DNA from: Prorocentrum cordatum
Taxonomy: Eukaryota > Sar > Dinophyceae > Prorocentrales > Prorocentraceae
Direction: 5' to 3'
Assembly (NCBI GenBank): GCA_963575745.1
Contig: CAUYUJ010009380.1
Location: forward strand, 425,741 to 489,740
Length of the DNA: 64,000 nt
The position numbers and the translations under genes were made by a program. This document shows, piece by piece, positions 1-64,000 of this stretch. Within the stretch, counting starts at the first letter, position 1. The number at the start of each line of letters is the position of its first letter. Under the pieces are notes generated by a model. The model did not search any database, was not told the origin of the DNA, and saw nothing but the letters and a program-made list of their open reading frames with translations.

Positions 1-167
1 GGGCACCTCGTAGAGCTCTTTTGTTGCACAGCGCTCCTCGGAACACATGAAGGACGCTTCTGAAGCGAGATCAGAAAAACTCGAAAAATCACATTTTTTG
101 GTTTTCATACAAAGTCGGTTCCAGCAAGTCTTTTTTTTTAGTAATATTGCACCTACAGACCTGAGAA
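1..167 (-). mobile_element. C-family HINE, left part of an interrupted copy
   Basis: The window opens inside a C-family element just after its hairpin: the first bases are the end of the hairpin arm and CTCGTAGAGCT. The body (AAGTCGGTTCC, then AGTAATATTGC, then ACCTGAGAA) matches the C copies near 11050, 20940 and 24050. It is cut at GAGAA by the A element starting at 168 and appears to resume at 1754 with TTTAACTGGCA, as in the uninterrupted copy near 24090. No gene is present. Confidence 0.7.
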
Positions 168-1753
168 CTGGGCGCCGGCGGTAAACCGTCAACCTTTCTT
201 TTTGCGGACTTTGCGGTCGACTGTGCAGGCTTTCCAGCCTAGTCGAAAGCAAGGAAGCGGACGTATAGGGAGCAGGCGAAGCCTCACCGATCCTAACGAT
301 CAGGAAGGCGACAGCCTAAGCTCTCCGAAATACGCTTGTACAACCCGCGGTATGACAAGAGTCTTATGCTCAACGTCAAATGTGAATTGATGAATTAAGG
401 AGATCAAATACTATCGAACCTCTTTGAGGCCACAGTACGTCTCAATCTACAGGCACGTCACATGTCAAATGAAACTGAGGGTACACACTGAATTCTGCAC
501 TCCACTCGAGGCGGAGAAGAGTAAGACGTCATGCAATGAGTAATCAATTAAGACGACAACCTTTCTTACCGCCGGGGGACTCGTAGAGCTTCCTGACAAT
601 ATATAATGTCGAAAAAAATTGCAGAGAACGAATAGTTTTTCGGCCCAAGCGATTTCAGACCTCTCGATACAACAGCCGAGCGCCCCCGATGCTTCTAGAT
701 TGTCTTCTGTACAAGCTCTGTAGCTCTCCTACAGCCCGAGTTACGTGCGAAAATCGACAGCACCTCTCAAGATGATTCGAACAAAACGAATAGTTTGGCA
801 AACCCAGCTCGAGTATCAGACCGAGTTCAGACCTCTGAATGCGACAGGTGGACGCGTCTGATGTCTCTAAATCGATTCCTGTGATGACCAGCCCTGCAGC
901 CCCCCTACAGCCCTATTTAAATGCAGAAAACCGACAGCACCTTTCAGGATGACTCGAACAATACGAATAGTTCTGCGGACCTAGTTTGGGCAGCAGACCG
1001 AGTTCCGAGCTCTGGATTCGACAGGCACACGCGCCTGATGTCTTCAAATCGATTCCTGTGAGCACCAGCACTATAGCCCCCTACAGCCCGAGTTAAGTGC
1101 AGAAAACCGACAGCACCTCTCAAGATGACTCGAACAATACGAATAGTTTCGCGATTATAGATCAGGCAGCACACTGAGTTCAGAGCTCTGGATTCCACAG
1201 ACAAACGCGAATGATGATTCTGAATCGTTTTTGTAAGAGTCAGCTCTGTAGCTGTCCTATAGCTCGAGTTAAGAACAGAAAACCGAGAGCGCCTGTCAAG
1301 ATGACTCGAATAATACGAATAGGTTTGCGGACCTAGCTCGGCTAGAAGACCGAGTTCAGACTCCTGGATGCAACAGACGAACGCGCCTGATCATTCTGAA
1401 TCGATAAGGTGTGCTTACCAGCTCTGTAGCCGTCCTGTATCTCGAGTTAAGTCTGACATACCGACAACGCGTACCAAGATGACTCGAAACAGCCGATCCC
1501 GCCCGTGTGCTTTTTGGCAGTAATATCTACCCGATCGAGCTGAGATCAAGATGGCGAGCGGGAATAAGATCAAAGATCACGGGAAAAAATACTAGAGCTC
1601 TAACGAATGGTTGAATTTCGAGAACAAAATTTTCAACCGACCAAAAGTCACCAAAAGGTCCGTCGAGATTTTTCTTGCCAACTAGCTCTCCAGCGCCCCG
1701 GAATTACTCTTAAGTTTCCAGCAACTACTTGCTAAGGGAAGCTCTACGAGTTA
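168..1753 (-). mobile_element. A-family HINE copy A1
   Basis: It starts with CTGGGCGCCGG and the terminal hairpin, whose second arm lies at 566-577 because a retrotransposon sits in the loop. CTCGTAGAGCTTCC follows, then about four ~177-bp tandem units (GATGACTCGAA-type phase marks at 771, 948, 1124, 1300 and 1478), then a conserved right domain with GATCAAGATGGCGAGCGGGA, ending GCTCTACGAGTTA. Termini and internal tandem repeats match the HINE/DINE-1 class of non-autonomous Helentrons. The short ORFs are not conserved as proteins. Confidence 0.8.
201..556 (-). mobile_element. 5'-truncated non-LTR retroelement (retro-family 1) in the hairpin of A1
   Basis: This 356-bp insert is flanked by an 11-bp direct repeat, CAACCTTTCTT, at 190-200 and 557-567. 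Its left end reads TTTGCGGACTTTGCGGTCGA on the plus strand, so the minus-strand copy ends in a short A tail. The first ~250 bp match the left part of the insert at 15649-17023. A variable 5' end, constant 3' end and target duplication are the signature of target-primed reverse transcription. It holds no ORF of its own; it is 3' UTR only. Confidence 0.82.
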
Positions 1754-2026
1754 TTTAACTGGCAAACGCGGCAGGTAGCGTCCAAAACCCGGAGAGCAAC
1801 TGGCACGGGCGGTGAACCATCAACCTGGTCACCGCCGGGAACCTCGTAGAGCTGCTTCCATGCGTGAGAGTGCTCAGAGTTGAAGGCGAGAACTTCTGGA
1901 GGCATTTCTCAAAAAATTGGACATTTTCCTTTTTCATGTCGACATAAAGTTCGTTCGTCCAGTGTTTTGATAATAAAAATGCGCCTACAGAGCTCATATT
2001 AAGAAGCAGAAGCCCTCAAAAAAATA

Positions 2027-2056
2027 AAAAAAAACAAGAAAAAAAAAAAAAAAAAA

Positions 2057-2089
<33 letters not shown>

Positions 2090-2098
2090 AAAAAAAAA
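2027..2098. repeat. A-rich tract
   Basis: About 72 bp of nearly pure A with scattered C inside a B-family element. It produces T-rich open frames on the minus strand that are not genes. It could be a microsatellite expansion or the remnant of a poly-A tail; no target duplication is visible. Confidence 0.85.
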
Positions 2099-2143
2099 CG
2101 AACATCTTTCAAATCTTAGCAAAACCGACCCAAAGTTACCACT

Positions 2144-3628
2144 TGGTAGCGTCCAAAACCCGGAGAGCGAAGAGACCCTGGGAACGAGAAATCTTCTCTG
2201 GAGAGGGCTGGGGGGCCCCCCTGAGGCGCTTCGGAAGCGCTGCCAGGATCGCTTCCACGCGTGCCTGCACAAATGCAGGCACGCGTGCGCTCCCGGACCC
2301 GCTGCGACCCTGAACTGGGCGCCGGCGGTAAACCGTCAACCTTTCTTACCGCCGGGGGACTCGTAGAGCTTCCTGACAACATATAGTTCCGAAAAAATTG
2401 CAGAGAACGAATAGTTTTTCAGCCCAAGCGATTTCAGACCTCTCGATGCAACAGGCGAACGCCCCCGATGCTTCTGGATTGTCTCTGCACGAGCTCTGTA
2501 GCTCTCCTACAGCCCGAGTTACGTGCGTAAATCGACAGCAACCCTGCAGATGACTCGAACAATACGAATAGTTTGGCAAACCTAGCTCGAGTATCAAACC
2601 AAGTTCAGGCCTCTGAATGCGACAGGCGGACGCGTCTGATGTCTCCGAATCGATTCCTGTGAGTACCAGCCCTGCAGCCCCCCTGCAGCTCGAGTTAAGT
2701 ACAGAAAACCGACAGCATCTCAGGATGACTCGAACAATACGAATAGTTTCGCGGACCTAGTTCGGGCTTCCGAGCTCTGGATTCGACAGGCGGACGCGCC
2801 TTCTGTCTTCAAATTGATTCCTGTGGCTACCAGCCCTGTGGCCCCCCCCACAACCCGAGTTGAGTACAGAAAACCGACAGGATCTCTCAAGATGACTCGA
2901 ACAGAACGAATAGTTTCGCGATTCTAGAGCGGGCAGCATACCGAGTTCAGAGCTCTGGATTCAACAGACAAACGCGACTGATGACTCTGAATCGGTTTCT
3001 CTAAGTATCTGCTATGTAGCTGTCATATAGCTCAAGTTAAGTACAGAAAACCGAGAGCGCCTGTCAAGATGACTCGAATAATACGAATAGGTTTGCGGAC
3101 CTAGCTCGGCTAGCAGACCGAGTTGAGACCTCTAGATGCAACAGACGAACGCGCCTGATCATTCTGAATCGATAAGGTGTGCTTACCAGCTCTCTAGCTG
3201 TCCTCTATCTCGAGTTAAGTCCAATAAACCGACAGCGTGTACGAAGATGACTCGAAAGGGCCGATCCCGCCTGGACGCTTTTTGGCAGTAAAAGGTACCC
3301 GATCGAGCTGAGATCAAGATGGCGAGCGGGAATAAGATCGAATATCACGGGAAAAAATACTAGAGCTCTAACGAATGGTTGAATTTCGAGAAAAAAATTT
3401 TCAATCGACCAGAAGTCACCAAAAGGTCCGTCGAGATTTTTCTTGCCAACTAGCTCTCCAGCGCCCCGGAATTACTCTTAAGCTTCCAGCAATAACTTGC
3501 TAAGGGAAGCTCTACGAGTTACGAACTGCTGCGAGGATTCTGGAGCGGCGGAGATGGGCTGCTGGCGGGCACCACCACCGTCCGGCTTCTACTCTAAAAC
3601 CCTCTAGCTCTCAGAGAGCTCTCCGGGG
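2144..3628 (-). mobile_element. D-family element split by A2
   Basis: Family D starts GGTAGCGTCCAAAA then CCCGGAGAGC. It ends with the small palindrome AGCTCTCAGAGAGCT and then CTCCGGGGA, so GCTCTCC pairs with GGAGAGC. Outer parts are 2144-2314 and 3522-3628; removing A2 rejoins the GC-rich core (GACCCGCTGCGACC...GGCGGAGATGGGCTGC). The asymmetric inverted ends resemble A, B and C in layout but not in sequence. Confidence 0.7.
2315..3521 (-). mobile_element. A-family HINE copy A2
   Basis: A full-length 1.2-kb A element, from CTGGGCGCCGG with an intact hairpin to CTCTACGAGTTA. It contains about four to five ~177-bp repeat units and the conserved right domain. It is inserted into D element 2144-3628 after CCTGAA without a visible target duplication. 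Confidence 0.82.
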
Positions 3629-3696
3629 ACATCTTCTTTTCTGGCCGGATCGACCAACTAGCTCCACCCCGCGCCAGAATCATCGATAACGAAGAA

Positions 3697-4856
3697 CTGG
3701 GCGCCGGCGGTAAACCGTCAACCTTTCTTACCGCCGGGGGACTCGTTGAGCTTCCTGACAATATATAATGCCGAAAAAATGCAGTGAACGAATAGTTTTT
3801 AGCCCAAGCGATTTCACACCTCTCGATGCAACAGCCGAACGCCCCCGATGCTTCTGGATTGTCTTCTGTGCGAGTTCTCTGCTCTCTACAGCCCGAGCTA
3901 CGTGCGTAAATCGACAGCGCCTCTCAAGATAACTTGAACAATACGAATAGTTTGGCAAACCTAGCTCGAGTATCAGACCGAGTTCAGACCTCTGAATGCG
4001 ACAGGCAGACTCGTCTGATGTCTCTGAATCGATTCCTGTGATTACCATCCCTACAGCCCCCCAACAGCCCGAGTTAAGTGCAGAAAACCGACAGCACCTC
4101 TCAGGATGACTCAAACAACGAATAGTTTCGCAGACGAGTTCCGAGCTCTGGATTTGACAGGCACACGCGCCTGATGTCTTCAAATCGATTCCTGTGACTA
4201 CCAGCACTGTAGCCGCCTACAGCCCGAGTTAAGTAGAGAAAACCGACAGCATCTCTCAAGATGACTCGAACAATACGAACAGTTTTGTGATTCTAAATCG
4301 GGTAGCAAACCGAGTTCAGAGCTCTGGATTCAACAGACAAACGAGCTGTCATATAGCTGTCATATAGCTCGAGTTAAGCACAGAAAACCGAGAGCGCCTG
4401 TCAAGATTACTCGAATAATACCAATAGGTTTGCGGACCTACCTCGGCTAGCAGACCGAGTTCAGACCTCTGGGTGCAACAGACGAACGCGCCTGATCATT
4501 CTGAATCGATGAGGTGTGCCTACCAGCTCTGTAGCTGTCCTCTATCTCGAGTTCAGTCCAATATACCGAGAGCGCGTATCAAGATGACTCGAAACGGCCG
4601 ATCCCGCCAGTGTGCTTTTTCGCAGTGAAAGGTATCCGATCGAGCTGAGATCAAGATGGCGAGCGGGAATAAGATCGAATATCACGGGAAAAAATACTAC
4701 AGCTCAAACGAATTGAGGAATTTTGAGGAAAATATTCAACCGACCAAAAATCACCAAAAGGTCCGTCGAGATTTTTCTTACCAACTAGCTGTCCAGCGCC
4801 CCGGAATTACTCTTAAGCTTCCAGCAATAACTTGCTAAGGGAAGCTCTACGAGTTA
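3697..4856 (-). mobile_element. A-family HINE copy A3
   Basis: Complete copy with hairpin, CTCGTAGAGCTTCC-type terminus (variant CTCGTTGAGC), ~177-bp units and right end CTCTACGAGTTA. The left flank is the truncated end of a B element (ATAACGAAGAA). The right flank is the middle of A4's tandem array (CTGTAGCCCC), so a deletion or recombination accompanied this junction. Confidence 0.78.
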
Positions 4857-5456
4857 CTGTAGCCCCCCACAACTCGAGTTAAGTATAGAAAACCGAGAGC
4901 ACCTCTCAAGATGACTCGAACAATACGAACAGTTTCGCGATTCTAGAGCGGGCAGCAGACCGAGTTCAGAGCTCTGGATTCAACAGACAAACGCGACTGA
5001 TCACTCTGAATCGTTTTCTGTAAGTATCAGCTCTGTAGCTGTCATATAGCTCGAGTTAAAGACAGAAAACCGAGAGCGCCTGTCAAGATGACTCGAATAA
5101 TACGAATAGGTTTGCGGACCTAGCTCGGCTAGCAGACCGAGATCAGACCTCTGGATGCGACAGACGAACGCGCCTGATCATTCTGAATCGATAAGGTGTG
5201 CTTACTGTCCTGTATCTCGAGTTAAGTTCAATATACCGACAGCGTGTATCAAGATAACTCGAAACGGCCGATCCCGCCTGGACGCTTTTTGGCAGCAAAA
5301 GGTACCCGATCGAGCTGAGATCAAGATGGCGAGCGGGAATAAGATCGAATATCACGGGAAAAAATACTAGAGCTCTAACGAATGGTTGAATTTCGAGAAC
5401 AAAATTTTCAACCGACCGAAAGTCACCAAAAGGTCCGTCGAGATTTTCCTTGCCAA

Positions 5457-6668
5457 CTGGGCGCCGGCGGTAAACCGTCAACCTTTCTTACCGCCGGGGG
5501 ACTCGTAGAGCTTCCTGACAATATATAATGTCGGAAAAAAATTGCAGAGAACAATTAGTTTTTCAGCCCAAGCGATTTCAGACCTCTCGATGCAACAGCC
5601 GAACGCCCCCGATGCTTCTGGATTCTTCTGTACGAGCTCTGTAGCTCTCCTACAGCCCGAGTTACGTGCGTAAATCGACAGCAACCCTGAAGATGACTCG
5701 AACAATACGAACAGTTTGCCTAGCTCGAGTATCAGACCAAGTTCAGGCCTCTGAATGCGACAGGCGGACGCGTCTGATGTCTCCGAATCGATTCCTGTGA
5801 TTACCAGCCCTGCAGCCCCCCTACAGCCCGATTGGACTGCAAAAAACCTACAGCATCTCAGGATGACTCGAACAATACGAATAATTTCGCGGACCTAGTT
5901 CGGGCAGCAGACTGAGTTCGGAGCTCTGAATTCGACAGGCGGACGCGCCTGATGTCTCCAAATCGATTCCTGTGACTCCCCGCACTGTAGCCACCCACAA
6001 CCCGAGTTAAGTACAGAAAACCGACAACATCTCTCAAGATGACTCGAACAATACGAACCGTTTCGCGATTCTAGAGCGGGCAGCAGACCGAGTTCAGAGC
6101 TCTGGGTTCAACAGATAAACGCGAATGATGACTCTGAATCGGTTTCTGTAAGTATCAGCTCTGAAGCTGTAATATAGCTCGAGTTAAAGACAGAAAACCG
6201 AGAGCGCCTGTCAAGATGACTCGAATAATACGAATAGGTTTGCGGACCTAGCTCGGCTAGCAGACCGAGATCAGACCTCTGGATGCGACAGACGAACGCG
6301 CCTGATCATTCTGAATCCATCAGGTGTGCTTACCAGCTCTGTAGCTGTCCTGTATCTCGAGTTCAGTCCAATATACCGACAGCGCGTATCAAGATGACTC
6401 GAAACGGCCGATCCCGCCCGGACGCTCTTTGGCAGTAAAAGCTTTCCGATCGAGCTGAGATCAAGATGGCGAGCGGGAATAAGATCGAATATCACGGGAA
6501 AAAATACTAGAGCTCTAACGAATGTTCAAATTTTGAGAACAAATATTTCAACCGACCGAAAGTCACCAAAAGGTCCGTCGAGATTTTTCTTGCCAACTAG
6601 CTCTCCAGCGCCCCGGAATTACTCTTCAGCTTCCAGCAATAACTTGCTAAGGGAAGCTCTACGAGTTA
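5457..6668 (-). mobile_element. A-family HINE copy A5 (complete, precise insertion)
   Basis: From CTGGGCGCCGG to CTCTACGAGTTA. It interrupts A4 exactly between GCCAA and CTAGCTC. The same junction is uninterrupted in many other copies, so the empty site is known and no base is duplicated or lost. This is the rolling-circle style of integration expected for Helitrons. Confidence 0.85.
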
Positions 6669-8269
6669 CTAGCTCTCCAGCGCCCCGGAATTACTCTTAA
6701 GCTTCCAGCAATAATGGCGCCGGCAGTGAACCGTCAACCTAGTCACCGCCGGGAACCTCGTAGAGCTCCGTACACTGATACGAGTGCTGAGAATCAAAGT
6801 AGAGGCATGAAATACAGATTTTTCGAAAATCTTGATTGTTTGATTTTTTCGATATTCATATCAGCTTGGTTCCCGGAAGTCAACTCTCAAGAAAATACAT
6901 CGGGAGAGCTGAGCTGCTGTCAGAGAGGAGTTTATATGCCAATGCGACGCGCAAAAATCTGCTTTCTCAAAATAAATGGTTAAATATCTTTCAAATTTTC
7001 GCAAAACAGACCAAAAGTCATAAATTTGTCCGCCCGGGCCGGGTCGACCAACTGGGCGCCGGCGGTAAACCGTCAACCTTTCTTACCGCCGGGGGACTCG
7101 TAGAGCTTCCTGACAATATATAATGTGGGAAGAAAATTGCAGAGAACGCATAGTTTTTCAGCCCAAGCGATTTCAGACCTCTCGATGCAACAGCCGAACG
7201 CCCCCCGATGCTTCTGGATTGTCTTCTGCACGAGCTCTGTAGCTCTTCTACAGCCCGAGTTACGTGCGTTAATCGACAGCACCTCTCAAGATGACTCGAA
7301 CAAAACGAACAGTTTGGCAAACCCAGCTCGAGTATCAGACCGAGTTCAGACCTCTGCATGCGACAGGCGGACGCGTCTGATGTCTCCGAATCGATTCCTG
7401 TGATTACCAGCCCTGCAGCCCCCCTACAGCCCGAGTTAAGTGCAGAAAGCCGACAGCATCTTTCAGGATGACTCGAACAATACGAGCAGCTTCGCGGACC
7501 TAGTTCGGGCAGCAGACCGAGTTCCGAGCTCTGGATTCCAGAGGCGGACGCGCCTGACGTCTTTAAATCGATTGCTGTCACCACCAGCACTGTAGCCCCA
7601 TTACAGCCCGAGTTGAGTGCAGAAAACCGACAGCACCTCTCAAGATGACTCGAACAAAACGAACAGTTTCGCGATTCTGGATCGGGCAGCAGACCGAGTC
7701 CAGAGCTCTGGATTCAACACACAAACGCGACTGATGATTCTGAATCGATTTCTATAAGTGTCAGCTCTGTAGCTGTCCTATAGCTCGAGTTAAGTACAGA
7801 AAACCGAGAGGGCCTATCAAGATGACTCGAATAATACGAATAGGTTTGCGGACCTAGCTCGGCTAGCAGACCGAGTTCAGACCTCTGGATGCAAGAGACG
7901 AACGCGCCTGATCATTCTGAATCGATAAGGTGTGCTTACCAGCTCTGTAGCTGTCCTATATCTCGAGTTAAGTCCAATATACCGACAGCGCGTATCAAGA
8001 TGACTCGAAACGGCCAATCCCGCCTGGACGCTTTTTGGCAGTAAAAGCTACCCGATCGAGCTGAGATCAAGATGGCGAGCGGGAATAAGATCGAATATCA
8101 CGGGAAAAAAAAAAACTAGAGCTCTAACGAATGGTTGAATTTCGAGAACAAAATTTTCAACCGAACAAAATTCACCAAAAGGTCCGTCGAGATTTTTCTT
8201 GCCAACTAGCTCTCCAGCGCCCCGGAATTACTCTTAGCTTCCAGCAATAACTTGCTAAGGGAAGCTCTA

Positions 8270-8348
8270 CTGGGCGCCGGCGGTAAACCGTCAACCTTCC
8301 TTACCGCCGGGGGACTCGTAGAGCTTCCTGACAATATATAATGGGAAG

Positions 8349-8396
<48 letters not shown>

Positions 8397-9477
8397 TAGC
8401 TTTTCAGCCCAAGCGACTTCAGACCTCTCGATGCAACGATTCTTCTGGATTGTCTTCTTTGCGAGCTCTGTAGCTCTCCTACAGCCCGAGTTACGTGCGT
8501 AAATCGACAGCATCTCTCAAGATGACTCTAACAAAACGAATAGTTTGGCAACCCAGCTCGAGTATCAAACCGAGTTCAGACCTCTGAATGCGACAGGCGG
8601 ACGCGTCTGATGTCTGCGAATCGACTCCTGTGATTACCAGCCCTGCAGCCCCCCCCTACAGCCCGAGTTAAGTGCAGAAAACCGACAGCACCTCTCAAGA
8701 TGCTCGAACAATACAATAGTTTCGCGGACCTAGTTCGGGCAGCAGACCGAGTTCCGAGCTCTGGATTCGACAGGCGGACGCGCCTGATGTCTTCAAATCG
8801 ATTCCTGTGACGACCAGCACTGTAGCCCCTCCCAGCTCGAGTTGAGTGCAGAAAACCGAGAGCACTTCTCAAGATGGCTCGAACAATACGAATAGTTTCG
8901 CGATTATAGGTCGGGCAGCAGACCGCGTTCAGAGCTCTGGATTCAACAGACAAATGCGACCGATGATTCTGAATTGGTTTCTGTAAGTATCAGCTCTGTA
9001 GCTGTCCCATGGCTCGAGTTAAGTACAGAAAACCGAGAGCGTCTGTCAAGATGACTCGAATAGTACGAATAGGTTTGCGGACCTAGCTCGGCTAGCCGAC
9101 CGAGTTCAGACCTCTAGATTCAACAGGCGAACGCGCCTGATCATTCTGAATCGATTAGCTGTGCTTATCAGCTCTGTAGCTGTCCTATAAAGCTCGAGTT
9201 ATGTTCAGGAAACCGCCATCGCATGTCAAGATGACTTGAAACGGCCGATCCCGCCTGCCTGCCTTTTGGCAGTGAAAGGTACCCGATCGAGCTGAGATCA
9301 AGATGGCGAGCGGGAATAAGATCGAAATACTAGAGCTCAAACGAATTGTTGAATTTCGAGAACAAAACTTTCAACCGACCAAAAGTCAGCCAACTAGCTT
9401 GCCAACTAGCTCTCCAGCGCCCCGGAATTACTCTTAAGCTTCCAGCAATAACTTGCTAAGGGAAGCTCTACGAGTTA
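8270..9477 (-). mobile_element. A-family HINE copy A7 (innermost of the nest)
   Basis: Complete copy inserted into the last seven bases of A6, at CTCTA/CGAG. It has the hairpin, a GA microsatellite where other copies have GTCGAAAAAAATTGCAG, the ~177-bp array and the right end CTCTACGAGTTA. Confidence 0.85.
8355..8391. repeat. (GA)n microsatellite
   Basis: About 18 GA dinucleotides directly after the left terminus of A7. Helentron/HINE elements often carry microsatellites internally. Other A copies lack it here, so it expanded in this copy. Confidence 0.92.
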
Positions 9478-9579
9478 CGAGTTACTAGCTCCACCCAGCG
9501 CCGGAATTTCTCTAGCTCATCGCTGCCGAAGAGCTCTACAAGCTACTTGCTAAGGGAAGAGTTACTGGCAAACGCGGCA

Positions 9580-9860
9580 GGTAGCGTCCAAAACCCGAAG
9601 AGCAAAAAAACCGTCGCAGAGAGGAAATCCTTCCTGGAGGGCTCTAGGGGGCTCCCCTGCAGCGCTGCTGAAGCGCTGCCAGGAACGCTCCCACGCGTGC
9701 GTGCACGAGCGCAGGCACACGTGAAAAGCGCCCCCGAACCCGCTGCCGGGACGGGCGAGCCGCTGCGAGGATCGTGGAGCGGCGGAGATGGGCTGCTGGC
9801 GGGCACCACCACCGTCTGGCTTAATCTAAAACCCTTTAGCTCTCAGAGAGCTCTCCGGGA
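9580..9860 (-). mobile_element. D-family element
   Basis: GTAGCGTCCAAAACCCGAAGAGC at the left, GC-rich core with the inverted pair GCACGCACGCG/CACGCGTGC around 9690-9722, and right end CTCTCAGAGAGCTCTCCGGGA. Nearly complete and uninterrupted, it serves as the reference D copy (~280 bp). Confidence 0.72.
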
Positions 9861-10509
9861 ATAACCCACTACACATGGGAAAAATACCCGTTCTCGGAAT
9901 GAATTGTCAAACTTGGCGCCGGCGGTGAACCGTCAACCTGGTCGCCGCCGGGGACCTCGTAGAGCTCTTTGCACGCGCAAGAGTGCTTAGATTTAAACCA
10001 GATCATTGGAGCATTTCTACATAAATGTAGAATTGTTATTTTCGGTTGTCAACTGTATGTCGGTTTCCTGGCCCTAGAGAGCTGAGCTGCTCTAGGAACA
10101 AATTTCATATTCCAACGCACGGCGTTAAAATCTGCTTTCTCAAAATGAATAGTCAAATATCTTTCAAATTCTTGCAAAACCGACCCACAGTTGTCACATT
10201 GTCTCCTTTGATCGGATCGACCAACTAGCTGCGCCCCGCGCCGGAACTGGCGCCGGCGGTGAACCGTCAACCTGGTCACCGCCGGGATGCTCGTAGAGCT
10301 CCTTTCACGCGCAAGAGTGCTCAGAGTCGAAAGAGAGAGCTTCTGGGGGTACTTCTCGAAAAAAGCCAAATTTGTTTTTTTCATGTCGACATAAAGATGG
10401 TTGCTCCAAGTGTTTTGATAGTAAAAGTGCGCTAAAAGAGCTCATATTGAGGCGGAGACGCCCTCATAATCTTTTACAGGTGCGAAAAATCTGCTTTCCT
10501 TAAAATGAA

Positions 10510-10909
10510 CTGGCGCCGGCGGTGAACCGTCAAGCTGGTCACCGCCGGGAACCTCGTAGAGCTCCTTCCACGCGTAAAGTGCTCAGAGTGGAAAGAGAGA
10601 GCTGCTCGAGGCATTTCTCGAAAAATTGAACATTCATCTTTTTCATGTCGAGATGAAGTTGGTTCCCCCAAGTGTTTTGATAGTAAATTTGCACCTACAG
10701 ATCTCATATTAAGACGCAGAGGCCCTGATAGTCGTTTACAGGTGCGAAAAAAAATCTACTTTCTAAAAATTAATGGTCAAATATCTCTCAAATCTTGACA
10801 AAACCGACCAAAAGTTAACACTTTGTCCTTTCTCGCCGGGTCGGCCGACTAGCTCCACCCCGCGCCGGAATTCCTCTAGTTCATCGATGCCGAAGAGCTC
10901 TACGAGGCA
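10510..10909 (-). mobile_element. B-family HINE, complete 400-bp copy
   Basis: From CTGGCGCCGGCGG with hairpin to GAGCTCTACGAGGCA. Inserted at ATGAA/TGGTC of the outer B copy. It has no ~177-bp repeats, so B elements are the short form of the family. Confidence 0.82.
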
Positions 10910-10985
10910 TGGTCAAATATCTTTCAAATATTCGCAAAAACCACCCAAAAGTTGCCACTTTGTCCTTTCTGATCGGCTCGATGAA

Positions 10986-11383
10986 CTGAGAACCGGCGGT
11001 AAACCGTCAACCAGGTTACCGCCGGGGCCCTCGTAGAGCTCTTTTCTCACAGGGCGCTCCTCGGTAAGCATTAAGAAAGCGTCTAGAGCGTGACCTGAGA
11101 AACTGGAAAATCGCGTTTTTCTGTTTTTATCTAACGTCGGTTCCCCCAAGTGTTTTGATAGTAATACTGCAGCTACGAACCTGAAAACTTTACAAGCAGA
11201 CACGCCTTAACCCGCTACAGGTGCGAAAAATCTGCTCTCAAAATAAATGGTCAAATATCTTTCAAATCTTCGCAAAACCACCCAAAAGTTAACACTTTGC
11301 CCTTTCTGGCCGGGGCGGCCAACTAGCTCCACCCCGCGCCGGACTTCCTCTAGCTCATCGATGTCGAAGAGCTTTACGAGGTA
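10986..11383 (-). mobile_element. C-family HINE, complete 400-bp copy
   Basis: It starts CTGAGAACCGGCGG. The hairpin loop differs from family A (CAACCAGG), followed by CTCGTAGAGCTC. The body has GTCGGTTCCCCCAAGTG and AGTAATACTGCAGC; the right end is GCTTTACGAGGTA. Inserted at GATGAA/CTAGC. Confidence 0.8.
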
Positions 11384-11572
11384 CTAGCTCCACCCCGCGC
11401 CGGAATTCCTCTAGCTCATCGATGCCGAAAAGCTCTACGAGTTATTCCTCTAGCTCATCGATGCCGAAGAGCTCTACGAGGTATATCTTTCAAGTATTCG
11501 CAAAACCGACCCAAAGTTGTGACATTGTCTCTTTTGGTCGGGTCGGCCAACTAGCTCCACTCCGCGCCGGAA

Positions 11573-11972
11573 CTCGGAACCGGCGGTAAACCGTCAATCT
11601 GATTACCGCTGGGAATCTCGTAGAGCTCTTCCCTTGCACAGCAATCGTCGGAACACATGAAGAAAGCTTCTGGAGCGAGAAACGAAAAACTCGAAAAATC
11701 ACGTTTTTCTGTTTTTATCTAACGTCGGTTCCTCCAAGTGTTTTGATAGTAATACTGTACCTATGGGCCTGCAAATTTTACTGGCGGACGCGGCATGACC
11801 CACTACAGGTGCGAAAATCTGCTTTCCCAAAATGAATTGTCAAATATCCTTCAATTTCTCGCAAAACCGACCAGAAGTTACCACCTTGTCCTTTCTGGCC
11901 GGCTGGGCCAACTAGCTCCACCCCGCGCCGGAATTCCTCTAGCTCATCGATGCCGAAGAGCTCTACGAGGTA
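11573..11972 (-). mobile_element. C-family HINE copy
   Basis: CTCGGAACCGGCGG start, hairpin with two changes (TTACCGCTGGG), C-type body and right end GAGCTCTACGAGGTA. It is followed directly by a stack of orphan right termini. Confidence 0.78.
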
Positions 11973-12329
11973 TTCCTCTAGCTCATCGACGCCGAAGAGC
12001 CCTACGAGGTATGGTGAAGAGCTCTACGGGGTACTAGCTCCACCCCGCGCCGGAATTCCTCTAGCTCATCGATGCCGAAGAGCTCTACGAGGTAAGTTGT
12101 CACGTTGTCCTTTCTGGTTGGGTCGGCCGACTAGCTCCAGCCCGCGCCGGAATTCCCTAGCTCTACGATGTCGAAGAGCTCTACGCGGCATTACTCTTAA
12201 GCTTCCAGCAATAACTTGCTCAGGGAAGCTCTACGAGTTACTAGCTCCACCCTGCGCCGAATGTCTCTTAGCTCTTTGCCGAAGAGCTCTATGTGGTACT
12301 CTTAAGCTTCCAGGAACTAGCTAAGGGAA
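11973..12329 (-). repeat. Stack of consecutive element right ends
   Basis: At least six right-terminus fragments follow one another, each ending in a variant of CTCTACGAGGTA, CTCTACGAGTTA or CTCTATGTGGTA (ends near 12012, 12034, 12094, 12190, 12241 and 12299). Some are nested remainders whose left halves lie upstream; others have no partner in the window. No gene is present. Confidence 0.72.
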
Positions 12330-13293
12330 TGGGCGCCGGCGGTAAACCGTCAACCTTCCTTACCGCCGGGGGACTCGTAGAGCTTCCTGCCCATATATAA
12401 CGTCAAAAAATTGCAGAGAACGAATAGTTTGACAGCCTAAACGATTTCAGACCTCTCGATGCAACAGCCGAACGGCCCTCATGACAGCACCTCTGAAGAT
12501 CACTCGAACAATACAAATAGTTTCGCGAATCTAGCTCGAGTATCAAACCGAGTTCAGACCTCTGAATGCTATATGCGGACGCGCCTGATGTCTCCGAATC
12601 GATTCCTGTGATTACCAGCCCTGCAGCCCCCTTACAGCCCGAGTTGAGTGCAGAAAACCGACAGCACCTCTCAAGATCACTCGAACAATACGAATAGTTT
12701 TGCGGACCTAGCTCGTGCAGCAGACCAAGTTCAGAGCTCTGAATGCAACAGGCGGACGCGACTAATGTCTCCGAATCGATTCCAGTGATTACCAGGTTTG
12801 CAGCCCCTTACAGCTCGAGTTAAGTGCAGAAAACGGACAGCACCTCTCAAAATGACTCGAAGAATACAAATAGTTTTGCGGACCCAGCTCCGGCAGCACA
12901 CCGAGTTCTGAGCTCTAGATCTGGCAGGCGGACGCGCCTGATGTCTCCGGATCGATTCCTGTGATTACGAGCCCTGTAGCCCCCCTACCGCCCGAGTTAA
13001 GTGCAGAAAACTGACAGCACCTCTCAAGATGACTCGAATAATACGAATGTTTTTGCGAACCTAACTCGGGCAGCAGACCGAGTTCAGACCTCTAGATGGA
13101 ACAGACGAACGCGCCTGATGATTCGCAATCGATCTCTGTGGGAATCAGCCCTGTAGCTACCCTATAAAGCTCGAGTTAAGTACAAAATACAGACAACGCG
13201 TATCAAGATGACTCCAAATAGCCGATCCCGCCGCGACGCTTTTTTGCAGTAATATCTACCCGATCGACCTGAGATTGAGATGGCGAGCGGTAA

Positions 13294-13692
13294 TACCTCG
13301 CAGAGCTCTTCGTCATCGATGAGCTAGAGGAATTCCGGCGCGGGGTGCAGCTAGTTGGTCGACCCGGCCAGAAAGGACAAAGTGGTAACTTTTGGGTGAT
13401 TTTGCAATTATTTGAAAGATATTTGACAATTCATTTTGAGAAAGCAGATTTTTACTCCGAGCATTGGGATATAAACTTTCTTTCCTGAGCATCTCAGCCC
13501 TTTAGAGGCAAATTTAGTACTAGTTCACTTGGAGGAACCGACGTTGGACAAACACAGAAAATGTGATTTTTCGAGTTTCTCAGGTCTTGCCCTTGACGCT
13601 TCCTTGATGCTTACTGAGGAGCGCCGTGTGCAAGAAGAGCTCTACGAGGGCGCCGGCGGTAACCTGGTTGACGGTTTACCGCCGGTTTCCCG
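13294..13692 (+). mobile_element. C-family HINE in inverted orientation
   Basis: It begins TACCTCGCAGAGCTC, the reverse of the right end, and ends with the hairpin GGCGGTAACC...GGTTTACCGCC near 13653-13685. The body is the reverse complement of the C/B right domain at the left and of GTCGGTTCCTCCAAGTG at the right. Confidence 0.78.
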
Positions 13693-13827
13693 TATGATCG
13701 AATGTGGGAAGGATTGAATTTCGAGAAAAGAATGTTCAACCTACCAAAAGTCAGCAAAAGGTCCGTCGAGATTTTTCTTGCCAACTAGCTCTCCAGCGCC
13801 CCGGAATTACTCTTACGCTTCCAGCAA

Positions 13828-14830
13828 CTGGGCGCCGGCGGTGAAGCGTCAACCTTGGTTACCGCCGGGGGACTCTTAGAGCTTCCTGACAACACATAAT
13901 GTCAAAAAAAAGTTTCAGCCCAAGCAATTTCAGAACTCTCGAATGCAACAGCTGAACGCCCCCGATGCTTCTGGATTGTCTTCTGCACGAGCTCTGTAGC
14001 TCTGCTACAGCCCAAGCTACGTGCGTAAATCGACAGCACCTCTCAAGATAAATCGAACAATACGAATAGTTTGGCAAACCTAGCTCGAGTATCAACCGAG
14101 TTCAGATCTCTGCATGCGACAGGCGGACGCGTCTGATGTCTCTGAATCGATTCCTGTGATTACTAGCCCTGCAGCCCCCCCTACAGCCCGAGTTAAATGC
14201 AGGAAACCGACAGCACCTCTCAGGATAACTCGAACAATACGAATAGTTTTGCGGACCTAGTTCGGGCAGTAGACAGAGTTCGGAGCTCTGGATTCGAAAG
14301 GCGGACACGTCTGATGTCAGGCCCGACTTAAGTGCAGAGAACCGACAGCATCTCTCAAGATAACTCGAACAATACGAATAGTTTCGCGATTCTAGATCGG
14401 GCAGCAGACCGAGTTCAGAGCTCTGGATTCAACGACAACGACCACTGATAATTATGAATCAGATTATACGTATCAGCTCTGTTAAGTACAGAAAACCGAG
14501 AGCGTCTGTCAAGATGACTCGAATAATACCAATAGGTTTGCAGACATAGCTCGGCTAGCAGGCCGAGTTCAGACCTCTGGGTTCAACAGGCGAGCGCGCC
14601 TGATCATTCTGGATCAAATGGCTGTGCTTACCAGCTCGGTAGATGTCCTGAAGCTCGATTTATCTTGAGAAAACCGACAGCGCGTATCAAGATGACTCGA
14701 AACGGCCGATCCCGCCTGGACGCTTTTTGGCAGTAAAATGTACCCGATCGAGCTGTGGTCAAGATGGCGAGCAGGAATAAGATCAAATGTTACGCTTCCA
14801 GCAACAAGCTCAGGGAAGCTCTACGAGTTA
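13828..14830 (-). mobile_element. A-family HINE copy A9
   Basis: Starts CTGGGCGCCGGCGGTGAAGCG after CAGCAA, ends GCTCTACGAGTTA. The right domain is internally deleted, jumping from GATCAAATGTTACG to the end sequence. The following 14 bases are A8's own right end, so two identical termini lie side by side. Confidence 0.78.
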
Positions 14831-14844
14831 AGCTCTACGAGTTA

Positions 14845-15078
14845 CAGGCGCGCTTTCTTAAAGTGTCCAGACCCTTGAATTCGGTTTGGCATGTGGACAA
14901 TCTTTATTCCCGGAGAGCTCTCTGGAAGCTATAAGGTTTCAGACTGGGATCCCGCAGTGAACCGTCAATCAGGTAACCGCCGGGAGCCTCGTAGAGCACT
15001 GTTCTCGCGCGGTGCTGCTCGGAGTACACGAAAAAGCTTTCTCAAGCGTGAAGAAACAAGGTTGCAAAATATGTTTTT
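14845..15078. repeat. Mosaic of D and C fragments
   Basis: Contains an inverted D end (CCCGGAGAGCTCTC near 14909) and a C-like left terminus (CAATCAGGTAACCGCCGGGAGCCTCGTAGAGC, about 14966-14997). No complete element or gene is recognisable. Confidence 0.55.
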
Positions 15079-15349
15079 TCCCGGAGAGCTCTCTGAGAGC
15101 TAGAGGGTTTAAGATTAAAAGCCGGACGGTGGTGGTGCCCGCCAGAAGCCCATCTTCGCCAGTCCAGAATCCCCGCAGCGACCTGCAAAACCTCGCAGCG
15201 GCTCCGGGGGAGCTTCCGGCAAGCTTCCACGCGTGCCCGCTCGCGTGCAGGCACGCGCGGAGGTCTTCAAGGCAGCGCTTCAGAAGCGCTGCGGGGGGAC
15301 CCCCCAGAGCCCCAGTAGCGCTTCACGAGAGCGTCCGACAGTCCGCCAG
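15079..15349 (+). mobile_element. D-family element, inverted
   Basis: It starts TCCCGGAGAGCTCTCTGAGAGC, the reverse of the D right end, and runs into the reversed GC-rich core (GCCGGACGGTGGTGGTGCCC). The far end, GAGCGTCCGACAG, is degraded. Confidence 0.62.
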
Positions 15350-15648
15350 GGCAGACTTGGCAGCATCCAAAACCCGGAGAGCGAAGAACCTCTGGGACGG
15401 GACATTTTTTCTGGAGAGCTTTGGGAGCTCCCCAGAAACGTCTCTGAAGCGCTACCAGGAACGCTTCCACGGGTGCCTGCACGCGCGCAGGCACGCGTGG
15501 ACGCGCGGTGGAAGCGCCCCCAAACCCGCTGCCGGGTCGGGCGAGTTGCTGCGAGGATCGTGGAGCGGCGGAGATGGGCTGCTGGCGGGCACCACCAGCG
15601 CCTGGCTTCTTATCTAACTGGAGCCGGCGGTAAACCGTCAACCAGGTT

Positions 15649-17023
15649 TTTTGCGGACTTTGCGGTCGACTGTGCAGGCTTTCCAGCCTAGTCGGAAGCA
15701 GTAAAGGGCGGACGACAACCCGCGGCATGACAAGAGACGTATGCTCATCGTCAAAAGAAGAATAAATTAATGAGATCAAATACAATCGAACCTCTTTGAG
15801 GCAACCGTAATTCTCAATCAACAAGCACGTCGAAACAATCAAGAAAATGAATGAAACCTGTCTCTGAATCCGTCTCACTGAATAAGCACGTGACACAATA
15901 CAAGCAAGCAACAAAGAGAGGCGGCGGCAGGCAGCAGATACTCAGGTGCAATGCATAGTATTAGCAGGTCTCGTAGACACAGGCCTCGTAGACGCAGCAC
16001 TCGCCACAGAACCTGATCGCACCAGTCCCTGAAGTCTCTGGACGGAGGCCTCAAGTTGATTTCGTCTAGCCTCCAAATTGGAAATTGCAACACCCTGCTT
16101 CTGTACCTGGGTCTGAACATTATCGATTTTACTACCCTGAACTACTATGGCGTCCTGGATCCTCTCAGTATTGTCATCCATCTTATGCATCGTCTGAAGT
16201 AGTAAGCACCGCATGTTATCCTCGTTATCCTTCTCCAACTCCGACATCTTCACATCAGCTGCCGTCTGAGCAGGAACAGGAACGTGCGAACCCACGTGCG
16301 CAACTTCATGATCAACACGCTGAGTCTTTAGGGTCTGCCCTACAGGCTCCCCAAGGACAGCATCATGCCCCGACCTGCAAGTCATAGTTTTCTTCTTCGG
16401 CCTCCTCGATATGGGTCTCAGCCTTGCTTGAAGGGGTATCTCATAAGAAACCACTGAAGACCGATCATCAAACTGGACTCGCCTAGATGACGAGCTCCCA
16501 ACATGAGAATCAGAGGCGCCATGATCAACACTGGACCTGTGATAACAAGATATCTCATGATCAACATCCTGATCAACCTTTAGGGTCTGCCCGACAGGCT
16601 CCCCGAGGACAGCATCCTGCCCCGACCTGCACGTCATAATTTTCTTCCTCAGCCTCCTCCGCTGCCGCCGGGATCCGGCCGAACCGGCGGCAGCGGGATC
16701 AGGGGCGCCCTGCGCCGGACCAACGCCACACCGCGTCGCCGCCATGACCGAGGCCACGGCAGCCGCGGCGGCTGCGACAGTCCTGCGCGGGGCACCTGCC
16801 TGAACAGCAGCGCGGACCGCTGCCTCCACAAGAGAAGCAGCCAACGCGGCGCCGCCGTCGTCCCTCATAGTGAGAGCACCGTGTACAGTATGAGGAACCA
16901 AAGACTCCTGACTGCACAATGCAGCTCGAGAGAGCCCCCCGGCGGGACAAGGCCGAGGGAGAGCGGGAGGTAAGCTCCGCTTCCTCAACCTTTGTTACCG
17001 CCGGGGGACTCGTAGAGCTTGAG
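15649..17023 (-). mobile_element. Retro-family 1 insertion, longer copy
   Basis: It is flanked by CCAGGTT at 15642-15648 and 17024-17030. The 3' end (left) matches the insert at 201-556: TTTTTTGCGGACTTTGCGG, then TCGACTGTGCAGGCTTTCC. It carries one ORF ahead of ~290 bp of 3' UTR. At its 5' end, bases 16986-17023 are an A-type hairpin half with CTCGTAGAGCTT that does not belong to the C target, apparently transduced from the source locus. No reverse transcriptase is encoded, so mobilisation in trans is inferred. Confidence 0.78.
15942..16868 (-). CDS. Coiled-coil protein of retro-family 1, unknown function
   Basis: The frame is open back to 16988, but the first ATG is at 16868 and gives about 308 residues. 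The N-terminal third is Ala- and Arg-rich and low in complexity. A 20-residue segment beginning KKIMTCRSGQDAVLG and ending with EPVGQTLK occurs twice, the second time as KKTMTCRSGHDAVLG. The C-terminal part (MSELEKDNEDNM to LEASVQRLQGLV) has heptad-like spacing suggesting a trimeric or parallel coiled coil, the usual layout of LINE ORF1 proteins. There is no RNA-recognition motif, zinc knuckle, reverse transcriptase or endonuclease that I can see. As it lies directly before the 3' UTR, the element may be a non-autonomous ORF1-only derivative. Alternatively it is a retroposed host mRNA. Function is unknown. Confidence 0.5.
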   Translation of the reverse strand: MRDDGGAALAASLVEAAVRAAVQAGAPRRTVAAAAAAVASVMAATRCGVGPAQGAPDPAAAGSAGSRRQRRRLRKKIMTCRSGQDAVLGEPVGQTLKVDQDVDHEISCYHRSSVDHGASDSHVGSSSSRRVQFDDRSSVVSYEIPLQARLRPISRRPKKKTMTCRSGHDAVLGEPVGQTLKTQRVDHEVAHVGSHVPVPAQTAADVKMSELEKDNEDNMRCLLLQTMHKMDDNTERIQDAIVVQGSKIDNVQTQVQKQGVAISNLEARRNQLEASVQRLQGLVRSGSVASAASTRPVSTRPANTMHCT

Positions 17024-17436
17024 CCAGGTTACCGCCGCGAGCCTCGTAGAGCTCTTTTCTCGTACGGCGGCGCTGCTTAGAACACGTGGCAGGAGCTTTT
17101 CTGATACGCGAGCTGAAAACTCGAAAAAGTAAGTTTTTTAGTTGTCACTGAACGACGGTTCCGCCAAGTGTTTTGATAGTAATACTGCAGCTACGGACCT
17201 GAGAATTCATTGGCAGACGCAAAAAAAAACTTATTACAGGTGCGAAAAATACCAGATCTCAAAACGAATGTTCAAATCTCTCACAAAGTTCGTCCAACCG
17301 ACCCAAAGTTCGCACATTGTCCGTCCGGGCCGGGTTGGCCAACTAGCTCCACCCCGCGCCCGAATTCCTCTAGCTCATAGATGCCGACGAGCTCTACGAG
17401 GTAAACGCTCTAGCTCTCAGAGAGCTCTCCGGGAAT

Positions 17437-18653
17437 TAACTCGCAGAGCTTCTCTTCGCAAGTTATTGCTGGAAGCTTAAGAGTAATTCCGGGGCGCTGG
17501 AGAGCTAGTTGGCAAGAAAAATATCGACGGACCTTTTGGTGACTTTTGGTCGGTTGAAAATGTTGTTCTCGAAATTCAACCATTCGTTAGAGCTCTAGTA
17601 TTTTTTCCCGTGATATTCGATCATATTCCCGCTCGCCATCTTGATCTCAGCTCGATCGGGTACCTTTTACTGCCAAAAAGCGTCCAGGCGGGATCGGCCG
17701 TTTCGAGTCATCTTGATACGCGCTGTCGGTTTTCTCAAGATAACTCGAGCTTCAGGAAAGCTACAGAGCTGGTAAGCACAGCCAATTGATTCAGAATGAT
17801 CAGGCGCGTTCGTCTGTTGAACCCAGAGGTCTGAACTCGGTCTGCTAGCCGAGCTAGGTCCGCAAACCTATTGGTATTATTCGAGTCATCTTGACAGACG
17901 CTCTCGGTTCTCTGTACTTAACTCGAGCTACGGGACAGCTACAGAGCTGATAGGTACAGAATCTGATTCAGAATCATCATTGGCCGTTGTCTGTTAAATC
18001 GAGAGCTCTGAACTGGGTCTGCTGCCCGATCCAGGATCGCGAAACTATTCGTATTGTTTGAGTCATCTTGAGAGATGCTGTCGGTTCTCTGCGCTTAACT
18101 CGGGCTCTGGGGGGGCTGCATGGCTGGTAATCACTGGAATCGATTCGGAGACATCAGCCGCGTCCGCCTTTCGAATCCAGAGCTCCGTACTCTGTCTGCT
18201 GCCCGAACTAGGTCCGCGAAACTATTCGTATTGTTCGAGTTATCCTGAGAGGTGCTGTCGGTTTCCTGCACTTAACTCGGGCTGTAGGGAGGGCTACAGG
18301 GCTCGTACTTACAGGAATGGATTCAGAGACATCAGACGCGTCCGCCTGTCGCATGCAGTCTGAACTCGGTCTGATACTCGAGCTAGGTTTGCCAAACTAT
18401 TCGTATTGTTCGAGCCATTGAGAGGTGCTGTCGATTTACGCACGTAACTCGGGCTGTAGCAGAGCTACAGAGCTCGTACAGAAGACAATCCAGAAGCATG
18501 GGGGGCGTTCGGCTGTTGCATCTCAGAGGTCTGAAATTGCTGAGCTGAAAAACTATTTTCTGTGTATTTTTTTTTTCGACACTATATGTTGTCAGGAAGC
18601 TCTTCGAGTTCCCCGGCGGTAACAAAGGTTGACGGTCTACTGCCGGCGCCCAG
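17437..18653 (+). mobile_element. A-family HINE, inverted complete copy
   Basis: It begins TTAACTCGCAGAGCTTC and ends with the hairpin and GGCGCCCAG. The ~177-bp array and right domain read as reverse complement of the other A copies. Left flank GGGAA and right flank TTCTAG show no target duplication. Confidence 0.82.
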
Positions 18654-19423
18654 TTCTAGTGCGTTCGCCCTTTGCTCTCCGGGTTTTGGACGCTACCAAG
18701 TTTCATTTTGCATCTTCGCTTCGTGGACCTAGCTCGAGTGCCAGACCGAGTGCGGCCTCTCGATGCAAGAAAAGAACGCGCCAGGTGATACTGAATCCGA
18801 TTGTATGCGTACCACCTCTGTTGCTCTTCCAAATCTTCAGTTAAGGGAAACCGACAGCACTCGTCAAAATGACACGTATAATACGAATAGCTCGCGGATC
18901 TAGCTCGACTAGCAGAGCGAGTTCAGACCTCTCGATGGAACAGACGAACGCGCCTGATAATTTCGAATCCGTTTCTGAGAGTATCATATGTAGCTGTCCT
19001 AAATTTCGAGTTGAGTACAGGAAACCGTCAAAGCGTGACAAGATGACTTGAAACGGCCGACGGTTCCCTCAAGTCTTTCGATACTAATATGGCAGCTACA
19101 GACCTGAAAATTTGACTGGCAGCCGCGACATAACCCTGCTACAGGTGGGAAAAATACCTGTTATTTAAACGAACTTTCAAATTTTACAGAAACACAGAAA
19201 AACCGACCCCAAGTCGTCACATTGACTCTTAAGGTCGGATCGGCCTACTAGCTCCACCCTGCGTCCGAATTCCTCTTAGCTCATCTTGCTGAAGAGCTCT
19301 ACGAGGCATTTCAAGCCAGACAGTGGTGATGCTGCCAGGAGCTCCTCTACGGCGCGCCACGTCCGCCGCAGCGACTTGGCAGAGCGTCTAAAAACCGGAG
19401 AGGAAAGGGCGAACGCACTAGAA
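18654..19423. repeat. Mosaic of D, ~177-bp repeat and C fragments
   Basis: A reversed D end (GCTCTCCGGGTTTTGGACGC, about 18679-18698) is followed by two diverged ~177-bp units (18700-19070). A C-like segment then reaches a right terminus GAGCTCTACGAGGCA near 19307, followed by a short D-like GC-rich piece. No gene is recognised. Confidence 0.55.
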
Positions 19424-20782
19424 CTGGGCGCCGGCGGTAAACCACCAACCTTTGTTACCGCCGGGGAACTCGTAGAGCTTCCTGACAATATATAATTTCG
19501 AAAAAAATACACAGAGATCATCGCGTATCAATATGACTTTAAAACGGTCGATCCCGCCTGCCTGCTTTTTGGCAGTAAAAGATACCCGATCAAGCTGAGA
19601 TGTAGACGACGAGCGGAAACAAAATCGACTATCATGGGAAGAAATACGAGAGCTGAAACGAATTGTTCAATTTCGAGAACGAAATTTTCAACCGACCACT
19701 TGGTAGCGTCCATAACCCGGAGAGCGAGGAGACTTCTGGGCAGGAGAAATCGTCTCTGGAGGGAGCTGGGGGGTCACTCTGAACTGGGCGCCGGCGGTAA
19801 ACCGTCAACCTTGGTTACCGCCGGGAGACTCGTAGAGCTTCCTAGCTCGACTTAAGTTGAGAAAACCGACAGCACCTACCAACATTCCGACTTATAGTGA
19901 ATATGTTTTGACCTCTGCATGCGACAGGCGGACGCGTCTGATGTCTGCGAATCGACTCCTGTCATTACCAGCCCTGCAGCCCCCTACAGCCCGAGTTGAG
20001 TGCAGAAAACCGGCAGCACCTCTCAGGATGACTCGAACAATACAGTAGGTTCGCAGACCTGATTCGGGCAGGAGACCGAGTTCCGAGCTCTGGATTCGAC
20101 AGGCGGACGCGCTTGATCTCTTCAAATCGATTCCAGTGACCACCAGCACTGTAGCCCCCCCTCAGCGCGAGTTGAGTGAAGAAACCCGGAACACCTCTCA
20201 AGATGACTCGATCAATACGAACAGTTTCGCGATTCTAGATCAGGCAGCAGACCGAGTTCAGAGCTTAGGATTCGACAGACAAACGCAACTGATGATTCTG
20301 AATCAGTTATTGTTAATATGAGCTCTGTAGCTGTCCTACAGCTCGAGTTAAGTACAGAAAACCGAGAGCGTCTGTTAAGATGACTCGAATAATACAAATA
20401 GGTTTGTGCACCTAGCTCGGCTAATAGACCGAGTTCAGACCTCTCGATTCAACAGGCGAGCGTGCCTAATTATTCTACATCGATTAGCTGTGCTTACCAG
20501 CTCTGTAGCTGTCCTAAAGCTCGAGTTAGGTTCAGAAAACCGTGAGCGCGAATCAAGATGACTCGAAACGGCCGATCCCGCCAGTGTGCTTTTCGATAAT
20601 AATATTCACCCGATCGAGCTGAGATCAAGATGGCGAGCGGGAATAAGATCGAATATCACGGGAAAAAATACTAGAGCTCTAACGAATGTTCAAATTTCGA
20701 GAACAAAATTTTTAACCGAGCAAAAGTCACCAAAAGGTCCGTCGAGATTTTTCTTGCCAACTAGCTCTCCAGCGCGCCGGAA

Positions 20783-22220
20783 CTGGAACCGGCGGTAAAC
20801 CGTCAACCAGGTTACCGCCGGGGTCCTCGTAAAGCTCTTTTCTCGCACGGCGCCCCTCGGTACAAATGCAGGAAGACTCTGGAGCCAGATCCCCAAAACT
20901 CGAGAAATTTCGTTTTATGTGTTGATCGAAAGACGGTTCCGCCAAGTGTTTTGATAGCAATACTGCCCCTACGGGCATCAGGATTGATTGGCGAACGCGA
21001 AATAACGCACTACAGGTGCGAAAAATACCGGTTCTCAAAATGAATGTTCAAATCTCTCACAAAGTTCGCCCAACCGAGCCAAAGTTCGCACACTGGGCGC
21101 CGGCGGTAAACCGTCAACCTTTCTTACCGCCGGGGGACTCGTAGAGCTTCCTGACAACATATAATGTCGGAAAAAATTGCAGAGAACAAATAGTTTTTCA
21201 GCCCAAGCAATTTCAGACCTCTCCTGCATGCGACAGACGGACGCGTCTGATCTCTCTGAATCGATTCCTGTGATTACCAGCCCTGCAGCCCCCCCTACAG
21301 CCCGAGTTAAGTGCAGGGAACCGACAGCACCCCTCAGGATGACTCGAACAATACGAATAGTTTCGCGGACCTAGTTTGGTCAGCAGACAGAGTTCGGAGC
21401 TCTGGGTTCGAAAGGCGGACGCGCCTGATGTCTCCGAATCGATTCCAGTGACTACCAGCCATGCAGCCCCCTACAGCCCCGAGTTAAGTGCAGAGAACCG
21501 ACAGCATCTCTCAAGATGACTCGAACAATACGAATAGTTTCGCGATTCTAGATCGGGCAGGAGACCGAGTTCAGCTCTGGATTCAACAGACAACGGCCAC
21601 TGATGATTCTGAATCAGATTCTGTACGTATCAGCTCTGTAGCTGTCCTGTAGCTCGAGTTAAGTACAGAAATCTTTCAACATGACTTGAATAATACGAAT
21701 AGGTTTGCGGACCTAGCTCGGCTAGCAGACCGAGTTCAGACCTCTGGGTTCAACAGGCGAACGCGCCTAATCATTCTGAATCGATTAGCTGTGCTTACCA
21801 GCTCTGTAGCTGTCCTAAAGCTCGAGTTATCTCGAGAAAACCGTCACCGCCTATCAAGATGACTCGAAAGGGCCCATCCCGCCCGCGTGCTTTTTGGCAG
21901 TAAAAGCTACCCGATCGAGCTGAGATCAAGATGGCGAGCGGGAATAAGATCGAATATCATGGGAAAAAATACTAGAGCTCTAACGAATGTTCAAATTTTG
22001 AGAACAAATATTTCAACCGACCGAAAGTCACCAAAAGGTCCGTCGAGATTTTTCTTGCCAACTAGCTCTCCAGCGCCCCGGAATTACTCTGAAGCTTCCA
22101 GCAGTAACTTGCTAAGGGGAGCTCTACGAGTTATTGTCCGTCGGGGCCGGGTCGGCCAACTAGCTGCACCCCGCGCCCGAATTCCTCTAGCTCATCGAAG
22201 CCGAAGAGCTTTACGAGGTA
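20783..22220 (-). mobile_element. C-family HINE split by A14
   Basis: Pieces 20783-21092 and 22134-22220, joined at TTCGCA/TTGTCCG. It starts CTGGAACCGGCGG and ends GCTTTACGAGGTA. Confidence 0.77.
21093..22133 (-). mobile_element. A-family HINE copy A14
   Basis: Intact hairpin and right end GCTCTACGAGTTA, with about four ~177-bp units, one of them internally shortened near 21205-21225. It is inserted in the C element at GCA/TTGTCC. Confidence 0.8.
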
Positions 22221-22551
22221 TTACTCTTCAGCTTCCAGCAACTGGGAGCCGGCGGTAAACCGTCAACCAGGTTACCGCCGCGAGTCCCGTAGAGCTCTTT
22301 ATCGCACGGCGCTGCTTAGAACACGTGGCAGGTGCTTTTCTGATACGCGAGCTGAAAACTTCAAAAAGTAAGTTTTTTAGTTGTCACCGAACGACGGTTC
22401 CGCCAAGTGTTTTGATAGTAATACTGCAGCTACGGACCTCAGAATTCATTGGCAGACACGACAAAACCCACTACAGGTGCGAAAAATACCAAATCTCAAA
22501 ACGAATGTTCAAATCTCTTACAAAGTTCGTCTAACCGACCCAAAGTTCGCA

Positions 22552-22833
22552 CTGGCGCTGGCGGTGAACCGTCAACCTGGTCACCGCCGGGAACCTCGTA
22601 GAGCTCCTCTCACTAGTAAGAGTGCAGAGAATCGACACAGAATCAAAAAATGGAGATTTTTCGAAAATCTTAAAATTCGATTTTTTCGATGTTCATATTC
22701 ACAGTTCCCGGAGGTCAACTCATGCAAAAATGCATCGAGAGAGCTGAGCTGCTGTCAGAGAGGAGTTCATATGCCAATGCTCGGCGTAAAAATCTAAAGT
22801 TGTCACATTCTCCGCCTCGGCCGGCTGGGCCAA
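22552..22833 (-). mobile_element. B-family HINE, right end missing
   Basis: CTGGCGCTGGCGGTGAACC start and hairpin; body to GGCTGGGCCAA where A15 begins. No B right terminus follows A15, so that end was deleted. Confidence 0.7.
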
Positions 22834-24401
22834 CTGGGCGCCGGCGGTAAACCGTCAACCTTTCTTACCGCCGAGGGACTCGTAGAGCTTCCTGACTATA
22901 TATAATGTAGAAAATAAATTGCAGAGAACGAACAGTTTTTCAGCCCAAGCGATTTCAGACCTCTCGATGCAACAGCCGAACGCCCCTTGATGCTTCTGGA
23001 TTGTCTTCTGCACGAGCTCTGTAGCTCTGCTACAGCCCGAGTTACGTGCGCTAATCAACAGCACCTCTGAAGATAACTCAAACAAAACGAATAGTTTCCT
23101 AAACCCAGCTCGAGTATCAGACCGAGTTCAGGCCTCTGAATGACAGGCGGCGCGTCTGATGTCTCTCAATCGATTCCTGTGATTACCAGCCCTGCAGCCC
23201 CTCTACAGCCCGAGTTAAGTGCAGAAAACCGATAGCATCTTTTCAGGATGACTCGAACAATACGAACAGCTTCGCGAACCGAGTTCAAGCAGCAGGCCGA
23301 GTTCCGAGCTCTGGCTTCCACAGGCGGACGCGCCTGATGTCTTCAAATCGATTGATTTCCCCAGCAGCACTGTAGCCCCCTACAGCGCGAGCTAAGTTTA
23401 GAAAGCAACAGTATCTGACTCGGATAATATAAATAGGTTTTTGAACCTAGCTCGGCTAGCAGACCGAGTTCAGGCCTCTGGGTTCAACAAGCGAACACGC
23501 CTAATCATTCTACATCGATTAGCCGAACTTACTGGCTCTGTAGCTGTCCTGAAGCTCGAGTTATCTTGAGGAAACCGACAGCGCGTGACAAGATGACTCG
23601 AAAGGGCCCATCCCGCCCGCGTGCTTTTTGGCAGTAAAAAGCTACCCGATCGAGCTGAGATCAAGATGGCGAGTGGGAATAAGATCCAATATCATGGAAA
23701 AAAATACTAGAGCTCCAACGAATGTTCGAATTTTCAGAACAAAACTGGGAGCCGGCGGTAAACCGTCAACCGGGTAACCACCGGGAGCCTCGTAGAGCTT
23801 TCTTGCGCGGCGCTGCCCACTGCACATTCAGATTTTCTTTTCAAGATATCGCGAGTTCAGTACAGAAAACGGACAACACTCGTCAAAATGACTCGAAGAA
23901 TAGAAATAAGTTTGCGGACCCAGCTCGAGCAGCAGACCGATTTCAGAGCTGTAGATCGAACAGATTAACACGCCTCATAATTCCCAATTGGTTTGTAAGG
24001 ATGAGCTCTGCGAATCAAGATGACTCGAAACGGCCGTCCGTTCCAGCAAGTGGTTTGATAGTAATATTGCAGCTACGGACCGGAGAATTTAACTGGCAGT
24101 CGCGGCATAACCTACTACACGTGAGAAAGAACCTGTTCTCAAAACAAATTTTCAAATTTTACACAAACATTAGAAACTCGACCCAAAGTTAACACATCGT
24201 CTCTTAATGCGCGGTCGGCCAACTAGCTCCACCCTGCGCCCGAATTCATCTTAGCTCAGCTTCGAAGAGCTCTACGAGATATTTTCAACCCAAAAGTCAC
24301 CAAAAGGTCCGTCGAGATTTTTCTTGCCAACTAGCTCTCCAGCGCCCCGGAATTACTCTTAGCTTCCAGCAATAACTTGCTAAGGGAAGCTCTACGAGTT
24401 A
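22834..24401 (-). mobile_element. A-family HINE copy A15 split by a C copy
   Basis: Pieces 22834-23744 and 24282-24401. The hairpin has one change (CCGAGGG). It ends GCTCTACGAGTTA. Confidence 0.76.
23745..24281 (-). mobile_element. C-family HINE, innermost layer of the nest
   Basis: CTGGGAGCCGGCGG start with a slightly altered hairpin (GGTAACCACCGGG), ending GAGCTCTACGAGATA. It contains a partial ~177-bp-like unit (AGTACAGAAAACGGACAACACTC, near 23860), showing sequence exchange between families A and C. Confidence 0.73.
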
Positions 24402-24756
24402 CATTGTCTCTCGAAGCCGGGTCGGCCGACTAGCTCCAGCCCGCGCCCGAATTTCTCTAGCTCATCGATGCCGAAAAGCCCTACGAGGTATAACTTGCTA
24501 AGGGAAGCTCTACGAGGTATGGCTTCGGAAGCGCCTCCAAGAACGTCTCCACGCGTGCCTGCACGCGTGCAGACACGCGTGGACGCTTGCCAGAAGCTCC
24601 CCCGGACCAGCTGCCGGGTCAGGCGACCTGCTGCGGGGATTCTGGAGCGGCGGAGATGGACTGCTGGCGGACACCACCACTGTCCGGCTTCTAATCTAAA
24701 ACCCTCTAGCTCTCAGAGAGCTCTCCGGGAAAAAGACACGAAAAGGTCCGTCGAGA

Positions 24757-26359
24757 TGGCGCCGGCGGTGAACCGTCAACCTGGTCACCGCCAGGAACCT
24801 CGTAGAGCTTCTTTCACGCGTAAGAGTGCTCAGAGTCGCAAGAGAGAGCTCCTGGAAGCATTTCTCGAAAGGGAAAAAATTGATTTTTTCGTGTCGACAT
24901 GAAGATGGTTGCTCCAAGTGTTTTGATAGTAAAAGTGCGCCTACGGAGCTTATACTAAGACACAAAGGCCCTCATACTCGTTTACAGGTGCGAAAAATCT
25001 GCTTTCTCGGAATAACTCGTAGAGCTTCCCTTAGCAAGTCATTGCTGGAAGCTTAAGAGTAATTCCGGGGCGCTGGAGAGCTAGTTGGCAAGAAAAATCT
25101 CGACGGACCTTTTGGTGACTTTTGGTCGGTTGAAAATTTTGTTCTCAGAATTTGAACATTCTTTAGAGCTCTAATATTTTTTCCCATGATATTCGATCTT
25201 ATTCCCGCTCGCCGTCTTGATCTCAGCTCGATCGGGTAGCTTTTACTGCCAAAAAGCAGGCAGGCGGGATCGGCCGTTTCGGGTCATCTTGTGACGCGGT
25301 GACGGTTTTCTCAAGATAACTCGAGCTTCAGGACAGCTACAGAGCTGGTAAGCACAGCTAAGCGATTCAGAATGATCAGGTGCATTCGCCTGTTGAACCC
25401 AGAGGTCTGAACTCGGTTTGCTAGCCGAGCTAGGTCCGCAAACCTATTCGTATTATTCGAGTCATCTTGACAGACGCTCTCGGTTCTGTACTTAACTCGA
25501 GCTACAGGACAGCTACAGAGCTGATACGTACAGAATCCGATTCAGAATCATCAGTGGCCGTTGTCTTGAATCCAGAGCTCTGAACTCGGTCTGCTGCTCG
25601 ATCTAGAAACGCGAAACTATTCGTATTGTTTGAGTCATCTTGAGAGATGTTGTCGGTTCTCTGCACTTAACTCGGGCTGTAGGGGGGTTGCATGGCTGGT
25701 AATCGCTAAAATCGATTCGGAGACATCAGGCACGCCCGCCTTTCGAATCCAGAGCTCCGAACTCTGTCTGCTGCCCGAACTAGGTCCGCGAAACTATTCC
25801 TATTGTTCGAGTCATCCTGAGAGGTGCTGTCGGTACTCGGGCTGTAGGGGGGGCTGCAGGGCTGGTAATCACAGGAATCGATTCAGAGACATCAGACGTG
25901 TCTGCCTGTCGCATGCAGAGGTCTGAACTCGGTCTGATACTCGAGCTAGGTTTGCCAAACTATTCGCATTGTTCGAGTCATCTTGAGAGGTGGTGTCGAT
26001 TTACGCACGTAAGTCGGGCTGTAGGAGAGCTACAGAGCTCGTACAGAAGACAATCCAGAAGCATCGGGGGCGTTCGGTTGTTGCATCCGAGAGGTCTGAA
26101 ATTGCTTGGGCTGAAACACTATTTTTTCGGTGTATTTTTTTTCGACATTATATGTTGTCAGGAAGCTCTACGAGTCCCCCGGCGGTAAGAAAGGTTGACG
26201 GTTTACCGCTGGCGCCCAGTGAATTCTCAAATATCTCTCAAAAAATTGCAAAACCACCCAAAAGTAATCACTTTGTCCTTTCTGGCCGGGTCGACCAACT
26301 AGCTCCACCCCGCGCCAGAGTTCCTTTAGCTCATCGATGCCGAAGAGCTCTACGAGGTA
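24757..26359 (-). mobile_element. B-family HINE split by an inverted A copy
   Basis: Pieces 24757-25012 and 26220-26359 rejoin as TTTCTCGGAA + TGAATTCTC. It ends GAGCTCTACGAGGTA and is inserted into A12 at GTCGAGA/TTTTT. Confidence 0.78.
25013..26219 (+). mobile_element. A-family HINE, inverted complete copy
   Basis: TAACTCGTAGAGCTTCCC at the left and hairpin plus GGCGCCCAG at the right. It lies between A and T of the empty site GGAA/TGAA with no duplication. This is one of the best-preserved copies for defining both ends. Confidence 0.85.
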
Positions 26360-26398
26360 TTTTTCTTGCCAACTAGCTCTCCAGCGCCCCGGAATTAC

Positions 26399-27561
26399 TG
26401 GGCGCCGGCGGTAAACCGTCAACCTTTGTTACCGCCGGGGACTCGTAGAGCTTTCTGACAACATATAATGTAGAAAAAATTACACAGAAGAAATAGTTTT
26501 TCAGCCCAAGCAATTTCAAACCTCTCGGATGCAACAGCCGAACGTCTCCGATGCTTGTGGATTCTCTTCTGCACGAGCTCTGTAGCTCTCCTACAGTCCG
26601 AGTTACGTGCGGAAATCGACAGCATCTCTCGAGATGACTCGAGTAATACGAATAGTTTGGCAAACCTAGCTCGAGTGTCAGACCGAGTTTAGACCTCTAC
26701 ATGCGACAGCTAGACGCGTCTGATGTCTGCGAATCGACTCCTGTGATTACCGGCCCCACAGCCCCCCCTACAGCCCGAGTTAAGTGCAGGAAACCGACCG
26801 CACCTGTCAGGATGCCTCGAACAATGCGAATATTTTCGCAGACCTAGTTCGGGCAGCAGACAGAGTTCGAAGCTATGGATTCGAAAGGCGGACGCGTCTG
26901 ATGTCTCCGAATCGATTCTAGTGATTACCAACCATGCAGCTGCCCTACAGCCCGAGTTAAGTGCAAAGAACCAATAGCTTCTATCAAGAAAACTCGAACA
27001 ATACGAATAGTTTTTGCGATTCTAGATCAGGTAGCAGACCAAGTTCAGAGCTCTGCAGTCAACAGACAAGGGCCACTGATGATTTTGAATCAGATTCTGT
27101 ACGTATCAGCTCTGCACTGTCCTTTAGCTCGACTTGTGTACAGGAAACCCAGAGCGTATCTCAAGATAACTCGAATGATACGAATATGTTTGCGAACCTA
27201 GCTCGGCTAGCAGACCGAGTTCAGACCTCGGGGTTCAACAGGCGAACGCGCCTGATTATTTTGAACCGATTAGCTGTGCTGACTAGCTCTGTATCTGTCA
27301 TGAAGCTCGAGTTATCTTGAGAAAACCGTCACCGCGTGACAAGCTCACCCGAAACGGGCGATCCCGCCGCAGTGTATTTTGGCAGTAAAAGATACCCGAT
27401 CGAGCTGAGATTAAGATGGCAAGCGGGAATAAGATCGAATATCACGGAAAAAATACTAGAGCTCTAACGAATAGTTGAATTTCGAGAACCGAATTGCCAA
27501 CCGACCAAAAGTCATCAAAATGTCCGTCGAGATTTTTCTTGCCAACTAGCTCTCGAGCGCC
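26399..27561 (-). mobile_element. A-family HINE copy A16
   Basis: Starts CTGGGCGCCGG after GGAATTA. Five ~177-bp units and the right domain run to CTCTCGAGCGCCC, where a C copy cuts it. Confidence 0.78.
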
Positions 27562-27825
27562 CAATCGGCGGTAAACCGTCAATCAAGTTACCGCCGGGCA
27601 CCTCGTAGAGCTCTCTTCTTACACAACGCTCCTCCGAACACGTGAAGGAAGCTTCTGAAGCGAGAGCCGAAAAATTCGAAAAATGACGATTTTACCAGCA
27701 GGTGCGCCATAGCTTACTACAGGGAATGAACATCTCACTTCTAAAAACGAACTTGAAAATTTTGCATAAAGTGAAAAACACTGACCCCAGGTTACCACAT
27801 TCTCTCTTTTCGTCGGGCCGGCCAA
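27562..27825 (-). mobile_element. C-family fragment
   Basis: CAATCGGCGGTAAACC with hairpin and CACCTCGTAGAGCTC, internally deleted body, cut at GGCCGGCCAA by the next A copy. Confidence 0.68.
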
Positions 27826-29104
27826 CTGGGCGCCGGCGGTAAACCGTCAACCTTTCTTACCGCCGGGGGACTCGTAGAGCTTCCTGACAGTATATAGTGC
27901 GAAAAAATCCAAATAACGACTAGTGGTCCAGCCCAAGCGATTTTAGACCTCTCAAGATGACTCTAACCAAAAAACGAAACAGTTTCGCAACCCAGTTCGA
28001 GTATCGAACCGAGTTCAGGCCTCTGAATGCGACAGGCGGGCGCGTCTGATGTCTGCGAATCCAATCAGTGATTCCCAGCCCTGCAGCTCCCCTACAGTCC
28101 GAGTTAAGCGCAGAAAACCGACAGTATCGACTCGAATAATAGAATAGTTTTGCGGAGCTAGTTCGAGCAGCAGACCGAGTTGAGCTCTGGAATCGACCAA
28201 CAGACGCGCCTGATGTTTGCAAATCGATATCTGTGACCGCAGCACTGTAGCCCTCCCCAGCACGAGTTAAGTGCAGAAAATTCAGAGCACTTCTCAAGAT
28301 AATTCGGACAATACGAATAGTTTCGCGAACCTAGCTCGGACAGCAGGCCGAGTTCAGAGCTCTCGGTTCGATATACGAACGCGACTGATAATTCCCCAGC
28401 GATGTCTGCGACAATGAGCCCTGTAGCTGCCCTACAGCTCGAGTTAAGTACAGAAAACCGAGAGCGTCTGCCAAGACGACTCGAATAATACAAATAAGTT
28501 TGCGGACCTAGCTCGGCTAGCAGATCGAGTTCAGACCTCTCGATTCGACAGGCGAACGCGCCTGATAATTCTGAAGTCGATAGGTGTGCTTACCAGCTCT
28601 GTAGCTGCCCTACAGCTCGAGTTACGTACAGAAAACCGAGAGCGTCTGTCAAGACGACTCGAATAATACGAACAGGTTTGCGGACCTAGCTCGGCTAGCA
28701 GACCGAGTTCAGACCTCTGGATTCAACAGGCGAACGCGCCTGATAATTCTGGATGCGATAGGTGTGCTTACCAGCTCTGTAGCTGCCCTACAACTCGAGT
28801 TAAGAACAAAATACCTACAACGCGTATCAAGATGACTGGAAACGGCCGTTCCCGCCGGGACGCTTTTTCGCCTTCAGAGTTACCCGATCGAGCTGAGATC
28901 AAGATGGCGAGCGGTAATAAGATCGAATATCACGGAAAAAAATACTAGAGTTCTAACGAATTGTCAAATTTCGAGAACAAAATTTTCAACCGACCAAAAG
29001 TCACCAAAAGGTCCGTCGAGATTTTTCTTGCCAACTAGCTCTCCAGCGCTCCGGGATTACTCTCAAGCTTCCAGCAATAACTTGCTAAGGGAAGCTCTAC
29101 GAAA
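27826..29104 (-). mobile_element. A-family HINE copy A17
   Basis: Intact hairpin and left terminus, ~177-bp units of a diverged subtype (GACGACTCGAATAATACG), right domain to GGAAGCTCTACGA at 29104. The last bases are replaced by the start of a different repeat array. Confidence 0.72.
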
Positions 29105-32100
29105 TACCAATAGGTTCGCGGACCTAGCTCGGGGGGCAGGCCGAGATCAGAGCTCTTGATCAACAGACGAACGCGCCTGATAATTATCAATCGATTTCTG
29201 TGATTATCAGCTTTGTGGCTGCCCTACAGATCGAGTTGAGTACGAAAAACCGAGAGCGTCTGCTACAATGACTCGAATAGTACGATTAGGTTTGCGTCTT
29301 TAGCTCGGCTAGCAGACTGATTTCAGACCTCTGGATTCAGGCGAACGCGCCTGATCATTCTGAATGCATTAGCTGTGCTGGCCAGCTCTGTAGTTGTCCT
29401 GAAGCTCGAGTTATCTTGAGAAAACCGACAGCGCGTATCAAGATGACTCGAGACGGCTGTTCCCGCCGGGGCGCTTTTTGGCCTTGAAAGTTACCCGATC
29501 GAGCTCAGATCGAGATGGCGAGCGGCAATAAGATCGAATATCATGGGAAAAATACTAGAGCTCTAACGAATTGTCAAATTTTGAGAACAAAATTTTTAAC
29601 CAGCCAAAAAGTCAGCAAAAGGTCCGTCGAGATTTTTCTTGCCAACTAGCTCTCGAGCGCCCCGGAATTACTCTTAAGCTTCCAGCAATAACTTGCCAAG
29701 GGAAGATCTACGAGTGACTTGTAAGCGTCCAAAACCCGGATAGCGAAGCCAAGCGCGGAACGCCGCACGGGAACCTCTGCCAGGCCGCCTGAAACGATGC
29801 GCGGGACGCTGGAAACTGGGCGCCGGCGGTAAACCGTCAACCTTGGTTACCGCCGGGGAACTCGTAGAGCTTCCAAGCTCGACTTAAGTTGAGAAAACCG
29901 AGAGCACCTACAAACATGCAGAAATTGAGAGCACTTTTCACGATGATTCGGACAATACGAATTGTTTCGCGTACCTAGCTCGAGCAGCAGGCCGAGTTGA
30001 GAGCTCTCGATACAACAGACAAACGCGCCCGATAATTCTCATCGATTTCTGTGTCTCTAGGCTTTGTAGCTGCCTACAGCTCGAGTTAAGTACAGAAAAT
30101 ACCGAGAGCATTTGTCAAGATGACTCGAATAATACGAATAGATTGCGGGCCTAGCTCGGCTAGCAGACCGAGTTCAGACCTATAGATTCAACAGGCGAAC
30201 GCGCATGATGATTCTGAGTGCGATAGACGTGCTTACCAGCACTGTAGCTGCCCTAGAGCTCGAGTTAAGTAGAAAATACCGACAACGCGTATCAAGTTGA
30301 CTCGAATAATACGAATAGATTTGCGGACCTAGCTCGGCTAGCAGACCGAGTTCAGACCTCTGGATTCAACAGGCGAACGCGCCTGATAATTCTGGATGCG
30401 ATAGGTGTGCTTACCAGCTCTGTAGCTGCCCTACAACTCGAGTTAAGAACAAAATACCTACAACGCGCATCAAGATGACTGGAAACGGCCGTTCCCGCCG
30501 GGACGCTTTTTCGCCTTCAGAGTTACCCGATCGAGCTGAGATCAAGATGGCGAGCGGTAATAAGATCGAATATCACGGAAAAAAATACTACAGTTCTAAC
30601 GAATTGTCAAATTTCGAGAACAAAATTTTCAACCGACCAAAAGTCACCAAAAGGTCCGTCGAGATTTTTCTTGCCAACTAGCTCTCCAGCGCTCCGGGAT
30701 TACTCTCAAGCTTCCAGCAATAACTTGCTAAGGGAAGCTCTACGAAATACCAATAGGTTCGCGGACCTAGCTCGGGGGGCAGGCCGAGATCAGAGCTCTT
30801 GATCAACAGACGAACGCGCCTGATAATTATCAATCGATTTCTGTGATTATCAGCTTTGTGGCTGCCCTACAGATCGAGTTGAGTACGAAAAACCGAGAGC
30901 GTCTGCTACAATGACTCGAATAGTACGATTAGGTTTGCGTCTTTAGCTCGGCTAGCAGACTGATTCAGACCTCTGGATTCAGGCGAACGCGCCTGATCAT
31001 TCTGAATGCATTAGCTGTGCTGGCCAGCTCTGTAGTTGTCCTGAAGCTCGAGTTATCTTGAGAAAACCGACAGCGCGTATCAAGATGACTCGAAACGGCC
31101 GTTCCCGCCGGGGCGCTTTTTGGCCTTCAAAGTTACCCGATCGAGCTGAGATCGAGATGGCGAGCGGCAATAAGATCGAATATCATGGGAAAAATACTAG
31201 AGCTCTAACGAATTGTCAAATTTTGAGAACAAAATTTTTAACCAGACCAAAAAGTCAGCAAAAGGTCCGTCGAGATTTTTCTTGCCAACTAGCTCTCGAG
31301 CGCCCCGGAATTACTCTTAAGCTTCCAGCAATAACTTGCTAAGGGAAGATCTACGAGTGACTTGTAAGCGTCCAAAACCCGGATAGCGAAGCCAAGCGCG
31401 GAACGCCGCACGGGAACCTCTGCCAGGCCGCCTGAAACGATGCGCGGGACGCTGGAAACTGGGCGCCGGCGGTAAACCGTCAACCTTGGTTACCGCCGGG
31501 GAACTCGTAGAGCTTCCAAGCTCGACTTAAGTTGAGAAAACCGAGAGCACCTACAAACATGCAGAAATTGAGAGCACTTTTCACGAAGATTCGGACAATA
31601 CGAATTGTTTCGCGTACCTAGCTCGAGCAGCAGGCCGAGTTGAGAGCTCTCGATACAACAGACAAACGCGCCCGATAATTCTCATCGATTTCTGTGTCTC
31701 TAGGCTTTGTAGCTGCCTACAGCTCGAGTTAAGTACAGAAAATACCGAGAGCATTTGTCAAGATGACTCGAATAATACGAATAGATTTGCGGGCCTAGCT
31801 CGGCTAGCAGACCGAGTTCAGACCTATAGATTCAACAGGCGAACGCGCATGATGATTCTGAGTGCGATAGACGTGCTTACCAGCACTGTAGCTGCCCTAG
31901 AGCTCGAGTTAAGTAGAAAATACCGACAACGCGTATCAAGTTGACTCGAATAATACGAATAGATTTGCGGACCTAGCTCGGCTAGCAGACCGAGTTCAGA
32001 CCTCTGGATTCAACAGGCGAACGCGCCTGATAATTCTGGATGCGATAGGTGTGCTTACCAGCTCTGTAGCTGCCCTACAACTCGAGTTAAGAACAAAATA

Positions 32101-32215
32101 CCTACAACGCGTATCAAGATGACTGGAAACGGCCGTTCCCGCCGGGACGCTTTTTCGCCTTCAGAGTTACCCGATCGAGCTGAGATCAGGATGGCGAGCG
32201 GAAATAAGATCGAAT
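28645..32215. repeat. Recent 1.64-kb tandem duplication
   Basis: Copy 1 (about 28645-30287) and copy 2 (about 30288-31931) are almost identical over their whole length, and a partial third copy runs to about 32215. Landmark offsets are 28681 to 30324 (1643) and 30324 to 31968 (1644). Each copy includes A-family right domains, a D fragment (AAGCGTCCAAAACCCGGATAGC) and an A left terminus (29817 and 31460). Near identity means unequal exchange or replication slippage after the nested insertions formed. There are no genes. Confidence 0.88.
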
Positions 32216-32391
32216 ATCACGAGAAAAAATACTAGAGCTCTAACGAATTGTCAAATTTCGAGAACATAATTTTCAACCGACTAAAAGTTGTGAAAGTTCA
32301 GTTCTTTTTTTTCGAGCCAACTAGCTCTCGAGCGCGCCGGGATTACTCTTAGCTTCCAGCTATAACTAGCTAAGAAAAGCTCTACGAGTTT

Positions 32392-32797
32392 CTTGTAAGC
32401 GTCCAAAACCCGGATAGCGAAGCGAAGCGCGGAACGCCGCACGGGGATCTCTGCCAGGCCGCCTAAAACGATGCGTGGGACGCTGGAAACCTCGCAGGAG
32501 AAGCTTGCAGGGGCGCCGTTTACGATGCGTGGGGCCCTGCAAAGCGCGGAAGGAAGATTTGCCTAGGAGCCTGGAAAAACTGCCGCAGCTCTTCCGAAGC
32601 TCTGCCGAGGCCCATTGCGCACCCTGGAGCCACACGTATTGGGAAACGCTTCGAAGCCACGCTCCCGGACCCGCTGCAACCTCCGGCGAGTCGCTGCGGG
32701 GATCGTGGACCGGCGGAGGTGGGCGCGTGCTCCTCACCATCCACCTCCGGCTTCTTATCTCAAACCCTCAGCTCTCCAAGGAGCTATCCGGGAACTT
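32392..32797 (-). mobile_element. D-family element, long form
   Basis: AAGCGTCCAAAACCCGGATAGC left end and AGCTCTCCAAGGAGCTATCCGGGA right end, giving the inverted pair CCCGGATAGC / GCTATCCGGG. Both arms carry the same change relative to other D copies (CCCGGAGAGC), so the two ends coevolve. Confidence 0.72.
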
Positions 32798-32811
32798 CTA
32801 AGCGTCCAAAA

Positions 32812-33688
32812 CTGGGCGCCGGCGGTAAACCGTCAACCTTTGTTACCGCCGGGGGACTCGTAGAGCTTCCTGACAATATATACTGTCGGAAAAAATTGCA
32901 GAGAACGAATAGTTTTTGAGCCCAACTCGAGTATCAGACCGAGTTCAGACCTCTGAATGCGACAGACGGACGCGTCTGATGTCTCCGAATCGATTCCTGT
33001 GATTACCCGCCCTGCAGCCTCCCTACAGCCCGAATTAAGTGCAGAACGCCGACAGTAGCTCTCAAGATGACTGGAAGAATGCGAACAGTTTCGTGATTCT
33101 GGATCGCGCAACAGACTGAGTTCAGAGCTCTGGATCCAACAGGCGAACGCGCCTGATGATTCTGAGTGCGATAGGTGTGCTTACCAGCACTGTAGCTGCC
33201 CTACAGCTCGAGTTAAGTAGAAAATACCGACAACGCGTATCAAGTGAACTCGAATAATACGAATAGGTTTGCGAACCTAGCTCGGCTAGCAGACCGAGTT
33301 CAGACCTCTGGGTTGAACAGGCGAACGCGCCTGATCATTCTGCAGGCATTAGCTGTGCTTACCAGCTCTGTAGCTGCTCTAGAGCTCGAGTTATGTTCAG
33401 AAAACCGACAGCGCGTATCAAGACGACTCGAAACGGCCGTTCCCGCCACAGTGCTTTCAAAGTTACCCGATCGAGCTGAGATCAAGATGGAGGGCGGAAA
33501 TAAGATCGAATATCACGGGAAAACATCCTAGAGCTCTAACGAATTGTCAAATTTCGAGAACGAAATTTTCAACCGAGCAAAAGTCACCAAAAGTTCCGTC
33601 GAGATTTTTCTTGCCAACTAGCTCTCCAGCGCGCCGGAATTACTCTTAGCTTCCAGCTATAACTAGCTAAGGGAAGCTCTACGAGTTA
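32812..33688 (-). mobile_element. A-family HINE copy A19
   Basis: Complete from CTGGGCGCCGG to CTCTACGAGTTA, with a shortened ~177-bp array. It is inserted in another D fragment between GTCCAAAA and CCCGGATAGC; that D fragment continues at 33689-33808. Confidence 0.8.
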
Positions 33689-33808
33689 CCCGGATAGCGA
33701 GGCAAGGCGCGGAGCAAAGGGGCGCACGGCAACCCCTGCCAGGCCGCCCGGAACGATGCGTGGAGCGCTGGAAACCTTGCAGGAGAAACCTGCGGGGCGT
33801 CTTGTAGA

Positions 33809-34115
33809 CTGGCGCCGGCGGTGAACCGTCAACCTGGTAACCGCCGGGAACCTCGTAGAGCTCCTTTCACGCGTAAGAGTGCTCAGAGTCGAAAGAGAGA
33901 GCTACTGGAAGCATTTTTCGAAAAAGAGAGAAGTTCATTTTTTCGTGTCGACATGAAGATAGTTCCGCCAAGTGTTTTTAGTAAAAATGCGCCTAAAGAG
34001 CTCATACTAAGACAGAGAGGCCCTTATAGTCGTTTACAGGTGCGAAAAATCTGCTTTCTTAAAATGAATTGTCAAATCTCTTTCAAAAAATTGGAAAACC
34101 ACCGAAAAGTTAACA
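33809..34115 (-). mobile_element. B-family HINE, left part
   Basis: CTGGCGCCGGCGGTGAACC with hairpin, ACCTCGTAGAGCTCC and B body to AGTTAACA, where the next B copy begins. Confidence 0.72.
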
Positions 34116-35209
34116 CTGGCGCCGGCGGTGAACCGTCAACCGGTCACCGCCGGGAACCTCGTAGAGCTCCTTGAATCCGTGAGAAAGCTCAGCATCAAAG
34201 CGGGAGCTTCTGGGAGCTTTTCTACAAAAACTTCAAGTTGAGATTTTTTCGGAGTCAACATGAAGTCGGTTCCTTCAAGTGAACTGGTACTGAAAATGAC
34301 TCTAGATGGCCGAGCTGATCAGGGAACGAAGTTTATATCTCAATGCTCGGAGTAAAAATCTGCTTTTTCAAAATGAATTGTCAAATATCTTTCAAAAAAT
34401 TGCAAAACCACCCAAAAGTTGTCACATTGTCCGCCTCGGCCGGCTGGACCAAAGTTCTCACTCCCAGCGAAGCTATTCATATGAAGTCTCGCGCTCTCAG
34501 TGAGAGCGCGAGACCATTCTGCGTCGACAAAAATGCACCAGAACTCTCTAGGTCACCCATAGATCGATATAAATTAGAAAAAAAATCATCCGACACAAAA
34601 AATACAAAATTGTACAAATCGATATTTTTCATTGATTTTGAAAATTCTAATCAATTTGGGCACTCTCGAGGCTCCCATTCGATGTCTCGCATGTCGCTAC
34701 TTCGATTGGAATGTACCTGGCATGCATAGCATGCACTCAGCTCGAGTTATCATCGAAACACCGTTCGCAACACGCATACATAGAGACAGTATTTCGAGCA
34801 TAACTCCTGACTCAGCCATTTCTAGGAACTCTCGAGCTTCCAGTGTGACGCGCCAGATCATTCTGCATCGACTGGTGTGCGTGAGAGGTCTGTAGCTTGC
34901 TGACAGCTCGAGTTAAGTAAAGCCAACCACCGTCACCTGCCAAACTGCACTGCAGGCAAAGTCGGTTCCTGCAAGTCTTTTGACAGTAATATTGCCCCTG
35001 GAGCCCTGAAAATTTTACCAGCAGGTGCGCCATAGCTTACTGTATGTGAGAAAAATCCGTTTTCTGAAAACGAATTGTCAAATCTTGCACAAAGTTTCAA
35101 AAACCGACCTCAGGTTAACACATTGTCTCTTTTGCTCGGGTCGGCCAACTAGCTCCACCCTGCGCCCGAATTCCTCTTAGCTCATCTCTTCGAAGAGCTC
35201 TACGAGGTA
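34116..35209 (-). mobile_element. B-family element fused to an 'E' segment
   Basis: B left end and body reach GGCTGGACCAA. Then comes a segment not seen in other B copies (I call it E: AGTTCTCACTCCCAGCGAAG, a perfect palindrome at 34488-34512, AT-rich TATAAATTAG stretch, GTCGGTTCCTGCAAGTC) and a right terminus GAGCTCTACGAGGTA. The same B+E arrangement recurs at 35508-36559 and 63215-64000, so it is an amplified unit. ORFs across it are short and not convincing. Confidence 0.72.
34488..34512. repeat. Perfect 12-bp palindrome arms
   Basis: CTCGCGCTCTCA, one G, then TGAGAGCGCGAG. The same palindrome is at 35281-35305 and 35879-35903, and with one changed base at 63587-63611. With a one-base centre it can extrude only as a tight cruciform; a recognition site is possible. 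Confidence 0.92.
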
Positions 35210-35507
35210 AGTTGTCACATTGTCCGCCTCGGCCGGCTGGACCAAAGTTCTCACTCCCAGCGAAGCTATTTATATGAAGTCTCGCGCTCTCAGTGAGAGC
35301 GCGAGACCATTCTGCGTCGACAAAAATGCACCAGAACTCTCTAGGTCACCCATAGATCGATATAAATTAGAAAAAAAATCATCCGACACAAAAAATACAA
35401 AATTGTACAAATCGATATTTTTCATTGATTTTGAAAATTCTAATCAATTTGGGCACTCTCGAGGCTCCCATTCGATGTCTCGCATGTCGCTACTGGATTG
35501 GAATGTA
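35210..35507 (-). mobile_element. E segment copy, cut by a B element
   Basis: Starts AGTTGTCACATTGTCCGCC, includes the palindrome at 35281-35305, and ends TTGGAATGTA where the B copy at 35508 begins. Confidence 0.7.
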
Positions 35508-36559
35508 CTGGCGCCGGCGGTGAACCGTCAACCTGGTCACCGCCGGGAACCTCGTAGAGCTCCTTGAATCCGTGAGAAAGCTCAGCATCAAAGCGGGAGC
35601 TTCTGGGAGCTTTTCTACAAAAACTTCAAGTTGAGATTTTTTCGGAGTCAATGAAGTCGGTTCCTTCAAGTGAACTGGTACTGAAAATGACTCTAGATGG
35701 CCGAGCTGATCAGGGAACGAAGTTTATATCTCAATGCTCGGAGTAAAAATCTGCTTTTTCAAAATGAATTGTCAAATATCTTTCAAAAAATTGCAAAACC
35801 ACCCAAAAGTTGTCACATTGTCCGCCTCGGCCGGCTGGACCAAAGTTCTCACTCCCAGCGAAGCTATTCATATGAAGTCTCGCGCTCTCAGTGAGAGCGC
35901 GAGTCCATTCTGCGTCGACAAACATGCACCAGAACTCTCTAGGTCACCCATAGATCGATATAAATTAGAAAAAAAATCATCCGACACAAAAAATACAAAA
36001 TTGTACAAATCGATATTTTTCATTGATTTTGAAAATTCTAATCAATTTGGGCACTCTCGAGGCTCCCATTCGATGTCTCGCATGTCGCTACTTCGATTGG
36101 AATGTACCTGGCATGCATAGCATGCACTCAGCTCGAGTTATCATCGAAACACCGTTCGCAACACGCATACATAGAGACAGTATTTCGAGCATAACTCCTG
36201 ACTCACATTTCTAGGAACTCTCGAGCTTCCAGTGTGACGTGCCAGATCATTCTACATCGACTGGTGTGCGTGAGAGGTCTGCAGCTTGCTGACAGCTCGA
36301 GTTAAGTAAAGCCAACCACCGTCACCTGCCAAACTGCACTGCAGGCAAAGTCGGTTCCTGCAAGTCTTTTGACAGTAATATTGCCCCTAGAGCCCTGAAA
36401 ATTTTACCAGCAGGTGCGCCATAGCTTACTGTATGTGAGAAAAATCCGTTTTCTGAAAACGAATTGTCAAATCTTGCACAAAGTTTCAAAAACCGACCCC
36501 AGGTTAACACATTGTCTCTTTTGGTCGGGTCGGCCAACTAGCTCCACCCTGCGCCCGAA
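35508..36559 (-). mobile_element. B+E element into which the large Helentron is inserted
   Basis: Second complete B+E arrangement, nearly identical to 34116-35170 at an offset of about 1391 bp. It stops in its right terminus at CTGCGCCCGAA, where uninterrupted copies continue TTCCTCTTAGC (compare 35160-35180). The large element's 3' end therefore landed at AA/TT. Confidence 0.75.
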
Positions 36560-36591
36560 CTGGGCGCCGGCGGTAAACCGTCAACCTGGTT
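36560..36591 (-). repeat. 3' terminal hairpin, outer arm
   Basis: CTGGGCGCCGGCGGTAAACC followed by GTCAACCTGGTT. The other arm, TTACCGCCGG, is at 38286-38295 beyond the retroelement. Before that insertion the hairpin had a 10-bp stem and a loop of about a dozen bases. Confidence 0.85.
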
Positions 36592-38276
36592 TTTGAGTTT
36601 GAGTCAGGGCGCGGACAGCTGTGACAGCTGAGCCCTAAGACTCCCAAACGGAGCACAGGGTAGCTGGAGAGGGCAACTCTTATCATCACACTGCCGAGCC
36701 ACTGAGGCATAGGCAACGGAATAGGATGCAGGAACAAGGAAAAGGATGCAATACAACATGTGAAAATGTAAAGGTGTTGGAGAGCTCCAAGCAAGATGAA
36801 ATGAGTCAGCTGCTTGGATGAAAGATGCTACCCAAAATGTGCTCCACGGCCATACAGAGCCGTTGTGCTGCAATCATCTCACAAAACATGACAGAAGCAG
36901 AGGCATCAAGCGAGACAGCTTCCTCCGCCACCAACTGCCACGTCCCGTGTACACACAAATCTATACACCATCCTGCAGCACATCCCTCCACAGAGCGACC
37001 TCCGTCGAAGAATCCACGGAGGCCGTCTAGTTTTGTTTACTCGCATGTTCAATAAGTGAGGTATGGAACGTAACGTAACTATTTTTGGTTCTGGCCAACC
37101 ATGTCAGCCTGTCAGCTCTTTCGTTTCCTTCTCGATAGATCCACTTGAACATATTGTGGCCCCAACTCGGAGGCCTCATACCATACAACACAGAGATATG
37201 CTCCAGCCTATTTTGAATGTCGCCAAGAATGTGCTTGTAGATAATATTGGATGTTGCCCAGAGACCGTTAATCCAATTCACCCCTGTGGCGGAGTCCCCA
37301 ATCAATTCCATCGGTATCGAGTCCCGAGGCTCCGCATTCCACTCCGATGCATGTTCATTAATGTACGCAAGTCGTTTCTCCATCTTCTCGTCCTCCTTCC
37401 TTTGCTGCTCCTCCGTCTTCTCCCTCTCCTCCTCCTCCCTAGCATATCCCGCAGGTTGTGCATGTTTAAAGTAACAGTACCCCCACGCCTCCTCCATGTT
37501 AGTAACATCCAGTGCCCGCTTCAGAAATTCTTTCCATCCCTGACGTGAAGAGGATAACGTGTGATACCAATCCTTCCCTGATACCAACTCGAAAATGTAA
37601 TGGAAGTTTCTCAACGCCAGTGGTCTCCCCCCCTCATGCCGACGCGTCATTAATGGGCGTTCTTTCCAAGGCAGCGATGCAATGAAGGCCTGCCGTCGGT
37701 CAGTCCACTCCCCCGACCATGCAAAATACATTCTCTAGCCTGCATATGCGAGTCCCCTGTACTACGATGCTGAGGTGGAGCCACCCGTCGCCGCTTGTTT
37801 GCAGCGATTTCCTGCGACGGCAACTCAACAGAGGAACGCTTTTGCGACAGAGAATCCTGAGATGGATGGAATGTCTTTGCACGCTTATGCATCTGGGAAA
37901 TCAGATTGCGCCGATGCGCGGGTAATTGTGTCTGAGAACCAGGGAGCTCAAAGGAATCAACAGCATGCATCGTCTCACACACGTCAGGATGACATCCCAT
38001 TGATGTCGAGCACGCAATACTTGGTAGCACATACATGGGTTCATCCTGACGTTGTCTCTTGGCCGGCGGTGGCTCACACGCAGCAAAGACGTTGGGGCCA
38101 GGCTTGCCTGAAGAATCAAAAGTACCTGGAGGAATCTGTGCGGGTCTTGGGTTCAGGCGTTACACAGTAAACGTACAGTCCTGAGCCCACTGCCACTGAC
38201 GAAACAAGAATAGCTGCACAAGAGACGGCCGTCCCAATTCCAGGAGCATACGCCGCCCACGTTTGTACAAGTTGCA
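36592..38276 (-). mobile_element. 5'-truncated non-LTR retrotransposon (retro-family 2) in the Helentron hairpin
   Basis: The 1685-bp insert is flanked by TCAACCTGGTT at 36581-36591 and 38277-38287. In minus sense it ends GACTCAAACTCAAAA, a short repetitive tail. It encodes an RNase H domain near its 3' end; the reverse transcriptase is missing, as expected for 5' truncation. The 3' sequence is unrelated to retro-family 1, yet the insertion point is the same. Confidence 0.84.
37027..37731 (-). CDS. RNase H domain fragment of a non-LTR retrotransposon polyprotein
   Basis: An ATG-initiated frame of 234 residues. The first ~135 residues are a charged linker with an EEEEREKTEEQQRKE-type helix and no recognised domain. 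Residues ~145-220 look like an RNase H of the LINE or plant type: GDSATGVNWINGLWA near 145 supplies the first Asp, GDIQNRLEH the Glu region, and YREGNERADRLTWLA the final conserved N-x-x-AD motif. RNase H removes the RNA strand during reverse transcription. The frame is preceded immediately by a stop, while a second open frame (37650-38036) reads into the same region from upstream, so a frameshift near 37730 probably separates two parts of one polyprotein. The element is a dead truncated copy. The assignment rests on motif spacing and is moderate. Confidence 0.65.
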   Translation of the reverse strand: MYFAWSGEWTDRRQAFIASLPWKERPLMTRRHEGGRPLALRNFHYIFELVSGKDWYHTLSSSRQGWKEFLKRALDVTNMEEAWGYCYFKHAQPAGYAREEEEREKTEEQQRKEDEKMEKRLAYINEHASEWNAEPRDSIPMELIGDSATGVNWINGLWATSNIIYKHILGDIQNRLEHISVLYGMRPPSWGHNMFKWIYREGNERADRLTWLARTKNSYVTFHTSLIEHASKQN

Positions 38277-38312
38277 TCAACCTGGTTACCGCCGGGGACC
38301 TCGTAGAGCTCC
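38277..38312 (-). repeat. 3' terminal hairpin, inner arm, and subterminal inverted repeat
   Basis: TCAACCTGGTTACCGCCGG followed by GGACCTCGTAGAGCTCC. It completes the hairpin begun at 36560 and gives the Helentron the same terminus as families A, B and C. Confidence 0.85.
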
Positions 38313-38635
38313 TAGCCACGTGTCATAAGTCCATGCATATGTCTCGAATGCGCACGGTGAATTTATTTCCAATAATAGAATGAACACATACATGTATGAG
38401 TTTCAAGGCGTCTTCCAGCGCGCGAGAGCGATGCTTCCGTGGCAGCGCACCTGTATGTAGACATGTACAGATGGACAAGCATGCGAAAATAGGATCGACG
38501 TCAGCCGGCGCGGCAACGCACCGGGCACGAGCGCGCGCACGCACATACGCGCGCACGCGAATAATTACAATCTCACGCGCGCACGCACTCACAACCACGC
38601 GCGCTCACTCACGCACCGGCACCCCTCACGCACAC
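38313..38635. other. Unassigned spacer
   Basis: Nothing recognisable apart from increasing GCGC and GCACGC runs toward the right. No ORF or element end is supported. Confidence 0.5.
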
Positions 38636-38742
38636 ACATGCACACACACGCACGCGCACACACACACACACACACACACGCACACACACACGCACACACA
38701 CGCACTCAAACACACACACACACAAAAAAAAAAAAACAAGCA

Positions 38743-38773
<31 letters not shown>

Positions 38774-38939
38774 GCATACAGACACTAACACAGACACAGA
38801 CACAGACACACCCACACGCACACGCACACACACACATACACACAGACGCGGCCACACACACACACACGCACACACACACACACACACATGCCTGCCAGAC
38901 ACACACACACACACACAAACGCAAACATCTACAGATACA

Positions 38940-39200
38940 GACGGACCGACGCCTTCGCACTCACAAACCCATCCCCCCGCTGCTCAGCGCTCTCAATCCC
39001 CCGCGAAATCCTCGCGCCCCCGCGCACCCCGCCCCCCCCCTTCCCGCCGGCGCTCCGGAGGGGGGAGGCACCGCCCCATGTCGGGGCCGGCCCTCCCTCC
39101 ACTCCAACCACTCCGCCCTCGCGGAGCGCCGGGGGGGAGGGAGGATGGGGAGGGGGGGGAGGGGGGGGGGGGGGGCGCGGGCGGCGCCAGCACCGCGCGC
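38940..39200. repeat. GC-rich island, copy 1
   Basis: A ~260-bp unit with GCTCCGGAGGGGGGAGGCAC, then CCCCATGTCGGGGCCGGCCC, then GCGGAGCGCCGG, ending in the motif GGCGGCGCCAGCACCG. It recurs at about 39400-39645 and 40615-40860, with a diverged relative at about 41150-41320 (CTCCAGAGGGGGGAGGGGCC). Confidence 0.85.
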
Positions 39201-39329
39201 GCACACACGCACACAAACGCACACACACACGCTCACACACACACACACACACAACAGACAAACGCAGACACAGCCACACACACACACACGCGCGCCCACA
39301 CACACCTGCCAGACACGCACACGCACACG

Positions 39330-39361
<32 letters not shown>

Positions 39362-39399
39362 CACACACACACACACCCGCAATCCACAGACACGGACAC

Positions 39400-39645
39400 A
39401 CTGACGACGTCGCACTTACACACCGATCCCCACACTGGTTAGCGCTCTCCGCCCCCGCGACCCCCCTGCCGCCCCTGCGCGCCCCGCCCCCCCGCTCTTC
39501 CCGCCGTCGCTCCGGAGGGGGGAGGCACCGCCCCATGTCGGGGCCGGCCCTCCCTCCACTCCGTCCACTCCGCCCTCGCGGAGCGCCGGAGGAAAGGGCG
39601 GAGGGGGAGGAGGGGAGGGGGGCGCAGGCGGCGCCAGCACCGTGC
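39400..39645. repeat. GC-rich island, copy 2
   Basis: Same unit as copy 1, preceded by GACACACTGACGACGTCGC. Differences are mainly in G-run lengths. Confidence 0.85.
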
Positions 39646-39960
39646 GCGCACGCACACACACACGCACACACGCACACCCACGCACACACACACGCACACA
39701 CACGCACACACACACGCACACGCAACCGAACACACACACACACACACACACGCAAGCAAGCACATGCGCATACACGCACACGTAAACACGCACACACACA
39801 CACACACATGCACATACACGCAAACATAAACACACCCGCACACACACACACACACAGACGCGCACAAACACACATACACACACGCACACACACACACGCA
39901 CACACACGCACACACATGCACAGAGACGCACACATACACACGCACACCCACGCACGCACG

Positions 39961-39995
<35 letters not shown>

Positions 39996-40137
39996 GCACA
40001 CACACACGCACACACACACACATACGCACACGCACCCGAACACACACACACACACACACACACGCGCAAGCACATGCGCATACACGCACACGTAAACAAG
40101 CACAGACGCACATCCACACACACGCAAACATAAACAC

Positions 40138-40173
<36 letters not shown>

Positions 40174-40604
40174 GCGCACAAGCACACACACACACACGCA
40201 GACACACACACGCACACACATGCACACACGCACACATACACACGCAGACACACACACACACACACGCGCGCGCACACACACATAATCACACTTGCACGCA
40301 TACACACACGCACACACACATGCACATAAACGCATACAAAGACGAGCACACACACACACACACACGCACGCGCACACACACACACACACACGCACACAAA
40401 CGCACACACACACACACACACACTTACACACACACACACACACACACACACGCACGCACGCACGCACACACACACACATACACACACGGACAAAGACAGA
40501 CACAGGCACGCACACACACACACACACACACACACGAGCACACACACCTCCCAGACGCACAACACACACAGACACACACAGACACACACAACACCCACGG
40601 ACAC

Positions 40605-40858
40605 GGACACACTGATGACGTCGCCCTTACAAACCGATCCCCACGCTGGTCAGCGCTCTCCACCCCCGCGACCCTCTGCCGCCTCCGCGCGCCCCCCCCC
40701 CCCCCGCCCTCCCTGCCGGCGCTCCGGAGGGGGGAGGCACCGCCCCATTTCGGGGCCGGCCCTCCCTCCACTCCAACCACTCCGCCCTCGCGGAGCGCCG
40801 GAGGAAAGGGCGGGGGGGGGAGGAGGGGAGGGGGGCGCAGGCGGCGCCAGCGCCGTGA

Positions 40859-40860
<2 letters not shown>
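40605..40860. repeat. GC-rich island, copy 3
   Basis: Same unit, preceded by ACACTGATGACGTCGCCC and ending GCGGCGCCAGCGCCGTG. A fourth diverged copy follows at about 41150-41320, next to the gene's 3' flank. Confidence 0.85.
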
Positions 40861-40899
<39 letters not shown>

Positions 40900-41106
40900 C
40901 ACACGCCCACACACACACACACACGCACGCACACACACGCACACGCACTCTCACACACACACACACACACTCAAACACGCACAGACACACGCACACACAC
41001 ACACACACACGCACGCACACACACGCACACGCACTCACACACACACACACACACACACGCACACACACACAAACACGCACAGACACACGCACACACACAC
41101 ACACAT

Positions 41107-41678
41107 GCACATTACACGGGCAACGCCGCTGGATTCAGCGCATTCCTCCCCATCTCCGCGCTGACTACTGCCATGCACCACTCGATCGGCGCCGCAGCGC
41201 GGAGATCCAGCCCTTCCAACCAACGCACCCCCCTCTCCGCGCCAGCGCTCCAGAGGGGGGAGGGGCCGCCGCACTACGGGGCCAGCCATCCCTCCGCTCC
41301 AGTCCGTCGCAACACGCAGCACAGCCTTGCTTCATTCAGCCCCCCCTCCGCCCTCCCTCGCCCACCCCCGCCCCCCTTGTCCTGCCCCCCACCCCCCCTC
41401 CCCCAAACACCCACCCCACCTCCCGATCGCACGCCCCACACACACACACACACCTCCCCTTCATTCCCTCTTCGAAACCCAAAATCCCTGCCCAGCCCTG
41501 TCCTATCGGCCCGAATGCCAGGCGGACCCCGCCGACCGATCCAGCTCTTACCCCTGCATGTCCACGGCCAACCCCCGGGCCCCCCCCGACACCCGCTGCG
41601 ACGCGCGCGTCGCGTCCGCCCGAGCGCGGCCGCGCTGGAAAGCAGCCAAGTCCTCAACCCTTTCAGAGCCGAAACCTG
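41107..41678. other. 3' flank of the Helentron gene
   Basis: C-rich sequence with a diverged GC island (41150-41320), a C-rich run (41335-41460) and no recognised polyadenylation signal. A second minus frame (stop at 41548) stays open here and could be the real C-terminus if a frame change occurs near 42000. Confidence 0.5.
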
Positions 41679-44600
41679 TCACCACTCGGTCGGCGCCGCC
41701 TCCGCGCGAAGATTCCGCCCGCTCCACGCGCTTCGGGCGCAGCAGCACCCCCGCGCGAACAAACGCGCCCTCGCCCGCCCCCGCCCCCCCACCCGCGACC
41801 GCGCCAGGCGCAGATTGCGCCGCCAGCCGGGCAGACCTGCGCGGAGCCACTGCCTCTGGCACAGTCTCCGGCTTTCTCCCCCCTGGCGCGGACGCCCTGG
41901 CCGCCCCCGGCAATCCTCTCCCCGCGCAGACTCCCGGCTCCTCCGCAGCCACCTCTGCGTCGCCCGACGCAGCCGCGTGCCCCCCCGCTTTGCCGCGGCC
42001 TTTGCCGCCCGCACGCAGCTTCGCAAGGCCGCCCCCACCTCGCGCATCTCTCCCAGCGGCACCATCGTTCCCTCCGCCAACGTCCCAGACTCTACCGCGC
42101 CATTGGCGCCGCCACCCAGCCTCGTCTCGGCGCGACCACCGACTCCGTCGCCAGCGGAGGCGCAGCCCGCGCCAGACGGCGACGCCGCCCTCTTCCTCCG
42201 CGCGCGCCTCGCTGCGGAATGCGGCGCAGCCCCGCCGGGCGAGCCCGCGGCCCACCCCCCTCCACCCCCTCCTCCACCTCCTCGCACACCTCCCCCTCCT
42301 CGTCCCGCACCTCCCCCTCCTCCTCCCCCTCCCCCTCCTCCGCCGCGCACAGAGCCCAACCCCGCAGCGACCCCGCCGCTCGCGCCGGGGCCGCCCGCCG
42401 CGCCCACGGCACGCGCGGCGCCGAGCACCCCGCCCTTCGCCGTCGCCGCGCCACTCCCGGCGACCCCGCCGGCATCGACGCCGCGCATCTCCCCGGACGG
42501 CGAAGCCGGAGTCTTCCGCCGCACGCGCCTGGCCGTGGCCGGCGAGCCGCGCACAGAGCCCAACCCCGCAGCGACCCCGCCGCTCGCGCCCGGGCCGCCC
42601 GCCGCGCCCACGGCACGCGCGGCGCCGAGCACCCCGCCCTGCGCCGTCGCCGCGCCACTCCCGGCGACCCCGCCGGCATCGACGCCGCGCATCTCCCCGG
42701 ACGGCGAAGCCGGAGTCTTCCGCCGCACGCGCCTGGCCGTGGCCGGCGAGCTGAGGACCCCATCGCCCCCTTCGCGCTCCGGCGTAAGCGGGGCACCCGC
42801 CCGGACCGGCACCGGCGCCCGCACGCTCGACCCCGCCTCGCTCTCCGCCGCGACCTCTGCAGGCTGCCGCCCCGCAGCGCGGCAACGCGCGCCGAGACCC
42901 GAGGCACTCGCGCCGCCGGCGCCACCGCCACCGACGCCAGTCACCTCACTCCCGCCAGCTCCCACACCCCCGATGCCTGCCCCGCCCCCCCCTCCACCGC
43001 TCTGCTCATCTGGCGCCCCGCCAACCCCTGGTGCCCCCGCGTCGGCGCTCTGCCCCTGACTGCGCCCCATGCGACAGTACACCGCCATGTACGCCTCCTT
43101 CGGCTTCACGTGCGCCGGCTCGCCTCGCATCCTGCGCGGCGGCTTGTCGTCGTCAAACAAAACGTAGCCCCCGTCAGGGACGCGGCACAACGTCGTATAG
43201 TGACCGGTATGCACTGTTTGCCCATTGTGGTACACAACGCCAACCAGCTGCATCTGGGGAAGCCCATGCAGCCTCAGTTGCTCTTCGACCCACACGGGCT
43301 GCCGCGCCTCATGGCCCCTCCTCAATTGAACCACCAAAACGCGCGGCACGCCCGTGAGTCGCGTCTGCTGGTCGTGCCAAACCCGGTCGGCATCCGCGCG
43401 GCAACACGCTGGGCAGCTCTTCTCAACTTGTTCAGGCGCGCAAACGTCGGAGTACATTTCCGACAACATCATCGGCCCGCCGGGCCGCGCGTGGACCCGC
43501 AGCTTCAGAACATCCTCCGCCTCGTACGAGACGGACAAGTGCCCGCACTGACGGCATTTCTGCCGCTTCTCCATCACAAACCCGAACATCCGATCCACGT
43601 GCGTCACGCGCATGTTCGTCGCCCGAATGCTCTCGGGGTCCCACGACGCAAAGCGTCCGGCCAACTCCTCTCCGCGGCGCGCAGCCGACATCAGCTTACC
43701 CCAATACGCAAACACATCATGCTGCTGCCACTCGTTGTCGAACTCACTGGGCTGCCCGAGGAATACGTCCTCGCTATCAACATTCGTTCGCCGCCGCACG
43801 CTCACGGGTCCGCCCTGCCAGCGTCGCGACACCAACTGATTGTGCGTGTCCCACATCCCGCAGACGCAGCAACGCCCACTGGCCCTCTCCTCGCAATCGC
43901 CCTCCGCGTGCCATCGAAGCCACTCCCAAACGGCAGGCGTCCGCAGCATCAGCTGCGTCACGCTGACCACGTAGCAAGAATGCCCAGGCCGCGGCATCCC
44001 ACGGACGGGCACGCTACTCACGCTGTCCCACGAAGCCGCGCGAATACCATCCACGCGAGGCACGTCCATCTCTCCAGGGCTCGGCGGAGGCTGATCCGGG
44101 CGCTCCGACGCGAACAAACTCTGCGGCCCGAACGCCGCGGACACCAGCTCTTCCCGACGGCGCTGTCTTCGGGCTGCCTCGCGTTGCTGCGTTCGCAAGT
44201 ACGCCTCCCGGTGTCGGTCCTGCGCCTGCTGCCTCGCCAAGGCCGCAGCCTCCCGCCCCTGCTGCAACCGATTCTGGACCTCGGCACCCTCCAGCCGGTG
44301 CGACCGATCGCGCGTCGCCTGGAGCGCGAGCCGGCAGCGTTGCGCCATGGCCCTCATCTTATGCTCGCGAGAACCGAAGCACGCGTGGGCACGCACATAC
44401 CCGAACAGCCCAAAGTGGTCTGACACATGGAATTCGCAGCCCTCGAAGAACACTTTCCCCTTCCCTACCAAATGCACCACCGCCCAAAGCTCCGCCCCGA
44501 ACATGACCCGGTCCCGTCTCTGTCCGACAGCCCCCCTCTCGCCGAGACCCGAGTAAAACTTGTTCCCGGGGCAGCCCCAAGAACGCCCCTCGTACCAGGT

Positions 44601-47344
44601 GTCCTTCAAACGCAGCTGCTCCACAGCGGCCTGCACCTGGGAGTCCGTGCTGTTCATGTCGCCCACAATGAGCAGCCGGTCGCAACCTTCCGCGCAAGTC
44701 CTCGTAATCTTCCGAAGTATCGCGTGACGCCGCTCCCATGCCGCACCCGCGGGCAAGTGGACCGCGGCCACGGTCACCCACCCCGCGCCGCCCGCGCCCC
44801 CGCCTACGGGAACTTCGACCCGGCACAGCACGCACGGGTCCTCCCCTGACAAAGCCTTGCCTTCCGCGCGCAGACCGCGCCTCACGTACAGGTGCACGTA
44901 CCCCCTGGACTCGTGCGCATGTGCCACGCCAACCAATTGGAATTCCGCCTCCAGCTCCTTGTACGCCTCCTCGCCCTCGCATTCCTGCAGAGCAACGACA
45001 TCAACCCCGCGCGCCTGCCTCCAACGGAGCACTTCGCCCAGGACCGCCGCGCGCTGGTCGCGGTCGCGCCAGGAGGGCGGCGCCACGGCCGAGCGATGCC
45101 CACCAGCGATATTCCACGTGGCAAACGACAACGTCGACGCGCCCTCCAGGCCCTCCTCTTCGCCAGCCTCACCCGCCGCTTCCCCTGGCACAGCCGCCCT
45201 CGGCAAGCTCGCGCCCGTCTCGCTGGGCGCCGAAGCACCCGCGCGAGGCACGACGCCGAACGCGCCCAGAACGTCGCGGCATTCCTGCTCCGAAAGCAAC
45301 AACTCCATGACATCCCGCGCCCCCCGCGCGCCGACGCCCGCCCGGAACGACGCGAACGCGCCCCGCAGCACGCGACACACGTCAGGCACGAAGGACACCG
45401 CCGACGCATCCAGCACGCCCGCATTCGCCAGGCGCCCGACACGGCCCAGCAGAAGCCCGAGCGCGCAGGCGATCCTCTGCGAAGGAACACGAACGCGCGG
45501 CGCGTCCCCGAACTCCACCGCCGTCGGGCGCCGCCCAGCACTGGCACCGAGCGGTCGCAGCAGTGCGTCGATATTCCGGGCGATTCGCCCTGCCACGTCC
45601 TCCCTGCGGGCCCGATCGTGCACGCGCACTGCGAGAGACTCGGCTCGCCCGAGCGCCTCCCCCGGCCGACCAGACGTAACAGTCACAAACATCCAGTCCT
45701 GCTCGACACCAGATCCGCTCAGTGGGTCCACGGCGACGACCATTAGCAACTCCTGCTTGTCACTCACGGAGTTCGCATCCCACACGCTCGTCCAATTGTG
45801 CGCAATCCGGGCAAAATGCTCCGGGGTCTCCTCCGCACCAACGTGCCGGCCTACCTTTGCCGAAGCCACAGTCGTCGGCAGCCCCAACCCCTCGCACAAC
45901 TGCCTCGCCACCTTCAAGAAGAACTCCAGCGCCTGGCCCTCCAGCCTGCCCTCTGCCAGCGCGCTCTCCGCTCGCACGTTCACGACCCACTTGTCCATGC
46001 GCAGCGCGCAGCCACCACGGACGTCCCCGAACGCGTCCTTCATCCTCTTCGCCGCCTTATCCAAACTCTTATGCAGGCGCGGGGGCACCATCGCGCCCAT
46101 GGCCTCCTTCACGGCGCTCATATGCAGCGGGCCCATGCTCGGAGCCACGGAATCGAACACTCGCTCATCCCACGCCCCAGACGCCTCCCACCGATCCACA
46201 ATCAAGTCGACCACGCCGCGCAGGAACCCCTCCCTGTCACCCGAACCCGAAGACTCATGCGTCAGGCGCCCGGCAGCAGCCGTCAGACGTTCGCGCAAAT
46301 CCTCCCGGGACGCACAAGCAGCGAGGGCACCGACATCAACAAGCAGATCCCGCGCGGCGCCCTTCTCCTCCCGCGTCGCGAAGCGCACCCGCCTCCGGTC
46401 CAGAAGCCTTTCGTCCACGGCACGGAGGCGCCGCGCCGCGACGTCGTCCTCTCCAGCCTCGGCAGCAACGGCGCTGTCGAGCTCGGACGCGAACGGCGGC
46501 CCCTCCTCACCCCACAGCCAAGTGTCCTCATCCACCACTCTGCCCGCCCCTCTCACCCTCTCCGCCTGAGCCGCGGCAACGGTCTTCAAACGACCCAGCA
46601 ATGTCTCCGCCGCGCGTTTCTCCTCCTCAGTCCAGCAGTCCGCCTCGCAGTACCCGTATTTTCGCAACGTGCGGGAAGCGCGAGCCTCCAGTCGCAACTC
46701 GAAGCGTCGCCGCTCCCGGAACGCCGTCGTATGCCTGGCCCTCATGAAGTCCGCATACTCCGGCAGGTCCTCCTCGAACACCAAGTCCCAGGGATGCTTC
46801 ACGCGCGTCGTGGCGACGAAACCGATCCCTGCAACGGCCGCGGTCTTCGCTGACAGGTGCACGCGGACTTTCGCCAACGTCAGCCCCTGCGCCTTCCAGT
46901 GCGTCAACGCCCATGCCAGCTGCAACGGGTAGTTCTCGCGCCACACGCCCTCCTCCATGGTGGAAGACACTCTCTGCCTCCAAATGGGCACCCAGTTCCG
47001 CCGCTCCTCGTCTCCCGGGAAAAACGACCGCGGCCGACCCTGCCCGTCTGTCCCTAGATCGTTATCATCGAACTCGACGAACACGCAAAGGGGCGCCTGC
47101 AAATCCGGCCGAGCGCCATTGTGCGGGTCGGCGCCCTCGGGCCACATGTAGCCGCGCAGCGTACCCATCGCCCCGTTCAAGAGCCCCGCCTCAACCCAGA
47201 GGTTCTGAGTCAACAGCACGCGGGCCCCTTCGCAGACGTACAGCTCGTTCTCGAGTCCGCGGAAGTCCTCGGACGCCATCTGGTCTGGCCTAGACTTCTG
47301 CTTTTTCTCCTTTTTGTCGTGGTAGGCACGCAACGCCGCGATGG
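41679..47344 (-). CDS. Helentron protein, C-terminal part: helicase motifs V-VI, EEP endonuclease, USP domain
   Basis: Residues are numbered from 47333. Residues 36-190 complete the Pif1 helicase: GARVLLTQNLWVEAGLLNGA, then QLAWALTHWKAQGLTL and GFVATTRVKHP. Residues 440-640 are unassigned, with a faint Ulp1-like pattern. Residues 733-985 are an exonuclease-endonuclease-phosphatase domain with all key sites: TWN741, LQE784, VHL, GDMN892-895, DRV941 and SDH971-973. Residues ~1105-1422 look like a USP/C19 peptidase: GHSCYVVSVTQL with Cys1120, zinc-ribbon pairs CRQC and CPAC, HTGHY with His1378 and FDDD. The Asn usually five residues before the catalytic Cys is Arg, so activity is uncertain. Residues 1430-1884 are low in complexity with an in-frame 68-residue duplication. 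Helicase and EEP fit Helentrons; the USP is unusual. The true C-terminus is uncertain. Confidence 0.85.
42345..42752 (-). repeat. 204-bp in-frame tandem duplication in the C-terminal tail
   Basis: Two nearly identical 204-bp units (42345-42548 and 42549-42752). The length is 68 codons, so the frame is kept. Each encodes RRVRRKTPASPSGEMRG followed by an Ala/Gly-rich stretch. A degenerate third relative (RRARRKRAASPSG) is encoded near 42185-42225. The basic clusters could be nuclear-localisation signals. Confidence 0.9.
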
Positions 47345-48117
47345 CTTACCACTCGCAGCGGCTACCTGGTACAACCTCTCCATGTTCACTCTATCGGCGC
47401 CACATGCACCCGAGGCCCGATCCTTCCTGCCGTCCATCAGCAGCGGGGCCGTCTCGAAGGCAGCCAGCTCCTCCCTCCCCTCCTTGGTCATTTGCAGCAC
47501 CGACCTGTTCCGGCGCTTCAACCACGCATGATCCCGCTGCTCCCAAGTGCACTGCGCCATGCCTTTCGTGACATCCAAAAAGCGATCAGCATCCTGCCTG
47601 TACTCCGCCTGCCGCTCCTTCGACAGCCCCTCTTTCTCACCGCGCCACCGGTGCACGCGCCGGAGCACGGCCCCGTCCTGGAACGTATCGCGCACGAAAC
47701 TCCCATTATTCACTAACCTGTCCGTGCTCCAGGCGTCGTCGGGGGTCCGCTCCGCCCCCCTGGGCTTGTTCTTCGCAGACCCCCCATACGCGCCCATCCG
47801 GTACAGGGGGTCATCGCAGATTGGCGGCGCCTGCTGCGGATCCCCGGCGAGCACGGCATCCTTCCCGCCGAGATACACTGGCCTCGCACCCTGCGCCGCA
47901 CGCTTCGCCGCAACACCAAGAGTATCCTGCACCTTGAACTCGATCTTGCCCAGCATCTTCCGCCCGATCATGCTCATCTCATCCAACACAAACAACCTCG
48001 CCTGACGCAGTCGAGTCTGCGTCTTTTGAAACCGGTCCCCGTCCTTGCGTACCCAAGGGCCGCAATATCCCACCGGCACACCGAACGCCCTGTGCAGGGT
48101 GGTCGCGCCATATTTCA
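47345..48117 (-). CDS. Helentron Pif1-type helicase, middle part (motifs II-IV)
   Basis: The frame continues the helicase after a one-base change near 48118. Visible motifs are YGATTLHRAFGVP, Walker B LFVLDEMSMIG (about 47990-47963), motif III VLAGDPQQAPPI (about 47854-47819) and VLRRVHRW. Pif1-family helicases unwind DNA 5'-3' and are fused to the Rep nuclease in all autonomous Helitrons, where they displace the strand during rolling-circle transfer. This segment and the next one overlap in different frames near 47343. The two protein segments are collinear with the family, so a single-base difference is the simplest explanation. There is no sign of degenerate selection inside the segment. 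Confidence 0.85.
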
Positions 48118-49529
48118 ACTGAACGAGGCGCACCCGGTGGGAGCGGCGAGCAAGCAGCAATTCCGCTCCTCCTCATCAATCTCTTCAGGCCCTCGTCGGA
48201 TTTCGCGCACGCCGCGGCGATCTTGATCCAGCCTCGTCCTCGGGGCAAACTGCCGCACCCGCTTTCGCCTCGCGGCTACGAAACTGCGCACGGTGCGCGA
48301 TTTCCCCGTGCCGGCCACGCCCGTGACCATCAATCTCAACGTGTCGGCCTCCGAATGGCGGTCGTCCATGACGATGTCGTGGGCGAACTTCTGCCAGGGG
48401 TCGAGATCGGCGCGCTCGACGACCTCGGCCCCGTCGCCTACCTTGGCCTTTCCGTACCAATCATCCCGGAGCTTCTCCAGACGCCCTCTCTCGCTCGTCG
48501 ACACATTGCACGCCTCGTTCAACCAATTGAAGTCCTTGGGGTTCACCCGGACCCTGCCGCGCACCTCATCGCCCGCAACATCCCCGACGCGCACGTCCGC
48601 CGCCTGCACAGCAGGGCCTGCCGCGCTGACGCTCTCATCGGCTGGGCGGCGCTCCCACTCGGACGCCTCCCCCGCGGCCGCAGCAGACTCAGCGCCCTCC
48701 CCCGGCCGCGCCTCGCGTAAGACAGCATCCCGAGCCTCCTCGTTCGGGTCCTCGTCCCCGCGCAGCACGAGTCTGTCCACCCAGTCCTCCACTTCCTCCC
48801 CCGACTCCGCCTTCTCGCTGTCTCTGTCATCGTCGCCGCGCCCAGAGCCATCATCGGACGCCTGCCCCCCGGCGCCGCCCGCCGCCTCCTCTGCCCCCGC
48901 GCCCCGCCCCTGCTGGCGCGCCTCATGCCGCCTCACCATTTCGCGTCGCGTCCGGCGCAGCAGCTCCCGGTTGCTAGCGACCCCGTCTTCCAGGATGGCG
49001 CCGAGCACTTCCTTGTATAACGGGTTCGCGCGCTCGTACTGCTCCACGACCCACGCCGGAACCCACTGGCGGAGCATGGGGTCAGTGAGCATCTCCATCA
49101 TCATATGCCCCCAATACTGATCGCTCTGCCCCCCCCAGGCCCTTCCCCCCGACTTGAGCCAGAGATCGTGCACGCCCAGGAACCGCTCGCTTCCAGCATC
49201 CTGGCCAGCACCGCCCGCCAAAGGCTGAACGAACTCCGTGGCCCCAATGCAAGCCGCCGGCACCGGCCGGACGTCCCTCAGCATCTCCTGTTCGATCATG
49301 GCCTTGCGGTCCGCGTTCGCCATGTGCCGCCAGTGCGCGATGACGTTCGCCCGCGCGTACGCCTCGTGGCAGGCGTGCTGCACGTTCGCGCACTCCGCGC
49401 TATAGCAAGGGGTCACCTGCAGACACACCGCAGGGTTCCCGCGCCTCAGCTTCCCGCGGTACACAGCGTACTTCCAATAGAATTCGAACAACGACACATC
49501 GCGCACCTCTTCCACCGAGATGACTCGTC
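48118..49529 (-). CDS. Helentron Rep C-terminal region and start of Pif1 helicase (Walker A)
   Basis: The N-terminal portion (SVEEVRDVSLFEFYWKYAV) corresponds to the region between Rep and helicase in Helitrons, where a Phe-rich FxxF motif precedes a Cys-rich stretch. A long acidic Ala/Glu/Asp-rich linker follows. The helicase begins near DLDPWQKFAHDIV, with Walker A GVAGTGKS at about 48321-48298 and motif Ia LLAAPTGCASF just before the frame ends at 48118. A stop appears there only because of a one-base change; the next frame continues with QLKYGATTLHRAF. The upstream junction is in a C6 run (49529-49534), a typical site for length errors or replication slippage. Confidence 0.85.
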
Positions 49530-49616
49530 CCCCCTGGCACGCTGCCGACGCACAAACTCCAGGCGCTTGTCGAACTTGTCCACTTTGCTATCCCAGTGCA
49601 CAGGCTCGTCATCTGC
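49530..49616 (-). CDS. Short Helentron coding exon after the intron
   Basis: Encodes ADDEPVHWDSKVDKFDKR, then LEFVRRQRARG, then meets the C6 run where the frame must change to continue into SVEEVRDVS. It is in the frame expected if the T-rich stretch upstream is spliced out after AAG at 49617. It has no known domain alone; it belongs to the segment between Rep and helicase. The alternative is that this is part of a longer unspliced frame, but then the protein would contain about 100 Phe/Leu-rich residues. Confidence 0.65.
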
Positions 49617-49954
49617 CTTGTCCCGCAGCGCAGACGCAAGACACAAAAAACAAGCAAAACAGAAAAAAGGAAAGAAAAAAAAAAACAATAAGAGTCAACA
49701 AAAAAAAAACAAAGTAAACAAAGAAGGGCACAAAAAACACAAAGGAAAAACACAGCAAACCAAAAAAAACGACACAAAAAAAAAAGAAAAAACAAAAAAA
49801 AAAAAACGCAAAAGGCAAAAAAAAAGAACAAAAAAAAACAAACAAGCAAGCGAAAGCCAAAAAGGAAACAAAGAACCAAAACCAAGGCAAACAGATCAGC
49901 AAAACAACAACAAAACAAAAAGACCAAAAAAAAAAGTGAAAAAAGAAAAAAAAC
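49617..49954 (-). other. Probable GT-AG intron, T-rich
   Basis: In minus sense it starts GTTTTTTTTCTTTTTTC after ALKP and is almost pure T with scattered C, A and G for 300 bases. It ends TGCGCTGCGGGACAAG. Removing 338 nt (49617-49954) is phase 0 and links the Rep frame to the next exon frame, which differ otherwise. Its composition is unlike the GC-rich gene. A low-complexity insertion is the alternative; cDNA would decide. Confidence 0.6.
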
Positions 49955-50385
49955 AGGCTTCAGCGCGCGGGCCCCCGTCGTGTTGAGGGTCACGACGGGC
50001 AGCATGGACAAAACCATGGGCAGGCGCACCCCCAGCAGCGCCACCTCGTAACAGTGGTAGTCCCGCTCCCCGAGCATCCGAGCAAAGAACTTCTGAATGG
50101 AGCGCCGAAGGAAATCAGTCCCTTCGCCATCTGGGACGTAAGCGCAGACCTCGTTGACGGCGTCGTCGAGCACCTCCTTGATCTTCCGCGAGCCCTTGGG
50201 CGCCTTCGTCGCGTACTTCGTGACGTACTCCACGACCGCCCACAAGTTCAGAACGGGACGCCAGTCAATGTTCCCCATGTTGGCCAACAGCACGTGCTCC
50301 TCGTAACTATTGCAGAGCCTGTCGTTCCGCGGAAACACCGCCTGCCAGTGGCCCTCCCGGCGGCCCTTCTCATGCGGAACGGCCG
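49955..50385 (-). CDS. Helentron Rep nuclease, catalytic tyrosine segment
   Basis: Contains VVEYVTKYATKAPKGS, the Helitron two-tyrosine motif YxxxY followed by Lys; the tyrosines are at 50225-50227 and 50213-50215. In Helitrons these residues attack DNA and form the covalent 5' link during rolling-circle transposition. Upstream is the typical HWQAVFPRNDRLCNSYEEH, then VLLANMGNIDWRP; downstream is SIQKFFARMLGERDYHCYE, then VALLGVRLP and VVTLNTTGA. The match to the family is strong over the whole segment. A one-base frame change near 50385 separates it from the preceding segment. Confidence 0.88.
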
Positions 50386-50619
50386 GGGCCCGACGCGGCC
50401 CCACCTGTCGCGCGGGAAATCATATCGGCAGAACACGCACCCCTCCTTTCCGCGAGCACACGCGTGAACCCCGAGCCGCGGCGGCCCCATGCCATGCTTC
50501 GTGTGCAGCGCCACCCTGTTCACCAGCGCAGCCACCAGTCGCCGAACGGGTTGCACGTCCAACTTCCCCGACGCCTCGGACGCAAAGGCCTCGTCCAGAA
50601 CCTTCCGCAAGTTCAAGCA
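50386..50619 (-). CDS. Helentron Rep nuclease, linker with Cys/His cluster
   Basis: In frame with the preceding Rep segment but separated from it by a TAG at 50620-50622. It encodes NLRKVLDEAFASEASG, then RLVAALVNRVALHTKHG, and a Cys-rich piece HACARGKEGCVFCRYDFPR. The latter matches the Helitron pattern C..C...CRFGFPR that precedes the tyrosine motif. This supports one continuous Rep, with the TAG being a point mutation, a base error or a reassigned or read-through codon. Confidence 0.8.
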
Positions 50620-50622
50620 CTA

Positions 50623-53600
50623 CGGCGCAGAAGCGGGCACGCTACGCACCGCCCGGCCCTCCGACGTCTCGCGCACAGCCTCGCCCTCCATCTCCACGTC
50701 CAGGTCGAAGGCGCCAACCTCATCGTCCCACGTGTACCTGCACGCGCCCGCGTCGTCGTAGCACGGGTTCCACTCCGAGACAACGTGCCCGAAGAACTCA
50801 TAGAACCGCTTCTCCAAAACGCTCTGCAGCGCGACGTCCTCATGCTCCGGCTTCAGCACGCCGAAGTCGAGACCAGCACCCCCTAGTCGCTGCCCGCGGG
50901 CCCCGTGGGGGACCCGAGCAGGTCTCGACCCCCGAGCAGCACCGCGGCCCTCAACGCCATCACCATCCTGAACGTCCTCCACGGGATCACCCCCCGCCTC
51001 GTCCTCCGGCGCTGGATCCTCTGGCCCGACGCGCTCGAAAGCAACGTCGGCCTCCGCCCCCTGGCCGCGGACGCCCACCTCCCCTTGCACGAGCACCAGC
51101 CACCCTCGATCCACCAGGGCGTCGAGGAGCGCAGAAGCCCTGCCCACGAACTCATCCTCGTCGTCGCCTGCGCCATCTTCACTACATGATCCCGAAGCCG
51201 CAGAGACCTCACCCGCAGGAGCCCGCGGCGCACGCTGGCCAGGCCGGCCGGCAACGGCGCGCAGGACCTGCTCCAGGGCAGCGAGGGCAGCACCACGACG
51301 CCTCCGCTCCTGCAGGGGCCAGGCCAGCGGTCCTGCCTCAAGCGAGGGCAGGCACGCCGCCACGTCGCTCGCCACTCTCGGCGGAAGCATGTCCCCCTCC
51401 CCGTCCACGTCCGCGCGAACCCGCGCAACCGCCGGCCCAGGCAGCCCCACGCTGAACCCGTGGTAATGCAGATTGCCACCCGCGCCACACTCGGCCCTGG
51501 CCATGGCCATGTACTTGAACTGCTCCGAGTGGGGCAGTACGGCGGGCATCACCATCCTCATGTTCAGCTCCACCCGCAAGGCCATCATGTAGGCCACCAG
51601 GTCCGGGTTGTCCCGCGCGAAACGGAAGCGCTCCTCTCGCCCGTCACCAACCCAATCCCCCAGAGCACGGTCTCCCGCCGCCTGCGCCCCTGGACCTCCC
51701 CCCATGCGCTGAATGTCATACGCGGCGTTGTAAAACGGATTCTGCGTCCACCAAATGGACGGGTGACGGCCGAGCCCGACGACATCCGGCACAAGCGCAC
51801 GCCCGCGCTGAGTCCGCCCCTTCCCCGCCGGCAGGTCCAGCTCGCGGAGGAACCACCTGCCGACCGGCTCGGCGCCGTCCGCCTGAGTGCCCTCGACCCA
51901 GGGCGGGTGCCAGGACAGGTGCTTCACGGTGCTCTGCAACTTCTTCGACTCATACGACCAGTGCATGGTGGTCGAGGGCACATCGCGGCCCACGTTCGCG
52001 AGCTGGCCCACCAGGATCCGCACGCGGTCCTCGCTCTCCAGGATTTGCCTGAGCCCGCCCTGCGTCATCACACTTGGGCCCTGGACGCCGAGGCCCGCGC
52101 GCCTGTACATGGTCCGATACACCCCAAAACCCTTGCCCCGCGCCTCGTTCAGGAGCAGCACGTTCACCATGTCCCACATCACGCGCTGGCCACGCGGGCC
52201 GCCGACGAACTGCCCGGTGCGGTAGCGCATCAGGTGCTGCACCCAGTCCTGCACGGACACCCGCCGGGGACGGTCGTCGAAGAGGTCACCGATGCCCATG
52301 GGAAACTCCAACGGGAACGCCCTCGCGAAACGCCCGATGGCGCGCGCCGGGACCGGGTCCTCGCTCTGTCCGGGCCAGCCGTAAATCAAGCGCTCACCCG
52401 TCCGCGCGACTGCCTCGTCCTCGTCAAACTCCGGCAAGTTCTCCTCGACGCACCCCGTGTCCCTATCGCGCGCAGCTGCCACTAACGTTCCCGCCATGGC
52501 CAGCTCGAGCATCACCTCGTCCAAAACCGACTCGCGAGAGACGCCGCCCTCCGCACCGGCAAACCGGCCCTGCACACGGGGTCGCAACCAATCGACGAGG
52601 AACTCGACGCGCACGCAGTCCACGGCCACGCGGTCCCTCTGCACGGACTTCACGGCGTTCTCCTCCCGCGCCGCAGCCAGCAGGCGGCCGAACAGGTCCT
52701 CCGTCGTCTCGTCGTCACCAAACTTCAACCTCTCCAACTGGCCCTCCGCCTCCGGCTGCAACCCCGTCCACCATCGCTGCACTGCCCCACCATACTCAAA
52801 CTGCACCTTGTCGAGCCACGCACTGAACACGTCGTGATCGACGGCCATGGCTTCATCTTCCACGCCGACGTCGAACTCCCCGTCAGCCGCCGCATCGGCA
52901 TCACCCTCGGCCGCGGCCTCCGCGCCGCCCTCGTCGCCTCCCCGCGCCTCGTCGCCCTCGCGGCCAGCAGGCTCGCGCCCGGCGTCGTCGCGGGGCCCGA
53001 CGAAGTGCACGTCGAAGCCCGCGGCAATGAACTGGCGCGGCGTGACGCCGTCGACGCCACAGGGGACGCAATCCCGAGCAATGGCCTCCGCTTCCGTCAC
53101 GGGCCCAAGCTCCTCCGGCTCCCCGGCCTCGCCCCCCGACGGCAGGACGCCGTCTTCGCTCTCTCTCGGCGCGTAGGACGCGAGGATCTCGTCGTCCGGG
53201 AGCACGTCAAACAGGCGCGGGTCGTAGTACTTGTGCCTGGGCTCGTCCGCAGTACCCCCCAGGCGCCAGGGCCCATACGTGCCCGCAAACGCACACAACG
53301 CCCGGAGCACGTGCCCACAGTAGCGCCAGCGCACGTGCAGGCCCTCCACGACCTCCTTCCCGAACCCTACATTCCGCCGCAACATCAAGCTGAAGGGCAC
53401 TTTCCGAGGGTGCCAGGGCAGCACCTCCCGCGGCTCCACGTGCTCCTGCAGCTCCCTCCCCCTGCCTCCATGATCGTACTCGATGATCACGTCCCCGCTG
53501 AGCAGCACCTCCACGACGCGCCCTGGGAAGACCAGGCGCCCGTGCAGGTCCACGCCGAAGCGCTGCCGCTCCTCGTCCGTGCAGCCCGCGGCCATGCGCT

Positions 53601-54473
53601 CGGGGCGGCGCGGGTCGTCGGGGCGCTCGCCGGGCCCGCGCGCCGAGTTCACGCGGTCCCCCACGCGGAACCCTTTCATGAGCTCGTGGCGCCGCGAGAA
53701 CCCTGCCACATCCTGGGGGAACGAGATGATGTTCTTGCGGAACTTGCGCAGCCCCGTGCGGGACACCGTGGCCAGGTGCACCTGCAAGTGGTCCAGGGCA
53801 ATGAGCAGGCTCTCCGTGAGCGTGGCCTGGTCGAAAAGCTCGCGCAGGTCATCGGACGGGAAGCGGAAGCACGGGTCCATGTGGTTCTGCGCGGTGCGGA
53901 GCCCCACCACCTGATACAGGTCGTCCTCCGTGGCCGCGGCCGCGGCCTGCGTGTCCAGGTCCTGCCTGCACCGCATACACACGCCCCTGCACTCCAGAGC
54001 GAAGCCGTCCGGCGGGTCGCGCGGCGGCACCTCGTCCCACTCGGCCACCTCCGTGCTGCACGCGGCCAGCCCGTCCCCGCCGCGCCGCAGCAGCAGCATC
54101 TCCTCCGCGAGCTGCACCGGCGGCTCGAAGGCCGGGTGGAACGCCGGGAACCGCTCCTGGCACTCGTGGCACGTGAACTTCACCATCCGCGTCAGGATCG
54201 CCTGCGCCGCCTGCACCGCCCGCACGGACGCGTCGCGCAGCTGCACGTCGTACTTCGCCACGCGCAGCGGCACCGTCTTCAGCGCCAGCAGCAAGCACTT
54301 CTGGTGCACATCTCCCGCGGCCAGGCGCCGACGGTGGTCAAGCAGAACCTCCCGCCATCCGTGGCCCGCGCGATTGCGAACGCGCCCTTGCGCTTGAAAC
54401 GCCCACTCCTGCGCCTCGGGCATGGCCCCGAACACGAACACCTCCCGAGCGGCATGCCCCTCCTTCGCGGGGA
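50623..54473 (-). CDS. Helentron DUF6570-like domain and Rep HUH domain
   Basis: The frame is numbered from its upstream opening at 54951, but coding sense begins about residue 160 (54474). Residues 258-330 hold Cys pairs (CHECQERFPAF, CMRC). Residues ~375-425 (LTESLLIALDHLQVHL, then NIISFPQDVAGFSRR) match the DUF6570 pre-Rep domain. A long acidic insert follows. Residues ~840-1170 resemble Helitron_like_N: FARAFPLEFPMGIGDLF, then YRTGQFVG, VNVLLLNEARGKGFG, and the HUH motif NLHYHG with HYH at 51460-51468, which binds the metal for DNA cleavage. Residues 1166-1443 are a diverged acidic region to the TAG. The gene is intact over almost 3.9 kb. Confidence 0.88.
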
Positions 54474-57400
54474 CCCCCCTGGAGCCCATCTCGTCCGAAT
54501 CTCCACCCGCAGAGCATCGCCGTAGCGGCCGCGTTTCTTCGCTCGACGCCCTCGCCCTCGACCCCCGCGACCCGCCCCCCTGGCGCCCTGGGCGGAGGCC
54601 TGCCGCAGCGCGTCGAGGCCCTCCATCGCAGTGCGCTCGCCCGCACCGCCCTCGGTCAGCAGCCCCGCCACGCCCGCGTCCCCCTGGAGCTGACCCACCC
54701 CGACGCGGCCCGGGTTCTCGCCCTCCTCCGCCCTGCGCTCGCGGGGGCCCTGGCCCCGCCACCACGCACCCGCCATGTCCGCGGGCTCCCGCCACCCTGC
54801 AGGGCGCTCCACGGGCAAGACGACCACGTCGTCGTCCGGGACCACGTTCGCCGCGAAGCCCACCGCAACGCGAGACTCGCGCTGCCACAGAGCCTGGAAG
54901 TCGTCCGCGTCTCCCCCACCCGGCTCTTCGCAGCACCGCACCGCGCGCCACTGCGTCGCGCCACCCTCGCCCACGACTGGCGTCTGCAGCATGCTACACT
55001 CGAAGCGCACCCGAGGCCACTGGGAGCGCCAACGGAAGTCTTCCTCCACGGAAACCTCCTCCCACCCCGAGCGCGCCTCGCTGGGGTCGCGACCCTGCGC
55101 GCGACCCTCTAGCTGCAGCAGCGCGCGCCCGAAGCGGCCCGGTTGCCCTGGCTCCATGAGCGCACCCCACAGCGCGTCCCCGTCGGACCCCTGGAAGCGC
55201 ACGGCAGCCCGATCGCACCCTCGCCGCGACACCAAGAACTCGCGCACGGCATCGACCAGCTGCCGCAGCCGCTTCTCCTTCAAGTGCGGCACGGACGCCA
55301 CTGCCCACGCGCGCGCAGGCGCACCCCCGCTTCGAGGCAAGGCAGCGCGGCGCGGCGCGCGCCCCTCCGCGCCCTCCGCCGCTCGCGACGCCGCCAAGGC
55401 TGCCTCCGCCGGCGGCCCGGCACCATCGAGGCGCACGAGCTCCGCGTCGAGCGCCGCGCGCACCTCGCCCGGCAGCGCCACGTCGTCCTCCGAGGCGACC
55501 TCGCGGTCCGACGCGGACCGCTCGTCCTCATGCTCCGACGCCGAGAGCTCCGCCATCTCGGCGAACAGCTCGCCGCCGCGTGCCTTCCCCGCGGCCCCGC
55601 GCCCCGCGCCGCCCGCCTCGGCCCGTTCTTCGGCGGACGTCTTGCGCCCGAGCCTCCTGCGCTTCGCTGGCCTCGCCGCCTCCGCCGCATCCTCGCCAGC
55701 ACGCCCGCAATCGTCAGCCCCGCTCGCAGCACTGGCACCGGCCGCCTCTGCCTCAGACCTCTTGCGCCCCAACCGCCGCCTCCCCGCGCCGCGCCCCGCG
55801 CCGCCCCCGGCAGCCTCCGCCTCGGACGTCTTACGGCCCAGCCGCCGCTTCCCCCGGCCCCCGCGCGGCCCCCCGTTGGCCTCCACCTCCGACGTCTTGC
55901 GCCCCACCCGCCGCTTCCCGCGCCCCCCGCGCGCCCCCCCCGCACCGCCGCCCTCGCACACCGCGCCGCCCGCCGCGTCGTCGCCCTCGCCGCCGCGCGC
56001 AGCGCCTTGATCCTCCGACGCAAGACTCGCCTCAGCGCCCTCCGCCCAGTCGCGCTCCTCCTGCGACGTCTTGCGCCCCAAGCGCCGCTTCCGACCACGC
56101 CGGCGCACGCCCCCAGCGACGCCGTCCTCCTGCGGCCCTTCCCCCGCGGCGTCGCCGCCCTCTCCCCCGAGCGCAGCGCCCTGGTCCCCCGACGCAGCCA
56201 CCGCCCCCGCGCACCGCGCCGCCGCCCCACTCAACCACTCCTCCCAGTCCAGGTCGGTGTCGCGAACCTTATAGTACTCATCCCCACGCGCACGCGCAGC
56301 GCAGGCAGGCAAGAGCAGGCGCCAGCAATGGCACCGATCGCACCGCGCCCAGTTCCGCATGCAAAACAGGTGCGACGCCCCGTCGTCGGCGCCCGCGCAC
56401 ACCCCGGCCCCGCCGCCGCCGTCGGCCCCCTGATCCTCGCCGGGCACTTGCCCCGCACTCTCGTTCGCGTGCAGCCTGTTCCCCTTGGACCGCGGATCGA
56501 CGTGCGGATAGCACGGCGGCCCTGCAAACTGCTTGAGGTACTGCTGCTTCATCGGGTACCTTCGAATCTCGTCGCTGGTCAAGCGCAGCGCCTCCATGCA
56601 GTCCTTCTCGCTGCAGTCCACCTCGCTGGTCTGCAACTGCGCCAAGTACTTGTTGAAGACTGGCCTGCTGTACCACATGAACACCGTAACCCCCTCCCGC
56701 CCATTGTACGACTCCCTCTCGGACCCGAACCGAGTTTCGCCCTCTCCGCAGCGATCTTGCGCGGTCCGCACCCCTGCGCCCTGCTCATACACGAAGCCCG
56801 ATCGCTTATAGTTTTTTGTAATTCTGAAATTATCATGCACCTGCTTCAGGCACTGCTCATACTCACTGTTCGACAGCACGAACCGCCCGTGCTCGTCCAC
56901 CTCACACAGCGACTTCAACTCAGGCTTCATCTTCGCCGCCGCTTCCCACATCGCGTGCCGCGCGTACCACTGCTTCGACGGCCTGTTCGCCTTCAAAGCA
57001 AACTCCTTGAACTTGTCCAACGCGAGCGCAGGAATCGGACCCCTGACGCGCCCGTGCGGACACCCATGCCTGGCACACTTCCCGCACACGTCGCTCCCTT
57101 TCTGCGGCCGAAACCGACACTGCTCCCGCCCCCAGCCGCCTCCCCACGTCTTCCCTTTGCAGCGGTCCTCGTCCACGTAATCCGGCTGGAACTGCCTGGA
57201 CTCCGCCTCCGTCGCGAGCGACCCATCCGCAGCCCCGCGCGACCGACGCGCTCTCCTGCCCTTTCGCGAGACCCCAACGAACTCCGCCCCGCTCGCACCT
57301 CCGCCATCATCGTCGCTACTGAAATCCGTCATGCCACGGATACGCGGCAACGCACTGCCCGAAGCCCGCCCTCCACCACGTCCCCCAACGCGCCCCCGCC

Positions 57401-59597
57401 CCCCACGCGGGCCGCGGCCGCCGCGGCCGCTCTGACCTCCGCCTGCAGCAGGCCCCGCGACAATACCCGCGTCGTCGTCGTCGCTGCTGAAATCGGTCAA
57501 ACCTCGAATGCGCGGCATCTGCGCGCGCGCGGCTGGCGCGGCACCACCCCCGCGCCCGGGCGCGCCCTCCATCCCACCGCGATTGCCCTCGGCCTCCGCT
57601 GAACCCTCGTCGTCGTCACTGAAATCAGTCATCCCCGGAATCCTAGGGAGCGCCGCGGCCCTGCCAACGCTATCGCTCCTACGGCTCTCGGACGCACGTC
57701 GCGTCGCCCCCCCTTCCGCCGGGTCGGCCCCGCGCGGACCCTCGACACCTGCAGCAACACCCGCCGCCTCCTCGCCGCGCCGCGTCCTCGCAACAACGCC
57801 GGCCATGACGTTCGGGTTCTGCGCGCCGCGCAGATGCGCACCTCGCTGAGTCTTCGCGGCCGCTTTCTTCTTCGGCGCATTCTTCTTCGGCGCCCCCGCC
57901 ACCGACCGCTCCCACGGCGCGACGCCGCCATCTCCGAGGGGCACGCCGTCGGCCAGGCGGCCGTCCACATCGCCGACCGCGGCGACGTGCCCCTCTGGAT
58001 ACCACACAACACTACCCATGTCCTGCCCCTCCGCGCAACCCAAAGGCCACGCGCCGGAACACTCCCCACGCAGTACATGGCATGCGCTGTCAGCCTCATA
58101 CACGCGCACCCTCGCCCGCCGCGCCTCCAGCCATGCCTGAACCGTCGCAAAATTCATTCTCTCCGCAGCGTCACCGCACGCCCCAGCCCAGGAATCATTG
58201 GCGCACTGCAACTCGAAGAAACACTCCGCGTGCGCGCGCGTGCCGGCACCCCCACACCGAGACACACTCAATTGCAAGCACTTATTCCGCCACGGCCCCA
58301 GGCAATCCCCCGCATCGACGACTCCGAATCGCCCCGACGCGACGCCTCGTCGCAGGCGCCGACGCCACGCGCGGGACGCGCCAGACGCCCCGGCAGCACC
58401 GAGCCCCACGCGCGAACGCTTGTCCCAAGGCACCCCGCCCAGAGCGACGAAAAGACAAACCACGCGAAGCGCGGCAACACCGACGCACTGCCCCGCACCC
58501 TGCGACGCCCTCCAGTCAGCATCCCCCACGCACTCGTCCGCGCCCTGGCCCGCCCTGCCCTTGGTACCGCCGATCCCAATGCCGGGGGAGAACCTGCGCG
58601 CGCACACGCGCCGCCCCCCGCACCTCCGCGCGAAGAGCCCACGCAGGCCACAATAAAAACACTTGGCGACTCGAACATTCGCGGCAGACGGCACACCGTC
58701 CGGCAAAGCTTCCGCGTCGCGACAGAAGGTCTCTCTCTCCTTCCACAGGCGCGCCACAGCGGCCCGCCGCGCCGTGACCACCTTATCGTCCACCTGCGGC
58801 GGGCACGCCTCGAGGGCGACGAGGACACACGCGGCGCGCAGGGCCGTGTCGCCCACGGTCCCCGCAGCATCGTCCGGCACCACGGCAGCGCGCGAAGCGG
58901 CGCGCGCACGCGGCTCCGCGTCGACTGCACGCGCCGCGCGGGCGTTCAGAAACTGCTCCAATCGCTCGTCCTTGTGCGCTCCCCCATGCGCCCGGCGGCC
59001 ATGCAGGACGCGCTCCGGGGACGCATCACGCTCCAACGAACGCGGCACGACGGGAGCCAGCACACGCCCCGCGATCTGCTCGTTCCGCTCGGCCGCCAGC
59101 TCCGTCCACCGCGCCCACTCCGCCTCCCGCCGCGCACACCGAGACCACCGGCGCGACGCGCGGCACGCTTTCCGGAGCGATGTCTGCTCGCGCTCCGCCG
59201 CCTCCAACGCGGAATCATCGACGACCTCCTCGTGGATCACGGCGTGCTCTGCGAGCAAAGACTCCCGCAGCCGATCGCCCGATGCGCGGGACTCCGACCC
59301 GTAGACTCGGGCCGGGAGCGGGCCCACGGCCGCGACAGGAGCCGAGGCCAACGCCAGAGCCAAGGCGGAAGCCGGGACCGTTGCTGGACAGACGTTGTCG
59401 TCAGCTCGAAACCAATCGTCGTCCGCGTCGTTCTCGTCGTCGTCGTCGCAGTCGCTGGCGGCGAAAGCACCAATTTCCCCCGCGTCAAAACGTTCAATAA
59501 ATTCGGGGTGGTCACGATCTTCCATCGGCGAATTCCCTCTGAGTGACCACTGGGACTGGCACACGGCGACCGTGACCGTGTCTTCTCCCTCTTCCAT
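54474..59597 (-). CDS. Helentron N-terminal region: acidic and zinc-finger-like
   Basis: It starts at ATG 59597 and stays open for about 1700 residues, until the C6 run at 54474-54479 where the frame must shift to enter the Rep part. Seen in order: an Asp-rich patch (50-61); scattered Cys (313-332, CFYC...CGGRRVC); three copies of PRI(P/R)G(M/L)TDFS followed by Asp runs (651, 695, 751); a Cys/His module CKGKTW...QCRF...CGKCARHGCPHGRVRG (813-853); a CW-type zinc-finger-like core NWARCDRCHCWRLLLP (1082-1097); and five repeats of RRLGRKTS (1171-1321). CW fingers bind histone H3 lysine-4 tails, so chromatin targeting is conceivable. No similar N-terminal region is usual in Helitrons. Two genes could also be adjacent rather than one. 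Confidence 0.7.
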
Positions 59598-60085
59598 TTA
59601 ACCTCCCAATAACCCCTCCGGAGCCCGGAAGCTCCGGAGGCACCGGGAACTCCAAAACCTCCGTTTTTTCCTCCTCCTCCTCCTCCTCCTCCTCCTCCTC
59701 CGCCATTTCGACCTCCGGATGCCCCCAGACGCCCGAAACGCCTCCGGAACCGTCCCGCGCCTCCAGCGCGCACTCCCCCCTATAATCTGCCACTCCTCCC
59801 GCTCCCGAGAACTCCGGAGGCTCCGGACGCTCCGGAGCCACCGTTTTCTCCTCCTCCTCCTCCTCCTCCTCCTCCTCCTCCTCCTCCGCCTCAATTTCGA
59901 CCTCCGAATGCCCCCAGGGGCCCGAAACGCGTCCGAGACCGTCCGACGCCTCCGGCGCGCACCCCTCCCTATGATTTGCCAATCCCCCCGCTCCCGAGAG
60001 CTCCGGAAGCTCCGAATGCTCCGGAAGCTCCGGACGCTCCGGAAGCTCCGGAAACGCCGGACAAGAAAATGCCCGCGAGAATTTC
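59598..60085. repeat. Three ~210-bp units with CCT microsatellites upstream of the gene
   Basis: Units of GCTCCGGAGGC-type sequence, TCCTCCTCCTCC runs (59670-59702, 59851-59887) and a conserved piece TTTCGACCTCCG, then ATGCCCCCAG. The last unit breaks into a 12-bp GCTCCGGAA minisatellite (60000-60060). The region is directly 5' of the Helentron ATG and might contain its promoter; I see no TATA box. Confidence 0.82.
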
Positions 60086-60099
60086 GCGAGCGGTTCCCC

Positions 60100-60862
60100 C
60101 TCCGAGCATCCGTTTCCAAGGAGCTCCGTCTCGCCTAGGAAGCCGCGCGCCGGGCAGAGAGACGCCCGCGAAAAAATCGCGAGCGTTTCCCCCTCCGAGC
60201 GCGCGCCCCCAGAGGAATCAACGCTGCCCCGGGGACCGCGCGCCGGGCAGGAAAACGCCCGCGAAAAATTCGCGAGCGTTTCCCCCTCCCAGCGCGCGTT
60301 CCCAGAGGAATCAACGCTGCTCCGGGGACCGCGCGCCGGGCGGGAAAACGCCCGCGAAAAATTCGCGAGCGTTTCCCCTTCCCAGCGCGCGTTCCCAGAG
60401 AACTCAACGCCGCCCCGGAGACCGCGCGCCGGGCAGGAAAACGCCCGCGAAAATTCGCGAGCGTTTCCCCCTCCCAGCGCGCGTTCCCAGAGGAATCAAC
60501 GCTGCTCCGGGGACCGCGCGCCGGGCAGGAAAACGCCCGCGAAAAATTCGCAAGCGTTTCCCCCTCCCAGCGCGCGTTCCCAGAATCAACGCTGCTCCGG
60601 GGACCGCGCGCCGGGCAGGAAAACGCCCGCGAAAAATTCGCGAGCGTTTCCCCCTCCCAGCGCGCGTTCCCAGAGGAATCAACGCCGCCCCGGGAACCGC
60701 GCGCCGGGCAGGAAAACGCCCGCGAAAAATTCGCGAGCGTTTCCCCCTCCCAGCGCGCGGTTCCAGAGGAATCCACGCCGCCCCGGGAACCGCGCGCCGG
60801 ACAGGGAAACGCCCGCGAAAAATTCGCGAGCGTTTCCCTCTCCCAGCGCGCGGTCCCGTGCG
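60100..60862. repeat. Eight-copy 93-bp tandem repeat with internal palindrome
   Basis: The phase mark CCGGGCAG or CCGG occurs at 60150, 60243, 60336, 60429, 60521, 60611, 60704 and 60797, so the period is 93 bp with units of 92 and 90. Each unit contains AACGCCCGCGAAAAATTCGC followed by GAGCGTTT, a near-palindrome with a 3-base centre. A minus frame stays open over much of it only because 93 is a multiple of three. Confidence 0.92.
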
Positions 60863-61265
60863 TCGTGCCCCCCGCCCCCGCGCCCACTCCCTGGGTCCCC
60901 GGCCCCGACCCCGGCCCCGGCCCCTGGGTCTCCGCCCCCGGCCCCCGCCCCGGCCCCGGCCCCGGCCCCGCCCTCGCCCTCGGCCCCGCCCCCGCCCCAA
61001 ACGCACAAGCAGCCTTTCCCAACAAATCAGTCGTGGCACTTAGCCCTGAATATCCGACGCATTGGGGGGTTACCCCGGGAGGTTCGGGCCGCCGAAGCGC
61101 GCCCGGGACGAGAGACACCGGCCAGCCCACATAGGCGCGTGACCAATGCCCCTCGCCCCCGCCCGAGAGATAGTGACCACCCACATAGGCGAAGTCACAT
61201 CTCCCTCCATCCCCAGCCCACTTAGGCGCCAGGGGATGGAGTTCCCCTTCCCAGCCCACTTAGGC
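60863..61265. repeat. CCCCGG-rich stretch and short CACTTAGGCGCC repeats
   Basis: 60880-61000 is CCCCGGCCCCGACCCC-type sequence. At 61120-61262 the motif GCCCACATAGGCG or GCCCACTTAGGCGCCAGGG occurs four times. No gene is recognised. Confidence 0.75.
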
Positions 61266-62139
61266 GCCAGGGAAGAGGGCGGCGAAGGTTGGAGGAAAGA
61301 GAGAGGAGGTTTTTTTTTGTTTGTTTTGTTTGTTGCCCCGCCCCCCCGCCCCGCGCCCCCGCGCGCGCGCCCCTCGCGCGCGCCCGGGGAGGGAGAGAGG
61401 GCCGGGGGGAGCCTGTTTGAGCCAAAACGGCCGCGGCGGGGCGGTCGTCGACGTCGCTGTCGCCGTCGTCGCCCGCGGCGGCGGCGGCGGCAGCGGCGGC
61501 GACGGCAGCTCCGGCGGCGGTCCTGCTGCCCCTCCTGCTCCCTGTGCTCTTCCTTCTGCTCTTGCCGTCTCTCTTCCTGCTCCCTCTTGCTCTTCTGTTC
61601 CTTCGTCCCCTCCCCTCGCCTCTCCGCCCTTCTCTCGCTCTCCCGCTCCCTGCCTCCCCCGCGTCCCTCCTGCCGCTCCGCGCCCCTCCTGCTGCCCCCC
61701 CCTGCTCCCTCCTGTTCCCGCCCGCCGCCTCCCCACCGTGTTCGCTTCCTCCCTCCTCCTTCTTGCGTCCCGTCGTCGTCGTCGTCGTTGTCGTCGTCGT
61801 CGCCGCCGCCGCCGCCGTTTCCTGCTGCTCGCCCCCCCACCTCCTCCTCTTCTCTGCTGCTCGTTCTCTGCTCCTCTTTCCCTCTTCCTTCTGTTTTCTC
61901 TCCCCTCGTCTCCTCCTTTTGTCGTCCTCTTGCTCTCTCCTTGCCCCCCTCCCTCCCTCCCCCCTCCCTCCCTCTCCCTTCCTCCCGCCCTTCCTTCACC
62001 TCTGTCCCCCCTTTCCACCATCCCCCCCTCCCCCTTCTCGCTCGCTCGCTCGCTTCCTCCCTGCTCCCTCCCTCCCTCCTTCTGCCTCCCGCTGCCCCTC
62101 CCCGTGCTGCCCCCTGCTCCCTCCTCTGTCTCCCTCCTT
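61266..62139. other. Low-complexity C/T-rich region
   Basis: Includes a G/C-rich piece (61330-61400), GCGGCGGC trinucleotides (61480-61500), GTCGTC runs (61774-61803) and long CTCCCT stretches. Long frames on both strands reflect composition. No protein or element end is recognised. Confidence 0.6.
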
Positions 62140-62585
62140 GCGGGTGCCTCCCGGCCTCCCTCCCACATCTATCCTCCCCAGGCCCTCCTCCTAGGCCTCC
62201 CTCCAAGGCCTCCCTCCCGCATCCCTCCTCCCAGGCCTCGCCCCCAGGCCTCCTTCCCAGGCCTCCCTCCCGCATCGCTCCCTCCCAGGCCTCCCTCCCA
62301 GGCTCTTCCTCCAGGCCGCCCTCCCACATCCCTCCTTCCCAGGCCTCCCTCCCAGGCCTCCCTCCCAGGCCTCCCTCCCGCATCCCTCCCTCCGAGGCCT
62401 GCCTCCCAGGCCTCCCTCCCAGGCCCCCCTTCCACATGCATTCTCCCAGGCCTCTCTCCCAGGGCTCCCTCCCACATCCCTCCCAGGCCTCCCTCATGCC
62501 TCTCCTCGCATCCCTCCCTCTGAGGCCTCCCTCCCAGGCCTCCCTCCCATCCCACATCCCCCTCCCAGGCCTCGCTCCCAGGCCT
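62140..62585. repeat. CCTCCCAGG minisatellite
   Basis: Dozens of GGCCTCCCTCCCA-like units, ending CAGGCCTG at the junction with the E repeat. Confidence 0.9.
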
Positions 62586-63214
62586 GCGTCGACAAACATG
62601 CACCAGAACTCTCTAGGTCACCCATAGATCGATATAAATTAGAAAAAAATCATCCGACACAAAAAATACAAAAAATTGTACAAATCGATATTTTTCATTG
62701 ATTTTGAAAATTCTAATCAATTTGGGCACTCTTGAGGCTCCCATTCGATGTCTCGCATGTCGCTACTTCGATTGGAATGTACCTGGCATGCATAGCATGC
62801 ACTCAGCTCGAGTTATCATCGAAACACCGTTCGCAACACGCATACATAGAGACAGTAATTCGAGCATAACTCCTGACTCAGCCATTTCTAGGAACTCTCG
62901 AGCTTCCAGTGTAACGCGCCAGATCATTCTGCATCGACTGGTGTGCGTGAGAGGTCTGTAGCTTGCTGACAGCTCGAGTTAAGTAAAGCCAACCACCGTC
63001 ACCTGCAAAACTGCACTGCAGGCAAAGTCGGTTCCTGCAAGTCTTTTGACAGTAATATTGCCCCTAGAGCCCTGAAAATTTTACCAGCAGATGCGCCATA
63101 GCTTATTGTAGGTAGGAAAAATCCAACTTATGAAAACGAATTGTCAAATCTTGCACAATGTTCCAAAACCCGACCCCAGGTTAACACATTGTCTCTTTTG
63201 GTCGGGTCGGCCAA
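62586..63214 (-). mobile_element. E segment copy to the right of the Helentron
   Basis: It enters the E segment in mid-element at CGTCGACAAACATGC and runs about 628 bp to GGTCGGCCAA, where a B copy begins. It matches 35914-36541 closely, including ACAAACATGC rather than the ACAAAAATGC of the other copies. The large element is thus bracketed by similar sequence in the same orientation. Confidence 0.75.
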
Positions 63215-64000
63215 CTGGCGCCGGCGGTGAACCGTCAACCTGGTCACCGCCGGGAACCTCGTAGAGCTCCTTGAATCCGTGAGAAAGCTCAGCATCAAAG
63301 CGGGAGCTTCTGGGAGCTTTTCTACAAAAACTTCAAGTTGAGAATTTTTCGGAGTCAACATGAAGTCGGTTCCTTCAAGTGAACTGGTACTGAAAATGAC
63401 TCTAGATGGCCGAGCTGATCAGGGAACGAAGTTTATATCTCAATGCTCGGAGTAACAATCTGCTTTTTCAAAATGAATTGTCAAATATCTTTCAAAAAAT
63501 TGCAAAACCACCCAAAGTTGTCACATTGTCCGCCTCGGCCGGCTGGACCAAAGTTCTCACTCCCAGCGAAGCTATTCATATGAAGTCTCGCGCTCTCAGT
63601 GAGAGCGCCAGACCATTCTGCGTCGACAAAAATGCACCAGAACTCTCTGGGTCACCCATAGATCGATATAAATTAGAAAAAAAATCATCCGACACAAAAA
63701 ATATAAAATTGTACAAATCGATATTTTTCATTAATTTTGAAAATTCTAATCAATTTGGGCACTCTCAGCCTCATTCGATGTCTCGCATGTCGCTGCTTCG
63801 ATTGGAATGCACCTGGCATGCATAGCATGCACTCAGCTCGAATTATCATCGAAACACCGTTCGCAACACGCATACATAGAGACGGTATTTCGATCATAAC
63901 TCCTGACTCAGCCATTTCGAGGAACTCTCGAACTTCCAGTGTGACGCGTCAGATCATTCTGCATCGACTGGTGTGCGTGCGAGGTCTGTAGATTGCTGAC
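63215..64000 (-). mobile_element. B+E element, cut by the window end
   Basis: CTGGCGCCGGCGGTGAACC with hairpin, B body, then the E segment with a one-base-altered palindrome at 63587-63611. Third copy of the arrangement at 34116 and 35508. Confidence 0.75.

Follow-up and report, generated by a model that had tools for sequence, protein, structure and literature searches.

The question raised by this locus is whether retrotransposons of a dinoflagellate single out the terminal hairpin of another mobile element as their insertion site. The sequence analysed (the window) is a stretch of 64,000 nucleotides from Prorocentrum cordatum, located at the end of its contig. Positions 1–38313 are filled by a Helentron-like array with ends ACTGGGCGCCGGCGGTAAACCGTCAACCnnnnTTACCGCCGG..CTCGTAGAGCT and internal repeats of ~177 bp. 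The name is based on the terminal hairpin and the array; the likeness to Helentron/Helitron2 lies in the non-autonomous elements found here, in which 8 bases separate the hairpin from one end. The near-end position of the hairpin, a hallmark of Helentrons, is based on a predicted fold and on an element boundary set by eye at CGCCCAGT. As single-stranded DNA the hairpin has predicted folding energies of -12.8 to -14.1 kcal/mol (z-scores of -3.35 to -3.67). An Rfam search gave no match. Besides three interrupted copies, the window contains 37 intact hairpins (36 in the array and one at 63217; table counted by hand). The segment 38314–62600 is GC-rich and strongly skewed with long open frames, and none of the three frames searched had a Pfam match; ARAGORN predicted a tRNA-Asn at 45240–45331. 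The features of the window are as follows.

1–38313, no strand: array of Helentron-like elements with ~177-bp internal repeats
167–200, plus strand: left half of the hairpin broken by insert 1 (right half 557–593)
201–556, minus strand: insert 1, family I, 356 bp, 11-bp duplication CAACCTTTCTT
15620–15649, plus strand: left half of the hairpin broken by insert 2 (right half from ~17024)
15650–17023, minus strand: insert 2, family I, without reverse transcriptase, 3' end in common with insert 1
15942–16994, minus strand: open frame inside insert 2, 350 aa stop to stop, with P. cordatum homologues
16985–17020, minus strand: a second hairpin's arm plus flanking sequence, at the 5' end of insert 2; the 36 bp recur unchanged at 32833–32868
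17018–17026, minus strand: TGGCTCAAG, possible spliced-leader remnant, the TGG of which overlaps the duplicated target
36559–36592, plus strand: left half of the hairpin broken by insert 3 (right half 38277–38310)
36593–38276, minus strand: insert 3, family II, 5'-truncated, 11-bp duplication TCAACCTGGTT; its 3' 406 bp equal the copy in L038
37027–37734, minus strand: frame with the first half of the ORF2 RNase H; its end departs from the homologues after ASK
63217–63268, plus strand: extra hairpin outside the array

All three inserts start at the identical base, directly after the TT of TT|ACCGCCGG, and all are in minus orientation. The plus-strand junctions read CCGTCAACCTTTCTT|TTTGCGG for insert 1, CCGTCAACCAGGTT|TTTTGCGG for insert 2 and CCGTCAACCTGGTT|TTTGAG for insert 3, and in each the hairpin part stops at the TT found in front of ACCGCCGG in uninterrupted hairpins. 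The target duplications comprise 11, 7 and 11 bp, respectively. An earlier note on this DNA had described three minus-oriented inserts with these duplications at one base of the hairpin, and in this it was right. It had placed the cut in the hairpin loop, which is wrong: the cut lies 2–4 bp inside the predicted stem, on the 3' arm. The 3' ends of inserts 1 and 2 are 98% identical over 51 bp and 83% over 120 bp while that of insert 3 differs, in agreement with the note's assignment of two inserts to one family and the third to another. Stretches of at least 60 bp in 1–38313 without similarity elsewhere were parts of the inserts (the third exactly 36592–38276) and one piece of 144 bp (14795–14938), in a comparison with the rest of the window and the loci sampled by then, which insertions repeated there would escape. 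Proteins encoded by the inserts match predicted P. cordatum proteins at 75–99% over part of their length; a PDB sequence search with protein P0001 gave nothing relevant.

Counted on both strands, TT|A occurs 748 times in the array minus the inserts, and 21 of these sites are located in a hairpin arm (strict pattern). The probability of finding three out of three inserts in hairpin arms is therefore 2.2e-5, ignoring the selection of the finding, and the note's judgement that chance was very unlikely holds.

The target is abundant. In the assembly searched (4.13 Gb in 21,875 contigs; the published genome size is given as 4.15 Gb, PMC10666404) the sequence GGTTACCGCCGG has 10,886 exact matches, compared to 1,003 for the reversed control. 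The sole match in the contig search was L001, a contig labelled as a marine Nitrospinota MAG with several similar hairpins; it is probably stray, misbinned eukaryote DNA and was kept out of every count. Viral contigs yielded none by the hairpin pattern, and none was confirmed by protein P0003.

We sampled loci in several ways. Among 30 loci around exact GGTTACCGCCGG (L002–L031) there was one, L006 (extended as L032), in which the central hairpin is occupied by a LINE flanked by the 11-bp duplication TCAACCAGGTT. Five 10-kb stretches chosen for hairpin density alone (L034–L038) contained 41 full hairpins. Another four are interrupted, each by LINE-like DNA beginning at the base used in the window. 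A search by homology covering 233 kb in 39 sequences (L001 and L033 excluded) gave matches in four more loci, L004, L017, L026 and L030. The LINE in L043/L030 lies in a hairpin, the halves of which are 1.7 kb apart, with a 10-bp duplication CAACCTGGTC. That in L042/L026 has its 3' junction in the left arm of a hairpin with the right arm partly lost, as judged by eye. The remaining two were assigned to family VI by eye on the basis of a common 3' stretch, and both are located outside hairpins: the L004/L041 copy in array DNA (L004:2104 to L041:1700) with a 13-bp duplication TGGACGCTTACAA, and L017:1–300, which ends in an apparent 177-bp repeat. In total, the window and the sampled loci contain ten hairpin insertions from about five families, as defined by 3' ends, and two insertions outside. 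Eight arbitrary 10-kb stretches (80 kb, three of them on the window's contig) showed no hairpin and no LINE match.

A classification of 153 left arms by script found 133 intact. The other 20 were sorted further into eight LINE junctions (L033 being a duplicate of the window), eleven base-changed hairpins and one unrelated sequence (window 27491); the pattern missed the L038 junction. Two observations on broken hairpins speak against targeting by LINEs alone. At L007:941 (also in L032) a hairpin is broken at GTCA, a few bases away from the LINE insertion base, by a long tandem repeat with a unit of ~90 bp (by eye) that was not recognised as a LINE. At L043:1238 there is one half-hairpin.

Genome-wide, the 23-nt 3' end of family I, TTTGCGGACTTTGCGGTCGACTG, has 481 exact copies (236+245; reversed control 0). 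Flanks were read for the first 60 of the 100 places listed and assigned by script to hairpin (53), loose (6) or other (1). In the loose rows L063, L076, L103 and L111 the arm can be recognised by eye despite a change of one or two bases, and together with such by-eye assignments the left arm of the hairpin is found directly upstream in 57 of the 60. L071 and L085 have only TCAACCTTGGTT, the last 12 bases of the arm, and L099 has a rearranged flank. For family II the 3' end TTTGAGTCAGGGCGCGGACAG has 620 copies (300+320; control 0), the first 20 of which in listing order were sorted by script into 13 hairpin, 2 core and 5 other flanks. Four (L125, L131, L133 and L135) are arms with changes as judged by eye, so that 17 of the 20 flanks have the arm; the flanks of L123, L124 and L129 are limited to TCAACCTGGTT or CAACCTCGGTT, similar stretches of 11–12 bases. 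L056 corresponds to the copy in L035, and L120 to that in L038/L040; neither is independent of the sampled loci. Most copies in the flanks read thus share one target sequence, as expected of a target-specific LINE, and they do not lie mostly outside the hairpin, the outcome that the earlier note had named as refuting its proposal. The proposal is supported for families I and II and does not extend to every LINE of the lineage, family VI being outside hairpins in both copies seen; targeting is so a family-specific trait within the lineage.

The full-length element that the earlier note had proposed to look for was found in family II. The copy L040:3488–9414 (contig C61) is 5.93 kb long, lies in a hairpin, the right arm of which is short of a few bases, and has a 3' junction also present in L038. 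It comprises an open frame of 397 codons (ORF1) and an ORF2 of 1392 codons, both counted stop to stop. The reverse transcriptase was identified by matches to RVT_1 (2.2e-09 in the ORF2 of L040 and 1.2e-07 in that of L034) and by a profile match to a solved retroelement reverse transcriptase (3.4e-06). At the start of ORF2, alignments show QE, YLP, DAN, DYL and SDH in four relatives, and NVRR in both relatives that reach that far. We take QE, DxN, DY and SDH at this position to be motifs of an apurinic-like endonuclease, an assignment by motif in the alignments; Pfam gave no match in this stretch of ORF2.

Insert 3 is a shorter copy of L040, with 406 identical bp at the 3' end, where the comparison ends with the locus; the rest is alike in translation by eye with shifted frames. 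The common 3' end of both copies at unequal lengths corresponds to the fixed 3' and variable 5' ends of LINEs. Duplications are 7–11 bp long, and a few bases are lost instead in L035, L039 and L040. L034 (6.12 kb) represents a second family with the same layout as L040, interrupted by stops. L035 combines the family I 3' end with the end of a reverse transcriptase and RNase H, so that family I appears to be a coding family to which inserts 1 and 2 belong as short copies. L039 (family IV, 2.1 kb) has a 550-codon frame in which no reverse transcriptase was seen.

Direct observations are the base of insertion, the target duplications, the counts of flanks and the open ORF2 with endonuclease motifs, reverse transcriptase and RNase H. 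Based on them we consider it very probable that LINEs of one dinoflagellate lineage target the Helentron-like hairpin at TT|ACCGCCGG by means of their own apurinic-like endonuclease. We propose that this endonuclease, which would set the specificity, cuts a single strand of the hairpin at TT|ACCGCCGG. The TT end released in this way would then anneal to the RNA at its A-rich 3' end and prime reverse transcription, and a cut of the other strand ~7–11 bp upstream would give rise to the target duplications, some copies losing a few bases of the arm instead. The steps are presumed to occur in this order, and the linear sequence rather than the folded hairpin would be recognised.

Insertion at any TT|A, in hairpin arrays that are merely common or tolerant, would need no targeting at all, and family VI does insert elsewhere in the arrays. 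Hairpin arms, however, make up 21 of 748 array TT|A sites, yet contain 57 of 60 and 17 of 20 of the copies read, and chance was rejected as highly improbable. Helentron replication or duplication of the array could also have raised the number of a few old insertions: L105 and L106 lie on one contig with the same flanking sequence, and flanks are similar among L052, L053, L062 and L109 and among L064, L066 and L090. Similar flanks, however, are also expected where Helentrons nest in repeats. The loop subtypes vary among copies (TTTC, TTTG, TTGG, AGG, TGG and others), many flanks are unlike by eye, and several families with unlike 5' ends use one base. In view of these varied loops, flanks and families we rejected multiplication as the main cause, less surely than chance, and regard it as very unlikely.

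The remaining alternatives concern what is recognised. That a host or Helentron protein on the hairpin guides the LINE machinery would explain how families with ORF2 ~34% identical use one base; the exact base and the TT|A form, on the other hand, fit an endonuclease nick, and family VI has no hairpin preference in the same nucleus. We consider such a guide quite unlikely. Recognition of the folded hairpin, as a cruciform or a single-stranded intermediate, is consistent with the predicted folding energies given above, but appears doubtful: five of the 80 copies (L071, L085, L123, L124 and L129) have no left arm on the left side that was read, only the last 11–12 bases, so that the left arm seems dispensable for insertion. 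L071 itself is followed by another family I copy, which lies within the 709 bases behind it and has 690 bp identical to insert 2. This points to a tandem insertion in which a later LINE entered the target duplicated by an earlier one. Behind L099 a sequence resembles LINE 5' ends (86%), and behind L085 no match was found.

In element sense insert 2 begins with TGGCTCAAG CTCTACGAGTCCCCCGGCGGTAACAAAGGTTG, followed by the LINE. The hairpin arm at this 5' end shows that the source copy of insert 2 was likewise located in a hairpin at the same base, which would be one further insertion. TGGCTCAAG is a possible remnant of the spliced leader. Next to L099 a copy begins with CCGGTAACCATTTGGCTCAAG and hairpin flank, three edits from this leader. 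TGGCTCAAG occurs 11 times in 342 kb and precedes hairpin flank in two of these; a reversed 9-mer control (254 matches) is uninformative because this 9-mer is part of the array repeats. It speaks against a leader remnant that matches to the leader with at most four edits occur in seven places, including an exact match in L045 and a three-edit match in L047, neither at a hairpin. From two copies we infer that some source RNAs may have started in Helentron flank and gained a spliced leader there by trans-splicing.

RNase H domains usually start with the FDGG-like strand. In L040, L034, L035, P0004 and P0031 the order is GDS, NxxAD, FDGG and an acidic residue in the last stretch, and the halves look swapped (L040:5015–9190, L034:2482–3045, L035:3812–5805, P0004 and P0031). 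In natural order only the second half of RVT_3 was matched, with 16.2 bits for the P0031 stretch, 14.8 for P0004, 18.9 for P0005 and 15.7 for L034, and Pfam reported no RVT_3 match for the whole ORF2 of P0031 or L040. With the halves swapped, the scores were 22.9 (P0031), 20.3 (L034) and 18.5 bits (P0004); only the swapped P0031 stretch passes the Pfam cut-off of 21.6. This supports, without proving, that RNase H is apparently circularly permuted in several LINE families. No paper on a circularly permuted RNase H domain in a retrotransposon was found in the open-licence literature searched. A wider reading, to which we give about even chances, is that a LINE lineage with permuted RNase H radiated into families sharing a one-base hairpin niche, with the Helentron providing an RNA start and a trans-splice acceptor and the duplicated target taking up tandem LINEs.

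The order ORF1, endonuclease, reverse transcriptase and C-terminal RNase H is that of I-like and some L1-like LINEs; the RNase H halves appear swapped here. Tx1L of Xenopus (Tx1 clade), reportedly described in 2000, is said to be a LINE with an apurinic-like endonuclease that targets the DNA transposon Tx1D. It resembles the present elements in inserting into a DNA transposon with this type of endonuclease and differs in its target, here a Helitron-like terminal hairpin, in the number of families and in the swapped RNase H halves. The R2 endonuclease is restriction-like, and the likeness of our LINEs to R2 is functional only. The hairpin may, by inference, be a safe multi-copy niche, as the earlier note suggested. 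R2 is described as inserted many times at one base of its multicopy target, the rDNA (PMC5035012); the rDNA-specific R1/R2 LINEs share this with the elements here and differ in target and host. Repeats, transposons among them, are established targets of LINEs (PMC4640811, PMC8869645). In the open-licence literature searched we found neither a LINE in a Helitron hairpin nor a case in which several families insert at one base and a relative does not target it. Target-specific LINEs, one of them in a DNA transposon, are known; the hairpin as target, its use by more than one family and the apparently permuted RNase H did not turn up in the literature searched.

The locus presents one genomic parasite inside another, with retrotransposons in the hairpin of an abundant Helitron-like transposon. 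If our reading is true, the end of a rolling-circle transposon joins the targets of LINEs, and a very abundant target it is. How such RNAs arise and are copied might be approached separately, through the apparently swapped RNase H halves and the putative leader remnants. With several targeting families and a related non-targeting family in one nucleus, a single lineage would then allow a comparison of what underlies the choice of target by apurinic-like endonucleases.
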